From Viridothelium virens (lineage: Eukaryota; Ascomycota; Dothideomycetes; Trypetheliales; Trypetheliaceae): a stretch of DNA of 64,000 nt. Where the stretch lies: the NCBI GenBank assembly GCA_010094025.1, contig ML991852.1:1-64000 (forward strand), in the 5' to 3' direction. The first letter of the stretch is position 1, and every line of letters begins with the position of its first letter. Shown here one piece after another: positions 1-64,000 of the stretch. Position numbers and translations under genes: made by a program. The notes under the pieces were generated by a model. The model was not told the origin of the DNA, made no database searches, and saw only the letters and a list, made by a program, of their open reading frames with translations.

Positions 1-2300
1 AAAAAGACCTTATAAAAAGCTTAGTGCAGTAAAGGTCAGTCTATTTATTATTAAAAAAAAAAAAATAAAGTTAATTATAAGTTAAACCTTCTATAAGATG
101 CTTAAATCCACCCAGTATTTTATTTATTTTTATTAGAATTAGCAGATAAAAGCATATTATACGCAGAGATATTTAATTATAAATTAAAAGAGGAACACAA
201 ATTTAAAGTAAAAAAGATCCTATAAAAAAAAAATAAGAAATACTTAATAAAATAAAAAGGATACCCAAATTTAAAAAATACTTAAGAAATAAGAATTATA
301 TTAACTAAATATAAAAAAAAGATATAATAATATTAAAACTTAAAAAGGAAAACGCATTATTAAAAAAAATCTAATTAAGTTAAGAGTTAATAAAAAAAGA
401 GGTTAATTTTTTTATTAACACATCTTACGCAATTCTAAAAACAGTATAAAAAGGGTCTTACTTCTTAAGTAAAGCAACCTCTTTAGGTTTTCCTTCCTTA
501 AACTTAAGGTCTAGAATATTTTAAGTCTTATTAAAAGCTAAGGATTATTAATATTTATAAAGGAACTCTAATTATTTCTGCAAATAATCAGTCTTAGCTA
601 TAAATTTTATTATTTTATTCTAAACCTAATTTATCTTATAATTAATTTTATTAAAATTAACCTTAAAAAAGGCTAGATTATAAGGATAATTTCTCCTTAC
701 ACACTCTAGACACCTTTAAAAGTTAGGACTAATGCGGCAGTCTAGTTTTTAACACACGCAGTTGCGGCAAGGATGCATTATAATAAGAGCCTTACAGAGT
801 TTAATAATAAGATAATAATAATAAAGTGTGGAAGAAGTAAGAATGCGGGCAGAAGCTATAATAGTTAAACACATTATTAGCTGCTATATGTACCACACCA
901 GAATAACTGTTGGGCTGATAATTAAAGAAGGGGAGAGGTAATATTACAACCCAGCTGTGTTAAGGCTAAACATTATCTCCTTTATACTTATTATAAGCAT
1001 TCCATAGATAGACTATAACAAGTAAAGGTTACATAACTAATTAATAATAATAAGCTATAGATTAAGATAAAGCGATCTAGGGTGATCACCCATAGATCAC
1101 AGGTTATCACACTAATTAGTAATAATTAACCCAAGATTAATAAAGATCTGATCAGAAGGATAACAGCTGTGATCAAGAAGATTACAAGTATATATATGTA
1201 AGAGGAAACCAGCTTAACTAACTTTCTTGCGTTTTATTACTTTACTGTATTATACCAAAACTGTATCTATAATTAGTTACAAGCTAAATTAAATAAGTCC
1301 TTATTTATTACCAAGTTATTTAAAGCTTAGTAACCCTTCTTACATCATTGGATCCTTGACACTCCGCTCCTACGTGAAAAACCCTGAGACGCTTCTACGT
1401 ACCTGTTACAAGCGGTGCTTGTACCAGGGGGTATAGGCTCATAACAATTATTGCTAAAATTAAGAGCTTTATTAATATAATTCATAAATTTTAAATTTGA
1501 CATAAAAATATTCTGCTTTAAAATATATTTTATAACCTAATAATTAAAAAAGTTAGTATTATTAATTTTAAGCGTGTAAAATTATAATTATTACATTCAG
1601 TATTAGAGATTATCTTATTAAATAAAAAGTAAAAGGAAAATAAAAGTAGCTTTATTAAAATATTAATAAATATTAAAAAAGTATATCTGTTAAAAACCAG
1701 CCGTCTAAAAATTAAACTGTTTTACTTAATAAATTAAGCTGTTTAATAAAAAATACTTAAATTATTATTAAAGTTATATTTTATATATACAGTAAATTAA
1801 CATTTAATTTAAAAAGAAAGTTACTTAGACAAACTTTTAAAACATTCTAATACTCTTCTACTATTTTTTATAACAATTAATTATTTTATATAAGTTAATA
1901 ATAACAGCAGCCTAAATCTTATTATTTTTAGATTTAAAAAATAAGTCTATTTATAGAATAGTATGTTTATTAAATGTATATTTCTTATTATAAAAAAAGT
2001 TATTATAAGTAATTATATAAAGTAACATAATTTCTTTAAATCTAAATACTCATTTTATAAATCTATATAATATTTCCGAGATTTTTTAAAAGCCTTTATA
2101 CTTATCAGAATCACTTAAGCTGCTTTAGCTAAGGCTTTTTAAGTTAGGTCTGAGGTTGAGCGTTACAAAGCAGCTAGCCCGCTGCTCAAAGTTAGAACCT
2201 AATTGTTTTATATATAACAATTTCAGATTATACTTCACAGTTATTAGAAAAACAATTAACTTCTACACAGCTACAGATTAATTTATCTATTCCTAAATCA
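1..2300. repeat. AT-rich, RIP-like degraded block
   Basis: This stretch is strongly AT-rich, dominated by TA, AA and TT dinucleotides, and has almost no open frames. It changes abruptly near 2.3 kb to the roughly 50% GC of the gene-bearing DNA. Such blocks in Pezizomycotina usually come from repeat-induced point mutation of old transposons; that origin is inferred from composition only. No gene is visible. It lies directly 3' of APN2, the side on which MAT genes are found in many relatives. It runs to the window edge, so its full extent is unknown. Confidence 0.75.
908..1347 (+). mobile_element. Possible LTR-like fossil
   Basis: About 440 bases of somewhat higher GC inside the AT-rich block begin TGTTGG and end ATCA. 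They are followed at once by a TGG-starting stretch that could be a primer-binding site. This resembles the outline of a Copia-type LTR, but no matching second LTR or target duplication was found by eye. If real, it is an old, heavily mutated and broken fossil. The family assignment is a guess. Confidence 0.22.
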
Positions 2301-2554
2301 CATGTCTTTCATGGCTTAGCTCTCCTTACCAAAAGTTTCAGAATGCAGCACATGCTAAGACACTCCAGATTAAGATCGTTGAAAGGGTTCGAGCTACGCA
2401 GCTCCTTTAAGTCTTTGCGCCCCGCTCGAGATGAACAACCTCAATGATCAATTGAGAAGACTAGCTACAACATCAAAGCATCTGCGAGATTGCGCGAGCT
2501 CTTGCCAAGGTAGCATTTCGTCCAGCCAAGGGATGAAAGTCTGGGAGGAATCGA

Positions 2555-4762
2555 CTAGGGACGGGATTCCGCTCCGTTCCGCACTCCATCACGTGTCCAA
2601 TCCCATGCCTCCACCCTCTCTATTCTGCTCCCATCATTAGCTCCTTGCCAATCGCTAGCCCAGATGAAGGTCGTGCATCGCCATTGCGTTCCTCGCTCTT
2701 TGTTCCCACTTGGACTGATCGGTCTCGCACACATCCAGAATTCTCGCCCAAGATTGAATCCCTTTTTCTTTGACTGCAGTCTCATGCATGGCTCATGGTG
2801 CGATTCGCACCGAGGTGCAGCCGGCTTTGCGAAAAGGCGGTCCCAGGATTCTTTGGAGACGATAGGATCAAAGATGGTAGGCGACTCCGGGTCGTCACAT
2901 TCTTTTGTGAGATCACTGTTGCCGGGCTTCTCGGTTGTCACGCCTTGATCTGAAGGCTGTTCGTCTCCGGACGCGATGTGGATATGAGTACTTGCTTTGG
3001 TTTGGACATGGCTTGACTGTGAAGCTATAGGAGTTGTACTGTCTTTCTTTACTTCGGCCAGTGTCTCAGCTAAATCACCCTCTGGAGGATTCTTACGTTA
3101 CGTTAGACTCATTTGCGGCTTTCCCTCTAGGCAGATCATCACTAACCTCCGTTGGCTTCGCTGCTGTCTTAGGTTTGAAAAAGCCCCTTAAGCTTTGTTG
3201 CCCTTTCACTGGAGGCGTTGGAGGGGTGCTGGTAGTTTTTGACTTGCTGCGTTTGACTGTCTGCAAAGGCGACGATGAGGAAGCCTGGCGCTTCTTGTCA
3301 GTACGCGGCTGCTTTTCTGTCCTTTCAGGTGACGACGTCAATGAAGCAGTCTTCTGAGATTCATTCTGCGCGGCAAAAGATGACTGTGTCGAAACATTAC
3401 TCGATGGCTCCATCAGCGATTGTGGGAGTGTTTTTGACGCATCATCGCCGGACTCAGCAGCGCTCTCGACCTTTGCAAGAGACGGTTTTCGGGAGAACAT
3501 GTCCTTGATATTTCGCCGCTTCTTGAACTCTGGGAGTAACCTACAGGAGAAGGCTGGGATTTCTTTGGTATTGTAATCCCACTGCCGAGCTCCTCCCTTG
3601 AACATCCCAGGAGGATTCATCATATCAAGGAGGGAAACGAGTTCACTACTGTCTTCGACAATGTCCTTGAAGACAGCATAGACGGGGCAATGGTCGGAGC
3701 CCTGTCTGTGCTGTCAGCCAATTCCGTCAGGATCAAGCAGAAATGAGAGGACAGACCATGAGTCCTTCCTGAATATTCGCTTCACGGAACCATGTCTTCA
3801 TACCGATACTGCAAAGAATATAGTCAATCCTAGAGCCGTAGTTGCCAGGGCGAGCATTGATTTTCTGTTCCCAATGAGTGTACATGCCCTTCCTATTCGG
3901 ATGAAACTCTCTGCAGATATCCCATAATATTGGCTTCTCCCGGCCTGGATCTCTATCACCAGCCACGGGTCCACCTTCGACGAGCTGATTGAAAACACGA
4001 CGGTTTGGGGTTGATATGTAGTCTTCATGAGATATGTTGCTCTTTCGCATATCCTCTTCGGCGTTCGCGGTCTCGATCTCGCTCCGGGAAACATTGAGAT
4101 CACCCGTTAAAATCACTCGCTTTCCCATGGCGTGCAAATTACGAATACGAGTGTCCAGCGCCGTCAGGAATGCATAGCGAAAGTCTTCGCGCATACCATT
4201 ACTGTTGGCAGGACTGTAGACACCAAATAAAACGAAGGCGGGAAATTCGAGGATGACACAGCGACCCTCAGCGTCCAGTGCTCCGGCATCAATCTTCTTA
4301 GAATCATCCATAATTGAAGCCGGGATGAGGCCGGAGATTTGCTTTTCAGTGAGATATCCGCCAATTTGTTGTTCTTCAGGAAGTTCGCGATATTGACATG
4401 ATGAGTTGGGAGGGCATAGAACACCAATGAGACCTTCTTCGGCTCGAATTGGTGCACAGACAGATTGGCGCGTGTAAATGGCGACCCCCGAGTATCCTAA
4501 TATCGGATCAGACTTCTGACGTATGTGTAAGCTTCGTTCTCAATTTACCTTTCTTATGCTTCGGTAGGCTGTAGTAACAATCCCAGCCAGGCACTAAGAC
4601 CATGTCATCGGTGAGATCTTTGCGTTGTATCTTCAGTTCTTGCATGACCACGATATCCGCCTCGAGAATATCGAACATGCCGTTGAAGGTCCTCTGATCT
4701 CGCCATGGTTGGTATCCAAATGGATTGCGGATCCCATTCACATTCCACGTCGTGATTCGCAT
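2555..4762 (-). CDS. APN2: AP endonuclease 2 (DNA-(apurinic or apyrimidinic site) lyase)
   Basis: Class II AP endonuclease that cleaves the backbone 5' to abasic sites and trims 3' blocks in nuclear base-excision repair. The model has four exons (4762-4549, 4496-3757, 3701-3097, 3038-2555) and encodes 680 residues. The endonuclease/exonuclease/phosphatase core occupies about residues 1-335, with NVNGIRN, QELKIQ, GDLNVS, SRIDYIL and the C-terminal SDH triad. A PCNA-interacting motif QQSLRGFF sits near residues 486-493, and a GRF zinc finger (cysteines within about 597-641, ending TFIWASDW) near the C-terminus. The start is the ATG directly before RITTWNVNG. The third intron (58 nt) lies in low-complexity linker sequence and is the least certain junction. 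APN2 is head-to-head with COX13, a classic MAT-flanking pair. Confidence 0.95.
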
Positions 4763-5041
4763 CGTAGCAAGAGCTTCCGTCGCTTCATAGCTGATTAAAG
4801 GAGATGAAGTGAGGAATGACTGCCTCAGCCAGTGCACACCGGAGCAGATGTCAACGAGGTCGCGTTCCGCGACAAGCTGGGTGTTGAAGTGACGCCTGTT
4901 CACGTGATGCAAAGTGACGTTGGATGGAAGTGAGGTGTGACAAAAAGTTGGCAATATGGACTTGGCCGACTTCACATTCTACGATCAAAAGGTATACACT
5001 TCATCGTACTCAATTGCATTCAACTTCACATTATACACAGA
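4763..5041. promoter_or_regulatory. Shared divergent promoter APN2/COX13
   Basis: These 279 bases separate the start codons of two divergent genes, so they must hold both promoters. A palindromic CACGTG lies at 4901-4906 and a TGACGT at 4915-4920. These match the consensus of bHLH (Cbf1-like) and bZIP/CRE binding sites respectively; binding is not shown by sequence. Confidence 0.5.
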
Positions 5042-5691
5042 ATGTCGGCTTCCAGAATGTTACTGCGCAATGCGCGCGTTGTACCTCGTCGAGCGGCTCT
5101 TCGTCGACCCTATTCTTCTGAAGCTGGCGGACAATCTGGTTTCTCTGGAGCGCAGGACAATGCTTTCAACCGTGAGAGGAAAGCCGTGAAGGACCACGCT
5201 GCAGCTACAAGCGGTCAGTACAGCTCTCAGAAACAATCTTAAAACTCAGACGCTGCTGCGAACGAGCCTGCTGCTAACAAGACTACCAGATCTTTGGCGA
5301 AAGCTGTCCATCTAGTAAGACCCTTCGTTCCCCCTGGTTATGGGCTCAGTGCCCGCTTTGTGGCATGGACAGTTCACAAATAGAGGACCTGACAATTGCC
5401 ACAGCGTAGTCGTTCCATCTCTCATCCTGGGCGGAGCAAACGCGTGGAGGCTGTGGACCGAGCACTGGGAGCATTGGGAACATGAGCTCCACGAGCACCC
5501 CATGGAGGAGCGACCACAATTCCAATATCAGAATATTCGGACGAAGAATTACCCCTGGGGTGATGGCGACAAGGTACGGACTTGCATTTTGCTATCCTGG
5601 CTCTCCAAAAAAAATGCCAGCGCATTACTGATTTGGAATGTAGACTGCGTTCTGGAACGACAAAGTCAACTATCACAAGAAGGACGAGTAA
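5042..5691 (+). CDS. COX13: Cytochrome c oxidase subunit VIa
   Basis: Small nuclear-encoded subunit of respiratory complex IV, inserted in the mitochondrial inner membrane, where it tunes oxidase activity. The model has four exons (5042-5213, 5290-5314, 5405-5573, 5644-5691) and encodes 137 residues. The N-terminus is rich in Arg and Ala with no acidic residues (MSASRMLLRNARVVPRRAAL), as expected for a mitochondrial presequence. One membrane segment follows the DLWRKLS motif. The conserved matrix/intermembrane part contains HWEHWEHE, the ERPQFQYQNIR block and KNYPWGDGDKTAFWND. The second exon is only 25 nt. Head-to-head with APN2 and tail-to-tail with APC5. Confidence 0.95.
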
Positions 5692-6049
5692 ATACGAGCT
5701 GGTTAGTCTGATAACGCGGATTAGGCAAGAGCCACTGTGACTGCAATATCGAATTGGTGTGTATCATAAAGAGCGCTTTAGAGACGAAGAAACACAGGGT
5801 CGTCCAAACATAACCCCGGATCTAGCTCGTGAGAGTGACCATCTTCAAACATGCTAATGTCTGGACGATCCTCAAAATATCTCTTGTTGTTCTAATGTCT
5901 GCACCTGGGTATCTTCCACGTGAATCATCCGTCCTCTAATGTGCCCTCACCCAACCAGATTTTAGTGATTGTGGTCTGTTAGACCATAGCGCTCCCCAAA
6001 AGAATCCTAGCTGCAGCTTGAGTACTATAACCGCGGGAAATTTTGTCCT
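5692..6049. other. Convergent 3' intergenic region COX13/APC5
   Basis: These 358 bases hold the 3' ends and terminators of two converging genes. No gene or repeat is visible. Confidence 0.6.
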
Positions 6050-8866
6050 TTATTCTGTCGTCTTCTGTTTTTCAGGCATGAGCAAGGTAAAGCTCGAATC
6101 TGGGCCGCTTTCCTCTTTCATCCTCTCAATCGATCTATCATGCAGATGTACATATTCCGCAGCCTTCTTGCTCGTAGCTGTATCGTCACCTCTCAACCGA
6201 CAAATGATGGCTTGCTTGGCAAGCATCTCAAGCTGACCATTGAGATCCTCAACTCTTTCGTACCCTGCAACCAGCTCGCGTCAGCTCGCAATCTCCAACG
6301 GTCAAACTCAGAAGAAACCGTGTTGGGCTAGACCTACATTCCATAGCGCGCGAAAGAAATCGGTTCGCTTCGAACAGACTTCTACTTCGCTCTCGTGTTC
6401 CTGACTCTGCATTACCAGCGATGCCCATATGGGCGTCAGCCTGGGTAGCAAAGAGTTCCGCGCACAGCATTGAATCCTCTCCTTCGAGAGCCTATGTCGG
6501 TTAGTTTAGTTGACGATGTAGTGTCGGTATCAACCTGGTGGACGTGCCTGCGGTGTGATCCCATCAAGTAGCTTGACTGCCGCCGCGAACTCCTTCAAGC
6601 TAACCAGAATATTACAGAGCACCCCCACCGCCTCCCAAGCCGCAGGCATAATTCTCGCTTTCAAACTCGCGTTTGCTGCCCGTAAAGCGACGCTGAAGCC
6701 CATCTCTGGTTTCCCAGCCCTGGAAAAGACTTTGCCTTTGCAGCTCAGCACCCGGATGCGTTGGTACACGTCTGCGCCTTCGTCTTTGAGACGAACACCA
6801 AGGTCTTCAACAAGATCGAAGGCAGTAGGAAGCTTTTGTTGACGAATCAGGTAGTCGACCTCGAGCAGTGCAAGCTCTAGATTGAGTTCAGGATCGAGTG
6901 GTGAAGCGGCTTTGAGTCGTGAGAGGAGGTGAGAGGATGCTACAATGTTGTTGCTATGCAAATGTGAAGGATTAGTATACAATCTAGGGATTAATGTAGA
7001 ACAATCCGAACATACTGGTGTAGCTGTTGCTTAAGCTTCAGTATGCCGGAATAAGTCGTCAGATATTGATAAAACTTAAGCACGCGATTTACTTCTGGAG
7101 TCATCCCGTCGAGGAGGTCCATGGCACGAGTATACTTACCCGCCTGAGCGGCCTTAGAACGCCATCGTCAGCTGGGAAAACCCAAAGTATTGCTGGAGCA
7201 TCATTACCATGTAAGCTAATCGGCAAGTCGCGCGAAGGTTTTCCTCTACTGGAGAGCTACGTCCATGGCATACCTTCAGCACCATGGCTTGTTGCTTTGC
7301 TGGCTCTGATAGACCTGGACGTATATCAGGAAATAGCATACAAATGATGGATATCCTATAGTAACGTACCAAGTCTACTCAGAACTGAAGATAGCATGAG
7401 CATTTGTGCACCGGTAACACTGGCAAGTTCGTGATGGAGGTTGAGATGCGAGGATTCGTAAAGGTGCTCAAGCGCTTGAGAGATGCTATCACCCTGCCGC
7501 ATCGAATTAGAAATGGCAATGAGGAATCCGAACAACCGCAGGACTTACATTCGAAAGACGGAGTTTCGTCTGACTGAGCAAAGTCGAACTGAGTAAGCTC
7601 CACATCTTGTCGTCTCTCGCTTTGGACTCCAAAAACTCAAGTCCCTCTCGCTCTGAGCCGATGACCTCTCGGTACCCTGCAGCTTTCATTTGGCCAGGAT
7701 ACGCTTTACTCAGGTGATAAAGCCAGCTGAGGCTGAAGTTCAGACAACTCATGTCCTGGTTTTCTCGAGCAGTAGCGATAGTCTCCTGCATGGCAGCGTA
7801 GGCCTCGCCGAAGCAGCCAAAATCTGCTTGGAGTACTGCCATGTGGAGCAAAGCGTATTGGTAGTATGTTTTGTCGCGTATGGACATGGTATAGTCAAAA
7901 TAGCGGTGGAGATTATCGAAGGCTGAGGTATAATCTCCAGCCCGCCAAGCATCAAAGAAGCTAGGCATAATTAGCAGGAGATGGTGGAGCCTCTTGGAGA
8001 CCTCAACGTACTTGACGAAATGAGACAAACTTGGAACGGAAATGCCAGGGCTGACCATGGCTTGAAACTGTCTCTTCATTTCTTCTGGCACTCTGTTTCC
8101 ATATTCTAGAGCAGGTTAGTGATGGATAACGAGCAGGAAATTGGAGCATACTTTGGAGTTGCTCAATCTGATATTCTAATAATCGCTCGACATCCTCATT
8201 GCTGGCTCCCTCCTGCACGTTTGTCTGGTGTGAAAGATATCCGTCCAATGAAGAATGTAGCATCAATGGGTCTGCTCGATTGAGGCTCATGAGCTCGGGA
8301 TGTCTCTTCCGTACGGCAGCCTCTGTTGGTGCTCTATAGCTGACGAAGCTCTCCCATAGCTTGATGGTATCATCGAATTGAAGCCTAGTAAACTCCAAAC
8401 ATGCCCGCCGCACGAAGAGGCCTACTGGGGAATTTCGCCGAGAAATTGGATTTTCACGTATCTTGGGCCGTTTGTTGAGTTCATGATCAAGCTCCTTTTG
8501 AATGCGTTCTTCAGCAGTTGGCGCGAACACATCAAAAGGAAGAATTTTGAAGAAGCTATGAAGGTCGTCGAGACATGTGAAGTCTTGCCATATTTTTTGG
8601 AGAAATACATCCCATGCATTTTGGCCCGGCCAGCTGGCGCGCCTACCAGCCCTGAGAATTCTCTCAAAGTCGCTCAGCTGGAGTGCTGCCCACCCGGGTG
8701 CGGTTGGTGACGCGCCGGGTACGATGAGAGAAATCACGAAGGAGAGAATGTCATAATATGATACTAACTCAAAGCCGTTGTACTCGGCTCTGGGGCTCCA
8801 GCTAGTTGAGTACAGCCAGATCAGTGCTAGAACGCTGACCTTTGACGGAGTGAGATAGCGCGACAT
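6050..8866 (-). CDS. APC5: Anaphase-promoting complex subunit 5
   Basis: Scaffold subunit of the APC/C ubiquitin ligase, which drives anaphase and mitotic exit in the nucleus. The model has eight exons (8866-8152, 8105-7549, 7493-7370, 7314-7208, 7152-7016, 6953-6548, 6491-6338, 6264-6050) and encodes 804 residues. The N-terminal MSRYLTPSKVSVLALIWLY is the family signature. The rest is helical TPR-type sequence, including the FDAWRAGDYTSAFDNLHRYFDY stretch near the middle. It ends with the conserved YVHLHDRSIERMKEE block. The start is the ATG in front of SRYLTPS. The sixth intron (6547-6492) appears to use a GC donor (CAG|GCACGT) with a good branch sequence, because no GT donor keeps the frame. 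APC5 next to COX13 and APN2 is standard MAT-region order. Confidence 0.93.
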
Positions 8867-9245
8867 TCTGCACAACTTCGGTCTAAGGTGGAGGGAATCC
8901 TACTCATGGCAAGACGGCTCGAAAGGTTTAGGATGTGGGAAGATTGGCGTTGAGGACGAGAAATGGGGAGTGCTGGGGCCTTGACGCGTCCCGAAGCGTC
9001 CTGACGCGTAGAAGTCGCCGATCCTCGTGATCAAGAGATGCCGCATTGCGCGAAGACTGAGAGCCACGAATTATAGTCACAAGGTTTTGCAAGTTTCGAA
9101 GTCGAACTTGATAAAGGTGTCGCTATATATAATGAAGAAGCCACGCAAGTACCTCTGCCTCGGTAGTCGAGAAGCGAGCGCAACCCTACTTTACCAATCT
9201 CGAGGTATTGACACTCTCAGCACAGCATCTATCTCTTCTACGGAG
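8867..9245. promoter_or_regulatory. APC5 upstream region
   Basis: These 379 bases lie between the APC5 start and the ADE1 stop and must contain the APC5 promoter and ADE1 terminator. A GC-rich patch with repeated TGACGCGT/GACGCGTC-like sequence lies near 8980-9010. This could bind MBF-type cell-cycle factors (ACGCGT core), which would suit an APC/C gene; the function is inferred. Confidence 0.4.
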
Positions 9246-10454
9246 TTACACTATGTTCTCATCCCATTTCTTCCCCACTAGCCTCTCGTACACCTCTATA
9301 TACTTCGAGGCCGTCTTCTCCCTAATGTCTTCTGGAATTTCTACACCAGCTTGCCCCTTCAGGCCACTCTGGCTCAACCAGTCTAAACAGTGAGCTTGGA
9401 TGCAGGAATGAGTTTGGGTTTGAGACAACTTACCACGGAGGAATTGTTTATCGAAGCTCTGTTGGCTTTGCCCTGGCTTATACTCATCTGCTGGCCAGAA
9501 TCTACTGCTATCAGGCGTCAGAACTTCATCGATGAGGACGACCTCGTCAGTCTCCTCATCTACACCAAACTCGAATTTCGTGTCGGCGATGATGATGCCA
9601 CGTTTGAATGCGTAATCCCGAGCCTTGAACAGTTAGGTGCCCTTCGAAGAACAGGAAGATTGGTGAACGACAAACTTTCGTATAAATCTCAAGGCTCAGC
9701 TCTTCAATCCTCTTCGCGTACCGAGATCCTACCAGTTCTGCGGCCTGGTCAGGATGTATGTTTTCGTCACTCTCTCCAGGCGGTGCCTGCAGCTATGTAA
9801 GTCAAGGCTCACAGATATCGATAGCGACCTTCACCTTCGTGCTAGGGGTCCAGAGAGGCCGTAGAAGCTGATCGCTTTCCTTCAACTTGGCTCCATCCTC
9901 TCCACTAACAGGAATTCCGTGTATTGTTCCCCTTTTGCAATACTCGGCCCATGCGCTTCCGGTGATATAGCCTCGGACTATAGACTCAATGGGTAGGGCT
10001 CTCAGTCGGCGAACTTGCATGCTTCGAGACTGCAGTTGCCGAGCACCTTCCACTTGAGGCTCTTGTAAGAGAGACTGGGGAAGATCAAGCGTAACGAAAT
10101 GCGTCTTGAGCGAAGGGATGAGCGAGGGTAGCACTGAGAACCAATGCGCGGAGAGAATGTTCAGAAGAGCGCCTCTCGTTGGTATACCCTACATCAGGGC
10201 CTATGGTCAGTTTTGACCTCGAGCATTAGAGTTATATGGTAGACATGAGACTAACATTCTTGAGGACCACATCGTTGGCAGATCTATGCAGAGGTATTAG
10301 CTTCAGTGTACGAGGCAGACGCCATTACTTACATTCGATCTGTCGCAACGAAGAGAAGGGTCGACTCGTCGATTTCATATACATCGCGCACTTTGCCGCT
10401 TGCAACTAGGTGCAACTTCCCACCGAGGTCTGTCTTGATGAGCGAAGACTCCAT
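9246..10454 (-). CDS. ADE1: SAICAR synthetase (phosphoribosylaminoimidazole-succinocarboxamide synthase)
   Basis: Joins aspartate to CAIR using ATP to make SAICAR, the seventh step of cytosolic purine biosynthesis. The model has six exons (10454-10333, 10283-10256, 10188-9835, 9786-9676, 9623-9434, 9382-9246) and encodes 313 residues, normal for fungi. Family motifs in order: SGKVRDVYEIDEST near residue 20, ATDRISANDVV near 40, GIPTRGALLN, IVRGYITGSAWAEY, SDENIHPDQA, DTKFEFGVDEET and the DEVLTPDSSRFWPADEY block. The 28-nt second exon carries the ISANDVVLKN segment. Two donors are weak (GTTAGT, GTTTGT) but are forced by conserved protein sequence. Same orientation as APC5, with which ADE1 is often linked near MAT. 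Confidence 0.94.
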
Positions 10455-10552
10455 TGGTGTAGTCCAAAAGGAAAGTACCAGAAGCACCCTGATGTTGTAA
10501 AATAGGTGGTGGAAGCTTGTAAGTTGAGCCACGGAGACAAGGACCTACCTTA

Positions 10553-10570
10553 TATATATATATATATATA
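10553..10570. repeat. (TA)n microsatellite upstream of ADE1
   Basis: About nine TA units lie roughly 100 bases upstream of the ADE1 start codon. The repeat could influence promoter melting or be neutral. Confidence 0.85.
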
Positions 10571-10839
10571 CTGAAGCTGCTACTGCTGGTCACGAATATC
10601 GCTCGTGAGCATGTGGTAGCATTCCTTAACCCTCACAGTAGATCACCACGCCCGCTCATTTGGGTACAGGAATGCGCCGTAGCATAGCTTGTATTCTGTG
10701 AGAGACTTTCGCGGAGTATTCTGGCGGGGCGCGGGCAAGTTAGCCGAGTGACGTGCCGGTCCTGCTGCTGGTGCCCGTCCGTGCTGTCTTCGGCAACGCG
10801 ACCCTCAGCTTTAACGCGCGTGATGGAGAGGCCCAAGGC

Positions 10840-11215
10840 TGAAATTGCGAAGTAAGTTGGCTGCTCTCGCAAAACCAAGTCGTGCCGTAGAATACCATAC
10901 TATCACGCGGTTTAAAGAGCAATATCACAATTCAGGACCACCACCTGGACGGCCAGAGATTCTGAGTCAGCGTGAGAAACGTACAGTGCTTCGAAACGTC
11001 CGAACAACGCCCGGATCTACTTATGACGATGTTCGCTCCTGCTTAGGAGTCGATGTGGCGGATCGAACTATAAACCGCTCGATCAAGACAAACAGTATCA
11101 CCAAACATCGTGCGAAGAACCATTCGACTCAAGGCCCGACCTCAACCAGAAGAATTAGCAAGAAAAAAGACCAAGCTAGAGAAGACCCAACCAAGGCTTA
11201 CTAGGAGTGATGAGA
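10840..11215 (+). mobile_element. Tc1/mariner-type transposase fragment
   Basis: A short open stretch (about 119 codons from 10845) encodes a Tc1-like helix-turn-helix region. It has ITRFKEQYHNSG, then PGRPEILSQREKRTVLRNV, then a second helix-turn-helix around VADRTINRSIKT. This is the DNA-binding half of a fungal Tc1/mariner transposase. It ends at a stop about where the catalytic DDE domain should begin, and no DDE motifs follow. No terminal inverted repeats were recognised, so only a piece of the element survives. It sits in a decayed pocket between ADE1 and the mitochondrial carrier gene. Confidence 0.7.
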
Positions 11216-12102
11216 GCGCATCAAAGGGTTATCATATGAGTACACGCCTAGGCGATGTACCTTTTCCAACATGGGATTGACGGATGCATTCCCTTCGCCG
11301 GAGGGGCACCATGTCTCTATCTTCTGCGTCCCGCAATATGATTACTCTGTGATGTTAGCGAGGGAGTCTGTGACGCATAAACGCCCAAAGTGACGCCCTC
11401 ATGTTCCCTTTGAATGCCATGGAGTCCGGCATACGCACGTTGCACTCTGTGAGAGCATTGCTTCCTTCGGCTATTATCATTCTTGCTGGAATGTCCAGGG
11501 TCTGCATCAAATACCTTGCGTCAGGCGGAGGCATGTTTGTGTGACTGAGCTAGGCTTGAAGAGCATGGCCGTGAAGATCCTCTCCTTGCCGTATGACTGC
11601 GCCGTAATGGTAAATGACAGACATGAGATTTTTTGTCAATTACACATCGAGCCAATCCAACACCAACATCACCAAGGGCCGCGGCGGTGGTCAATGATCA
11701 GGGGGTGTTCTCGCCAAAGCGCAGACTTGTGCGTGCCGCGGTGGTCATTAGCAATTCCCGGTGGCCGGTGACCTGAGTTACTTTATCGTTTTTCCAGAAA
11801 TCTCTTGGGCCTGTGTCAAAAACCGTACAGTTTTTTACTGGAGTTTTTAATACGTGATTGAGAGTTAATATTGGCACTCACTTCGGACGTGTCTCTTATA
11901 AAAACAGGCACTGAATGATTTCTCCTGAGGCTTTCAAAGTTTGCAGCGAAGCCTTGCCTTAAGCTTTAGAAAGTGGCGGACTTGGCATTTACAGCTTTCC
12001 CCTCTCCAGTTGCTGTAATAATCACGCGTTAAAGTCTAAAGAGAAGTTTGGCAATACTTAGATCCACTGTTCTAAGCCTAACAGGATTGTGAACAGGATT
12101 GG
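11216..12102. other. Intergenic region without recognisable genes
   Basis: Nearly 0.9 kb with only short frames on both strands. A GC-rich motif containing CGCGGYGGTCA is present twice near 11680-11740. No alpha-box or HMG-box mating-type sequence could be read here. Confidence 0.5.
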
Positions 12103-13390
12103 TCAGAACCGGTAGCTAAAATCTTTGTCAGGCTTGCTCACTCCAATGGCATTGACTTGGACAGCGTAGGTCATCTCCGAATGATCGAGATAAATCTGGC
12201 TGCGTGTGCTGTCACTTGGTTCCATTACCCTCAGAGCAATCCGGGTAACATTAGTACTCAACTTGATTAAGATGTGAGTGGCGTCTTGTCTCTTGATGTG
12301 ACGGGAGCGACTCTTAAGACCTAGCTTCACTGTGCGGACAGCCAAGATTCTTGAGTGAGTAGCACTGGATTGGTGAGGTGGTGAAGGAGCGAAGTTGGGA
12401 CATTCCTTGCCGTCATCCGACTGCTAAGAGTTTTGGACGAGTGCCTCAAGCGATGAAGCAATAAAATGATAACCGCTGAATGCCCCATGTTCAGCAGCAG
12501 TATATCCACGGAAGTCTCTCAGTCGGATTTTAGCGACTGTATCCAAAGCTCATGATATCTCAAAGAAGCCGTTCACAAGTGCCACGAGCAGAGGATTCCA
12601 GCCATTCTGGATTTCAGCAAGATCAATGTTGCTCGTGACAAAGGGAGAGGTCTGCAAGAGTGTCTGGGACGCATAAGTCATTGCCGGCACGATCAACGAT
12701 ATACAAGGCTGTCTGGCACAAAGCGTTCTTGAAGTGCGAAATTGCACCTTGAGCGATCAGGCTTGTAACGTCATTGTGGTAACTGGCTCTGAGAGCAATA
12801 CGAAGAATTCGGTATACCTCGATTCCATCATTGTATCGTTCGAGCTCTGCGAGCTCAGCAGCAATAATAGGAAACTCAGAATGGCCCGGATTATTAGCAA
12901 GCCACTCATCTATATATTTAAGCGCAGGCAAACAATCGGTTCGAGTTATGAACAAACACACGCAGTTTTTATCTTTACGATCAGAAATCCGTACAGACAG
13001 CTGGAGAAAAGCAATCAATCTTCTACAGTAGATTGGAGAATGCTTCCAGTTCCACCCTGCCTTGTCTTCACAAGCTAAAAGCAGAGATGAAAGTGGTAAA
13101 CGCAATCTGTATCCCTCCGTCAAACGATGAAACTCACAAGCAGTCTCTCAACTGTTTCTCCATTTGTCCTCTGCACCGTCAGATAGGAGACAATCGTACA
13201 GCTTCGCGACGATCTACAGTCCATCTCAACGAAACCTGTATACGGCCTAGATCAGATCCAGTCGACGCTCCTTCACCGTCGTCACCGTATGACGGACTCT
13301 TTGACTGATTTAGCTCAGCAAATTGATAGGTGAACAAGGTAGATGACAAAGACTTGGTCTCCAAAATCTCAATGAGCAGGGGCGGCAACT
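12103..13390 (-). pseudogene. Decayed ankyrin-repeat-like gene
   Basis: Several short minus-strand frames at 13388-13179, 13123-12623, 12747-12550, 12509-12327 and 12345-12103 follow one another, with ankyrin-like pieces such as NGWNPLLVALVNGFFEI and RDFRGYTAAEHGAFSGY. The second resembles the ankyrin region of fungal NUC-2/PHO81-GDE1 proteins, and the last frame could be the following beta-rich region. Stops and frame changes between pieces are not explained by good introns, and neither an SPX nor a GDPD domain is visible. I read it as the ruin of an ankyrin protein, perhaps GDE1-like. Family assignment is weak. Confidence 0.4.
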
Positions 13391-13966
13391 TGAAGATCCT
13401 GTAAAATCCCTACGACTGTCCGGTTTGTTCTATCTCTACAAAGCCGTCAGAACGCGGCAGCACAAGTGCTATACCAAAGAGAATGACTATTTTGCGTCAC
13501 CCGCCATACACATTCAATGTGTGCTAAACCCAAAATCCTGATCTTAAAATTCACCGAAGGGGTCGTTGGTCCAATATTTGTTGGCTATACAAACTTTCTG
13601 CAACTACGTCAAAGTCCCAAATAGCAGATACGGCAGTTAAGTTCCTACGACATTCAATCTAATGCGATTCACACACCGATGATTGCAGTGCGAATGCTAC
13701 TTATAATGACAAGCATTCACAATGAGACTGAACTTATCTCCCGATAGGCGACCTTTAGATGAGCGCGGTGGAGCTCCTTAGCTCTGTTGCTGAATCCAGT
13801 AATCTCGTAGAGTAGAAGCCATGCATCATCTACCACAGAACCACCCTTTCTTTGTCACTGCGAGATATAGACGAGGAGCTCAACTTTCATCCGAATTCCT
13901 TGCGCAAAACGATTACCAAGCTCAGCCTGCCCCTGGCAAAAGAAGAATCAGATTGACTTACTCACG
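13391..13966. other. Intergenic region, nothing recognised
   Basis: About 0.6 kb without a supported gene. Only short frames occur. Confidence 0.5.
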
Positions 13967-14190
13967 TTCTATCCCTTGCGCTGGTGCCGCGGGCTGTTGC
14001 GCACGGATGTTTTTTGTATGGGAATTTAGCTATTTTCGAGTAAGACACGGTGTGCATGTAAATTGACCTGCATGGAGGTTATCTGAAGCTATTTTGAAGG
14101 TGGTGATCTAGCTAGCTGAGGTATCTATGTTGTTGACACCTAAAATCGCACCCTTTTCCTAGGTCTCTGCCTCTGTTCGGCTTCATCACC

Positions 14191-14260
14191 TCCCTCCCTA
14201 CCTACCTGCCTACCTACCTGCCTACCTACCTGCATACCTACCTGCCTACCTGCCTGCCTC
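14191..14260. repeat. CCTA/CCTG tetranucleotide repeat
   Basis: About 70 bases of alternating CCTA and CCTG units lie inside the PiggyBac remnant, where the transposase reading frame dissolves. The repeat is probably a late expansion. Confidence 0.85.
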
Positions 14261-14269
14261 TATATACAT

Positions 14270-14594
14270 AGACACCAATATACGCCTTTAGCTCACGCGG
14301 TGTCGTGTCACCCCAGGGCCGCTAACCTGGAGTTTTGGGTGCTTTTGCAGCTGCCCCAGCGTAGTAGCCAGCTGCGTAGCTATTTGTATAAGCAGCAAGT
14401 AGCTCTAAGGTACTCTCTGTGAAGAACAGCCCAAACATATCAAGAGGAGAGGAGGTACTAATATCTACAGGTAGCTTATTACATGTATGGTCCTCTGGGA
14501 AAGGTCTCAAGATATAAGGTTCAGATTTGGGTGGCGTCCAGGGATAAGGAGGTGCCTGTTTTAGACAAAAATTAGTGGAACATAAAGAGCTCAT
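14270..14594 (-). pseudogene. PiggyBac-like transposase N-terminal fragment
   Basis: The frame contains SSPLDMFGLFFTESTLELL and AAYTNSYA, typical of the segment that precedes the catalytic domain in fungal PiggyBac-like transposases. After a stop codon at the PKTPG end, the same frame continues with RPWGDTTPRELKAYIGVYVY, matching the next conserved block (normally TTPEELRAYIGI). It is then lost in the tetranucleotide repeat. The DDD catalytic part is absent, so the gene is dead. Confidence 0.65.
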
Positions 14595-15031
14595 CAGGGC
14601 GATTCAAATAATATACGAATTCTTAAAGGCGAGCAAGAATTGACGAAGTTATTCGCGTGTCAAACCGTGATATAGCTTGTTGTTGTTTACGAGTTGCCCG
14701 ATTCTGGTGTTCTGCGGTCCGTGCGCAACAGCCCACCAGCGCAAGGGATAGAATCAAGTTCATCGAGATCGTGTCATGCAGATTTTAAAATTACGCCCTT
14801 CCCACAGTACTTCGTTTAGTCAAGCTCGAACAAGAGTACACTTTTTGAATATAAAGAGTAAGTGTCTATGGTGATCTAACACATCAAAGTCTATCTTACA
14901 GTACACGTATTTGTGAGCGGTGTTAGCAAACCAAACTCTATCTACAGTGGTATCGTCCCGCCAAACGCCCGGTTGAACTTCCATCAGTTCACAACGTAGG
15001 GAGAAGTTCCAACTTAGTCTGATTCCTCGTC

Positions 15032-16249
15032 CTAGACCTCCGACGTCGTACCAAGTAGCTTCAGAACCACCTCATATACGCCAAACATAATGGCAGCACT
15101 CGGCACAACTCTCATCATGTGTGGTACCAAACCTCCGTACAAACCAACCATGCCTTCTTCTTTGAAGACAAGTTTGAAGCATTGCACGAGGCCAGTGTAT
15201 TTCGGTCGTCCAGTCTCCAGTGGCGCCTGCCGTAACCGAGTGCGGACGACCTCATGCGGATACGTGACAATGGCAGCGACAAACTTTGCCATGCCTGCAG
15301 CGCCCAGCTTACCTGTCCAAGTGACCGTGTCGTCCCAACCCGTCGTCAGCCTTCCAGACAATGCTATCCGCTCGTCCCGTTTCCGTAGGTACAGCTTCAT
15401 CTGCTCGTAGAGAACCCATTGCAGTGTGCTCTCCGTAATCCCAAGATAGCTGGCGCTGAGTCCCCGGTATAAGCCCCGTACCCCTTCATTCCGCACGGTC
15501 TGCATCGTGCAATCCAGCGCATTTTTGTACCGTCTGGCCTGAACCGATCCCGCGCGCTCCGCATGCGATCGATCCAGCTGCAACCGCGTCTTGACGAGCC
15601 AGATGGGATTCGTGACGGTGCCGGTGATGATGCCTGAGGTCGCAGCCGCGCAGAGATGGACCCAAGCAGACTCACGACCGTCGTTTAAGTATTTGCTGAT
15701 GATTTTTTTTCCGTTGCCGTAAGTGAAGAATTTGGTCGCCTGGGCTGGGATGACCGCTACGAGGTTGGGACCGAGACCTTTGAAGAGGGCGCGCCAGCCT
15801 TCTTGGCGGGGGATGGCGAAGAGGATCTGAAATGTCTCTGTGATGTGGAGAATGGCACCGCGAGCAGGAGAAAGTTGGGAGAGTGGAGGGATGCCTCGAG
15901 CGGCACGCGTGGCGGCCAGTTGGGTTTGGTAGAAGTCGGATTGGAGACGCGTTCTCAGAACGTCGAGGGGACATGTGATCGTGGATGCTGTCATTCCACC
16001 AAGACTGCGATTGGAAGGCTCCCGTCAGTAATAACCTTGATTGCGAATGGTGAGTGAGCCATACCCTCCAGCTACGAAATGCGCCCATGATTTGCCCAGG
16101 GGCGCATTGGCGGCTGCTACCGGTGCTCCATTTTGTTGCTTCGTCGGCAGTACTGGTACTGTCTCGCCAGGCTGTGGAATTACTGCCTGGATGGCTTTTG
16201 AGGGTGTGCTTGGGAGTCGCTGATCTCCAGGAACTGAAGGGCTGCTCAT
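15032..16249 (-). CDS. RIM2: Mitochondrial pyrimidine-nucleotide carrier (RIM2-type)
   Basis: Inner-membrane carrier of the SLC25 family predicted to exchange pyrimidine nucleotides between cytosol and matrix for mitochondrial DNA and RNA synthesis. The model has two exons (16249-16065, 16004-15032) and encodes 385 residues. The three carrier repeats show the signatures PLDVLRTR, PIWLVKTR and PHEVVRTR; the Trp in the second (PIW) is characteristic of the RIM2/SLC25A33-36 branch. The N-terminal about 45 residues are Pro- and Ala-rich, before SWAHFVAGG opens helix 1. The intron (60 nt) splits the GGLGGM loop. Divergent from CIA30, another mitochondrial gene. Assignment to RIM2 rather than a folate/FAD carrier rests on the PIW motif and overall similarity from memory. 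Confidence 0.85.
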
Positions 16250-16580
16250 GTACGATGATGAAGCGCGAGATGAATAGTCGATTCGGGAATGCGAGTACGG
16301 GATGGAAGTTACTAGGATTCACTGATAATTTGAAGCTCAGATAGATCTCGCAAGAAATGAAAAGAGAATAATTTGTTCCTATGTCGTGTGAGTATGGGTT
16401 GGTGGGACAGCCTGACTGAAATCTTTCTCAAGGAGCATGTTCGGCAAAGTTTCCCTGAGAAGCTCCGCGGATGTTACGACGACATCATCGACGTGCAGGT
16501 CGCGACTTTAAATATGAAAAGGCAGTGTTTCTCTTTCCCGTTCTATTCAGCCCTTGAGCAGTCTTCGAGCAAAGCTCAAA
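16250..16580. promoter_or_regulatory. Shared divergent promoter RIM2/CIA30
   Basis: These 331 bases separate two divergent mitochondrial genes. This suggests they may be co-regulated, but no specific site is recognised. Confidence 0.5.
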
Positions 16581-17431
16581 ATGAGACCTTCTGCACAGAT
16601 GCTAGCCCCAGGTTTCTGGCGGCGAAGTCTCGATGAATTCAAGCGACTTTCAGGTATAGGTACGGCAAAAAATCCCAGGGCACTCCCAGAGGGTCAATAG
16701 CTAATACAAGTTGATTAAAAGCTATAAGGTTCGAAGCGATTGATATCCCGAAGACTCCCAGACATCTCGCCTCTTTCGATGATTCCGAGTCGTTATCGCT
16801 GTGCAAAACCATGTCTGATGCCGACATTGGCGGCTTCTCCTCCTCTGCCCTGGATTACTATCCCGCGACCGCAAGTGAACCTTCTCACGCGCGATTCAAT
16901 GGCACCATCTCTACAGAATTGCCTCCAAATCAGCCACGAGTACAGCGTACCGGCTACGCGGGCTGGCGTACAAGGGACATGTCAGCAACGATATTTGGGA
17001 GGTCACTTTGGGATATTGACCCGTATACCTATTGTGCTTTGCGAGTGAAGAGTGACGGTCGTAACTATTTTGTGAACGTCCAAACAGATTCGGTGATTCC
17101 CACAGATCTTCACCAACACCGTCTCCACGCGCGGAGGCCGGGACAGTGGGAGACGGTGCTGATCAATTGGAATGAGTTCGTGCGTACGAATCACGGCATG
17201 GTGGTAGAACCGGCGTCGGAGATGATGAGGCAAAAGGTGAAGAGCATAGGAATTAGCCTGATTGATAGAATTCCTGGGCCGTTTGACTTGAGCATTTCTA
17301 GGATATGGGCAACTAATGGCTTGACGGAGGAGGATAAGAAAGAGTTCGGAGATCAAGACGGATCAGAATTCGGCCAGCTGGGAGGATCGCAGTCTATCAA
17401 AGGTACACTGAGGGATGAGAAACCCATATGA
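16581..17431 (+). CDS. CIA30: Complex I intermediate-associated protein 30 (NDUFAF1 family)
   Basis: Assembly factor that binds an intermediate of the membrane arm of respiratory complex I in mitochondria. The model has two exons (16581-16653, 16722-17431) and encodes 260 residues. The N-terminus reads FWRRSLDEFKRLS and then FEAIDIPKTPR, as in the family. The CIA30 domain covers about residues 60-220, with MSDADIGGFS, YAGWRTRDMSATIFG, LWDIDPYTYCALRVKSDG, YFVNVQTDSVIPTDLHQHRL and NEFVRTNHG. The tail is acidic and Gly/Ser-rich. The intron (68 nt) contains a good GCTAAT branch site. In several fungi CIA30 lies close to MAT with APN2 and COX13. Confidence 0.93.
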
Positions 17432-17736
17432 ATACAGAAATCATATATTGCATATACGGAGTGCTGGCGCTGGAGCAGGTGCAAATTCCCAAATCTGTCG
17501 TTGGAAAGTTACTGGGTAATAGTCACGTCTTGAAAGGTGCCTCTCCACATACGGTTACTATGAGCTTTGGATGAAGATGGGTCGAGACTCATGGCGAGAA
17601 GCCTAAAGAAGCACTGCGCAGTTGAAATGTTTGAATTGCTTGACTCATCTGCAGAGTTTCTCATGGACAAATGTAATGTCATGATACCCCAGAAAAGTAG
17701 AGATGAAACCTCAACTTGATCATCGGAGCATATAGA
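17432..17736. other. Convergent 3' region CIA30/RPS9
   Basis: These 305 bases hold the 3' ends of two converging genes. Nothing else is visible. Confidence 0.5.
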
Positions 17737-18591
17737 CTACTCTTCCTCTTCCTCCTCATCACCACCCTCTTCCTTCTTCTCCGCAGCCTTGGCCTTCTTT
17801 CTCCTGACACGTCCCGGTCGTCCACCACCGAATGGCGAGGTGAGTGCAAAGTCGATGTGCTTCTGAGAGTCAAGACGGACAATGAAAGATGGAACATTGA
17901 CAATCTGCTTGCCGACACTGCAAATACTGTTAGTCCCACAGTTCCAGAGGCGTCAAATCACACCAAAATTTCGTCTTACCGGATATGCCTTTGTTTGATC
18001 AAAACACGCGCATGGTGGATCGACTTCGCGAGGCCAAGTTTGTAGACGCAAGTCTGCAGTCGACGCTCTAGGAAGTCCTCAAGTTTAAGGGCCAACACGT
18101 AGTCGAGCTTCATGCGGGATTCATCGAGCACACCGACTCGGACGAGTCGGCGGATGAGGGCATTGCCTTCAAAGAGACGTTTCGGATCTTTTTCATCCAA
18201 TGTGAGAAGTTGACTGCAAAGCGGCCGTATCAGTAAAAGTATACATTTGATTGTAGAACCTTGTAGTGAGTAGGAGAGCAATTGAATTTGCATACCGCGC
18301 AGCACGACGAATCTTAGACAGTGTCAAAGACACACGCCAGACCTCACGTTTGTTACGAAGTCCGAATTCGCCAACAAGCTTCAGCTCAGAATCTCTGTTT
18401 GCGGGTTAATTGAGATGCTCAACGACGTAAGCAGAGACAAGCTCATGCTCAGTGGCCGGGAGATACTGACAGACGAGCAGACTCGAATGCTAAAGTCTAT
18501 GTCAGCAAGCGCAGTCATTCTGAGAATAGATATGTAATGACTTACGGCGACGCGGAGTCTTGTACGTCTTGCTATACGGTTTTGGAACCAT
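17737..18591 (-). CDS. RPS9: 40S ribosomal protein S9 (uS4)
   Basis: Small-subunit protein that binds 18S rRNA early in assembly and lies by the mRNA entry site. The model has five exons (18591-18546, 18489-18471, 18394-18296, 18213-17980, 17917-17737) and encodes 192 residues, the normal eukaryotic length. The start [19 protein letters not shown] is diagnostic, and the S4 RNA-binding domain includes [21 protein letters not shown] and [20 protein letters not shown]. The tail is highly acidic (EEGGDDEEEEE). Exon 2 is a 19-nt microexon that must be included to keep the PFESARL sequence. Divergent from RPL37 over a 292-bp promoter. Confidence 0.96.
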
Positions 18592-18883
18592 GATTGCGGT
18601 TTTCTAGCTTTCGCAAGGTGAAAGTGCCCGTGGGACTGGCTTTAGAGGTGGTGCGTGGATTGTGAGGGATAAGCGTTTTCCCGAGTGGCCTATTAAGCGA
18701 GCCCACATCGGTTCTTTCGGAGCAAAATCGCCGGCGACTTTCGCTTCAAACACATCGAAGCGGTGCACTTTGAATACATCACCAGGTCTTCCCATTCGTT
18801 CCTGAGGTGAGCCAAATAAATTCTTTCGCAAAGGTACCTTAGGATATCTCGCTTACGCAATATCTACAGGTTTCTGAGACGAG
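18592..18883. promoter_or_regulatory. Bidirectional ribosomal-protein promoter RPS9/RPL37
   Basis: Only 292 bases separate the start codons of two ribosomal protein genes read in opposite directions. Shared control of the pair is likely; no consensus site was confidently recognised. Confidence 0.55.
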
Positions 18884-19328
18884 ATGAGTATGAATATCCA
18901 CGGTCGCGTTCACTCTGGAGACAGTCGTTGATCGTTTTACGTAGCGAAGGGAACTTCAAGCTTTGGCAAGCGCCACAATAAGTCGCATACCCTCTGCAGA
19001 CGCTGCGGTCAGTGAATTTATATGAACCACAATGCATCTTCTAACAGGAGCAGGCCGTCGCTCCCTCCACATTCAGAAACATACCTGTGCCTCATGCGGA
19101 TATCCAGCAGCTAAGACACGAAGCTGTACGTGAACTAAGACGGATCACTCTACACATGGCACCCGCTGACCTTCACTGATAGATAATTGGGGCGAGAAGG
19201 CCAAGCGAAGGAAGACCACTGGTACTGGCAGGATGAGATCACTGAAGAGCATACCGCGACGCTTCAAGAACGGGTTTCAAATTGGCACGCCAAAGGGCGC
19301 AAGAGGTCCAGCCAATCAGGCAGTATGA
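18884..19328 (+). CDS. RPL37: 60S ribosomal protein L37 (eL37)
   Basis: Zinc-binding protein of the large ribosomal subunit. The model has four exons (18884-18887, 18945-19007, 19054-19125, 19183-19328) and encodes 94 residues, the expected size. It reads [18 protein letters not shown], then [19 protein letters not shown] (the CxxC pairs of the zinc ribbon), then [19 protein letters not shown] and [18 protein letters not shown]. The first coding exon is just ATG plus one base, followed by a 57-nt intron, an arrangement often seen in fungal ribosomal protein genes. The small exons mean no long open frame marks this gene, so simple ORF scans miss it. Confidence 0.94.
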
Positions 19329-19937
19329 GAGATGATGATCAGAAGAGTTTGAGAATAGATCGCGAGGCTTTGAACTCCGATATGGTACCTTGACTGGGCT
19401 GGCGCAGGAAGCTTCTTTTATGTATACAACACGAAAGGCCAGATTCGAGCTTTAGCTTCTTGCCTTAGCTCCTATACAATCTCGCTAAACATTCTTGTCA
19501 ATCCGGCCAGCTAATGGTCAGATTAAATGATGCAAAGAGGCTAGAAAAGCTGCGACGCACGCCAAGAGCACCCTTAACGATTAGGAGCCAATGATATACC
19601 ACTTTGAATGCCATCCTACTTTCCTACGGAAGTATCTATGTAATACTCAAAACTCGGCGACAAGACTTCTCACAGACGAGGTCGAGACTTGAGGACTAGG
19701 TGTTTGAGATTTTCATATTTATCCGTTCATGGGCCTTCCAAAGTATTGTACAAATAAAGGAGCCCAATCAAATATCCAACAACAGCTATCAATTGTCCTT
19801 ATTTCTCCTTCACTCAGTCCTAGAGGCGTCCACATGTTTTCCAGCGAGAAGCAGTCAGTGTCGCGTTCTCTCCACTAGATTTTACCGTCAGAAGTCTAGG
19901 TCTACCCTATTACCTCTAATCAGCCATGTCTCGGGTC
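19329..19937. other. Convergent intergenic region, nothing recognised
   Basis: About 0.6 kb between the 3' ends of RPL37 and the PD-(D/E)XK-like gene, without supported genes or repeats. Confidence 0.5.
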
Positions 19938-21482
19938 CTACTTTTCGATCATGGCACATTGGTCAAGCACAAATGCTAAAATATATTTCCCCAGTAATCT
20001 CATGTGGTTTTGGTGTCCTAGCTCGAACGGGCCAAGTTCACACATTTTGAGGAAAGGTTGTTGGTCTGTGTCGACATGGCCATGTGTAATGTATTTTACG
20101 TATTGAGCATCAAACCTTGCTTGAATCATCCAAATATGATGCCTATCTTGCGAGATAAGCATTCTGCTAAAGTAAAGTTAGTAACCATTTGGACCTTGCA
20201 AAAGCAAATATAGGATTCGTAGGTGAGCGAGCACACCAGGAGGCTAGAAACATCGAAGCTAGCCGACATTTTGCCTGTATAAACATTGGGGAGCCCCCCA
20301 ACGAAACTCTTAGGAACACTAGCAATCTCAAGAAAGAGAGCGCTGTGGTCACCGGGGGCGTGGGGAGTATTGGAATGGTCAGAAAAGCACATGTGGACCA
20401 TTACGGGCCATTCCCGCTCCATAGAAGCCGGGAGGTCCCCAGTGGAAATTTCGGTGCATCTAAGCCTTGGTATATGTTCGGTAATCCAGGCATTCTGTCA
20501 CATACCTTTGAAGACCTGCTTGGCTGGTCGTGTTTGGATTGTCCATCGAGGTGCCTGAGCTTTCGCATATCCAAGCGGCCATTTGCGCGGCTTCCTGCAT
20601 TCGAATGGGGGAGTATTTGTGTCGCTCGAAGGGTTTCACTTCCACAATGGCCAATACTGAATTCGTGTTTGATCTCTGACGTAGGATCCCATCAACTCTA
20701 GCCTCGAAAATTTTCTCCTTCCCCTCGCGTCGTCTGACTCTGAATGCTCTCCTCTCTAGAGTCCAGTCCACTTTCCCTGTAAAGTGCATAGTAACAGCTG
20801 TCAGAAACAGAATCAAAGCCGTGTTCACAATCTGTTCGTCTTCCGTTGGAGCCAATGGCAATGCTGTCTCTCTTGCCTGTAATGAATATGACGACATTCT
20901 AGATTCCGCTGAAGGCCACGGCGGAGATTCTACAGCATTAATGTCCAGTCTGCCCAAGGTGGAGGAGAGACCTCCTTTTTCAGCGGGAGTCGGCGTTTGG
21001 GGGTTGCCCCGACTGGCTTGTATGGATTTGGCAGCAGACCTTGTATAATAATATTGGGTCTTTTGGGATTCGTTAGAGCTAGTGAGGCCCAATACAGCTT
21101 GTTGATAGTAGCGCACTAAAGAGAAAGTACCTAGATCAGGATCTTCTACCGCGTTGGCGCCTCTGTGACCTCCCTGGAATGACAAGAGATACCGCTTCCA
21201 CATTTTGGACACTTTCACATCCTTGAGAAGCATATCGTCGGCCTTTGACTCGGACGATGCTGTGAACCACTTTGCTCTGATATCCGCGCGGGAGCTGAAG
21301 TCTTCCCGTAATTGTTGGGTCCACAACGTCCGCAGCAATAGGAACTGCTTATACTCAATTGCCGACCCTGATTTAGAATTTTCCAAGTCAAAGATTGTTT
21401 TGCCGAGCAAATTGTTTTCAGATATTGCCTTTCCCCAAGAACTGGGATTATGAGGTAATTCCATAGGATTCGTGTTGCTCAT
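19938..21482 (-). CDS. Fungal PD-(D/E)XK nuclease-like protein, unknown function
   Basis: Fungal-specific protein of unknown role. The model has two exons (21482-20506 and 20166-19938) and encodes 401 residues. Residues about 240-325 contain FEARVDGILR, then AIVEVKPFER, then QEAAQMAAWI: the spaced D, E-x-K and following Q of a PD-(D/E)XK fold. The second exon resumes with RMLISQDRHHIWMIQARFD and ends with a helix (HMRLLGKYILAFVLDQC), both typical of this family's C-terminus. The intron would be 339 nt, far longer than others here. An extra small exon or an insertion within it is possible, since an open stretch (20422-20126) lies inside. A nuclease activity is inferred from fold motifs only. 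Confidence 0.7.
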
Positions 21483-21768
21483 TGCAGCCCTGTACTGCTT
21501 GGAAAATTCTTGCTAGGATTTCAGAATTGTATGCAATAAATGAGTGGTAAGGGAGAAAGGAAAACAGAAGAGCCCCACCTGATTAAAAGTGCAGGTACAT
21601 AAGGTAAATTACCTCATGGTTCGTGGACCCCACCGACCCACAATAATGTCTGTTACTGTAGCAACTTGAGTCACCCTACTTATCAGAACTCTTTTCTCCT
21701 ACCCGGCCTGCCAGCGTTCGCTGAGATCTGGCGCATCCGGCGAAGGCAGAGTCCTCGAGATTGCTACC

Positions 21769-22759
21769 ATGGCACCCAAGAATAGCCCTTTCTACCCTCT
21801 TCGTGACTTACTCAAAAAGATCTGCAATCATCCGTCCACGCGTTTTAGTTCTGCTGACCTTGAGGTGCTCCGTATTGACGTTACCGACATGGACGCCGAG
21901 ACCGGCAAAACAAAGGACTCTTGGCCGCAATACGCGACACCATTTCCAAAAGGCCGATTCGAATCCCTTCTAGAAGAAAGAAGTGCTTGCATTGATTGGA
22001 ATGAGTTGAGGAACGCGCAAGATTATTCAGACGCAGATCCCGAGGAGAATCCCTTCGATATTGACCTTTTCGATCGGGCATACAATACAGAACATTACTT
22101 GCGCATCTTGCTCTACCGAGACGCGGAGCTGATTAAATGGAGCGCCTATCAATACAAAGGGTAGGATGCCATTTCTTCACTCTGCCGACATTACAGTGGT
22201 AATGCTGCAAGACCTGAGCTAACGGAAGCACAAACGCAGTTCAACACGGGGGCCATATGAACATCTGTTCAGTACCAACCGTTTTGGACGTGAGAGATGG
22301 GAAATTCATGGCCTTCTCGAGGCAAGAGATCCATCAAAGCCGCATATGACTTGTCTCATCATGCACGACTCCAACCCAGACGAGGAAAGCCTATTCCGCT
22401 GTGAACTCTACGGCGCCGTGTCACTCATGGCGGGCAGATTGGGTGCTCCCCAGTATGGTCGCCAGAATGCTATTGCTCCAGTAAGTTACACTAAGTATCC
22501 ACTCATCCATCTCATTTCACATACTGATTCGGATTGCCTGTGGATGCAGATCATTGTCTGTACCCTTGCCGGAGATCAAGCTCGTATCATACAAGCGCAT
22601 TTCGATCCAGTCAGCTGTCATCTTATTGTCAGGAAGACTAAAGGGTTTACGGTTCCGAGGGTGGTTAACGAAGGGTCTTTCCTCTTACTCAGGTGGATGA
22701 TGAACGAGCCCTGTGGCGATACCCTCGCCAGCACCTACGACGGACTTGCTCTTCAGTAG
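21769..22759 (+). CDS. Uncharacterised fungal protein
   Basis: The model has three exons (21769-22160, 22240-22480, 22550-22759) and encodes 280 residues. Both introns (79 and 69 nt) have normal borders and keep frame. I do not recognise a named domain. The sequence is acidic in the middle (SDADPEENPFDIDLFD) and globular afterwards, with WEIHGLLEARDPSKPHMTC and DQARIIQAHFDPVSCHLIVR. There is no signal peptide or membrane segment. It is divergent from the PD-(D/E)XK-like gene over 286 bp, so the two could be co-expressed. Proteins of this general appearance are common and unnamed in filamentous fungi. Confidence 0.7.
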
Positions 22760-23471
22760 ATCCCTGGCACTTCAATCTTAGACCACTCCTTTGGAGTATC
22801 TGTGGTGAAGATTTCTCATGCATCTTTGGCGTCCAGAGGCAAGAAGGCTGGAGTTTGGCTTGGGTCTTTTCTGGCAAGAAAAGATAACTTGGGAACTTTC
22901 GAAGGAGTACTAGAAACAAAGCCTTGGGACTAACAATCAAATGGCTCTGAGGACCATTGGCTTCTGATGCATTAATGTCTCGATACCCAGACCTCGGATA
23001 TTTCTTCTGTATTAGAGAACCAGCGTACTTGGTGACGTCCAAGTCATGCTATTCATCCCATATTACCATAGATACCCCCTTTCAATCTGCTAGTTCGTAG
23101 CAAATTCTCAATCAACACTGCTGTTGTAAGACCTCATTGACAGTAAAATGCTGGCGTTGTTTAGTAAAGTTGACCACTATCGAAGAACTCCATGCTTCTA
23201 GCAAACTCCCAGATTCGTGATCAGTGCCCCTTAGTTCTCCGTCAATTCGTGTGGCCAATAATGTATCCAGGTGCAGTGGATCATTCTGGGTTCCCGGGAA
23301 ATGCTGAACCAATGACCCTTGCCTTGTTTCACAGCCAAGGAAGCTCGTTCTCTGAATTCACATAGTCACTCAAGCACTTAGAGACGAGTTGAACCTTGTG
23401 CGTAGCCGCTCCTCCAGCTCTGTCCGACGAGCCAACCCTAACTTTAATGGGGAAAGGGAACTGCTAAATCC
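22760..23471. other. Convergent intergenic region, nothing recognised
   Basis: About 0.7 kb between converging 3' ends. Short frames on both strands show no family signature. Confidence 0.5.
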
Positions 23472-24929
23472 CTAATGGACGAGCTCGTCCTTGCCAAGCA
23501 GTCTTGCCATCGGGTCATCAGCAGCTACTTTCTTTCTTCTGTAATCATCCATCTCTTCTTCCGTTGCACCTCCAATCATTTCATCGACCGTTCTCTTCGT
23601 ACGTTTAAGCTTTGCCGAATCATCTTTTCTCTGCTTCTCGTCGCTCTCCACACCATTTGGAACGTACTTCTCCTGATCCTCTTCTTCCTGCCAAGCCAGC
23701 GACATTGGTACTTCTTCTGAGGGTAGCTCTTCTGCTGTGCGCAATCGATTGGACTCTTCAAATGCGACCTTGCCTTCCTCTCCAGTGCAGTAGCTATTCT
23801 TGGATATAGAATGGCAGCACGCATAGCCCCATTCGAAGTCGCTCCACCAACTACCCCATACTGAAGTGTGATTATTGACCAAAACATCCTCAGCATACTT
23901 GCTCTTCGCCTTCTTCGCTGATTCGCCTTTGATGACCTTGCCCCGGTCATCATACTCCACGTACCGTTCCGTTTCTGCTACCTTGGGGCGCTTTTGTTGC
24001 AAATGCTCCTGACCACCATATTTGGCCAGCAGGGCCTTTTTCTGCTCACCCTTTGTTCTTTGTTTTTCCTCTAGCTGCTTCTTCCTCGTGAACTCACCAG
24101 ACGTGGGCATCGCCTGTAGATGCAATGCTTTCTCTCCCTCACGTTCTTGTGTTTCCCATGCATATCGCTGCGCCTTTTCGAATTCGGCTGCATCACCGGA
24201 AGCACGCATGAAGCCTTCTTCTGCCACCAAAGCCGCAGCATTATCTGCCGTTGCGCCGCTATCCACCATAGTTCGTGTTTTTGGATCATATTTCGCTGAA
24301 TCGAGGTCGAGATTAAGTAGATATTTTGCAGTATCTTCTCGTATTCGCAGATTTCGGGTCGAGGTCGCTTGCTTCCGGCCCATATCGGTTTCTGCCTCAT
24401 ACCGATCGCCTTCGTACTGACCTTCCTCACTGTCCGTGTCCTTAGTCTGGTCGGCTTCTTCTCCATCTACGCCTTGCGATTTCTTTTTCATCTCCTCTGC
24501 GCGATTGTAGTCCGTCACTACGGCTTCGTACTGCCGAGCATCGTAGCCATTCCAGCGATCTCTCTTCGCATCCCATCCTAACTGCACATCTTGCACTACC
24601 TCATCAGCCTGGATGTCCCTGCCTGTCCATTTTGCTCCAGCTTTTCTTGGTCGACTCAGACATTCCTTGGTCTTATGTGTTAGTGCACCACAATTCTCAC
24701 AGGCGCCTTTCCGGAATTTGGTGGCGGCAGGACCGAGCTTGCGACCGCGATCATACCATTTGGAGTCTGAGGCGGTGTCCTTTTGTTGGAGACGTTGATG
24801 CTCCAGGTAATCGTCGTCATTTTGGAGGTCGTCGACGTAGAAAGGTTTCTTGGAGATGAAGGAGGGAATGTATTCGTTGCGTTCGTTATTCTTGACGGGC
24901 TCTGTTGCGTTCTTGGTGGGAGGTGCCAT
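23472..24929 (-). CDS. SLU7: Pre-mRNA splicing factor SLU7
   Basis: Second-step splicing factor that helps select the 3' splice site in the spliceosome. A single exon encodes 485 residues. Features in order: an N-terminal [15 protein letters not shown] block; a CCHC zinc knuckle ([14 protein letters not shown]) near residues 78-91; [24 protein letters not shown]; the central [16 protein letters not shown] region; and the conserved [19 protein letters not shown] and [18 protein letters not shown] blocks. The C-terminus is charged. The start ATG opens directly onto the conserved N-terminus. Divergent from REV3 over 405 bp. Confidence 0.95.
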
Positions 24930-25334
24930 GACGAATCTCAGAAGTACTCAAGAAAGTGGCAGAAACGAAGGTCAAATGCGCTAATGTAAGTTCACCTGCG
25001 GTGGAGTGTCTCCCGGGACTTCACGTTGTAAAGATAAGGTTAATTCTGATCAGATTAAGTTTGATCGGAGGTCCGTGGGAGCAGCGGAGATTGCGCAACA
25101 TGGCTTGGGGTCCCTGTTCGGCATGTGGAATGACCCGCATATAACGCGATCAACTTTGTTTATCCCCCACAGGGGACCCTTACGCCTCACTCCTGTACAC
25201 TCGCTACACACCTTGGGTGATTTTGGATCCATCTGAAAATGCTTTCTTGGTTCGCTACTACCGTCCGAATTTCCATATAGCAGGATGCTGCTATTAATCC
25301 CCCAACACCAACATCAGGGACTTGAGCCTGGTTG
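24930..25334. promoter_or_regulatory. Shared divergent promoter SLU7/REV3
   Basis: These 405 bases between divergent starts must contain both promoters. No specific site is recognised. Confidence 0.45.
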
Positions 25335-28300
25335 ATGGACCTTTTCAGAGTTCGTCTAAACTGCGTAGACCACTATCAGGCGGTCCCTACAGACCTTGAC
25401 CCAAATATTGGAGGTCATTCATCCTCTTCGCAGCGCAGAAATGCACCACACGTTCCTGTCATTCGAGTATTTGGTGCGACAGAGACAGGGCAGAAGGTCT
25501 GCGCACACATCCATGGCGTGCTACCTTACCTATACTTGAAATACGATGGAGAGCTCTCAGGGGAGAATAGTCAGTCTTGAAAAAGTTTGAGAGTAGCACA
25601 ATGCTAATGAGATCTCGACAGTCAGGGCATACATCCACAACCTTCGCATCTCGATCGACCATGCTCTTGCTGTCAGCTACCGTCGTAATCCCTACGATGG
25701 CAAGGCCGTTTTCGTCGCCCACATCACCCTCATCAAGGGCGTACCATACTACGGGTACTCCGTCGGCTATCAGCATTTCCTCAAGGTCTACCTGCTGAAC
25801 CCTCTCAATATGACACGACTTGCGGATCTCTTATATCAGGGCGCGATTATGAAAAGAGTTTTCCAACCTTACGAGAGTCATCTGCAATATTTGCTCCAGT
25901 GGATGTGCGACTATAACTTGTATGGCTGCGCGTACATAGATTGCGACAAGCCTAGATTTCGAAGTCCCGTACCAGAATATTTAGAGTTGAACAGTTCAGC
26001 CCACAAGTGGCACGATCGCTCCATCCCTACCGAACTCATTGAAGACTCAGATCAGTTTGCTCGCCAGAGCCATTGCTCGATCGAGGTAGATATTTGCGTG
26101 CAGGACATTGTCAATCGAAGGGAAATCAAACCACGCCCTTTGCATCATGATTTCATTGAACGGTTCAATTATTTGACTGATGACGAAAAGCTTGTCCAAT
26201 CAATGGCAGGCTTGTGGCGTGACGAAACCAAACGACGCAAGAGGAGGATGGGATTGAAAGATCCTTCGAGCAGCCCATTTCCACCAGAGGTTCTCATCTC
26301 TATGTCAGCAGATCCAAGAGACACTTCCAAAGGGGGCTGGATACACGAAGAAGAATATCGCGCTATGATCAAAGACTTGGCAAAGGATGAAAGACAGAAG
26401 AGCGGCGGGAACAAAATTTCATTCGAGGACTTCGTACGTCCAGAGACTGCCAACATTCGAATTCAAACAGCGCTGGAGAGTGTTGAAGATTTGTTCACCG
26501 AGAATCTATGCAAAACTGGTCAAACTGATTACCTCGATCTTCCAAAAGACATTGATGATGAGGGAAGAGATGCACCAATCCTTTCGGCGGCACTCGTTGA
26601 TGAAACAACAGTCAGCAGGTTCAACAGTGATGACTTTTACCACGATTCGGACGAAGAAACAGCTCGCCGACTGGCCTTGTCTCGGCACACTGATGCTGCG
26701 AAGGGGATGACTAGTGGATCTTCGGACAGCGAAACCTCCCAACTAGATGGTGCTATTCGTCCCTTTGGAGTAGATAATGGAAAGACGTCTGGGAGTTTGA
26801 AAGACCGGCTTCAAGTACCTCCGACTCCGAAATCGCTCTCCACGCAACAACGCCAGCGGGCCAGCCTACAAGGACACCGGGCTGGACAGTTCGACGGCCA
26901 GGCGTTTGATCTAGTCAGAGAGTATGGCGAACATATCGAGCATGATGCCGGGTTCTTCGAGGAGCCAAAACAGTCCTCGAGATCAGCGAAGAGGCAGAAA
27001 ACATCACGCAGCCCAGGCCACACTGTGTCTCAAAGTGGCAATACACGGGAGGACATACAAATTAGCGAGGACTCTATAGAGGCGCAGCCATCAGCTTCGG
27101 CCGAAAGACCCAAGCCTGGACTGGAGTTCGATGACTACGTCGACTCAGATAGTTCTTCCAACTTACTGCAACATGTACCGGAAGCGTCTTCTCAACGTGA
27201 GAAAAATGTACAGATCAATGGAAACCTGAACAAGTTGTCGTTTCCAGTAGTTAAAAATCCCCATCACCCGGATACTGCACTGCGTTTAAGTCAAAGAAGT
27301 GGTCACACGGGCTCTCAAAAATCCGCAGAGCCTAGCAGTCAGAATATCTCAAGTCTCGGACTTAGTTCTTCGTCAGCGGCTAAGCAAACTGGATCCGGAC
27401 GCTCTCCTGCAAAATCCAGCAGCAGCTCTGCCGATTACCCCAGCCACCGATTGCAACTCCCACTAGCCTGCCTTATTCATAATAATTTCCAGCCTTCTAG
27501 AAATGTTTATATGTATTACTTTAACCAACGCCCCCCTTCAGCGCAGATGGTCGAGTCAACGATGAAACAGTGCGGACGTCCACCTATTATCTATCAGGAT
27601 GCATACTACAGTAATGAGAGAGACGTACCAGAAAGATCACGAGAATACGCAGGTCGTGAATTTAAACTCGAGAGCACCACCTTGCCCTATCTCCCGGAAT
27701 TCGACCCGGCCGGAAGGACTTTGGCGGTTTTTGGGGAGAAAGTACCGATTGTTGTCGACAGAGCAAAGGAGAAAAGGCAGAACAATTTGCGACGCGCCAA
27801 ATGTACTATCCGGAATTGGGAGATTGCAGCGCCTCCCCCTTCGCAAAGGGAAGTCCGAAGTTGGCTTGACGTGGAGCAAGAGCGAAAGCGCTTGGCAGAT
27901 GGACTGCGGACCGGGACCGATCAGGCGGCCCCTAATCTCTCCCAGATCGATGGCCCCACTCAAAAGAACAAACATGGCTTCAAGTATTCTCAGAAACATC
28001 AGTCTACTAGTGTCCAACATGAGACTCAATATATGAGTACCATGAGCCTCGAGGTGCATGTCAATTCTCGTGGTACCCTCGCACCAGATCCGGCGGAAGA
28101 TGAAATTAATTGCATTTTCTGGTCTATTCGGTCCGATGATGAAGAAATTACAGATAGTAATAACAATGAGGGGATCAGGATTGGAGCAATTGTGCTGTCA
28201 ACCGATGATAAGGATATTGCACACAAGATAGAACGGCAGACTGGAGCTGAAGTTCACGCCGAGGATGATGAGCTTGATTTAATCAACAAGCTAATCGACA

Positions 28301-30621
28301 TTGTTCGGGATTTTGACCCTGACATTCTTACCGGCTTTGAAGTGCACAATGGTAGTTGGGGATATCTCATTGAACGTGCCCGTCTCAAATATGAGTACGA
28401 CCTTCCTGACGAGCTCTCTCGTATGAAATCCCAATCGCATGGCCGCTTTGGCAAGGACGCGGATCGCTGGGGCTTCACGCATACCTCTACCATTCGCATC
28501 ACTGGACGGCACATGATCAACATATGGCGAGCAATGAGGAGCGAGCTAAATCTGTTGCAGTACACTATGGAGAATGTGGTTTTTCATCTCCTTCAAACAC
28601 GCATACCCCATTATTCGTTTTATGACCTGACGAAATGGTACACATCGTCGTCCGTCCACGATCTTACCAAGGTCATAGCCTACTTCATAGACCGAGTGCA
28701 GTTAGATCTCCGAATTCTCGAGGCAAATGAGCTTATCCCACGCACATCCGAGCAAGCACGTCTTCTTGGCGTCGATTTCTTCAGCGTCTTCTCCAGAGGC
28801 TCTCAATTCAAGGTCGAATCTCTCATGTTTCGCATTGCCAAGCCCGAGAATTTCATTCTCGTCTCGCCTAGCCGAAAGCAGGTCGGGCAGCAAAATGCGT
28901 TGGAATGCTTGCCATTGGTCATGGAGCCGCAGTCTGCCTTCTACAACTCGCCGCTCCTGGTTCTAGACTTTCAGTCGTTGTATCCTTCGGTGATGATTGC
29001 GTACAACTACTGCTATAGTACCTGCCTTGGCCGTATAACATCTTGGCGAGGAGCAAACAAGATGGGATTCATGGACTTTGAGCGCGAACCCCGGCTTCTG
29101 GAGCTCGTCAAAGATCACATCAACATCGCCCCCAACGGTATGATGTACGTCAAGCCCACCATGCGGAAAAGCCTTCTCGCCAAAATGTTGGGCGAAATTC
29201 TCGAGACGCGTGTGATGGTAAAATCCGGCATGAAAGTGGACAAGGACGACCGCACTCTCCAGCAACTCCTCAACAACAGACAATTGGCGCTCAAACTCAT
29301 CGCTAACGTCACCTACGGCTACACGTCAGCCTCTTTCTCCGGCCGCATGCCCTGTGCCGAGATCGCCGACAGCATCGTCCAGACCGGTCGCGAAACTCTC
29401 GAAAAGGCGATCGCGCTCATCCACAGCGTGTCCCGATGGGACGCCGAAGTAGTGTACGGCGACACCGACTCGCTCTTCGTCTACCTCAAGGGACGCACAC
29501 GTGCTCAGGCCTTCCAGATCGGCAACGAGATTGCCGACGCCGTCACTAAGCAGAATCCGCGGCCCGTCAAGCTCAAGTTCGAAAAGGTGTACCACCCGTG
29601 CGTCCTGCTCGCCAAGAAGCGCTACGTCGGGTTCAAGTACGAGTCCCCGACACAGGCGGAGCCGGAGTTCGATGCCAAAGGGATTGAGACGGTGAGGCGG
29701 GATGGCACGCCCGCGGAGCAGAAGATCGAGGAGAAGGCGTTGAAGCTGCTGTTTCGCACGAGCGATCTTAGCCAGGTGAAGGCGTATTTCCAGGACCAGT
29801 GCACGAAGATCATGCGCGGCAAGGTGTCGGTGCAGGATTTCTGCTTCGCGAAGGAGGTCAAGTTGGGGACGTATTCCGAGCGTGGACCCCCGCCTCCAGG
29901 GGCGCTCATTGCGACAAAGAAGATGCTGGCGGATCACCGGGCGGAGCCGCAGTATGGAGAGCGGATTCTGTATGTCGTTGCGGCGGGGGCGCCAGGTGCG
30001 AGACTTATCGATCGTTGTGTGGCGCCGGAGGTGCTGCTAGCGGATGAGGAGATGGAACTCGACGCTGAGTACTACATTTCGAAGAACCTGATTCCCCCGC
30101 TGGAGCGTATTTTCAACCTTGTCGGCGCGAATGTGCGGCAGTGGTACGATGAGATGCCCAAGGTGCAGAGGGTCAGGGCTTTTGGTGCTGGTGGAGGGCA
30201 AGAAGATGGTGTGGGAAGGGGGCTGTTCGGTCACGCGCCGGGCAGAAAGACACTGGAAAGGTATTTGCAAAAAAGCGTATGCCTAGTGTGCAGGACAAAG
30301 CTAGCTCCGCCGAAGTCTCTCGCAGAAGATAAGGAGCTGCCGCTATGCGCGGATTGCAGGAAAAGGCCATCAAGAGCGATCCTGGCGCTGAGAACGAAGC
30401 TCAGCACGGCGGAAAAGAAGGTGGCGGACGTGGAAAGAGTATGCAGGAGTTGTGCAAACTTATCTTGGAATGATGAGGTGAAGTGCGATTCAAGGGATTG
30501 CCCTGTCTTCTATTCAAGAATCCGGGCAAAGACGAAAGAGGGTGTGGAGAAGGCTGGGATAGGCGAGATAGTGGGAACCTTGGAATACGCAGAGGGAAGG
30601 AAAAGTGTCTTGGAATGGTGA
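25335..30621 (+). CDS. REV3: DNA polymerase zeta catalytic subunit
   Basis: B-family polymerase that extends from mispaired or damaged primer ends in translesion synthesis. The model has two exons (25335-25569, 25622-30621) and encodes 1744 residues. The N-terminal polymerase-delta-like region (VPYYGYSVGYQHFLKVYLLN) is followed by a long Ser-rich linker. The catalytic core has DFQSLYPSVM near residue 1194, KLIANVTYGYTSASFSGRMP near 1300 and YGDTDSLFV near 1357. Two C-terminal metal sites follow: CysA (CLVC...LCADC, about 1632) and CysB (CRSC then CDSRDC, about 1686), the iron-sulphur site that binds accessory subunits. GC at third positions rises sharply in the core (about 29.0-30.1 kb). Intron 1 is 52 nt with a GCTAAT branch. 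Confidence 0.96.
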
Positions 30622-31223
30622 AATACCCATTGACGAAGAGCTGGTGATGTTCCAAATCAGACAGCCGTGTAAGAAGGATAAGAAATTAGAGTGTAGGATA
30701 GCTTTTCTTAGTCTTTCTCGAAGGACAAATTGTCTACTTCGTCAGCTGCTAGTTGCTCCCATGCGTCCGTACTGGAATGACCGTCTTGGCAAACAGCACC
30801 GGTACCGCAGCCAGGCAGACACAAATTCTTGACGTAGAAAAATGTTATGTACCGAGGCTCTGGTGTCTGAGAAGTGCGGAAGGACCGAGTGAGTCTACCT
30901 CCTAGAATCTTACGTGTCAAAGGTCATGAAAACAAAAATTAACAGCAAAACATGCAGTCTAGGCATGTTCTAGTCTGGTAAAGACGCGCGTTGTACAATA
31001 GTGTTGAGGAGCATCGCGTAAGAATTCTATTCGTAGCTGGTCTTGGGCTCGTCATCAGCGGCAAGCTCATCCCGGCCACCTGCGAAACAGCGAAACACTG
31101 CCAGCACCTTCACCAGCACCTGATAGCTCGCACCTCCTCAATTCTACTTTTTTTCATTACCTTCCAGAAGTTCACTTTGGTAGCAGCTCCTAGCCGCCAT
31201 TTTGGTGTCTCTAACAGCTCATC
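30622..31223. promoter_or_regulatory. SLA2 upstream region
   Basis: About 0.6 kb between the REV3 stop and the SLA2 start, holding a terminator and a promoter. A CT-rich stretch precedes the SLA2 start, as is usual for fungal promoters. Confidence 0.45.
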
Positions 31224-34200
31224 ATGGCGCTCACCTACACCTCTCGCAACGTGGATATGGGCAAGTATGTTTCGATCTTTCCGCTCCTCCCAGCATCATG
31301 AAGTTGATTGCATAATCTAGGTCTGAAGCGCAGCTAGCAGAAAATATCAGAAAAGCTACAAGCATAGGTATGTTCGAGGAACTACTGAGGGCACCACAAA
31401 CTCACTGACTGAAAACCCCGCTTACAGAGGAAACTGCCCCAAAGCGTCAGTAAACCATCTCCCATTCAGACTACGCGAAGCTTACGAATCCCGAAGGGAA
31501 ACATGTGCGTGCTGCTATTGTATACACCTGGGACCACAAGTCCTCACAATCCTTTTGGGCTGGCATGAAAGTGTGAGTTGTGCAGCCTTGGCGCTTAGGG
31601 ACTTGCCAAGCTCATCCTCAACCCAGGCAACCTATTTTGGCGGATGAAGTACAGACATTCAAGGCACTGCAAACAATACATAAGGTCCTTCAAGAGGGTC
31701 ATCCCATCGCTCTCAAGGAGGCGCAAGCCAATGTCGGTTGGCTCGACACTTTGGCAAGGGGTGTTTCAAGTGGGGAAGGGTTGAGAGGTAAAGAATGGTA
31801 ACCCTACGGTCGAAGAAAAAGGACAAGGCTCATTCCAGGCTTAGGATATGGACAATTGATCCAGGAGTACATATACTATCTAAAAGCAAAGTTGATGTTT
31901 CACAGGCAGCATCAGGAGTTCAACGGTACGCGATGCTCGCTCTTATACCCATTGGAGTCTACTGATACGGGCACTAGGGACTTTCGAATATGAGGAGTAC
32001 ATTAGCTTGAAGTCTACTAATGATCCAAATGAGGGGTGCGTGGGCTTGGTGCAGAAGCGCTATTCATACAAATGCTAATTGCGTTGCAGCTACGAGACCA
32101 TCTATGATTTGATGACGTTGCAGGACCAGATCGACTCATTCCAGAAACTGATATTCTCGCATTTCCGTGGTGGTGGTAATAACGAATGTCGAATAGCCGC
32201 GTTGGTACCCCTGGTTCAAGAGAGTTATGGGATATACAAATTCATCACCAGCATGCTTCGCGCTATGCACACAGGTACGGTCCTGTCTACTGGGCCCTAA
32301 AGTTGAAGACTGACCGAAACCTTTAGCTCTCGGAGATGACGAAGCCCTGTCACCACTCCGTGGTCGATACGATGCCCAACATTATCGCCTGGTAAAATTC
32401 TATTATGAATGCTCCAATCTGCGATATCTTACAAGCCTCATAACTGTGCCTAAACTTCCCCAAGACCCCCCAAATCTTCTGGCTGAAGAGGAAGGACGCC
32501 CAGCTTTACCACAGCGACCGAAACAAGAAACGGAGCGGGCTGCCACGCCACCTCGACCAGCAGCACCCGATCCCGAACCAATCAACGAATTCTGGAAGAA
32601 TGAACAAGCAAGAGAACAGGAACAATTTGCAGAGGAGCAACGGAGATTGCAGGCACAATACGAGGCAGCCCAGAGACAGCAACAAGAGGAGGCTTTGCGA
32701 CGACAACAAGAGTTTGAGCAACAGCAGCGTCTGCAGGCCGAGCAGCAACGGCTAGCGCAAGAGCAGCTCCAACGGGATCTCTACAACCAGCAGGCTCAAG
32801 GACGATTAGCTGAGCTCGAACAAGAAAACTTCAACGCCAGGCAGCAATATGAGCGGGACCAGCTTCTGCTGCAGCAGTATGATCAAAGGATGAAGAGTCT
32901 AGAGAATGAGCTGCAGCAACTGAATGCCAATTTCAATCAGCAAACCCAATCCAAAGATGACCAGATCAAAGCGCTGCAAGAGCAAATCAACACCTGGCGC
33001 ACCAAGTATGAGGCATTAGCCAAACTCTATTCTCAGCTACGGCATGAGCATCTCGAGCTCCTACAGAAATTCAAGGGAGTGCAATTGAAGGCAGCGTCAG
33101 CTCAGGAAGCAATCGATCGGCGAGAAAAGCTTGAGCGTGAAATCAAGACCAAAAACCTTGAGCTTGCGGACATGATTCGTGAGCGTGACCGAGCATTGCA
33201 CGAGAAGGACAGGACGACTGGTGGTCATAAGGAAGAGCTGGAGAAGCTCAGACGCGAGCTGCGCTTTGCCTTGGAAAAGGCTGAAAATGCCGAACGAGGG
33301 AAAGGCTCGGAGTTGTCGGCCATGCTTTCACGTCACAACCGAGAGATCGCGGACCTGGAAGAGGCTTTACGAAACAAGACTCGGGCTCTCGATGATATGC
33401 ACATGAAGTATGGAGAGCAAGACTCTGATCTTGAACGACAGCTTCGCGAGAAGGAGGAGGAGCTGGAAATATTCAAAGCTGGCATGGATCAAACACTTCT
33501 GGAGTTGGCTGAATTAAAGAAGACTCATAATGATACTGACCACGCGATGGACGGCCAAATCGATACTCTTCTGCTCGATAATATCCGCAAGATCAACGAC
33601 ATAATTGACTCAGTCTTGCAAAGTGGTGTCCAACGTGTTGATGAAGCTCTATACGAGCTAGATTCAACCATGCAAGCTGGTAATCAGAACGCCACAGGAT
33701 CATATGTCCTTTCGCAAATTGAGAAGGCCTCTTCCACTGCCATGGAGTTTAGCACCGCCTTCAATAACTACATCGCGGACGGACCCAACAGTAGCCACGC
33801 TGAAATTATCCGGACCGTCACCACGTTCTCTTCCTCCATCGCAGATGTCCTCTCTAATACCAAAGGTCTCACTCGCTTCGCCTCTGACGATAAGAAGTCT
33901 GATCAGCTCATCAACGCCGCTCGAACCTCTGCCCAAGGCACCGTTACCTTCTTCCGCAGCCTTCAATCCTTCAAACTCGACACCCTCGACGACAGCGCCC
34001 GAACCGACGTCGTCATCAACAACAACTCGGACGTCCAAGTCGCGCTGCAACGTCTCTCCAAGCTCGCCGACGCCTTCGCCCCGAAATCCAAAGTAACCCA
34101 AGGCCAAGGCGACATCGGCGACATCGTCGACCGCGAACTCAGCAACGCCGCCAAAGCCATCGAAGCCGCCACCGACCGACTCGCCAAGCTCAAGAACAAA

Positions 34201-34928
34201 CCACGGGACTCCTACTCCACCTACGAGCTCCGCATCCACGACTCCATCCTCGACGCCGCCGTCGCCGTCACCAACGCGATCGCGCAACTCATCAAAGCGG
34301 CCACCGACTCCCAGCGCGAAATCGTGGCGCAGGGGCGCGGCTCCTCCGGGATGTCGCGCACGCAGTTCTACAAGAAGAACAACCGCTGGACCGAGGGCCT
34401 GATCTCCGCCGCGAAAGCGGTTGCGTCGTCCACGAACACCCTGATCGAGACGGCGGATGGCGTCATCTCGGGACGGAACTCGCCGGAGCAGCTGATCGTC
34501 GCGTCGAACGATGTTGCGGCGAGCACGGCGCAGTTGGTCGCCGCGAGCCGTGTCAAGGCGAGCTTCATGTCGAAGACGCAGGAGCGGCTGGAGGGCGCGA
34601 GTAAGGCGGTCGGCCAGGCGTGTCGTGCGCTTGTAAGGCAGGTGCAGGAGATTATTGCGCAGCGGGCGCAGGATGGGGAGGAGAAGGTGGATTATGCGAA
34701 TTTGGGGAGTCATGAGTTTAAGGTGCGGGAGATGGAGCAGCAGGTGAGTTTGAGCCCTTTTTTTTTCCTCTCCTCTCCTCATTCTGTTTCGTGGTCTGAG
34801 TTTTTGCTAAGGGGAGAGGCTGATGAATCTGGTCGTTCTAGGTTGAGATTCTGCAGCTGGAGCAGAGCCTTGCGAGAGCGAGGACACGCCTGGGTGAGAT
34901 GAGGAAGATCTCATATCAAGAAGAATGA
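31224..34928 (+). CDS. SLA2: Cytoskeleton assembly control protein SLA2 (END4/HIP1 family)
   Basis: Endocytic adaptor linking phosphoinositides and clathrin coats to actin at the cell cortex. The model has ten exons (31224-31264, 31321-31367, 31428-31445, 31497-31572, 31627-31787, 31839-31925, 31978-32035, 32090-32274, 32327-34743, 34842-34928) and encodes 1058 residues. The ANTH domain fills about 1-280 (HVRACIVYTWDHK-like start, FHRQHQEFNGTFEYEEY). A Gln/Glu-rich coiled coil spans about 320-630. The talin-like I/LWEQ (THATCH) actin-binding module lies near the C-terminus (NRWTEGLISAAKAVASSTN near residue 908) and ends in a short helix, LGEMRKISYQEE. Exon 3 is only 18 nt. SLA2 is the classical partner flank of MAT opposite APN2. 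Confidence 0.96.
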
Positions 34929-35593
34929 GTGAACGGGTGCTGAAGCAGGTTATGTGGAGAAAGAACATTATCGGGGCAGGAAGGTGCAGGCGTTCTTGAT
35001 CCAAGGTAGTCATTTCCAAATTGTCCTCTGCGAATGCGTTCATACCCAGCTTGTACCAGAGTGTATGATTCTTGGACCCGGAACTAATCCTAGTTGCATT
35101 TTCACCTGTTCTATAACCAGATTTCACGGAATTTGAAAGCGAGGAGCTTGATCAGAAGAAGAAATAAGTAGCTGTCTATTGTACTAGGCTCGATATATCA
35201 TGTGGGAAAAATGGCAAAAGGCGTTCGTTCAGCAAATGCAGAATTTTTGCAGCCTCCCAAAAGAACAATGTACAAGTCTCATGTCCAACCAAGACTCAAG
35301 ACGAGAGGATATCATATCTCGCCGAGTTCTCGTTGGATCCTCCTCTTTGCCCCGACACGACTTACCCCAAGACCTTCCAATCTCACCGGCTCAACGCCGG
35401 GAACGCCGCGCATGATTTTGAAGACCAAAGACTCAAAATCCAACTTTCTCCATGTGTATCCCAAGCTGGGTAACAGGCGAGATGTAAAAGGGCAGAGTGA
35501 GATATGCAATAAGAATGAACGCTAAAATCGACGAAGACGAATGCGAGGACGTAGAATACCTTTGGACCAGGAGGAGAGGCAGATTCAGCTGAT
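34929..35593. other. Convergent 3' region SLA2/RHO3
   Basis: About 0.67 kb between converging 3' ends. Nothing further is recognised. Confidence 0.5.
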
Positions 35594-36770
35594 CTACATC
35601 ATGTTGCATCTGCTTTCCTTGTCGTTCGCGGATTTGACTTGGAGGGCCACGCGTGCAGCTTCGGTGAAGGCTTCGTTGACACCCCGGTTCTTCATAGCGG
35701 AGCATTCTGTTGTCCTATGATTAGCACATTTACAACTCCAAGAGCTCCGATATTCGTCAGCCGCGGGTTTTCCTGCGTCCACTTCCGAGTATATCCTTTC
35801 CAGCGCCACATTCGCTCGGTCTTTTTGAGTTTTCGCAGTATCCATTTCAAAGCTCTATCTCCTTGTCTCATTGCTTTTTTCTCTCTTTCCTCCACCGCCC
35901 CTTTCCAATAAAAGGAGAATGCACTCACCCAAGTATCGCAGTGCTTTGATCCTCTCCGCCACCGCAAGACCTTGCTTGTAGTCGATTAAAGGCTTCTTAG
36001 GCTCGGGCGGATGCCCATCCTCCAGCATGTCCGCGTGGATCTCGCGCAAATCGCACTTCAGCGCGACGAGGACGAGTTTGACGCCTGGGCAATTTTCCGC
36101 AATTTCACCGACCCATTTCGATTCGACGTTTTCGAGGGAGTCTGGGGAGTCGACCTGCACGTTGAGAAAGGTGAGCTGGAGCCGGATGCGCCGGGAATGG
36201 CGAGAGAAGGGACGAGATGGGACTATCGGCGTACGCTGAAACAGAGCATGATGGCGTGCGTATCGTCATAGGACAGCGATCGCAGCCGATCGAATTCCTC
36301 TTGACCTGCGGTGTCCCATAGACTGAGCTCGACGTGCTTATTATCGATAAATATGTCTAAATGGCTTCATCAGAGGCAAGCTCCAGCTTTTCGCGCAATT
36401 TCCAAGAAACTCCAAGCGTACCGTGGACATAGTTTTCAAAGACCGTAGGTTCGCTGTGCGGAAAAGGAGTTTAGCCGCTAACCTCGCCATTGCTTCGAAA
36501 GTTCAATTGCGCATACTATACTGTTGGGAAGTATCTGGAATTTTTATGCCTGATCAGCTTTTGGAAGCACCTCAAAATTATCATAGGAATCCCACCCTCT
36601 TGTAAAGACATTTAGCAAAGATGTTTTTCCACATGCACCATCTCCCCTATCATCTTCCGTCAGCCCGATCCAAAATCGCATCGAATCCAGGCTGTGTAGA
36701 AATCCTGAACCTGCACATACAGCAGCACCAGCTTCCGCTGGACCGTCTTCGTTCCACCACAGAGTGGCAT
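35594..36770 (-). CDS. RHO3: Rho-family GTPase, RHO3-type
   Basis: Small GTPase of the Rho family controlling polarised growth and exocytosis at the plasma membrane. The model has seven exons (36770-36721, 36646-36596, 36534-36517, 36453-36422, 36356-36235, 36154-35929, 35706-35594) and encodes 203 residues. It shows the P-loop [11 protein letters not shown], switch [17 protein letters not shown], switch [17 protein letters not shown], the NKxD-equivalent ALKCDLRE, the SAM motif [10 protein letters not shown], and a CNMM CAAX box for prenylation. A 15-residue acidic/Pro-rich stretch in the Rho insert ([11 protein letters not shown]) fits Rho3. Two exons are tiny (18 and 32 nt). Rho3 rather than Rho1/Cdc42 is inferred from the N-terminus (MPLCGG) and the insert. 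Confidence 0.9.
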
Positions 36771-37552
36771 CTTCGCTATGCGCCAGAAAGAATACCGGGA
36801 GCGACAGGAAGGACCTTGGCGAACTATGGGCAATACGAGCTTTGCGCCAGACAGTCGAAGGAGCGTCGTCTTGTCATCAAACGAAGGTGGGTAAGCTCCG
36901 CAAGGCTGGGACGCGCCAGGCGTAGTCAGCGCAACACAGCACTGGAGTTCGGCGATGGGTGGAGGGCCGAGGTTACGCGGTCAGCAGTGAGGCTGATGGG
37001 AGGTAGTGGGAAAGGAGCTAGCAATGCGCAGACTGAATTTTCGACGAGAGGAAGGATAGAAGGTAGCGGAGTCAGCGGAGGAATAAGAGGAGGAGGTGGG
37101 GGAGCAAGAGATGGACGGAGGAGGCGAGATCCGGGGGGGATGAGGTACCGATGAGATAATTGAGGTGGGTGGATGGAAGATTGTCTGGATGGCGCCCAGA
37201 CGTGGCTGGGCCTTCGACCTCCGAGTGACAAATGATCGCGACCTCTTTCCTAATGATACTTGGAGATTTCCTTTTCAAAAGGACATTATTTAACGAACCA
37301 AAACGATCAAATAATTAATCTCAGACCTTAATTGTGCTATTTAATATTAGAGTTTTGGGGACATTGTGGTGGCCTGCAATTGAATACCTCCCTAATGGTG
37401 TTCCGCGTTTCGCTACATACAAGATTGCCCGCCGCTTTGGGACTCGAGTTTCCATTCTAAGGATGGACGGGCCTGATGCAGTAATTAATTCTTGCATACT
37501 CTAACTGTAGATGGCCATATCCAGGCACCCCGAAATCCACCATACCTCCTAA
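36771..37552. promoter_or_regulatory. RHO3 upstream region
   Basis: About 0.8 kb between the RHO3 start and the CWC25 stop. It contains purine-rich, GGA-repeating sequence (about 37070-37140) and an AT-rich patch near 37270-37360, but no supported gene. Confidence 0.45.
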
Positions 37553-38371
37553 TCAAGCGCGGGTCCTATGATGACGGTGATGGCTTCTGCGAGTCCTTTC
37601 CCGATCATCGCCATTCCTCTCACTCCTTCGTCTCGGTGATCGTGATCGTGATCGTGAGCTTTCGTGATGTCTGTGATGCCTCCGTTTTCGTTCCTTATCT
37701 GCTCTCCTCTTTGCCGTCCGCTCCTTCTCCTGCAGGGCCGCCTGCATAATTGCCATCTCCTGATTTTTGATGGAGAAAAGCGGGTCGTCGCGAGCCTTCG
37801 CGGCTATATCCCTAACATTCACGGGCGCGAGGCCCATAGCTGCTCCATTTGTCAAGACCACACTGCCTCCGATATCCTTTTTCTCATCGGTCTCCTTGAT
37901 CAGTCCATTTAGACGCCTTTTCCCGAGTAGGTACTCTTCCATTTCTTCTGAAGTTCCTTTGTCGCCGGCCGCCGGGCCTGAATACATCCACTCAACCTGC
38001 AATGATGTTAGTTGGCAACGCCCTATGATGAAACCAGAGAGGGATAAAGGTTGAACCTACGCGACGATTGCGAGTTTTTCCACCCGCTGCCTCCTCCATG
38101 GCTCTGATTTCTTCGATCTGCCTCTCTTCGTCACGTTCTTTCTTGAGCGCATCGATTTTCTTGCGTTCTGTAATCGGGTTAGTTCAACAGTCCAGACAGA
38201 CTTGATTATCTTCAACGCTTACCATCTAAGGCCTTGTTCTCCTGTTCCCACACCTTTCGTTGATTTGTCATTAAGTGCGGATGCCTAAACAGAGTCAGCA
38301 AATACAAGTCTTTGTTGCGTGTGATGGATCGTAAAATACCATGATTTCTTTAGGTTCAGATCGCCTCCCAT
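37553..38371 (-). CDS. CWC25: Pre-mRNA splicing factor CWC25
   Basis: Spliceosome protein that promotes the first catalytic step of splicing. The model has four exons (38371-38340, 38284-38223, 38167-38061, 37996-37553) and encodes 214 residues, short for the family. The N-terminus [20 protein letters not shown] is diagnostic, followed by KVWEQENKALDERKKIDALK, RRVEWMYSGPAA and the DPLFSIKNQEMAIMQAALQ region. The C-terminus is an Arg/Ser/His-rich tail encoded partly by GATCGT repeats (37636-37656). Divergent from CSN2. Confidence 0.93.
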
Positions 38372-38989
38372 TTTGAAAGGTGAGACTACCGAGGACGGAG
38401 GAGTGCGGAAGAGAGAGAAGAATGAAGGTGGTCGGTGAAGACCAGATGGTTAGGTATCGGTGACCACAATATTTAGAAAAAGGTTGGTGATAGTGGGGTA
38501 TTCGCCGTCTAAGTTCACTCGCGATACCCAGCAAAGAGCAGATAGGTACGAGTTGATGATGTCGGTGTTTAGAAAAGATTTGATGGTGATGAGATGTCCG
38601 TTGCTCAGGTTTGCCGCTGTGGATGGTGGTGGGCAGATAGGTAGACGTTGGTGAGCGCGGTGTTTGGGAAGAGTGAAGAGTTGTCAAGGTGGCGGTGCGA
38701 TGGCGGGAATGTTCACCTCCTCACTTTAAGTTCGCCGCTGTGCCCGCTTACATAACTCAGACCTCCGCCCCGCAATCGCCAAGGATTTGTCCATCAAAGC
38801 TTGGCTCACAGAATCGACAGCTTGCGTGCCTGTGAGCTGTTGACTTGACCCGACTGACCCAAGTCTCACTTCAAATCACATCCTCTTGAAACTACATCGG
38901 AAGATGCGCGCTTGATTCTCGATCATTGAGCCCATACGGACAATACGGAGCTAAATTCTGGCCAAGCACTCAGCTTGTGAACCGCAGCT
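38372..38989. promoter_or_regulatory. Shared divergent promoter CWC25/CSN2
   Basis: About 0.6 kb between divergent starts. No specific site is recognised. Confidence 0.45.
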
Positions 38990-40737
38990 ATGTCCGACGA
39001 CGATGACTTCATGCAAGACTCGGATCCGGAGCAGTATGTTCATGCGGATTTAAGCGACGCAATCGCTGACATAGACTAGGTACGATTTCGAGTACGAAGA
39101 TGAGGACGAGGACCAGGGCGGTGACGTTGACATCGAAAATAAATACTACAATGCCAAACAGATGAAGGCAGATTCTCCAGAGGAAGCGGTAGATGAGTTT
39201 CTGGGTGTACCAGCATTACAGGAGGAAAAGGGCGATTGGTAAAGCATCTTGTCCATCCTGGGCTGTCTGGGGAAGATTTTAATGGAGGCGTCTAGGGGCT
39301 TCAAAGGATTAAAGCAAGCAATCAAGCTGGAGTTCAAGTTAGGCCGCTATGACAAGGTCTGTAGGCCCTACTCAGAACCGTATGCATTTATCGCTAACGC
39401 ATATTGCTAGGCAATCGAGCATTACCAGGAACTACTTACCTATGTCAAATCGGCCGTAACACGCAACTATTCAGAAAAATCCATCAACAACATGCTAGAC
39501 TTCATTGAAAAAGCAGCCGAAAACGAAGAGGCTTATCGTTGCATGGAACAGTTCTATTCAAAGACATTGGAATCTTTTCAGGCGACCAATAACGAGAGGC
39601 TGTGGCTCAAGACGAACATCAAACTTGCACGTCTCTGGCTTGATCGGAAAGACTATCGCCAATTGACAGAAAAAGTCCGAGAACTCCACAAAGCTTGCCA
39701 ATTAGAAGACGGAACCGACGACCCTAGCAAAGGCACATACTCTCTGGAAGTGTACGCAACCGAGATTCTCATGTATGCCGAGACACGGAACAACAAGCGG
39801 CTAAAGGTAGATGCGGCTCTCTCTGGTTCTGGGTGAGGGTACTGACGAATCACGATTAGGCTCTCTACCAGCGCGCCCTTAAGGTACGGTCTGCAGTGCC
39901 GCACCCCAAAATCATGGGAATCATTCGAGAGTGCGGGGGCAAGATGCACATGAGCGAGGGTAAGGCGGACCGCCACATGCAACGTCGATCAAGACTGACG
40001 CAAGCACAGAAAACTGGAAGGAGGCGCAGAGTGACTTCTTCGAATCCTTTCGAAACTATGATGAGGCGGGATCGCTGGCGCGAATCACCGTGCTCAAGTA
40101 TCTGGTGCTAACAACCATGCTGATGGGTTCCGACATCAACCCCTTCGACTCCCAAGAAACCAAACCGTACAAGAACGATCCCCGGATCTCGGCAATGACG
40201 GATCTTGTAGATGCGTATCAGAGCAATGAAATCCACCGTTACGAGGCAGTCCTGCAGAATAATAAGGATCTCATGGAGGACCCCTTCATCGCCGAGAACA
40301 TTGACGAGGTGACGCGGAACATCCGTACCAATGCAGTCCTCAAGCTCGTCGTTCCGTATACCCGTTTCACCTTGAGGCTCATCTCGAAGCACCTCAAAAT
40401 CTCCGAGACCGAAGCACAAGATATTGTGGGTTTCCTGATCGTCGACGGCAGGATGCGTGGGAAAATCAATCAAAGTGACGGCACCGTCGAGATCGAGAGC
40501 AATGCCGACACAGAGCGCACACGGGCCATGCAGCAATGGAGCTCGGAACTGGGAGCTCTCTGGACCACAATCTTAAACGAAGGGGACGGCTTTAAATCAG
40601 ACGACAGCCAGCTCCCGGCATTTTCTGGTGGAGTTGGGAGTGGCGGTCTTGCGGCGCCTCTCATGGGATCCAATGGGCGCGCGAGAAATCCGGGGGCGGC
40701 TTACAGAGGGTCTTCGAAGAAACTGGCATCCAAGTGA
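38990..40737 (+). CDS. CSN2: COP9 signalosome subunit 2
   Basis: Subunit of the COP9 signalosome, which removes NEDD8 from cullin-RING ligases and controls light response and development in filamentous fungi. The model has six exons (38990-39033, 39080-39238, 39296-39356, 39411-39806, 39860-39959, 40010-40737) and encodes 495 residues. It starts with an acidic tail ([20 protein letters not shown]), then helical repeats with [11 protein letters not shown] and [20 protein letters not shown], then [14 protein letters not shown] and [24 protein letters not shown] domain (about 330-460) contains [18 protein letters not shown]. The Gly/Ala-rich C-terminus is ordinary for fungal orthologues. Confidence 0.95.
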
Positions 40738-42323
40738 CCTGCGTCTGTCCCTGGCATCGGGCGCGGTGATCAAAAAGCCTTGCTCGACGTTTTGAACCAC
40801 TCACAGCCAGTTAGACAGATGTTACACGGAAGGCGTCACGGCGCTGTGGCTAAGCTATCTAAGTTTTTGAGGCGAGTTGATTAGGGCCTCCTGTCTCGCG
40901 GTACGGAAAAGGGCCTTGGTAGATTTTTCTCTTGCTTTGTTGCACTCTAAAGTCATGCCCTGTTTCCCGATTGCGGCGACGTCGCGGACAGACACGGAGT
41001 TGCTCGGCAATCTTACATAGCATGCCGGTGGTTGTACAGAGGAGTCTAGGTGATGGTAAGACGGCTCCATTGCCTTCATTGTCTCTTGACCATGGCTGAA
41101 GTGGAGGAGAAAGGATAGCCTACCAAATTCTCCGACTGCGGGTGCGACCGCGCCGAGAGGTAATACGAGAGAGTTAGTCCATGGTGCGCTTCCTTGCCTT
41201 TGACCGAGAAGTGTGTCGAAGGCGATTGTCGCGCCGCCTGTGATTTGTTGTCCGGATCCAAGCGATCCAATGCTTGTGTCGCACAAGGCCACCTCGCATA
41301 TGCAATCGCAGTTCCGGGGTCAGAACGACGAAGCATCGGCCATCGCCCCCAACTTCTTCTCCACTAGAGTAATTCGCTAGTCCAGTGTTGCCATGCTGCC
41401 CATTAAGGCTGCCTACGGCGGCTCAGTGACTCTCCCCGTCGACCGTGGAGCATGCTGTGGCTACCGATCACGAATAGATAGCTCATTGTACACTCGCTCG
41501 TTGCAATCGCGCGCGCCTTCTTGCACTCCCCCAGCCCCCGTCTCTCCCGCCAGCCGGGCTCGTCCATCTAGAGCATGGTGCGCATGAGGCGCGCCTAGTG
41601 TCAGATCAATGGAGCATCTCTCGACGCTTGGAAATTTCCATTGTCCAGTGGAACCCAGGGCGGAACGTTTCAGACAGACAATTCCGTCAATGTACAGTTC
41701 GTAGCTACCTGAACATCCTGCTGGTACCTAGTGGGGAGCGAGTCAATAAGACCGTTGCGAGGGCCGTCCTCGGTCGAGGGCGACATGCGATCCAGTGCCA
41801 ACGCGACTACTGATATACCACGGTCGCCCCGGGGAATAGTTGAGTGACCTTGCCTCTCGTATAGCAAGGAAGCCGAGCCCTTCTTCGCGTCTGCAAGCGC
41901 GGGACTTTGCTGCGCTCTGGGTCGCGGTGCTGCAGCGTCGCAGAAGCATACATACCTACGTACATACATACACATACACATACGTACTTTTTGCAAAGTT
42001 GATCATACCACTCCACTATCGTTTTCTCCTCGATGATCGCTTGAGCCCGGGCGCTGAACTCCCGTCTTGCAGCGGGCTTGCGGGCATCTGGTGTGGTTTT
42101 TGCATTGAGCATCGAGTCGAGAGCTCATCTTCCAGCAGAACACGCGTCGGCACCTCTGACCGACTGCAGCGGAGTTTGGAATGTGAGAGAAGACAGGCGT
42201 GGCATTGCAGCTGCCCCAGAGAGTTCGTCTTCCATCATCCACACCCTCCATATATGAGCAGACGAGGAAGGGCAGGCCAGCACCTCTGCTCCCTCGTCAC
42301 GGCTCGCTAGGAGCCACCGAGCG
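40738..42323. other. Long intergenic region upstream of otubain gene
   Basis: About 1.6 kb with no supported gene. Several short frames occur on both strands without family signatures. The length and the microsatellite near 41950 suggest a large promoter/5' region for the otubain-type gene. Confidence 0.45.
41942..41984. repeat. CATA/CGTA tetranucleotide microsatellite
   Basis: About 43 bases of CATA, CGTA and CACATA units lie roughly 340 bases before the otubain start codon. Confidence 0.8.
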
Positions 42324-44386
42324 ATGAGTCGGCAATCCACGCTTTCCTCCGGCCCCGTCTATCTCCACGCATCCTACCATCCAGCGTCTCGTCCTCACCC
42401 AGCAGCAAGGTTGGGCGATGCGAGTGGACTTGGTTCGCTGTCGTACGGGATTCAGCATCAGCAGACAGCGACGGGGCAGCAGACGTTGGCCTTCCGCGCG
42501 CCGTCGGCTAGCCTTACCGCACTGGGCTACCACCACCCCACGCACCCTCCTCCAGCAGCACCCGCGGCGACTGCGACTGCTGCGACTGCTGCGACTGCTG
42601 CTGCTGCTGCTGCCGCATCTGGTGGCCCTCCTCCCGCCGCTGCTGCCCTTCACCTCCACCAAGCTCGCCCCGCTGCCGGCCATGCTAGGATGACGACTGG
42701 ATACGCCCCGCCGCCGTCCGAGGAGGAGCTTGCGTATCTCCAGAAGCTCTCGAACGAGTACGAGCCCGAGGTCACGGTGAGTGCGCACCTCCCGGCGTTT
42801 TTTTGGTCTGCCTGTGCCGACGTGGGGATGGGAGAAATGGCTGTGACATGTTGCTTATCCGCGAAAAGGGCCCCCTCGTGGGCGAGCTTCAACCAAGTAC
42901 CAACATCACGACTGAATACGCGAGAGCCGATCCAGTCTACATTAAGAAGACCGAGGTGAGCTCAATTGGCTGTGGCTGCGCTATTCCCTTTGTGCTAATG
43001 TTCGGGCGAGGCTCTGCCCCATAAGTACTCCAACTACCGCGCATGCCGTGGAGACGGCAATTGCGGATGGAGAGGTAGGCGCTTCATGGATCTGATCTAT
43101 TCAGTGAAGTCTAGGAACTTACATCTCTGCTAGCAATTGCATTTGCCTACTTTGAGGCATTGGCGCGAAATGGAGACAAGACCAAGGTCCACGCCGAGGT
43201 CACGAGATTGAAGTCTTTCCAAAATATTCTGGACGCGGCTGGCTTTCCCTCCGAAGTCTGCGAGGACTTCGCTGAAGAGCTCTATGATCTTCTGCGCAAG
43301 ACTGCTGTTGCGATTCCACCTCCTGACAATGGCAATCCGGCCACTGACGTCAAAGCCCTCGTGTTTGAGGCTTTCAACGACGAGAGCACTCAGGCGGGCA
43401 TTATCACATTCCTCCGAATTCTGACCAGTGCCTGGATTAAGACCCACATAGACAATTACTCGCCATTTCTGATGGGTGAAGATGTGTTTACTTACTGCGG
43501 CAGAGCAATTGAGCCATTTCGTCACGAAATTGAGAACGTGGGAATCAATGCTCTATTTGAGGTTTTGCTGAAGCCTGCTGGATTCAGTCTAGAGATTCCA
43601 TATCTTGATCGTACGCCAGGTGACGAAGTCAACATGTATACGTTCAATGCAGAGTATCCCATAACCACAATTAGGTTACTCTACAGACCGTGAGTCGCCC
43701 TTGGCGGAACTCAAGATATAAATACTGATCGTCTTCCAACAGGGGCCATTACGACATTCTTTATAAGATAGAGGATGTACAGCAGCCCGTCCACACACCT
43801 CATTCAATATCCGCGCCTGTCTACATTGGCTCATTCCCTCACCATACCCAGGACCACACCAACGGCGCACGAGGCCTCGATTACTTGCACATGATACCAG
43901 GAGTGACGCTCGTTGATGACATCTCTCCTTACAGTTACGGAGATTCGGGCTTCCCTTCGCCGATCTCTACTCATCCACCCGCAATGCAACAAAGTCTGTC
44001 TGTCCATCCTATTCCAGCGCACCCCGCTCCTGCCTCTGCCTATGCGCCCCCGCCCCTACAGATACCAACTCATAGTCTTGGTGTAGCCCGATTACCCATA
44101 CAGGCGTCGCAAAGTCAAGCTCGGACCGGACCATTCAGACCCTCGATTTGGGAACTCGAGCCCAGCGTCGCTTCAGGACCACCACCGCAATTTACAACAT
44201 CTATCTTCCGCAAGTGAGTCCTGGATTTTTCTGCAGCTTTTGCTAGATGATGTCTCATAGTACTATTACAGCTCTCATTACAATACCGCGCATTTCCTCA
44301 ATCCGGACTTTGAGCCTGAGCAGTGGTCGCCAGATGCGGAATACGTAACGTCTAACAATTCTGGACGGCGTAGAAATGGTCACTAG
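42324..44386 (+). CDS. Otubain-type ubiquitin thioesterase (peptidase C65)
   Basis: Cysteine protease predicted to cleave ubiquitin chains in cytosol or nucleus. The model has six exons (42324-42776, 42869-42955, 43026-43074, 43134-43689, 43743-44213, 44272-44386) and encodes 576 residues. The otubain domain covers about 120-400. Asp190 and Cys193 lie in CRGDGNCGWRAIAF, and His384 in GHYDILY, giving a full catalytic triad. The N-terminal about 120 residues are low-complexity, with an Ala/Thr run from a triplet repeat. The C-terminal about 190 residues are Pro/Ser-rich and end in FLNPDFEPEQWSPDAEYV. Mammalian OTUB1 is about 270 residues, so both extensions are fungal additions, probably disordered. 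The start at 42324 is the first ATG in the open frame; a later start is possible. Confidence 0.92.
42565..42617 (+). repeat. Coding trinucleotide repeat (Ala/Thr run)
   Basis: GCGACTGCT/GCTGCT units in the first exon of the otubain gene encode an alternating Ala/Thr then poly-Ala run. The repeat is likely length-variable between strains. Confidence 0.8.
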
Positions 44387-45523
44387 GAGAGTGTAACGCA
44401 AGCCAGTGTTACAGAACGGCCCCTTTATGATAGATGGTGCTCACCTAACAGTCTCCTTCACCTCGGTACTCACTCACTAAATTTACCAAGAAACTTCCAT
44501 CCGGTCTTTCTTTACTTCGACGAATTAACGGCCTTGATCGGAAATCAGTTCCAACACTATTAATCGGAGAGCAACCCGATCGTCTCCCTTATGACCGGCT
44601 ACGAACATCATAAGAAATTTGACCTCACGGTACAAAACAATGCCATCAGCCTCGGCTTGTCACCCATCGCGACGTGCTGAAGCTGGCAACCCTAGAATGA
44701 GAAACTATTCGAGTCACATCTCAACATAAATTCATCAGCATCACCTACCATTTTCCGGCATTTTTCCTTCGTTCTTCTACTCTGCTATGGGCCTCACTTG
44801 CATCTTAGCGACGGCGACATTGTGGATTTTCGGACCCATGGCGGAGTTTATGAAATAGGGAAGAGAAGAGGGGAGAATTTGGACTTTGGGGTCATTTAAT
44901 AGACCGACAGAGAGAAAGATTGACGACCCGGCTTGGTGCACAGAGAGGAGGGAATCGTAATGGGATTGATTTCGGATGGAGTGTCGATTGCATTCAGAAG
45001 TGGCATGTAGCTACTCCATAGCCTACATAGCTAACCATGGTTCAATAGGGTCATAAATTTTCAGATCAAGAACTGAGAAAGCCGGATCGTTGAGGCGTCG
45101 ACTAAGTTGGGATAGGCACCAAATACAGCGGTCATCACCTATAGAGCCTGTACTGCGCTCCCAGCTCAAGCAGCTCATTGGCCCAAAACTTGCCCACAAG
45201 TAAAATTGCCTGCATTTGACAAAGATGCAGGTGCAGCTCACCACAATGCCGTCGTTCAGTCTTGCCAAATTTACACAATGGTTCTTGATCTCTTGTGCGT
45301 CCTTTGAAATGAGTGCTGATCCCACGAACGTGATAAGGCACATATGGCAGAGCTCAGGGGCGGTGCATGCGAGGTGAGGCAGGATCTCAAAGAGCACCGC
45401 CGGGCGGCTATCGTACGATCACCTACATAGCCCCGGCCTCCACTGCGCACTACTTTCTGAATCCTTATCTTCCTTAATCTTCTCTCTTTGTAGCTTTGCT
45501 TTCGTTGAAGTTCACGAAACAAT
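44387..45523. other. Intergenic region, nothing recognised
   Basis: About 1.1 kb. One minus-strand frame (45397-45023, 124 codons) has no recognisable domain and no support from neighbours. Confidence 0.45.
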
Positions 45524-48486
45524 ATGGATGGTATTAGTGCCGGTGCCAGCGCACTTACTTTTCTCGCCTTCGCTCTGCAGAGCGTACAATCGCTCTACCA
45601 GACTCTATCAAGCTACCGGGACGGCCCACAGCAACTCCGTTCCCTCAATTCTGCTATCGAGGCTTTGAACACAGTATTGAGGCAACTGCAGGGCTGTGAG
45701 GTATTGGCCAATCCAGAGGCTGACCACCAAAACGTCAGAAATCTCATAGAAGCTTGCAATAACGATCTACTTCGGTACCAAAAGTACCTGCAGAAAGTAC
45801 TGCCCAATCCAGAGGCCTCGAAAGTGAAACAAGCTTTTAAGAGATTTGTACCTGTCCTAGAAGAAAAGACTCTCACTAAGATCCGCACTGAAATAATTTA
45901 TCATTGTACAGTACTCGATACCCAACTATCGAACCTCCAATTGTATGCTTGCCCTTTCCAATTGCATCAAGCTCGTGATTCCTTACCTCACTAGCCGAAA
46001 TGACTTACTTTTCCTAATTGGTTGAGCCGAAAAGCCAGCTTTCGTACTCGAAACTGTTGTCAATTGCTTATTGTATCCTAGAAATAAAACCATCGCTTGC
46101 GAAAGGAACACTATCGAACTGAAGAATGCCTCCACGGAACGCAAGGCTCATGACACCAGACAATCGGCATTACTTCAGCAAACATTTACTGGGGTATCAA
46201 CGATGAGCAACAATCTGGATGGTCTTGGTAACTCGATCACCGGTCAAATTCGCGACGCCGCTGAGTCGCTCATGACAAGGCTGGAAGGAATCCCTGACAT
46301 GTCACGACAGCAGAACGAGAATATCTGCACACTCCTCAATGCTATCCAAGCACAAATTTCCACACAACCAACTCAGATTGCACTTCAGAAAAGCCTACCT
46401 CGGTCAACAGGCTACGATTCAGCACAAAGCATGGAAGTTCCGCCAGAAGAAGAAAGCTCAACTTTGGCTACGGTCATCCAAAGACTCTCGACGCTCGCTT
46501 CAGAAAAGGAGGGCACAATCCACAATGAAGAGGCCGACGCCATCATAGATGACCTCACAGCACTAATTCCAGATGCTTTCAAAGAGCATGATTCGCACCG
46601 CGATTCTAAAGGGAAGAAACGAAAATCAGCGCATGATTCTGATGCGGAAAGTATTAGCTATCGGGACTTGAAGCGATTGCGCGGCCTTATCACAGCATCC
46701 GGAAGCTTAGATGTCAACACGAGGCGTGAGTCAGCATCATTTCCAATCTCATTCCTAGAAATGCTGTCTAAAATCGCCTAAATAGAGCCTCGATCATCGG
46801 TTATCGGCAAGGGCAACATTATTCAACAATATAACAGTGAGAAGATAATAATGGGAAATTGCACAAGTACGATCACTCTTCGAAAGAGAAGACTGAAAGA
46901 TCCCACTGGAGAAGAGAACTTCATGGGTAAAGGAGAACGATGGATAGAATACGCCATGAAGATCAAGGCTTTCCTCAACGATCCTCAGGGTTCAACCGTG
47001 GTCACCGTCCAGCTTCTCCAAACATGTTTCCACTCGGCAATGCTTTCCTCAAATCCTTTCGTTGCCGTCGGTAAAACTCTCCCAATGGATTCTCCTCTAT
47101 TCTCGTTGGTTTGGGAAGGCAACGTTGAAGGACTTCAGGCCTTCATTGCGGATGGCCAGGCCACTCTAAGAGACAGGAATGTCCACGGCGCGCCGTTACT
47201 GCACGTACGTAACTCGTTCACACGATCATGCCTTCTTGGTAACCTGTCATAGTATGCCACGAGACAGCCAAAAATGTGCAAGTTTCTTCTAGAACACGGC
47301 GCCGACGTTGATGATTCTGCACAATTTGGAGATTATTACTTGTATGTCTGTTGTCACCCCGCTCGCCGTTCCTACAGCCGCTCTCACCTGGATTCTAAGA
47401 TACTGACTGTCACGCCCAGTGGCGTTGCCGTGAGTATGGAAACGGACGGCATCATAGAAGACGATGAACTTAGGGGTAGAATCATAGAGTGTCGGCGTCT
47501 ATTACTGTTGGCTGGTGCTGATCCAACAATCGCCAGTGAGAAAAATGAAAACGCCCTTGAGTCAGCGTTATATTTAGGAAGCAGCGTCAGTGCCATCGTC
47601 GTGCGCTTCAGTCAATTCCTGCTGATAATACAAGGAATTCTTACGCCTCGTATTGGATCTTGGAGGCGCGTTCGTTGATTTGGCGTGCTGCAACCCTGAA
47701 AATGATCCTGCACTCTTAATTCTAGCAGAAAGCTGGGGTGTGGGATTCGACCTGGACAGCTTTGCTATGCTGCTTGATCGAGGAGCTCCAATAGATGGGA
47801 GAAATGGAAAGGGTGAGACATGTCTCCATCTCGGCATCTTGAACGCGATATGCCCCCCTGAAGTCTCGCGAAGTGTGCAAGAACTTGACTCCCTGGTGCT
47901 CTTGATCCAAAAGGGAGCGGATGTCTTGGCAACTGACAATCGCGGTCAGCCAGCCTCGCTTTTTGCCTACTGCCCGAATCTTTCGCACGGCTTCAGTGAC
48001 AATTTTGGTGGATACCGTGGAGATCTCTGGGATGCGGTTCTAGCCCGGTCTGGATATGACATAAGCAAGTTTCGAGAAGAAGCTGTTCACCCTCGCAGGC
48101 CTAGGTACACCAAACATTATACGAGAATGGATTTTAAGCAACTCTGGGAAGGGTTCGAGTTGCTCTGTCCGTATTATCATGATCCCCTAGTCTGGCCCCC
48201 TGCCACTCAATCTTCTCAAATATTTAAGGCACGTGGTGGGCATTGCAGCTATCAAGGCGATGGCGGGGTGGATGTGTTGGACTTTGACGAGGGGAAATTT
48301 GTATCTGACCACGATCGTACGGCGAACGTAACTCACCATGATGCTGAAGTGGATAGGTCGAAGTACGCTGTAGAAGAAAGCGAATCTCATGAGGACCTGG
48401 GCAAATGGAAAGACAAGTGTGAAGTCTGTGGGCTTTGTCCATCAGTATATAGCTGGTGCGAAGTTCGGTCGCCGTGTGTTGTGTAA
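45524..48486 (+). CDS. HeLo-like N-terminal domain/ankyrin-repeat protein
   Basis: Fungal protein combining a signalling-type N-terminus with ankyrin repeats. The model has six exons (45524-45942, 46082-46725, 46786-47204, 47253-47341, 47420-47585, 47635-48486) and encodes 862 residues in frame. Residues about 1-130 (GISAGASALTFLAFALQSVQ, then a helical bundle) match the fungal STAND N-terminal/HeLo-like type. A helical, Ser/Thr-rich linker with KGKKRKSAHD follows. Ankyrin-like repeats then run to about residue 740 (PLFSLVWEGNVEGLQAFI, FLLEHGADVDD, RRLLLLAGADPT, LLDRGAPIDGRNGKGETCLH, LIQKGADVLATDNRGQ). There is no NB-ARC or NACHT domain. The first intron (139 nt) and the fifth (49 nt) are the least certain. 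Such proteins are suspected in self/non-self recognition or stress signalling; the role here is unknown. Confidence 0.75.
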
Positions 48487-51284
48487 TTTGTCCTGGCCGC
48501 AAGGACAGGAGTCAGTTTCAAGCGTAGAACGATAATTTTCTAAGATTATCCTTGGACATCTTGTATTGAGTTCTTCATGATCACCCTATAATGTGAAAGA
48601 GCGCGTTAAGGACTCTAGGAGCACCGTCCTAGGAACGTCTCACGGCAGGTCTGTTATCCGATAGAGCCTGAAAACAGGCGAAAGTCTCAATCGTCGAGTT
48701 ATCCACAAAACCCGCACCCATTTGGCCGCACTCTCGTGGACTGTTGGCAGTGCACGTATTTCGGAGAGCGAGTTGCCCTCAGTAGCTTCTGGGGCGTGAG
48801 GGTAGTGACTTAGTGCTGAAAAAGAAAGAATATCTAGTGCTGAGTAGGAATAGGGACAAAGAAACTATATTCCTAACTTAGGTTCAGATACGAAGCAAAC
48901 TTTCTGCACCTTACTGTCCCTAATCAAGTAAGTTGAAAATCCCCACAATAACTTGATTCAGGAGGAGTACGGGGAGAAAGAAAGATACGTGGAATAATCC
49001 CTGGTTGGAAGCGCTCGATCTGCCATGTAAAAGCCATTCATTTCAAATGGTTTTGTAAGTCTATGCACACATTAGCAAAATTGACGAAAAGGGAACATCA
49101 TTCGGAGTTTCTCACGATACTAAAGACTTTAGAACGTTATTAATTACGCTGGGGAATCCCACATTCTTAATTCTATATCCTTTTCCTTAGAATCGATATG
49201 ATCTATGTTAAAGAACAGCCGATTCCCTGAGGTCATTCCTATTAACGACCAGATAGTTTGGAGAAATATACTGTTATTAGCATGTTGTGAGAGTGCGAAA
49301 TCACGGAGGAGTCTCTACGATCTGCTTTTTCTTGTCCTTGAACCCGGTCCTTTTCAGACCATCCTCTCGATCTCCTTTCGTGAACTCGGCGGAAACGGCG
49401 AGGTTGTCGAACTTTCGGGCAATTCCATACACTTGAGCATCGGTGATTGCGGCTAAGTTTCAATCAATGGTGGTCACTGTCATGGCTTCCTCAGCCGTGA
49501 CAAGATGCTTGCCATCCTGACCGAGGTCCTCAATGAGTTCACAAGATTCCATGAGGGTGATAACAGCGCTGCACAAAACCGTGGCCAAACATGCCCGGCG
49601 CAGTGTCTACATATATCATGTACCAAATAGGAATATCTCTGCAAATACTCATACAGAGCAAGAGCAAGAGTTAGACAGCCATTCAAGATAGCCGGTTGAT
49701 CTAAGTGAAACGCCATTGAACTCCAGAGCGGCGCAGTCGAGGAATGAACTGTAAGGAATGGGGTGTAGCTATAACAGATATGGAAGACAAGACGCTTCGA
49801 TAGAGTCACACGGATTTTAAATTTTATCTGAAGACCTATCCAGTGACGAGGATCTTCGTAGTGGCTACTTTGGACCGCGGATTGAAGGGCTGGAAGGTAT
49901 CAAGTACCACGTTGTGAAGCAAGCCACTGACATGCCGTAAGTCTTCTGAGGTTGCCGAGATGCTGCTTGACGAGTCGTTCGGGGCGTCGAAGCCATCGAT
50001 GAGGAAGTAGGATAGTAATGCGGACCGGCTCCACTACCAGAACCCCGTATTATACGAGCATGAGGGCAACAGCGAGCTGGCGTGAAGGGCGCTACCGGAG
50101 ACGCTGAACGTGTCGTGATGGATCCAAATAGAGATGCGTCGAGATATGGCACTGACGCAAAGTTTACACACTTGCTTTTAGGGTGTGGCGATACAGTTTG
50201 AATAGATTGCGGCGATATTGGATATTAGGAAAGCGTTGTTTAGATACTCTCGTATGGAAAGTCCCACAGGTTCTGAGCAAACCTACGCCGAACCCTTGGC
50301 TTCCTGGGCTCGGTCTCCTTCAAGTTTCCATTTGTTATCTGATTAGCGATTCTTGAGGTCTTCCACCAACTGAGGAACGTCGACGGTACTGTTCCAAGGG
50401 ATGAGGCCTAAACTAAGCCGGGGATCGCCACCGCCATGGATGGAAATACGGTTTCGAGTCATTATCTGACGCTTGAGGTGTTTAGTCACAGACCAGTATT
50501 TCTGACATGGCTTTTACTGTAAGTTTGAAATCCTCATATGATCACGATCAGGTGGCACGAGGAGGGATTGCTTTGCCGGAACTAGTGAAGGGTGGCTGGT
50601 AATAACTGGCGTCTACCCGAGAATGTAATTAAACGTACTTATAGATGCAAAAGAGGGCTGGGACGAGAAGACTACCATTTGTCTCTAGTATGGTGGAATG
50701 GATATTGGTCTTTTCTCTACTAGAGTGTTAGTCTCAGCATGCATTTTAGTCACAATAGATCTACGTGCAAGCCAGCTCGCTGATCCAGAATTTCGAGAAG
50801 TGTCGTCTTGTATAGAGGTATTCAATCAAGGTGGATGATGCGGCAGTACATGACACTAAGACAGTGAGGAGCTTTTTGGCGGTGCAGGAGGTCAGCCGGC
50901 TGTTCTGTATTTGAACGAGTAAAGCTGAGCAAGGGAATGTGAAGCCTAGAAAGACTGGATGCTCAGCCTAGTAGTACACAAGCTGAACGAGATTGGAAGT
51001 TAACGGAACAGATACACACTAAAGATATGATGGTGCCTTGGATGGAATGTAGAAAAGTTCGTAGGTAACCTACCCTACGGTGCTACCGTGCGTGCGTGCA
51101 TAAAATAGTAGAGTCGCCAATAATTTGACCGCCAGATCCTCGCTTCGCTTGTTCTAGTGCACACCAGCGCACGAGCCATATCACTGAACGAAATCGAAGT
51201 CCAGGTCCCTGATTCAACCACGTCGAACATCTCACCTTGATCCCTCATAATACCCACTTGTCTTAAGCCCATTTCAACGTCGCA
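48487..51284. other. Gene-poor region with decayed frames
   Basis: About 2.8 kb without a convincing gene. Minus-strand frames at 50152-49865, 49809-49480 and 49463-49242 lie in series and one frame reads AAITDAQVYGIARKFDNLAV, suggesting the ruin of a protein gene. Stops interrupt it and I do not recognise the family. Confidence 0.4.
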
Positions 51285-51909
51285 ATGGGTCACTCGGCGG
51301 GTCTCAGAGCGGGCACGCGCTATGCCTATTCTCGTGGCTTCAAGCGAAAAGGTCTTATAAACTTGTCAACATATCTCAGAGCCTACAAGTGCGTGCGAAC
51401 TACAACCGATTCGCAGGGAATTGAAGTGTATCCGCTCGGCGGAGACTAACTTTCTCGCAGAGTTGGCGACATCGTTGACGTTGTTGCAAACGGCGCAGTC
51501 CAAAAAGGGTCAGTCCACTTGAATTAATCAAGCAAGCCCTCGTTCCCACACCAACGGAACTGACCCAACGCCTCCATACAGAATGCCCTACAAAGTCTTT
51601 CACGGAAAGACCGGAATCATCAGGAACGTGACCAAGTCGGCTGTCGGCGTCATCTTGTACAAGCAAGTCCGCAACCGCTACATCGAAAAGCACGTCAACG
51701 TCCGCGTCGAGCACGTCCGCCACTCGCGCTCCCGCGAGGAGTTCCTCACCCGCGTCAAGGAGAACGCGCGGAAGCGACGGGAAGCCAAGGCGAAGGGGGA
51801 GACGGTGTTTTTGAAGAGGCAGCCGGCGAAGCCGCGGGAGGCGCACACGGTGTCGGGAGAGCAGAAGCCGGAGAGCATTGCGCCGATCGCGTATGAGACG
51901 ACGATTTGA
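51285..51909 (+). CDS. RPL21: 60S ribosomal protein L21 (eL21)
   Basis: Large-subunit ribosomal protein. The model has three exons (51285-51388, 51461-51508, 51582-51909) and encodes 159 residues, as expected. It reads MGHSAGLRAGTRYAYSRGFK, then LINLSTYLRAYKVGDIVDVV, then the SH3-like core MPYKVFHGKTGIIRNVTKSA and KQVRNRYIEKHVNVRVEHVR, then the basic EFLTRVKENARKRREAKAKG tail. The third exon is markedly GC-rich at third positions, as expected for a highly expressed gene. It stands alone in a gene-poor stretch. Confidence 0.96.
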
Positions 51910-53816
51910 GCGGGCAATGCGATGGGGATTGGGGCTGGGGAGATGTTGCTGGGCATGGGTCATGGCGCAATATTGATGTCTTTGCTACGGACGAAGCTTC
52001 GTGTCGATAACAGACAAATGCAGATTTTTCTTCTTGTCTGACTCTCCCTACTTGCTGCTTCTCAATTCCGTATTCTGGATACTCGTGATTTGTGCATTCA
52101 GATCCTTCCCGCATATGTTTGGTCTCGAGGTTTCTGTGACTCTGCTGACGAATATCGCAGGGCAGTCTGCCATCGGCTGGGACTGCTGCCAATTTTGAGA
52201 TGACTTCGACCCTGACTTACATCATACAGAGTCTTCCACGCGCATACACTACAAAATTAGGCCTGTCACTTGTGGCTGACTTCCGGGCAGCTTCTTCACT
52301 AAGCGTGGCACACTTTCGGAAGCGCAAGTGATCGACGTCAACGTATTTTTCCTCCGGAATTTCTCGCAGTGCAAATTTGGACTGATATCAGTCTCTTCAT
52401 GCCGTCTCCATTCTACGTTTTATCTAATCCTGGGGCAGTCGTGAAAGAAAGTAGTCATACCTCTCCTGTAACCGTTCCCACGACCCACTTCCTATATAGT
52501 CCTTGGGCGCGCAGTTAGAAGTCTAAGAGAAAGCCACAAGTCAACTTCGTTCGCGAGGTGAAGGACGCAGAAATGGCTCTTGCAGATTCCTGTTGCTGCG
52601 TCTAAGGCCCACATCCCTGAGTCAAAGTCTAGGCGCAAGCCTTCATGCCCAAACTCGTCGAATATCCATCCTCCGAAATCGATGATGAAACAGGCAAATC
52701 TATCTTGACCAAAGGAACGGCCGTCGAGTAGACCATCACCATGAACTCCTAAGCTCTGAGGTCAGCCTGGCTAGTCCTTTGGCAAGCCGCGTCGACATTC
52801 CTAGACAATGCCGAACTAGACCTGTTCTTATATGCCACTGAAGAGACCAAAACTGCTCAACACTGGGCTCTTTGCCTTATCATTACGAGAAGATCACTTG
52901 CCTCACCATGCTCTTGGATCAGGAGGCCGTGGAACGTATGGCTAACAGCGATTCCGGCCACCCATTCTGCGGTCTTTTGGTGTCTCGGAGGAAGGCTGCA
53001 TTGAGGACTGCTTACCACTGAGTGCTGAGCAATATCAAACGCCCATTCGAAAGAAAATGGGGACAATGAGGGTTGAAAAGGAAGATTCGATATGCACATC
53101 GTAAGAGAATTGTTTGTCCGAATCCTGCTCCTTGTTGCCATAGTGTCTTATGGATTCTGACATCTATCGCATTCACTAGCTCTTCCGTCGTTGGCTGCTG
53201 CTGTACCTGCCCGTGGCTAGCTGCCGTCCCTTTGGCAGAAGTGCTCTCCAGATTTTTGAAGCATTTTCGCCTCAATTACAATGCTCATGTTACAACTGGT
53301 AAGAATGGTTTTGGAACTCCGGCTTTTTCTCCAGCGGCGACAAAGTTTAATTGAACGGAAGCACCCATTTCAAATTACCAAGTGACCTATTCCGGATTTG
53401 CGGCGATTCTTTTGAGGTAGGTCATCATCTGCATCTCGTTCTCATATTCTCAGCTCCTGGGCCTACTCCCTCACAGCGAGCAATTCGCCACATTTGCTCT
53501 GTAGTGGTTGCGAAGCGCACACATGATATCCTTGATGACGAACAAGGCATCATACCTCTTGCAAGCAGCATGGTATGAGAAACCACCGAGAGGGGTGGCT
53601 CCGGTAGAGGAAAGGGAGGAAGCTCGCAGAAAAATAGTTCGGAATCAATTCATTAACCTTTGGACTGGTTTTTGTTTCGAGCTACCCCCCGGTATCATCC
53701 TCCCTGTCCGTTACAAACGTCGCAGAGGGTACTCAGGCGACATAGACAAGACAAGCATCTACACGCTATAACAATCTGTCAAAGGCATATCATTGAAGCA
53801 AGCTAACAGTATCAAG
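51910..53816. other. Gene-poor region, nothing supported
   Basis: About 1.9 kb with short frames only (for example 53275-53012 and 53141-52857 on the minus strand, 53508-53771 on the plus strand). No domain signature is seen; some could be remnants of a lost gene. Confidence 0.4.
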
Positions 53817-56800
53817 TTACTGGTCTTCGACATCGTAGTCTCCACCATGTGACTCATTCTGATCCTCCAAAGCCTCATAAAACTCGTCATCACCGTCATC
53901 CTTGATATCTCCAATCTCGTTCTCATCAAAGTCCTCATCGTAATCATCGTCATCTCCAGCATCCTCCAATTCCTTACCCTGGTACCGTTCAGATTGGTGG
54001 ACAGCGCCCGCCTGAGTCGATGACTCGCTTGAGTCAGGTCGCTCGCGAGCACGTTCGAAGAATGGATGGTCCTTGGTCAGTCGCTTACCGTGGCAGACGT
54101 ACCCCATTGGCGTATTCGCGAATTCTTGTCCTTTGCGTCTGACTGCAAGCCACTGTTTCAAGAATGCCAAAGGTTTCGCTGTGAATGAGGACGTCTCTCG
54201 CTGAGTGGTTGACAGATGCTGCTCTCCTACAGCAAAAATGTCACCTTTGTCTTCAGAAGCTATGTTGCTCGAAGCTCCGTTACCAGTTTCGCGACGCTGT
54301 ATCCCTAGATAGCGGCAGAGTCCATCGTACTCTGATTCCTCAAAGTAGAGTCGTCCGGCGAAGATACCAAGCTCGATGAGGAGCCATTCAGGAGCGGTCC
54401 AGTCGCTTGGAAGATCAGGAATCGCAAAGAATTGTAGACGATTGAAGTGTAGCATCTTCCGAGTGACGGGGGTAGCGTACGTGAGTAGATGCGTCTTCGG
54501 TGACTCTGCATTACGAACAATAGGAATGAGAAGCTTTGCTTCTTCAGGGTTCACGATTAGTGCGGCCTCTGTCGTTGTATTCAATAGTATCCAGTTCACC
54601 TGTCGCTGCTCATAGAATCAGTATCCACCGTATGAATCTGCAGTCGGGGCCTTGCTTACCAGGAAATTGTCATTACGTCGTCCATATCCCAAATTGACAG
54701 TTTTCAGGAATTCCTTTGACACGTAAAATCTGGAGTTCACGGCCTTGGCATTGATTTCGTGCTTCAACCCAACGCCGGTCTTTTGCAGAGCTTGAAACAC
54801 TTGTTCATAGGCTTGTGAGCCAGCAGGGAAGCTGCCATTCTTGACAAAGCTGAGAATGTCCCTATGCAGACCAGCAAACTTCAACGGTGTATAATGCACG
54901 GGCTTTTGCACTTCCCGTATGCTCTCCTGTTGGACGGCCACTTCTCGCTCTTGTTCCACTTCCTGCAATGCAGAGCTATGAACAGCATTGCCAGTGTCCT
55001 GAAAGCCTTTACGTCGAGACTTTAGCTCCTTAATAATTGTGGAAATCCTCGGCGATGGATTTTCCGGAAATGCACTAGTGCTGCTTGATTGTTTTGGCTC
55101 GTATAGCTGTACCAAACTTTGTTGTTCTGCCTGCTGTATGACGTTCAAGTACTCCTGGCGGTCGATGATATTTGTCAGGAATTCGGGATTATCTAGCTCG
55201 GCCTGCGTACGACGACAGTAGTCAGCTCCTTGAGAGTAGAACAAAGGCTGGAGCTGCTCTATGGTATCGCACGTTTGCGCTAGCAGCCAATAGATGACAT
55301 CGCTGGAGTCCACATGCGCTCCATAAGGCTTCGGACGGTGATCCTTAATACTCTGTTGGACCTCACGAGATGCGAAAAAGACCACAGATTGAGATGTGCC
55401 CAATTGCCGTAACCGCATTGCAGCTTGCACAAGAGAGTCTTTGGTAATGCCCAGACCAAGAGTCAACGCTCCCTTTGCAAACTTGGGGAACTTCAAGTCT
55501 GTGCCTCTTGTATGCGCCTCGTCTAGGTAGACTAAAACTTCGTCCAGGTTGTCGACAAAAGGTGAGGCAAGGAACGGAACTTCACGGCCATTCCTATACA
55601 GAATGATAGCCTTGTTGTCAGTATTGAAGTATAGTGCTGCGGGTGCTTCGATGGAAGTAGAAAGCCACCGTTTTGAGAGACTCTTGTTGTCCATTTCCAA
55701 GATCTGAGCACCAGCGTCGATTAGGATGCGGATATCCATCCTGGAAATCTTCTGTAACAGGCGAAATTCGGAAAAGCGGCCGTATTCATCCTGAGCCACT
55801 TGATAAGACTGGCTTCTTGGCTGTAGCAAGTATGTGAGCACTTCAGCATTGGTATGAGATAGACGAGGCAGGTCATTTTGCTTTATGGTCAGCGGCAGCA
55901 TAGACCTATTGTCATTCGTCCCACTAAAGCCCGTCGTTCGGCTAGCTGGTCCTGTTAATTTGCCGGGAGGGATGATTGGGATGTCCCAGCCCGAGGCTTG
56001 TATTTTCAACGCAAACTGCTTGGCATGCTCAGGGAAAACGAAGTTGTTAAGAAAGTAATCGATGAGAGTCATGTTGCTGCGCATATGATGCCAGACCTCT
56101 AAAAATTGAGCTTCGTCATCGACATTTATCGCGTTCCACTCCTTCAAGGAATCGGGTAGGCTGCTGGAATCAATTGTTAATCGATCGTATTGGCTTGCTG
56201 GGTCGTCAGATTTGGTGATTGTCTCGAGGCACTGCCTCAGTTGGTTACTATTGAGTCCGCCATAGTAGAATGATAAGCACGTAAAAAGGATAGCGACATC
56301 TGGATGGCCCCATTCAGCCTGATCAGAGGGCATCCCCTTAGCGTGGAAGGGCACAGCTACAGGGTCACGATTAGGATGAAGGCCATACTGCACATTCCAA
56401 CGCTTTTTCAACGTCAAAAGGAGAATGCGGTGCACAAGAAGACCGCGAAGTAGGTACATGACCTTCTTCGCAGCCGGTTGGCCTTGCCAAAAGCTTCCAA
56501 CTTGATCCAAGAGGTCGGGAGGTACTCGAGCAGAACTGATGAATGTCTTTACCGCAGACTTATGCGTTTCACTCCACTCTGCGATTGGCAGGGTCGCCAT
56601 CTGACCGCTACAGATGTCTTCCACGAGTCGGGTCAACAATGCCTCCTCTACATCTCTCCGAAGGATGTAGATGAACGGGAATCCGCTGGATTCCTTTTCT
56701 ACGACTTCGATACTATACGGGAACTCATTGCGGAGATTCCAGAGGTGGTCTTTGACCAATCTTAAAAGAGCCTGAGCTGTCTCCCATCTGTGGGGGGATC

Positions 56801-59800
56801 CGTCCACGGTCCGCTGAGATCCGCTGGGGTATATGAGTTGGGTTCTGGCGGATAAGGTAAAGTCACACTCATCCAGAATATCCCTACAATGCTTCTGCAG
56901 CCACTCTTGCACGTTGATCATCGTTGTTGCCTCTGGTATAAGAGAATCAGATAGACGTTGCCGCCCGCTTAACATGAACGACATAATGTGTTCTGGCAGG
57001 GCGATCATGATACCGGCAGATCTCAGAAGCTCTTTATGGAGATCGGCGTACATTATGATGTTTGCCTGGGTTGTTGGTGTCTTGCGGGAAAAGGGAATAT
57101 GCCCAGTCGGACGACCAATCAGGCCACCAAGCCGACTTTGTAACAGCTGGGCAGTCTGTAACAGCAGTGCTCTCGGAACACATACTCGAACGAGTTTTTT
57201 TGTGTCTGCTAATAACGTGGCAACCATTGGCATGATGACGGAAGTCTTCCCTAATAAGCAGCAAGTACCGTTAGCTGTGCTTTAGACGCCTCGAAGTGAC
57301 GCGTATTTCTTGGGTAAAAGGATAGGGACCGGATTCCGCAGTGATGTTTAGTCTCCATTTGCTTGCATTTGCAGCCACGTCGAAGTCTGGAAGGCATGTT
57401 GAGGGAAGACGATGTGGGAAGCAGAGCGTGCGGAAGGGGAATGACCATCAACTTGACTATGCAACTGACTCGAAGGAAATTCACTTACCTTGGCCCATGT
57501 TCATTTGGAGAACAGAATTCTGCCCAGAAACGGGAGACACAGTTGCAAGCGCAACATCTACTTGATCGGGTCGGATCAAAATGTCTGCTTCAATCTCTAG
57601 AAGAAGCCAATCAGGATAATTATCAGGTCTCCAATTACTATGTCCAGTGTTTAGAAGTTCCTCGCTGACTTTGTCTGGTCTGTTCCTTGAGCTTGCGTCA
57701 TGCATCCGTAGACTTTGTTGCAAAGCAGTAATTGCTAAGGCGTAGTCGACGAGGCATTCTTTGACACCCTCTCCAAGGGCAGAACCTCGTATGGATCTCA
57801 AATTCTCGAGGATTGCAGATACGCTTGTACAAGGCCAAAGACCACCAGCTTTCAACCACATTGCTGGGTGCTCAGAGGCTTCGACTGCCTGACATATCCG
57901 CGAATGACATTTTCTGACATTTGAGTCTGCTTGAGCAACCTGGGATACAAGACGGTGTGCTTCAACTAATGGAAAATTAGGTTTCTTGGTTCTTTCGACT
58001 TTTTCAAGCGCCTGAATACTCTGAAGCAAGTCTTGGCTGTAGCTTTGCCGCACTAGTGATGTAGATTTGGAGAAGTGCCGGATTATGTCCTCCAGTTTTT
58101 GAATCTCAGGAGACACTGGAGAAGTACCTGCTTTGGTCCTCGCCAAGGGTACCCTCGTAGCAGAGAGCGGCTTGTTCTCTTTCAGCTTATCTTGCGAATG
58201 AGAACTCGTAGGCTGCAGAAGAGCTTGATTCGGTGGTGAACTTGTCGTCATATGAGATGTCAGAAGCTGTGCAAGTGTAGGTACATTAAACTTTGGAGCC
58301 TGCCCTTTGAGGATATGATTTTCTCTAATTTCGAACGAGACTGAGAGTGAGGGAGGGTCGCCTCGATGTCGATCGAGCGCATCTTGAACCTGATCAATCC
58401 AATTCGAGAACTCCAAGTTATGGAACATTCGGAACCACTGGGGCTTGAGGTTATCCAAAGCTCTCTCAATATCGATCTTCACGTTGCGATCAAATTCACC
58501 AATCGAGGGTTCTTCGCATGGCCACTGACTCAGAAGAAATTGTGCAAAAGTCTTGCAGTCATCTTCTGCTGATTGATTCCAGTGATTCTCCCTTATTCTT
58601 AGCCTTTTCTGTTGCTTTGCGTTTAAGTAGGGTACCTCTTGTAGCTCATCACCACAATATGGAAGGTTGTATGGCTCAATCAGTTGCATAATATCATTGA
58701 CACGAGGGATTTGATTGTGCCTGAACTCAACAAATGCGTCCCCTGGCAGTAGTGGTATGCTCTTCAAGTCTTCCAATAAGGCAAATGCGACAAGCGTACG
58801 CAAGACATCTATATTGACATCGTCGCAGAATGCTAGCGTGGACGTGAGGAACATTAGCGGATGGATGTCTTGGATACCGGAATCGCGAAAACGTCGAACC
58901 AGTCCTCCCCATTTGAGGGCGACATCGGCTGCAAGCTGATCGCTTAGTAGCACTGCATTGAAGGTCTGATCGAAGCCACCAATTTTCGACCAGTTCTGGA
59001 GAATGCCTGCTAAGTCGATGGCTGATGCTAGTCGTGACGGTCTCTGACGCAGGGTTTCCACAACACTCTTCAATCTAGCGATCTTTTGGCGATATTCCTC
59101 GCGATTACGGTGGTCACGAGGAGTGTAAATTTGGTCACGAGCATTCTCGTATGAACGCTTGGGAGACGGCCTCTCAAAAACCGAGCGACGTGCAAGACCT
59201 CGATTGAGTAGATGCGCTTCAGGAGGCCTACTGATCAGAGGTGGTAGTACTATGTTGGTCAAAGCGAATGAGGCAAGCTGCGCCGACTTTGTGGTGATGG
59301 CTTGGACGACTGGCCAGAATGCATCATGTTGCACCGTTATGGTCATACTCGGATCCCAGTGGGTTTTTTGCATGTTCTTGAGACCTTGAGGGTAATACTC
59401 TCTGCGAGGAGAGAGCTGCGCAATTTGAGTAAGGACTTCGTAGCCTGCCTGCGAGATCGGGGTCCAAGGCAGGCAAACCTCAGACCGTAGAAACTGAAGA
59501 GCTTCTTCGGTGCCTGTCCTCGCAGTCAAGGGATCTGGCACTGGGAAGGAGGTATACGCGTGTAGAAGAACTTTGAGATACAGGAGTTTGGGCTCCGCAA
59601 CACAATCCAAGCGTCCGAGGATGTCATTAATCGCATATCGACCATAGGCCCCATTTCCTTGCATCTCGACAGGCATTTTTATAGCCATGTGGATCCTGGA
59701 GCGTTCTTTCATTACACTCCCGGATCCAAAGGGGACCAATATGCTTCGCTTCCGCGTGTTCCTGGGATCACGTAAAATTAACTTGCTATACAGCCCATAC

Positions 59801-62800
59801 CACGTCCCAGCGTCCTGGTTAGGGTCGATCTCCTGTTGCAGCTCTCGTGATTCGAGAAGGCCCTTCTCGTTGACCCAAAAAGAAAGATCCAAACGACGTA
59901 TCAAGAGACATAGAGCGCCGCCGGGCTGATAAAGCTCAAGCTGATGTGAACGCTCAAAGTAATTAAAAGTTCTCGAAATGACTTTGAACAGCGCGCAGTG
60001 AGGATTGACTAGGAGGCTTGCGCGTCGATTTGCTTTACGTGTATAAAAGTTGAGCCGCCAATGGCTAAGCTTTCGTTTCCATGTCTCAGTACTTGGACGG
60101 ATATCGATAATTCCTGAGCGAAGATCGAGCCAGTGATCGTAACCGTTGATAAGGGATCCAGGGATGTCAAAGCTTTGGTAGTTCCCAAATATGTTACGTG
60201 GAAGGAGTTCGAGGATAGAGTTACCAATACAAGCCCGGATTATTATGTCATCGTCCCTGAGTCCCAAGTGAATTTGATGCCCTTGAAATGGCACACTGAG
60301 CATAAAGATCATTCCAGGCATCCTACTGGGGTACGTCTGGAAGCTTTGATCTCCGAAGAGCCGTCGCACGTCGGTCGACTCCATGTACTTAGGTGGAAGC
60401 TTGCCTGGCGGTTGTCCGTTCACCAGCAGATGACCTTGAAGCATGTGGAAATGCAGGGTCTGCTTCGAGGTCTGGGTCGACACGTCAATGGAAGTTTCGA
60501 TCCACCAGTCGTCCGGACTACTGGGCAGCTGGGGCTGTGAGTATGCCCTTTGATTAGACCCTTCTGGTTGAGGCCAGATCATCTCAATCGCTCCAGTCAG
60601 AGCTTGAGGGTTATCTTCGACGGAGGACCTGATCAAGCCTTTCATGTGATGTGTCATTTTCAGGTCGCGGATGAGTGCAAATCGTAAAGCTTGTTGCAGA
60701 GAACGTGGATCGTCAATCAAGTTATTTTGTAGCACGGCTGAACATTCAAGAAAACACTTCAAGTCTGCTGAGGATAGTTGCTGGCGTGTTTCGCAGAAAG
60801 TGCTAAAAGTCTGCTTGCAAAGCAGTGATGCTGACAAGAGATACATTGAGCACCGCCGATGGCTTTTCGCGTCAGAGGCTTTCTGCAATTCAGTGCGCAG
60901 TTCTGTGATCCATCCGAAGGCGATGTTTCGCAATCTTTCCAGCGTTGTGTGCGATTTTTCGTAAAATTTCCGATTGGATGAACGCACGAGTGAACAAATA
61001 CGGAGCCCGAGAGAGATCAGCATAGACATACAACTTGTCTCACGCCAATTCGAGGCGACAGCATTGGCGCGTTGCTCGAGTAGCTGCAAGAATCTCTCAC
61101 AGAACAAGTCCTCTTGAAAGAAGCCATGTATGGCTCGAAGACGTCGATCTTGGCCATACTGGGGGTGATCCATTGCCACTACATTTTGGTCGAAGTTGAA
61201 AGACGTGTCACGGTCCTCTTCGACAGATAAACATTCGGGGCCTGCTTGGCTTGAAAGGTACGAAAAAAGCGACGTAACCGACTAGTTACTGAAGTTTAAG
61301 CTTGAAGAACCCAGTTCTGCCAACATCGATGGCCAACGGCGATTTATGCCTGAGAGAACACCTTGAAAGGCCATATACTCATGAATATTCGAGTTCTGAG
61401 GACACCTCGTCTGACTTGCAATGATTTCATATGATGTTGGCTCGTTGACTCTCATGGTGAAGTTGGAGGATCCATCGAGAGAAGCAAATGGCGAGGTACG
61501 AGGGAGTACCAACCGACAGTGATGCCAAAAAGTTGGCCTCTCCGATTGTCTTCCAGGCCAAAGATTTGTGGCCTCGTCATAGTAGGCCAATTTAAGTCCG
61601 TTAGGCATGCACACTTCGGAGAAGCTCACGGGGAACCGGATCGAGGCATAGTGGGTCATAACGAACGGTTTCGTAGTCGAGGCTAGGGAAATGCTTCGTA
61701 CATCGGAGTCATTGTATGGTTGCAGTGGAGAGTAGTCTCCAAGTACGATGCGGGGAGCCGTCAACTGGAGCTGATTCTCAATCCCCAGAGCGGCTAAGAT
61801 TTGCCACGTTACCTGTCGATACACTGCGAAGGTTTCTGGACACCCCAACTCAAAAATGACCGTTCTGAGCTGGTATTTATTTTCCGGGAGAGGATGTTCA
61901 TGTGCAGAGATCCTGATTCGGTTTGCTTTGCGTTCCAGAAAGCATTTATGACAACGTCGATCGTCATGTACCCGGTGGCCCAAGCTGTCCTCCGTATAGA
62001 GACATGCGCTTTCTGCAGCTTCCTTGCTGAGTGTCTCGTGATCAGCACTCAGTTTGCGCCACTCGTCCTCCTTCTTTACACGGGCGGCGCTTGCTGCTCT
62101 TTCAATTCGTCGTTGAATATCAAGAAACCTGTCCGAGTCCGTCGACTCGTTGACAAATCGTTCTCCGAAACAGCCTTTCCTTGGGTCATCAAATATGCTC
62201 AAAACAGTTCCTCCACAGGCTATATGACGTTTCCGAAGATAATCTTGTACGTTTTGCAACCGATCCATGTCCTTGAAAAGTGGTAGCTGCAAGCAATTCA
62301 AGATATCATAAGAAAACACTGGACTGAATTCCTTCAACAACGGATAGCATCTGATCGCGTACTGATCCAGGCTTGTCCATACTTCCATGATTGTCAAGAT
62401 CATAATACCTTTCTGTTCCGGGTTGGAGTCGTAAGCACCTGTTTGTATTACTTTATGGAGGTAGTGCTTTATCTGCGCCGCTACTTTTTTGAAACGTTCT
62501 GACTGGCCGGAATCGAGCGTCGAGATATTTTCCATTCCCTCAGCCTTGCGCTCAAGATCTGAAAGGCGAGTATACAGATTTGCGAACTGGTGATAGGCAT
62601 GTGTCCCTGCCGATGACAGATCAACGCTGGTCGAACCTTGGTGTGACTCAAGACGTTGGGAGTATCCGTCCAGCACATTCCGGACATACCCCTGGCTATT
62701 TGGAAGCGTCAGATAACAGTCAGCTGGGCGTGCTCGGCGCGGGAGTGATGGCACGGGGCGTAGCTGCCTCCTCTTGAACTGCTCCCATTGTACACGTATG

Positions 62801-63890
62801 TACTCATCTGCATCTTGAATGGCTTTGTGGAATCCAGCTTGACACGCGTCTAGGATTTGTCCATGGCTACTGTGACGTGCGCTGGGCTTCGTTTGTCTAC
62901 TGATTTCCAGCTTTGCCAGACGCCGACAAAGTTTTGTCTTTAGTAACGACACGAGCTCGGGTGAGCATTCTGCCTGTACGATATCCAGAAGAAGTTGAGA
63001 GTGCACAACGCACATCAGAATTTTGTAGCAGACACGTCCAGTTTCGTGGCCATACAAGTTGACGAGCTGTCGTTGCGCGCCAACACGTAGCACCAACCAA
63101 AGGGGGGAGCGACGCCACGGATTGATAGCACCATCGTTCCAACATACATCATCGCGTATGCGTTTTTGCAACTTCGGGGGAGAGATTGGACGTCCGTGAA
63201 CTTCGAGCAAAGCCATAAGCATGTGAGATACCAAAGCCGGGTCGGTGGTATCGCGACACTCAAAAGTAGAAACCCCCGCTTTGCGAGCACGAGCAGCAAA
63301 ATGTTTGATGGACTCTGTGCTTGCCTGCTCCAAGAAGGTTGAAAAGCTTTCTTTGAAGGTGGCCGAGAAATCAGAGGAGGGAATAAGCACCGACTGTCCT
63401 GGAAACTCCCACTCAAGAGCCCGATCAGATGCCAGTACATTCTCTGAAAGCGCAGCTGCCTCGAACACCTCTATGACAAAGTCTTCAGTTCTCACGGGAC
63501 TAAGCAGAGACTCAGTATAGGCTCCCACAGAAATGGATAGATCTTATCAGGAGGGGGCACTTACTTTTGTTGCCTTGCGATCAACACACCAGCATTTTGT
63601 TCGCGTACATGCAGTATCAATGTCTCGTTCTGTCGCAGGCCTGACAGCTCCGAGAATAGAGGGTCTTTGTTGACTTTCTGACGCGCGTTCAAGAGCTTCG
63701 CCGTTTCGAGTGAGCGGCGAATCGCGTCCAACTCAACATAATGCTCTCCACCGAGGATATCTCTGAGAGTACGACAAGCTTTGACAAGCTTGGTCATCAG
63801 ATCTGTTTCGATTTCCTTGAGGTCTCGGTCCTCTCCGCCTGGTAAGCAAGGAGGCAACACAATGTGATTGTACACCGAATTCAACAACAT
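53817..63890 (-). CDS. Giant DUF6606/DUF3638/DUF3645-family protein
   Basis: Very large fungal protein with five exons (63890-63565, 63499-61290, 61244-57489, 57250-54660, 54599-53817) encoding 3221 residues in frame. The N-terminus (NSVYNHIVLPPCLPGGED) is typical of the family's first domain. A P-loop MNMGQGKTSV lies near residue 2095 and is split by the fourth-exon junction. GFSGTNDNRSMLPLT near 2540 and YLDEAHTRGTDLKFP near 2674 (Walker B-like DEAH), followed by AMRLRQLG, complete a helicase-like NTPase core. The C-terminus is acidic (DAGDDDDYDEDFDENEIGD). Database records often label relatives ubiquitinyl hydrolases, but I see no proof of peptidase activity here. The third intron is 238 nt, unusually long. 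Confidence 0.88.
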
Positions 63891-64000
63891 TTCTGGCTTC
63901 GATGCAGCCTTGAGCTGCGAGGTTCAGTAGATGGAAGACAATAATAGGAGTCAGTCTTAATCAACTGAGCAGACTGAATTTGAACAAGGAAAGTGAAGAG
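63891..64000. other. Upstream edge of giant gene
   Basis: These 110 bases lie before the start codon at 63890. A possible 3' splice site (CTCGCAG) lies shortly upstream in the gene's sense, so a 5' UTR intron or an extra upstream coding exon beyond the window cannot be excluded. Confidence 0.35.

Follow-up and report, generated by a model that had tools for sequence, protein, structure and literature searches.

Gene Order Around APN2 and SLA2

The window, which is the whole stretch of 64,000 nucleotides that was analyzed, starts at the end of contig C82 (117,112 bases), in AT-rich DNA; the assembly comprises 30.7 Mb in 175 contigs. Pfam and motif searches place APN2, COX13, SAICAR synthetase, CIA30, RPS9, RPL37, SLU7, REV3 and SLA2 in one block, with SLA2 ∼26–27 kb from APN2 on the same contig. 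The Pfam search covered ten open frames of the window, two of which gave no match (8006–8899 and 20463–21512, both on the minus strand). The features are as follows:

1..2400, no strand, AT-rich contig end adjoining APN2, and the one spot at which MAT might still be next to APN2; the first 2400 bases have 24.9% G+C
2555..4978, minus strand, exons of APN2 (DNA lyase); Pfam Exo_endo_phos, 2.3e-10, on 3736–4539
4934..5711, plus strand, COX13 (COX6A); Pfam COX6A on 4934–5239 with E 2.3e-4 and 22.0 bits, below the 25-bit cut-off
6530..8899, minus strand, gene called APC5 in the initial annotation; long frames, that at 8006–8899 without Pfam match
9249..10188, minus strand, SAICAR synthetase (ADE1); Pfam, 4.1e-26, on 9249–9632
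15032..16024, minus strand, mitochondrial carrier (RIM2-like); Pfam Mito_carr, 1.8e-67 (frame 15035–16024)
16715..17431, plus strand, CIA30; Pfam, 1.7e-41 (frame 16715–17428)
17979..18323, minus strand, main frame of RPS9; motif search
somewhere in 17300–20200, plus strand, RPL37 frame; motif search
23472..24947, minus strand, SLU7; Pfam Slu7, 3.7e-87 (frame 23475–24947)
25597..30621, plus strand, REV3-like DNA polymerase; Pfam DNA_pol_B, 6.2e-107, and C4 zinc finger (frame 25597–30618)
32314..34902, plus strand, SLA2; Pfam ANTH, 3.4e-50, and I/LWEQ, 2.3e-11 (frame 32314–34899)

The gene names given in the initial annotation are borne out for APN2, COX13 (below the cut-off), ADE1, the RIM2-like carrier, CIA30, RPS9, RPL37, SLU7, REV3 and SLA2; the name APC5 is not confirmed, since the frame at 8006–8899 has no Pfam match.

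MAT loci serve in textbooks as the example of a control locus with conserved synteny, and in the canonical arrangement of the Pezizomycotina a MAT gene lies between SLA2 and APN2. On C82 no MAT gene is found between them. Profile searches with the alpha-box (PF04769) and the HMG-box (PF00505) against the six-frame translation of the whole assembly (E ≤ 0.001), which the initial annotation had suggested, gave no match on C82 and matches on other contigs. Together with the Pfam and motif gene calls, this upholds the earlier observation that both MAT flanks share one block without a MAT gene in between, and the displacement of MAT from between APN2 and SLA2 is real in this assembly. Of the earlier proposal that MAT was moved out of the interval by inversion or transposition, the broken order SLA2-MAT-APN2 stands, and with a single genome to go by, either path may have led to it. 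On the APN2 side, the usual order is APN2-COX13-APC5-SAICAR-CIA30-RPS9, which is kept here, so that SLU7-REV3-SLA2 may be what has moved.

Two Intact MAT Genes on Other Contigs

The alpha-box search of the whole assembly returned two matches, one on C147 (116.7 bits, cut-off 28.1) and a second, short one on C69, and the HMG-box search returned ten matches at eight places, C150 among them. MAT1-1-1 on C147 has its alpha-box above the Pfam cut-off and a three-exon frame without internal stop. The gene on C150 contains an HMG box in two parts (38 and 35.1 bits, cut-off 25.4), interrupted by an intron within a serine codon, as is typical of MAT1-2-1, and its three-exon frame is intact. It is named MAT1-2-1 because of the HMG box, the intron site, a sequence that we take to be MAT1-2-1-like, and a flank in common with the contig of MAT1-1-1. 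The loss of MAT, which had been considered as an alternative to its displacement, is ruled out by these two intact genes. SLA2 and APN2 together, with both MAT genes on other contigs, show that the locus can dissolve without losing its genes.

Contig C147 (19.1 kb) is AT-rich at either end and further carries RRM, PX and NVJ2-like (MMM1-domain) genes, and C150 (18.4 kb) is AT-rich across its left 13–14 kb. MAT1-1-1 is accompanied by a 205-aa frame and MAT1-2-1 by a divergent gene. Approximately 0.9 kb adjoining MAT1-1 on C147 recurs, in inverted order, adjoining MAT1-2-1 on C150, and a genome search, which skips very common words, found no third copy of this flank. The two copies are 15–24% apart, with 110 transitions to 35 transversions and with C>T plus G>A numbering 92 in the direction of C150 versus 18, a pattern that looks RIP-like. 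Because the flank pair has this character, the presence of both MAT genes in one nucleus is favored, not proven, and with both genes in the assembly the genome is therefore read as homothallic in content. From this one assembly we infer a homothallic-type gene content, in which the MAT region is separate from SLA2 but may still be close to APN2.

Two other readings of these contigs have to be weighed. If the sample were mixed or heterokaryotic and the fungus heterothallic, so that C147 and C150 were alternative idiomorphs and not parts of one nucleus, two small contigs with one MAT gene each and one common flank beside AT-rich DNA would be expected; the distance between the flank copies and their one-sided excess of C>T and G>A are however far for alleles, and the NVJ2-like gene beside MAT1-1-1 was found once in the DNA search, so that we regard a mixed sample as doubtful. 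It is a serious possibility, if somewhat short of probable, and one compatible with the other readings, that only SLA2 moved and that MAT still adjoins APN2 past the AT-rich contig end. C82 ends in AT-rich DNA ∼2.4 kb from APN2, and such DNA is present at both ends of C147 and at the left end of C150. A precedent is the layout in Cladosporium fulvum, where, according to the available part of the report, SLA2 likewise no longer flanks MAT, with APN2 proximal to MAT1-2-1 and SLA2 1.43 Mb away (PMC9453070); here SLA2 lies on the contig of APN2 and MAT is on other contigs. On the other side, no sequence joins the contigs, and what the C82 end has in common with the AT-rich part of C150 are repeats in AT-rich DNA that occur several times within C150. 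The possibility that C150 ends in a telomere was also considered, since its 112-bp end sequence is found again close to several contig ends, and was rejected because no double TTAGGG was found in eight contig ends.

Scattered Pieces of Both MAT Genes

Beside the intact genes, pieces of both MAT genes, 37–333 bp in length, are found at 13 places on 12 other contigs. Single-gene searches of the whole assembly, in which all candidates were scored (9/9 and 8/8), gave 31 such short matches, 16 to MAT1-2-1 and 15 to MAT1-1-1; similar short pieces had come up in two earlier searches with the MAT regions, one of which scored 40 of 64 candidates. Pieces of MAT1-2-1 lie on C59, C43, C19, C25, C57, C4, C21 and C1, and pieces of MAT1-1-1 on C10, C1 (two places), C69, C29 and C98, with pieces of both genes at 154 kb on C1. 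C77 and C1 at 481 kb hold pieces of the region or gene beside MAT1-1-1, which brings the total to 15 places. Short MAT-derived pieces outside MAT1, as in fragments of the Mycosphaerellaceae type, are thus found in this genome. A search of the assembly for 5.8S rRNA, as a marker of the family of the host, gave no match.

Apart from the start of the known piece on C59, no scattered piece of the gene that adjoins MAT1-2-1 turned up in the genome search, an outcome that speaks against the reading preferred below. The NVJ2-like gene beside MAT1-1-1, which served as a control, was found once in the DNA search, with no scattered pieces. As a further control, 12 kb of the window was searched (10 of 11 candidates scored, with the locus itself not among the matches listed); no scattered copies of 2401–10488, that is of APN2, COX13, the gene called APC5 and SAICAR synthetase, were listed. 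The only matches of this control were repeat-like, at 10489–10544 and 13968–14259. The spacers between the pieces at 378 kb on C1 have no other match in the genome. At this same place a weak match (64%) to the gene beside MAT1-2-1 was seen with lenient local alignment only and was absent from two other searches.

Cover of the MAT Transcripts

The pieces cover the transcript span of MAT1-2-1 completely (1478/1478 nt, mean depth 1.47) and that of MAT1-1-1 almost completely (1135/1173 nt, depth 1.22). With independent uniform placement of the same lengths in transcript coordinates, equal cover was reached in none of 200,000 random placements for either gene; in genomic coordinates it was reached in 0 (MAT1-2-1) and 94 (MAT1-1-1) of 200,000. 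These tests used 14 of the 15 MAT1-1-1 matches, a 27-bp match (E 0.449) being left out. In gene order, pieces from different loci succeed each other, and adjoining blocks overlap by 10–27 bp (once by 65 bp). In genomic coordinates, the cover of MAT1-1-1 is interrupted twice, by gaps of 66 bp and 84 bp that contain its introns. Redundancy is low, but some is present: overlapping copies of one segment occur within each of C57, C4, C19 and C29, the piece on C98 lies inside a stretch held by C29, and the 60-bp MAT1-2-1 piece at 154 kb on C1 lies inside the stretch of C25.

Short overlaps at the ends also occur in ciliate-like scrambled genes with pointers. Such an arrangement was rejected here because the pieces are 1–29% diverged and carry stops, so that they do not rebuild the gene exactly. 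Clustering of perfect runs was considered as a sign of selection by small RNAs. In MAT1-2-1, 981 of the 1478 nt lie under perfect runs, a value that none of 2000 shuffles reached, and in MAT1-1-1, 528 of the 1173 nt lie under a perfect run of at least 20, which is not above shuffled mismatches. Since the MAT1-2-1 signal is inflated by introns and indels and the signal is absent for MAT1-1-1, this clustering was not used as evidence.

Divergence of the Pieces From the Intact Genes

In the three pieces that span an intron, 554 of 613 exon columns are identical to the intact gene, compared with 106 of 200 intron columns; two of the introns are at the mean of their shuffles and that on C43 (59%) lies at the upper end of its shuffles. 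When gaps are ignored the contrast shrinks (exons 554/596 versus introns 106/126, P 0.003, three introns). Exon differences are spread evenly over the three codon positions (38/40/37 and 71/84/70), with N/S ∼1.1 times neutral, and the outcome did not change in sets that leave out C10 and the more diverged copies on C57 and C4. The UTR stretches, with 18/173 and 9/205 differences, are about as close to the gene as the exons. Protein-level constraint, as well as recent descent from a diverged coding gene, were therefore rejected for lack of a codon-position bias.

Divergence from the gene is heterogeneous among the pieces (P 0.008 and 4e-15). Overlapping pieces have few derived bases in common, so that each appears to depart mostly independently from a sequence like the intact gene. 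They both differ from the gene at 41 columns, compared with ∼28 expected, and have the same base at 19 of these; some common history, or change in the intact gene, is thus possible. The pieces do not show the strong excess of C>T and G>A seen in RIP-decayed duplicates: their changes are mixed and the excess is mild (57 versus 39 and 93 versus 64), whereas it is strong only in the common flank of C147 and C150. RIP was therefore rejected as the cause of their divergence. The contrast between exons and introns, the evenness over codon positions and the independent divergence together argue against one break-up and against protein constraint, and for a tie to the mature RNA, although the sample of three introns is small. 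Their pattern suggests that the pieces may be conserved at the level of mature RNA.

Position of the Pieces Relative to Other Genes

At 11 of the 15 places the pieces lie 9–308 bp behind the stop codon of a gene, in the sense of this host gene, and the pieces behind stops are mostly in MAT sense. The host genes encode SQS_PSY, Peptidase C13, WH2, NIP7, Alba (24.3 bits, cut-off 25), Med10, Whi5, Rpb8, Nod1-like (below cut-off), WSC and LSM proteins or domains. At NIP7 the piece is 202 bp from an earlier exon, and the stop of the last NIP7 frame is ∼50 bp before the piece. C1 at 378 kb, C19, C21 and C10 lie outside this rule of sense placement in 3′ ends. Approximately 9 of the 15 places are between convergent genes and none between divergent ones, as judged by eye from the neighbors. 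A P of 0.004 for convergence was computed with 9 of 13 loci, C69 included, against an assumed 25%; by later frames C69 and C10 are tandem and C57 is probably convergent. The convergent partners at C57, C25, C29 and C1 at 481 kb have no Pfam match. The convergent placement may reflect only a tolerance of insertions where there is no promoter. The larger find is this echo of both MAT transcripts, which is nearly complete, resembles the mature RNA and lies for the most part in 3′ ends of other genes.

Origin and Possible Role of the Pieces

The reading that we tentatively prefer, as possible rather than probable, joins the block without MAT, both MAT genes elsewhere and the homothallic-type content with pieces that would have been copied from MAT and whose exons would be held near the mature message via RNA. 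The intact MAT genes would have served as the source, and copying would have occurred at different times and mostly into the 3′ ends of ordinary genes. Some influence at the level of RNA, and not of protein, would subsequently keep the exons of the pieces similar to the mature MAT message. This could be selection on base pairing, in which case the sense MAT tracts in 3′ UTRs would serve as targets or sponges or give rise to exonic small RNAs, or else repeated conversion templated by RNA or cDNA. Pairing is slightly likelier than conversion, because it also gives a reason for the near-complete cover.

If a single additional copy of each MAT gene had come apart, through staggered breaks or through rearrangement, the pieces would be scattered relics without function, and their short overlaps would be filled-in ends. 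Such an event would account for the nearly complete cover, for the low redundancy, for the short overlaps between most adjoining tiles and for the mixture of both genes at 154 kb on C1. It is, however, at odds with the very unequal divergence of the pieces, from 1% to 29%, with the few derived bases common to overlapping pieces, with introns that are near-saturated beside exons ∼90% alike in the three pieces compared, and with the lack of any piece found of the neighboring NVJ2-like gene. The unequal divergence and star-like pattern led us to reject a single break-up as the simplest reading and to keep it as an unlikely rival. A star-like pattern in which the intact gene lies close to the root would arise if short cDNAs of spliced MAT messages repeatedly converted older pieces, or inserted beside them, at the same 3′ ends, without use to the fungus. 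Such neutral renewal would account for the exon/intron contrast, for the absence of a codon-position bias and for the finding that, at C4, C57, C19 and C29, copies of one segment that differ in their divergence lie next to each other. By contrast, the intron kept in three pieces would be lost from a spliced cDNA, and renewal alone does not explain the near-complete cover of the message, so that we consider it rather improbable, with a real if small share of the probability.

The preferred RNA-level reading can be taken further, to a form that we hold to be unlikely. In this form, about a dozen housekeeping genes would carry in their 3′ ends a mirror of each segment of both MAT messages, maintained by selection at the RNA level, and these dispersed tracts would act together as an RNA switch that controls mating. 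The expression of MAT would be coupled, through antisense transcripts or exonic small RNAs, to host genes for RNA polymerase (Rpb8), Mediator (Med10), splicing (the LSM-domain protein), ribosome assembly (NIP7) and cell-cycle control (Whi5); alternatively, the 3′ ends of the host genes would silence MAT. The near-complete cover, the exon bias, the lack of a codon bias and the 3′ placement give sharp predictions for RNA data, some of which may have been produced already, and by these the puzzle of the fragments becomes testable.

Comparison With Other Fungi

Short fragments related to MAT, numerous and expressed, lie outside MAT1 in many Pseudocercospora and Cercospora genomes; according to the available part of the report, where they come from and what they do is unknown (PMC13041039, citing Aylward et al. 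2022). MAT fragments as such are therefore already known, and the pieces described here bear on the question of their origin and function that this report leaves open (PMC13041039). As far as that part of the report describes them, the fragments resemble the present pieces in being short, derived from MAT and scattered outside the MAT locus, and they differ in that here both transcripts are covered nearly completely, the resemblance is exon-biased and the pieces lie mostly behind stops; furthermore, the fragments are expressed there, whereas here they are known from DNA. A literature search, with Aylward et al. 2022 outside its scope, found no tiling or exon-biased conservation of MAT fragments. 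In the sexual stage of Fusarium graminearum exonic siRNAs are reported in the part of the study available (PMC5310905), so that the proposed mode of action has a precedent; the small RNAs that match exons were reported there, whereas here they are proposed from sequence. Finally, the available part of a report on Teratosphaeria describes second genes, MAT1-1-10 and MAT1-2-12, in the MAT1 idiomorphs (PMC7513301). By position, the 205-aa frame next to MAT1-1-1 and the divergent neighbor of MAT1-2-1 would correspond to such a second gene per idiomorph, and here, different from Teratosphaeria as described in that part, both idiomorphs are present in one assembly.

Genes and Flanks of the Two MAT Contigs

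Each intact MAT gene, MAT1-1-1 in L014 on contig C147 and MAT1-2-1 in L016 on contig C150, is adjoined by a second gene, and the two contigs have a repeat-bearing flank in common.

L016:6085-7213, second gene beside MAT1-2-1, divergent from it
L014:5430-6044, second gene beside MAT1-1-1, 205-aa frame
L014:6440-7376 and L016:3430-4110, repeat-bearing flank, in inverted order between the copies
L016:8250-8361, 112-bp sequence at the C150 end

The gene beside MAT1-2-1 contains a weak homeodomain-like stretch (Pfam, E 0.027), and the 205-aa frame is without a Pfam match. The two are possibly candidates for MAT1-2-12 and MAT1-1-10, respectively, following names used for Teratosphaeria (PMC7513301). 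In a genome search that skipped very common words, the flank matched C147 and C150 only, and its C150 copy shows a surplus of C>T and G>A changes that resembles RIP. Among the matches listed, the 112-bp sequence has nearly identical copies near the ends of C3, C17, C19, C153, and C160, and also occurs away from contig ends; a double TTAGGG was not found in the eight contig ends examined.

MAT Pieces and Repeats Elsewhere

L039:3364-3671 (C1:154 kb), MAT1-2-1 piece between two MAT1-1-1 pieces
L038:3356-4973 (C1:378 kb), weak match to the gene beside MAT1-2-1, among MAT1-1-1 pieces
Window 13968-14259, dispersed repeat
C54:58509-58778 (L019), another HMG-box gene

The weak match at C1:378 kb reaches 64%, in a lenient alignment only. 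The dispersed repeat matches C21, C64, C46, C68, C136, and other contigs among the matches listed. Since 5.8S rRNA was without a match in a search of the whole assembly, rDNA may be absent from it. The further HMG-box gene came from an HMG-box profile search of the assembly, and its box is divided over two frames.
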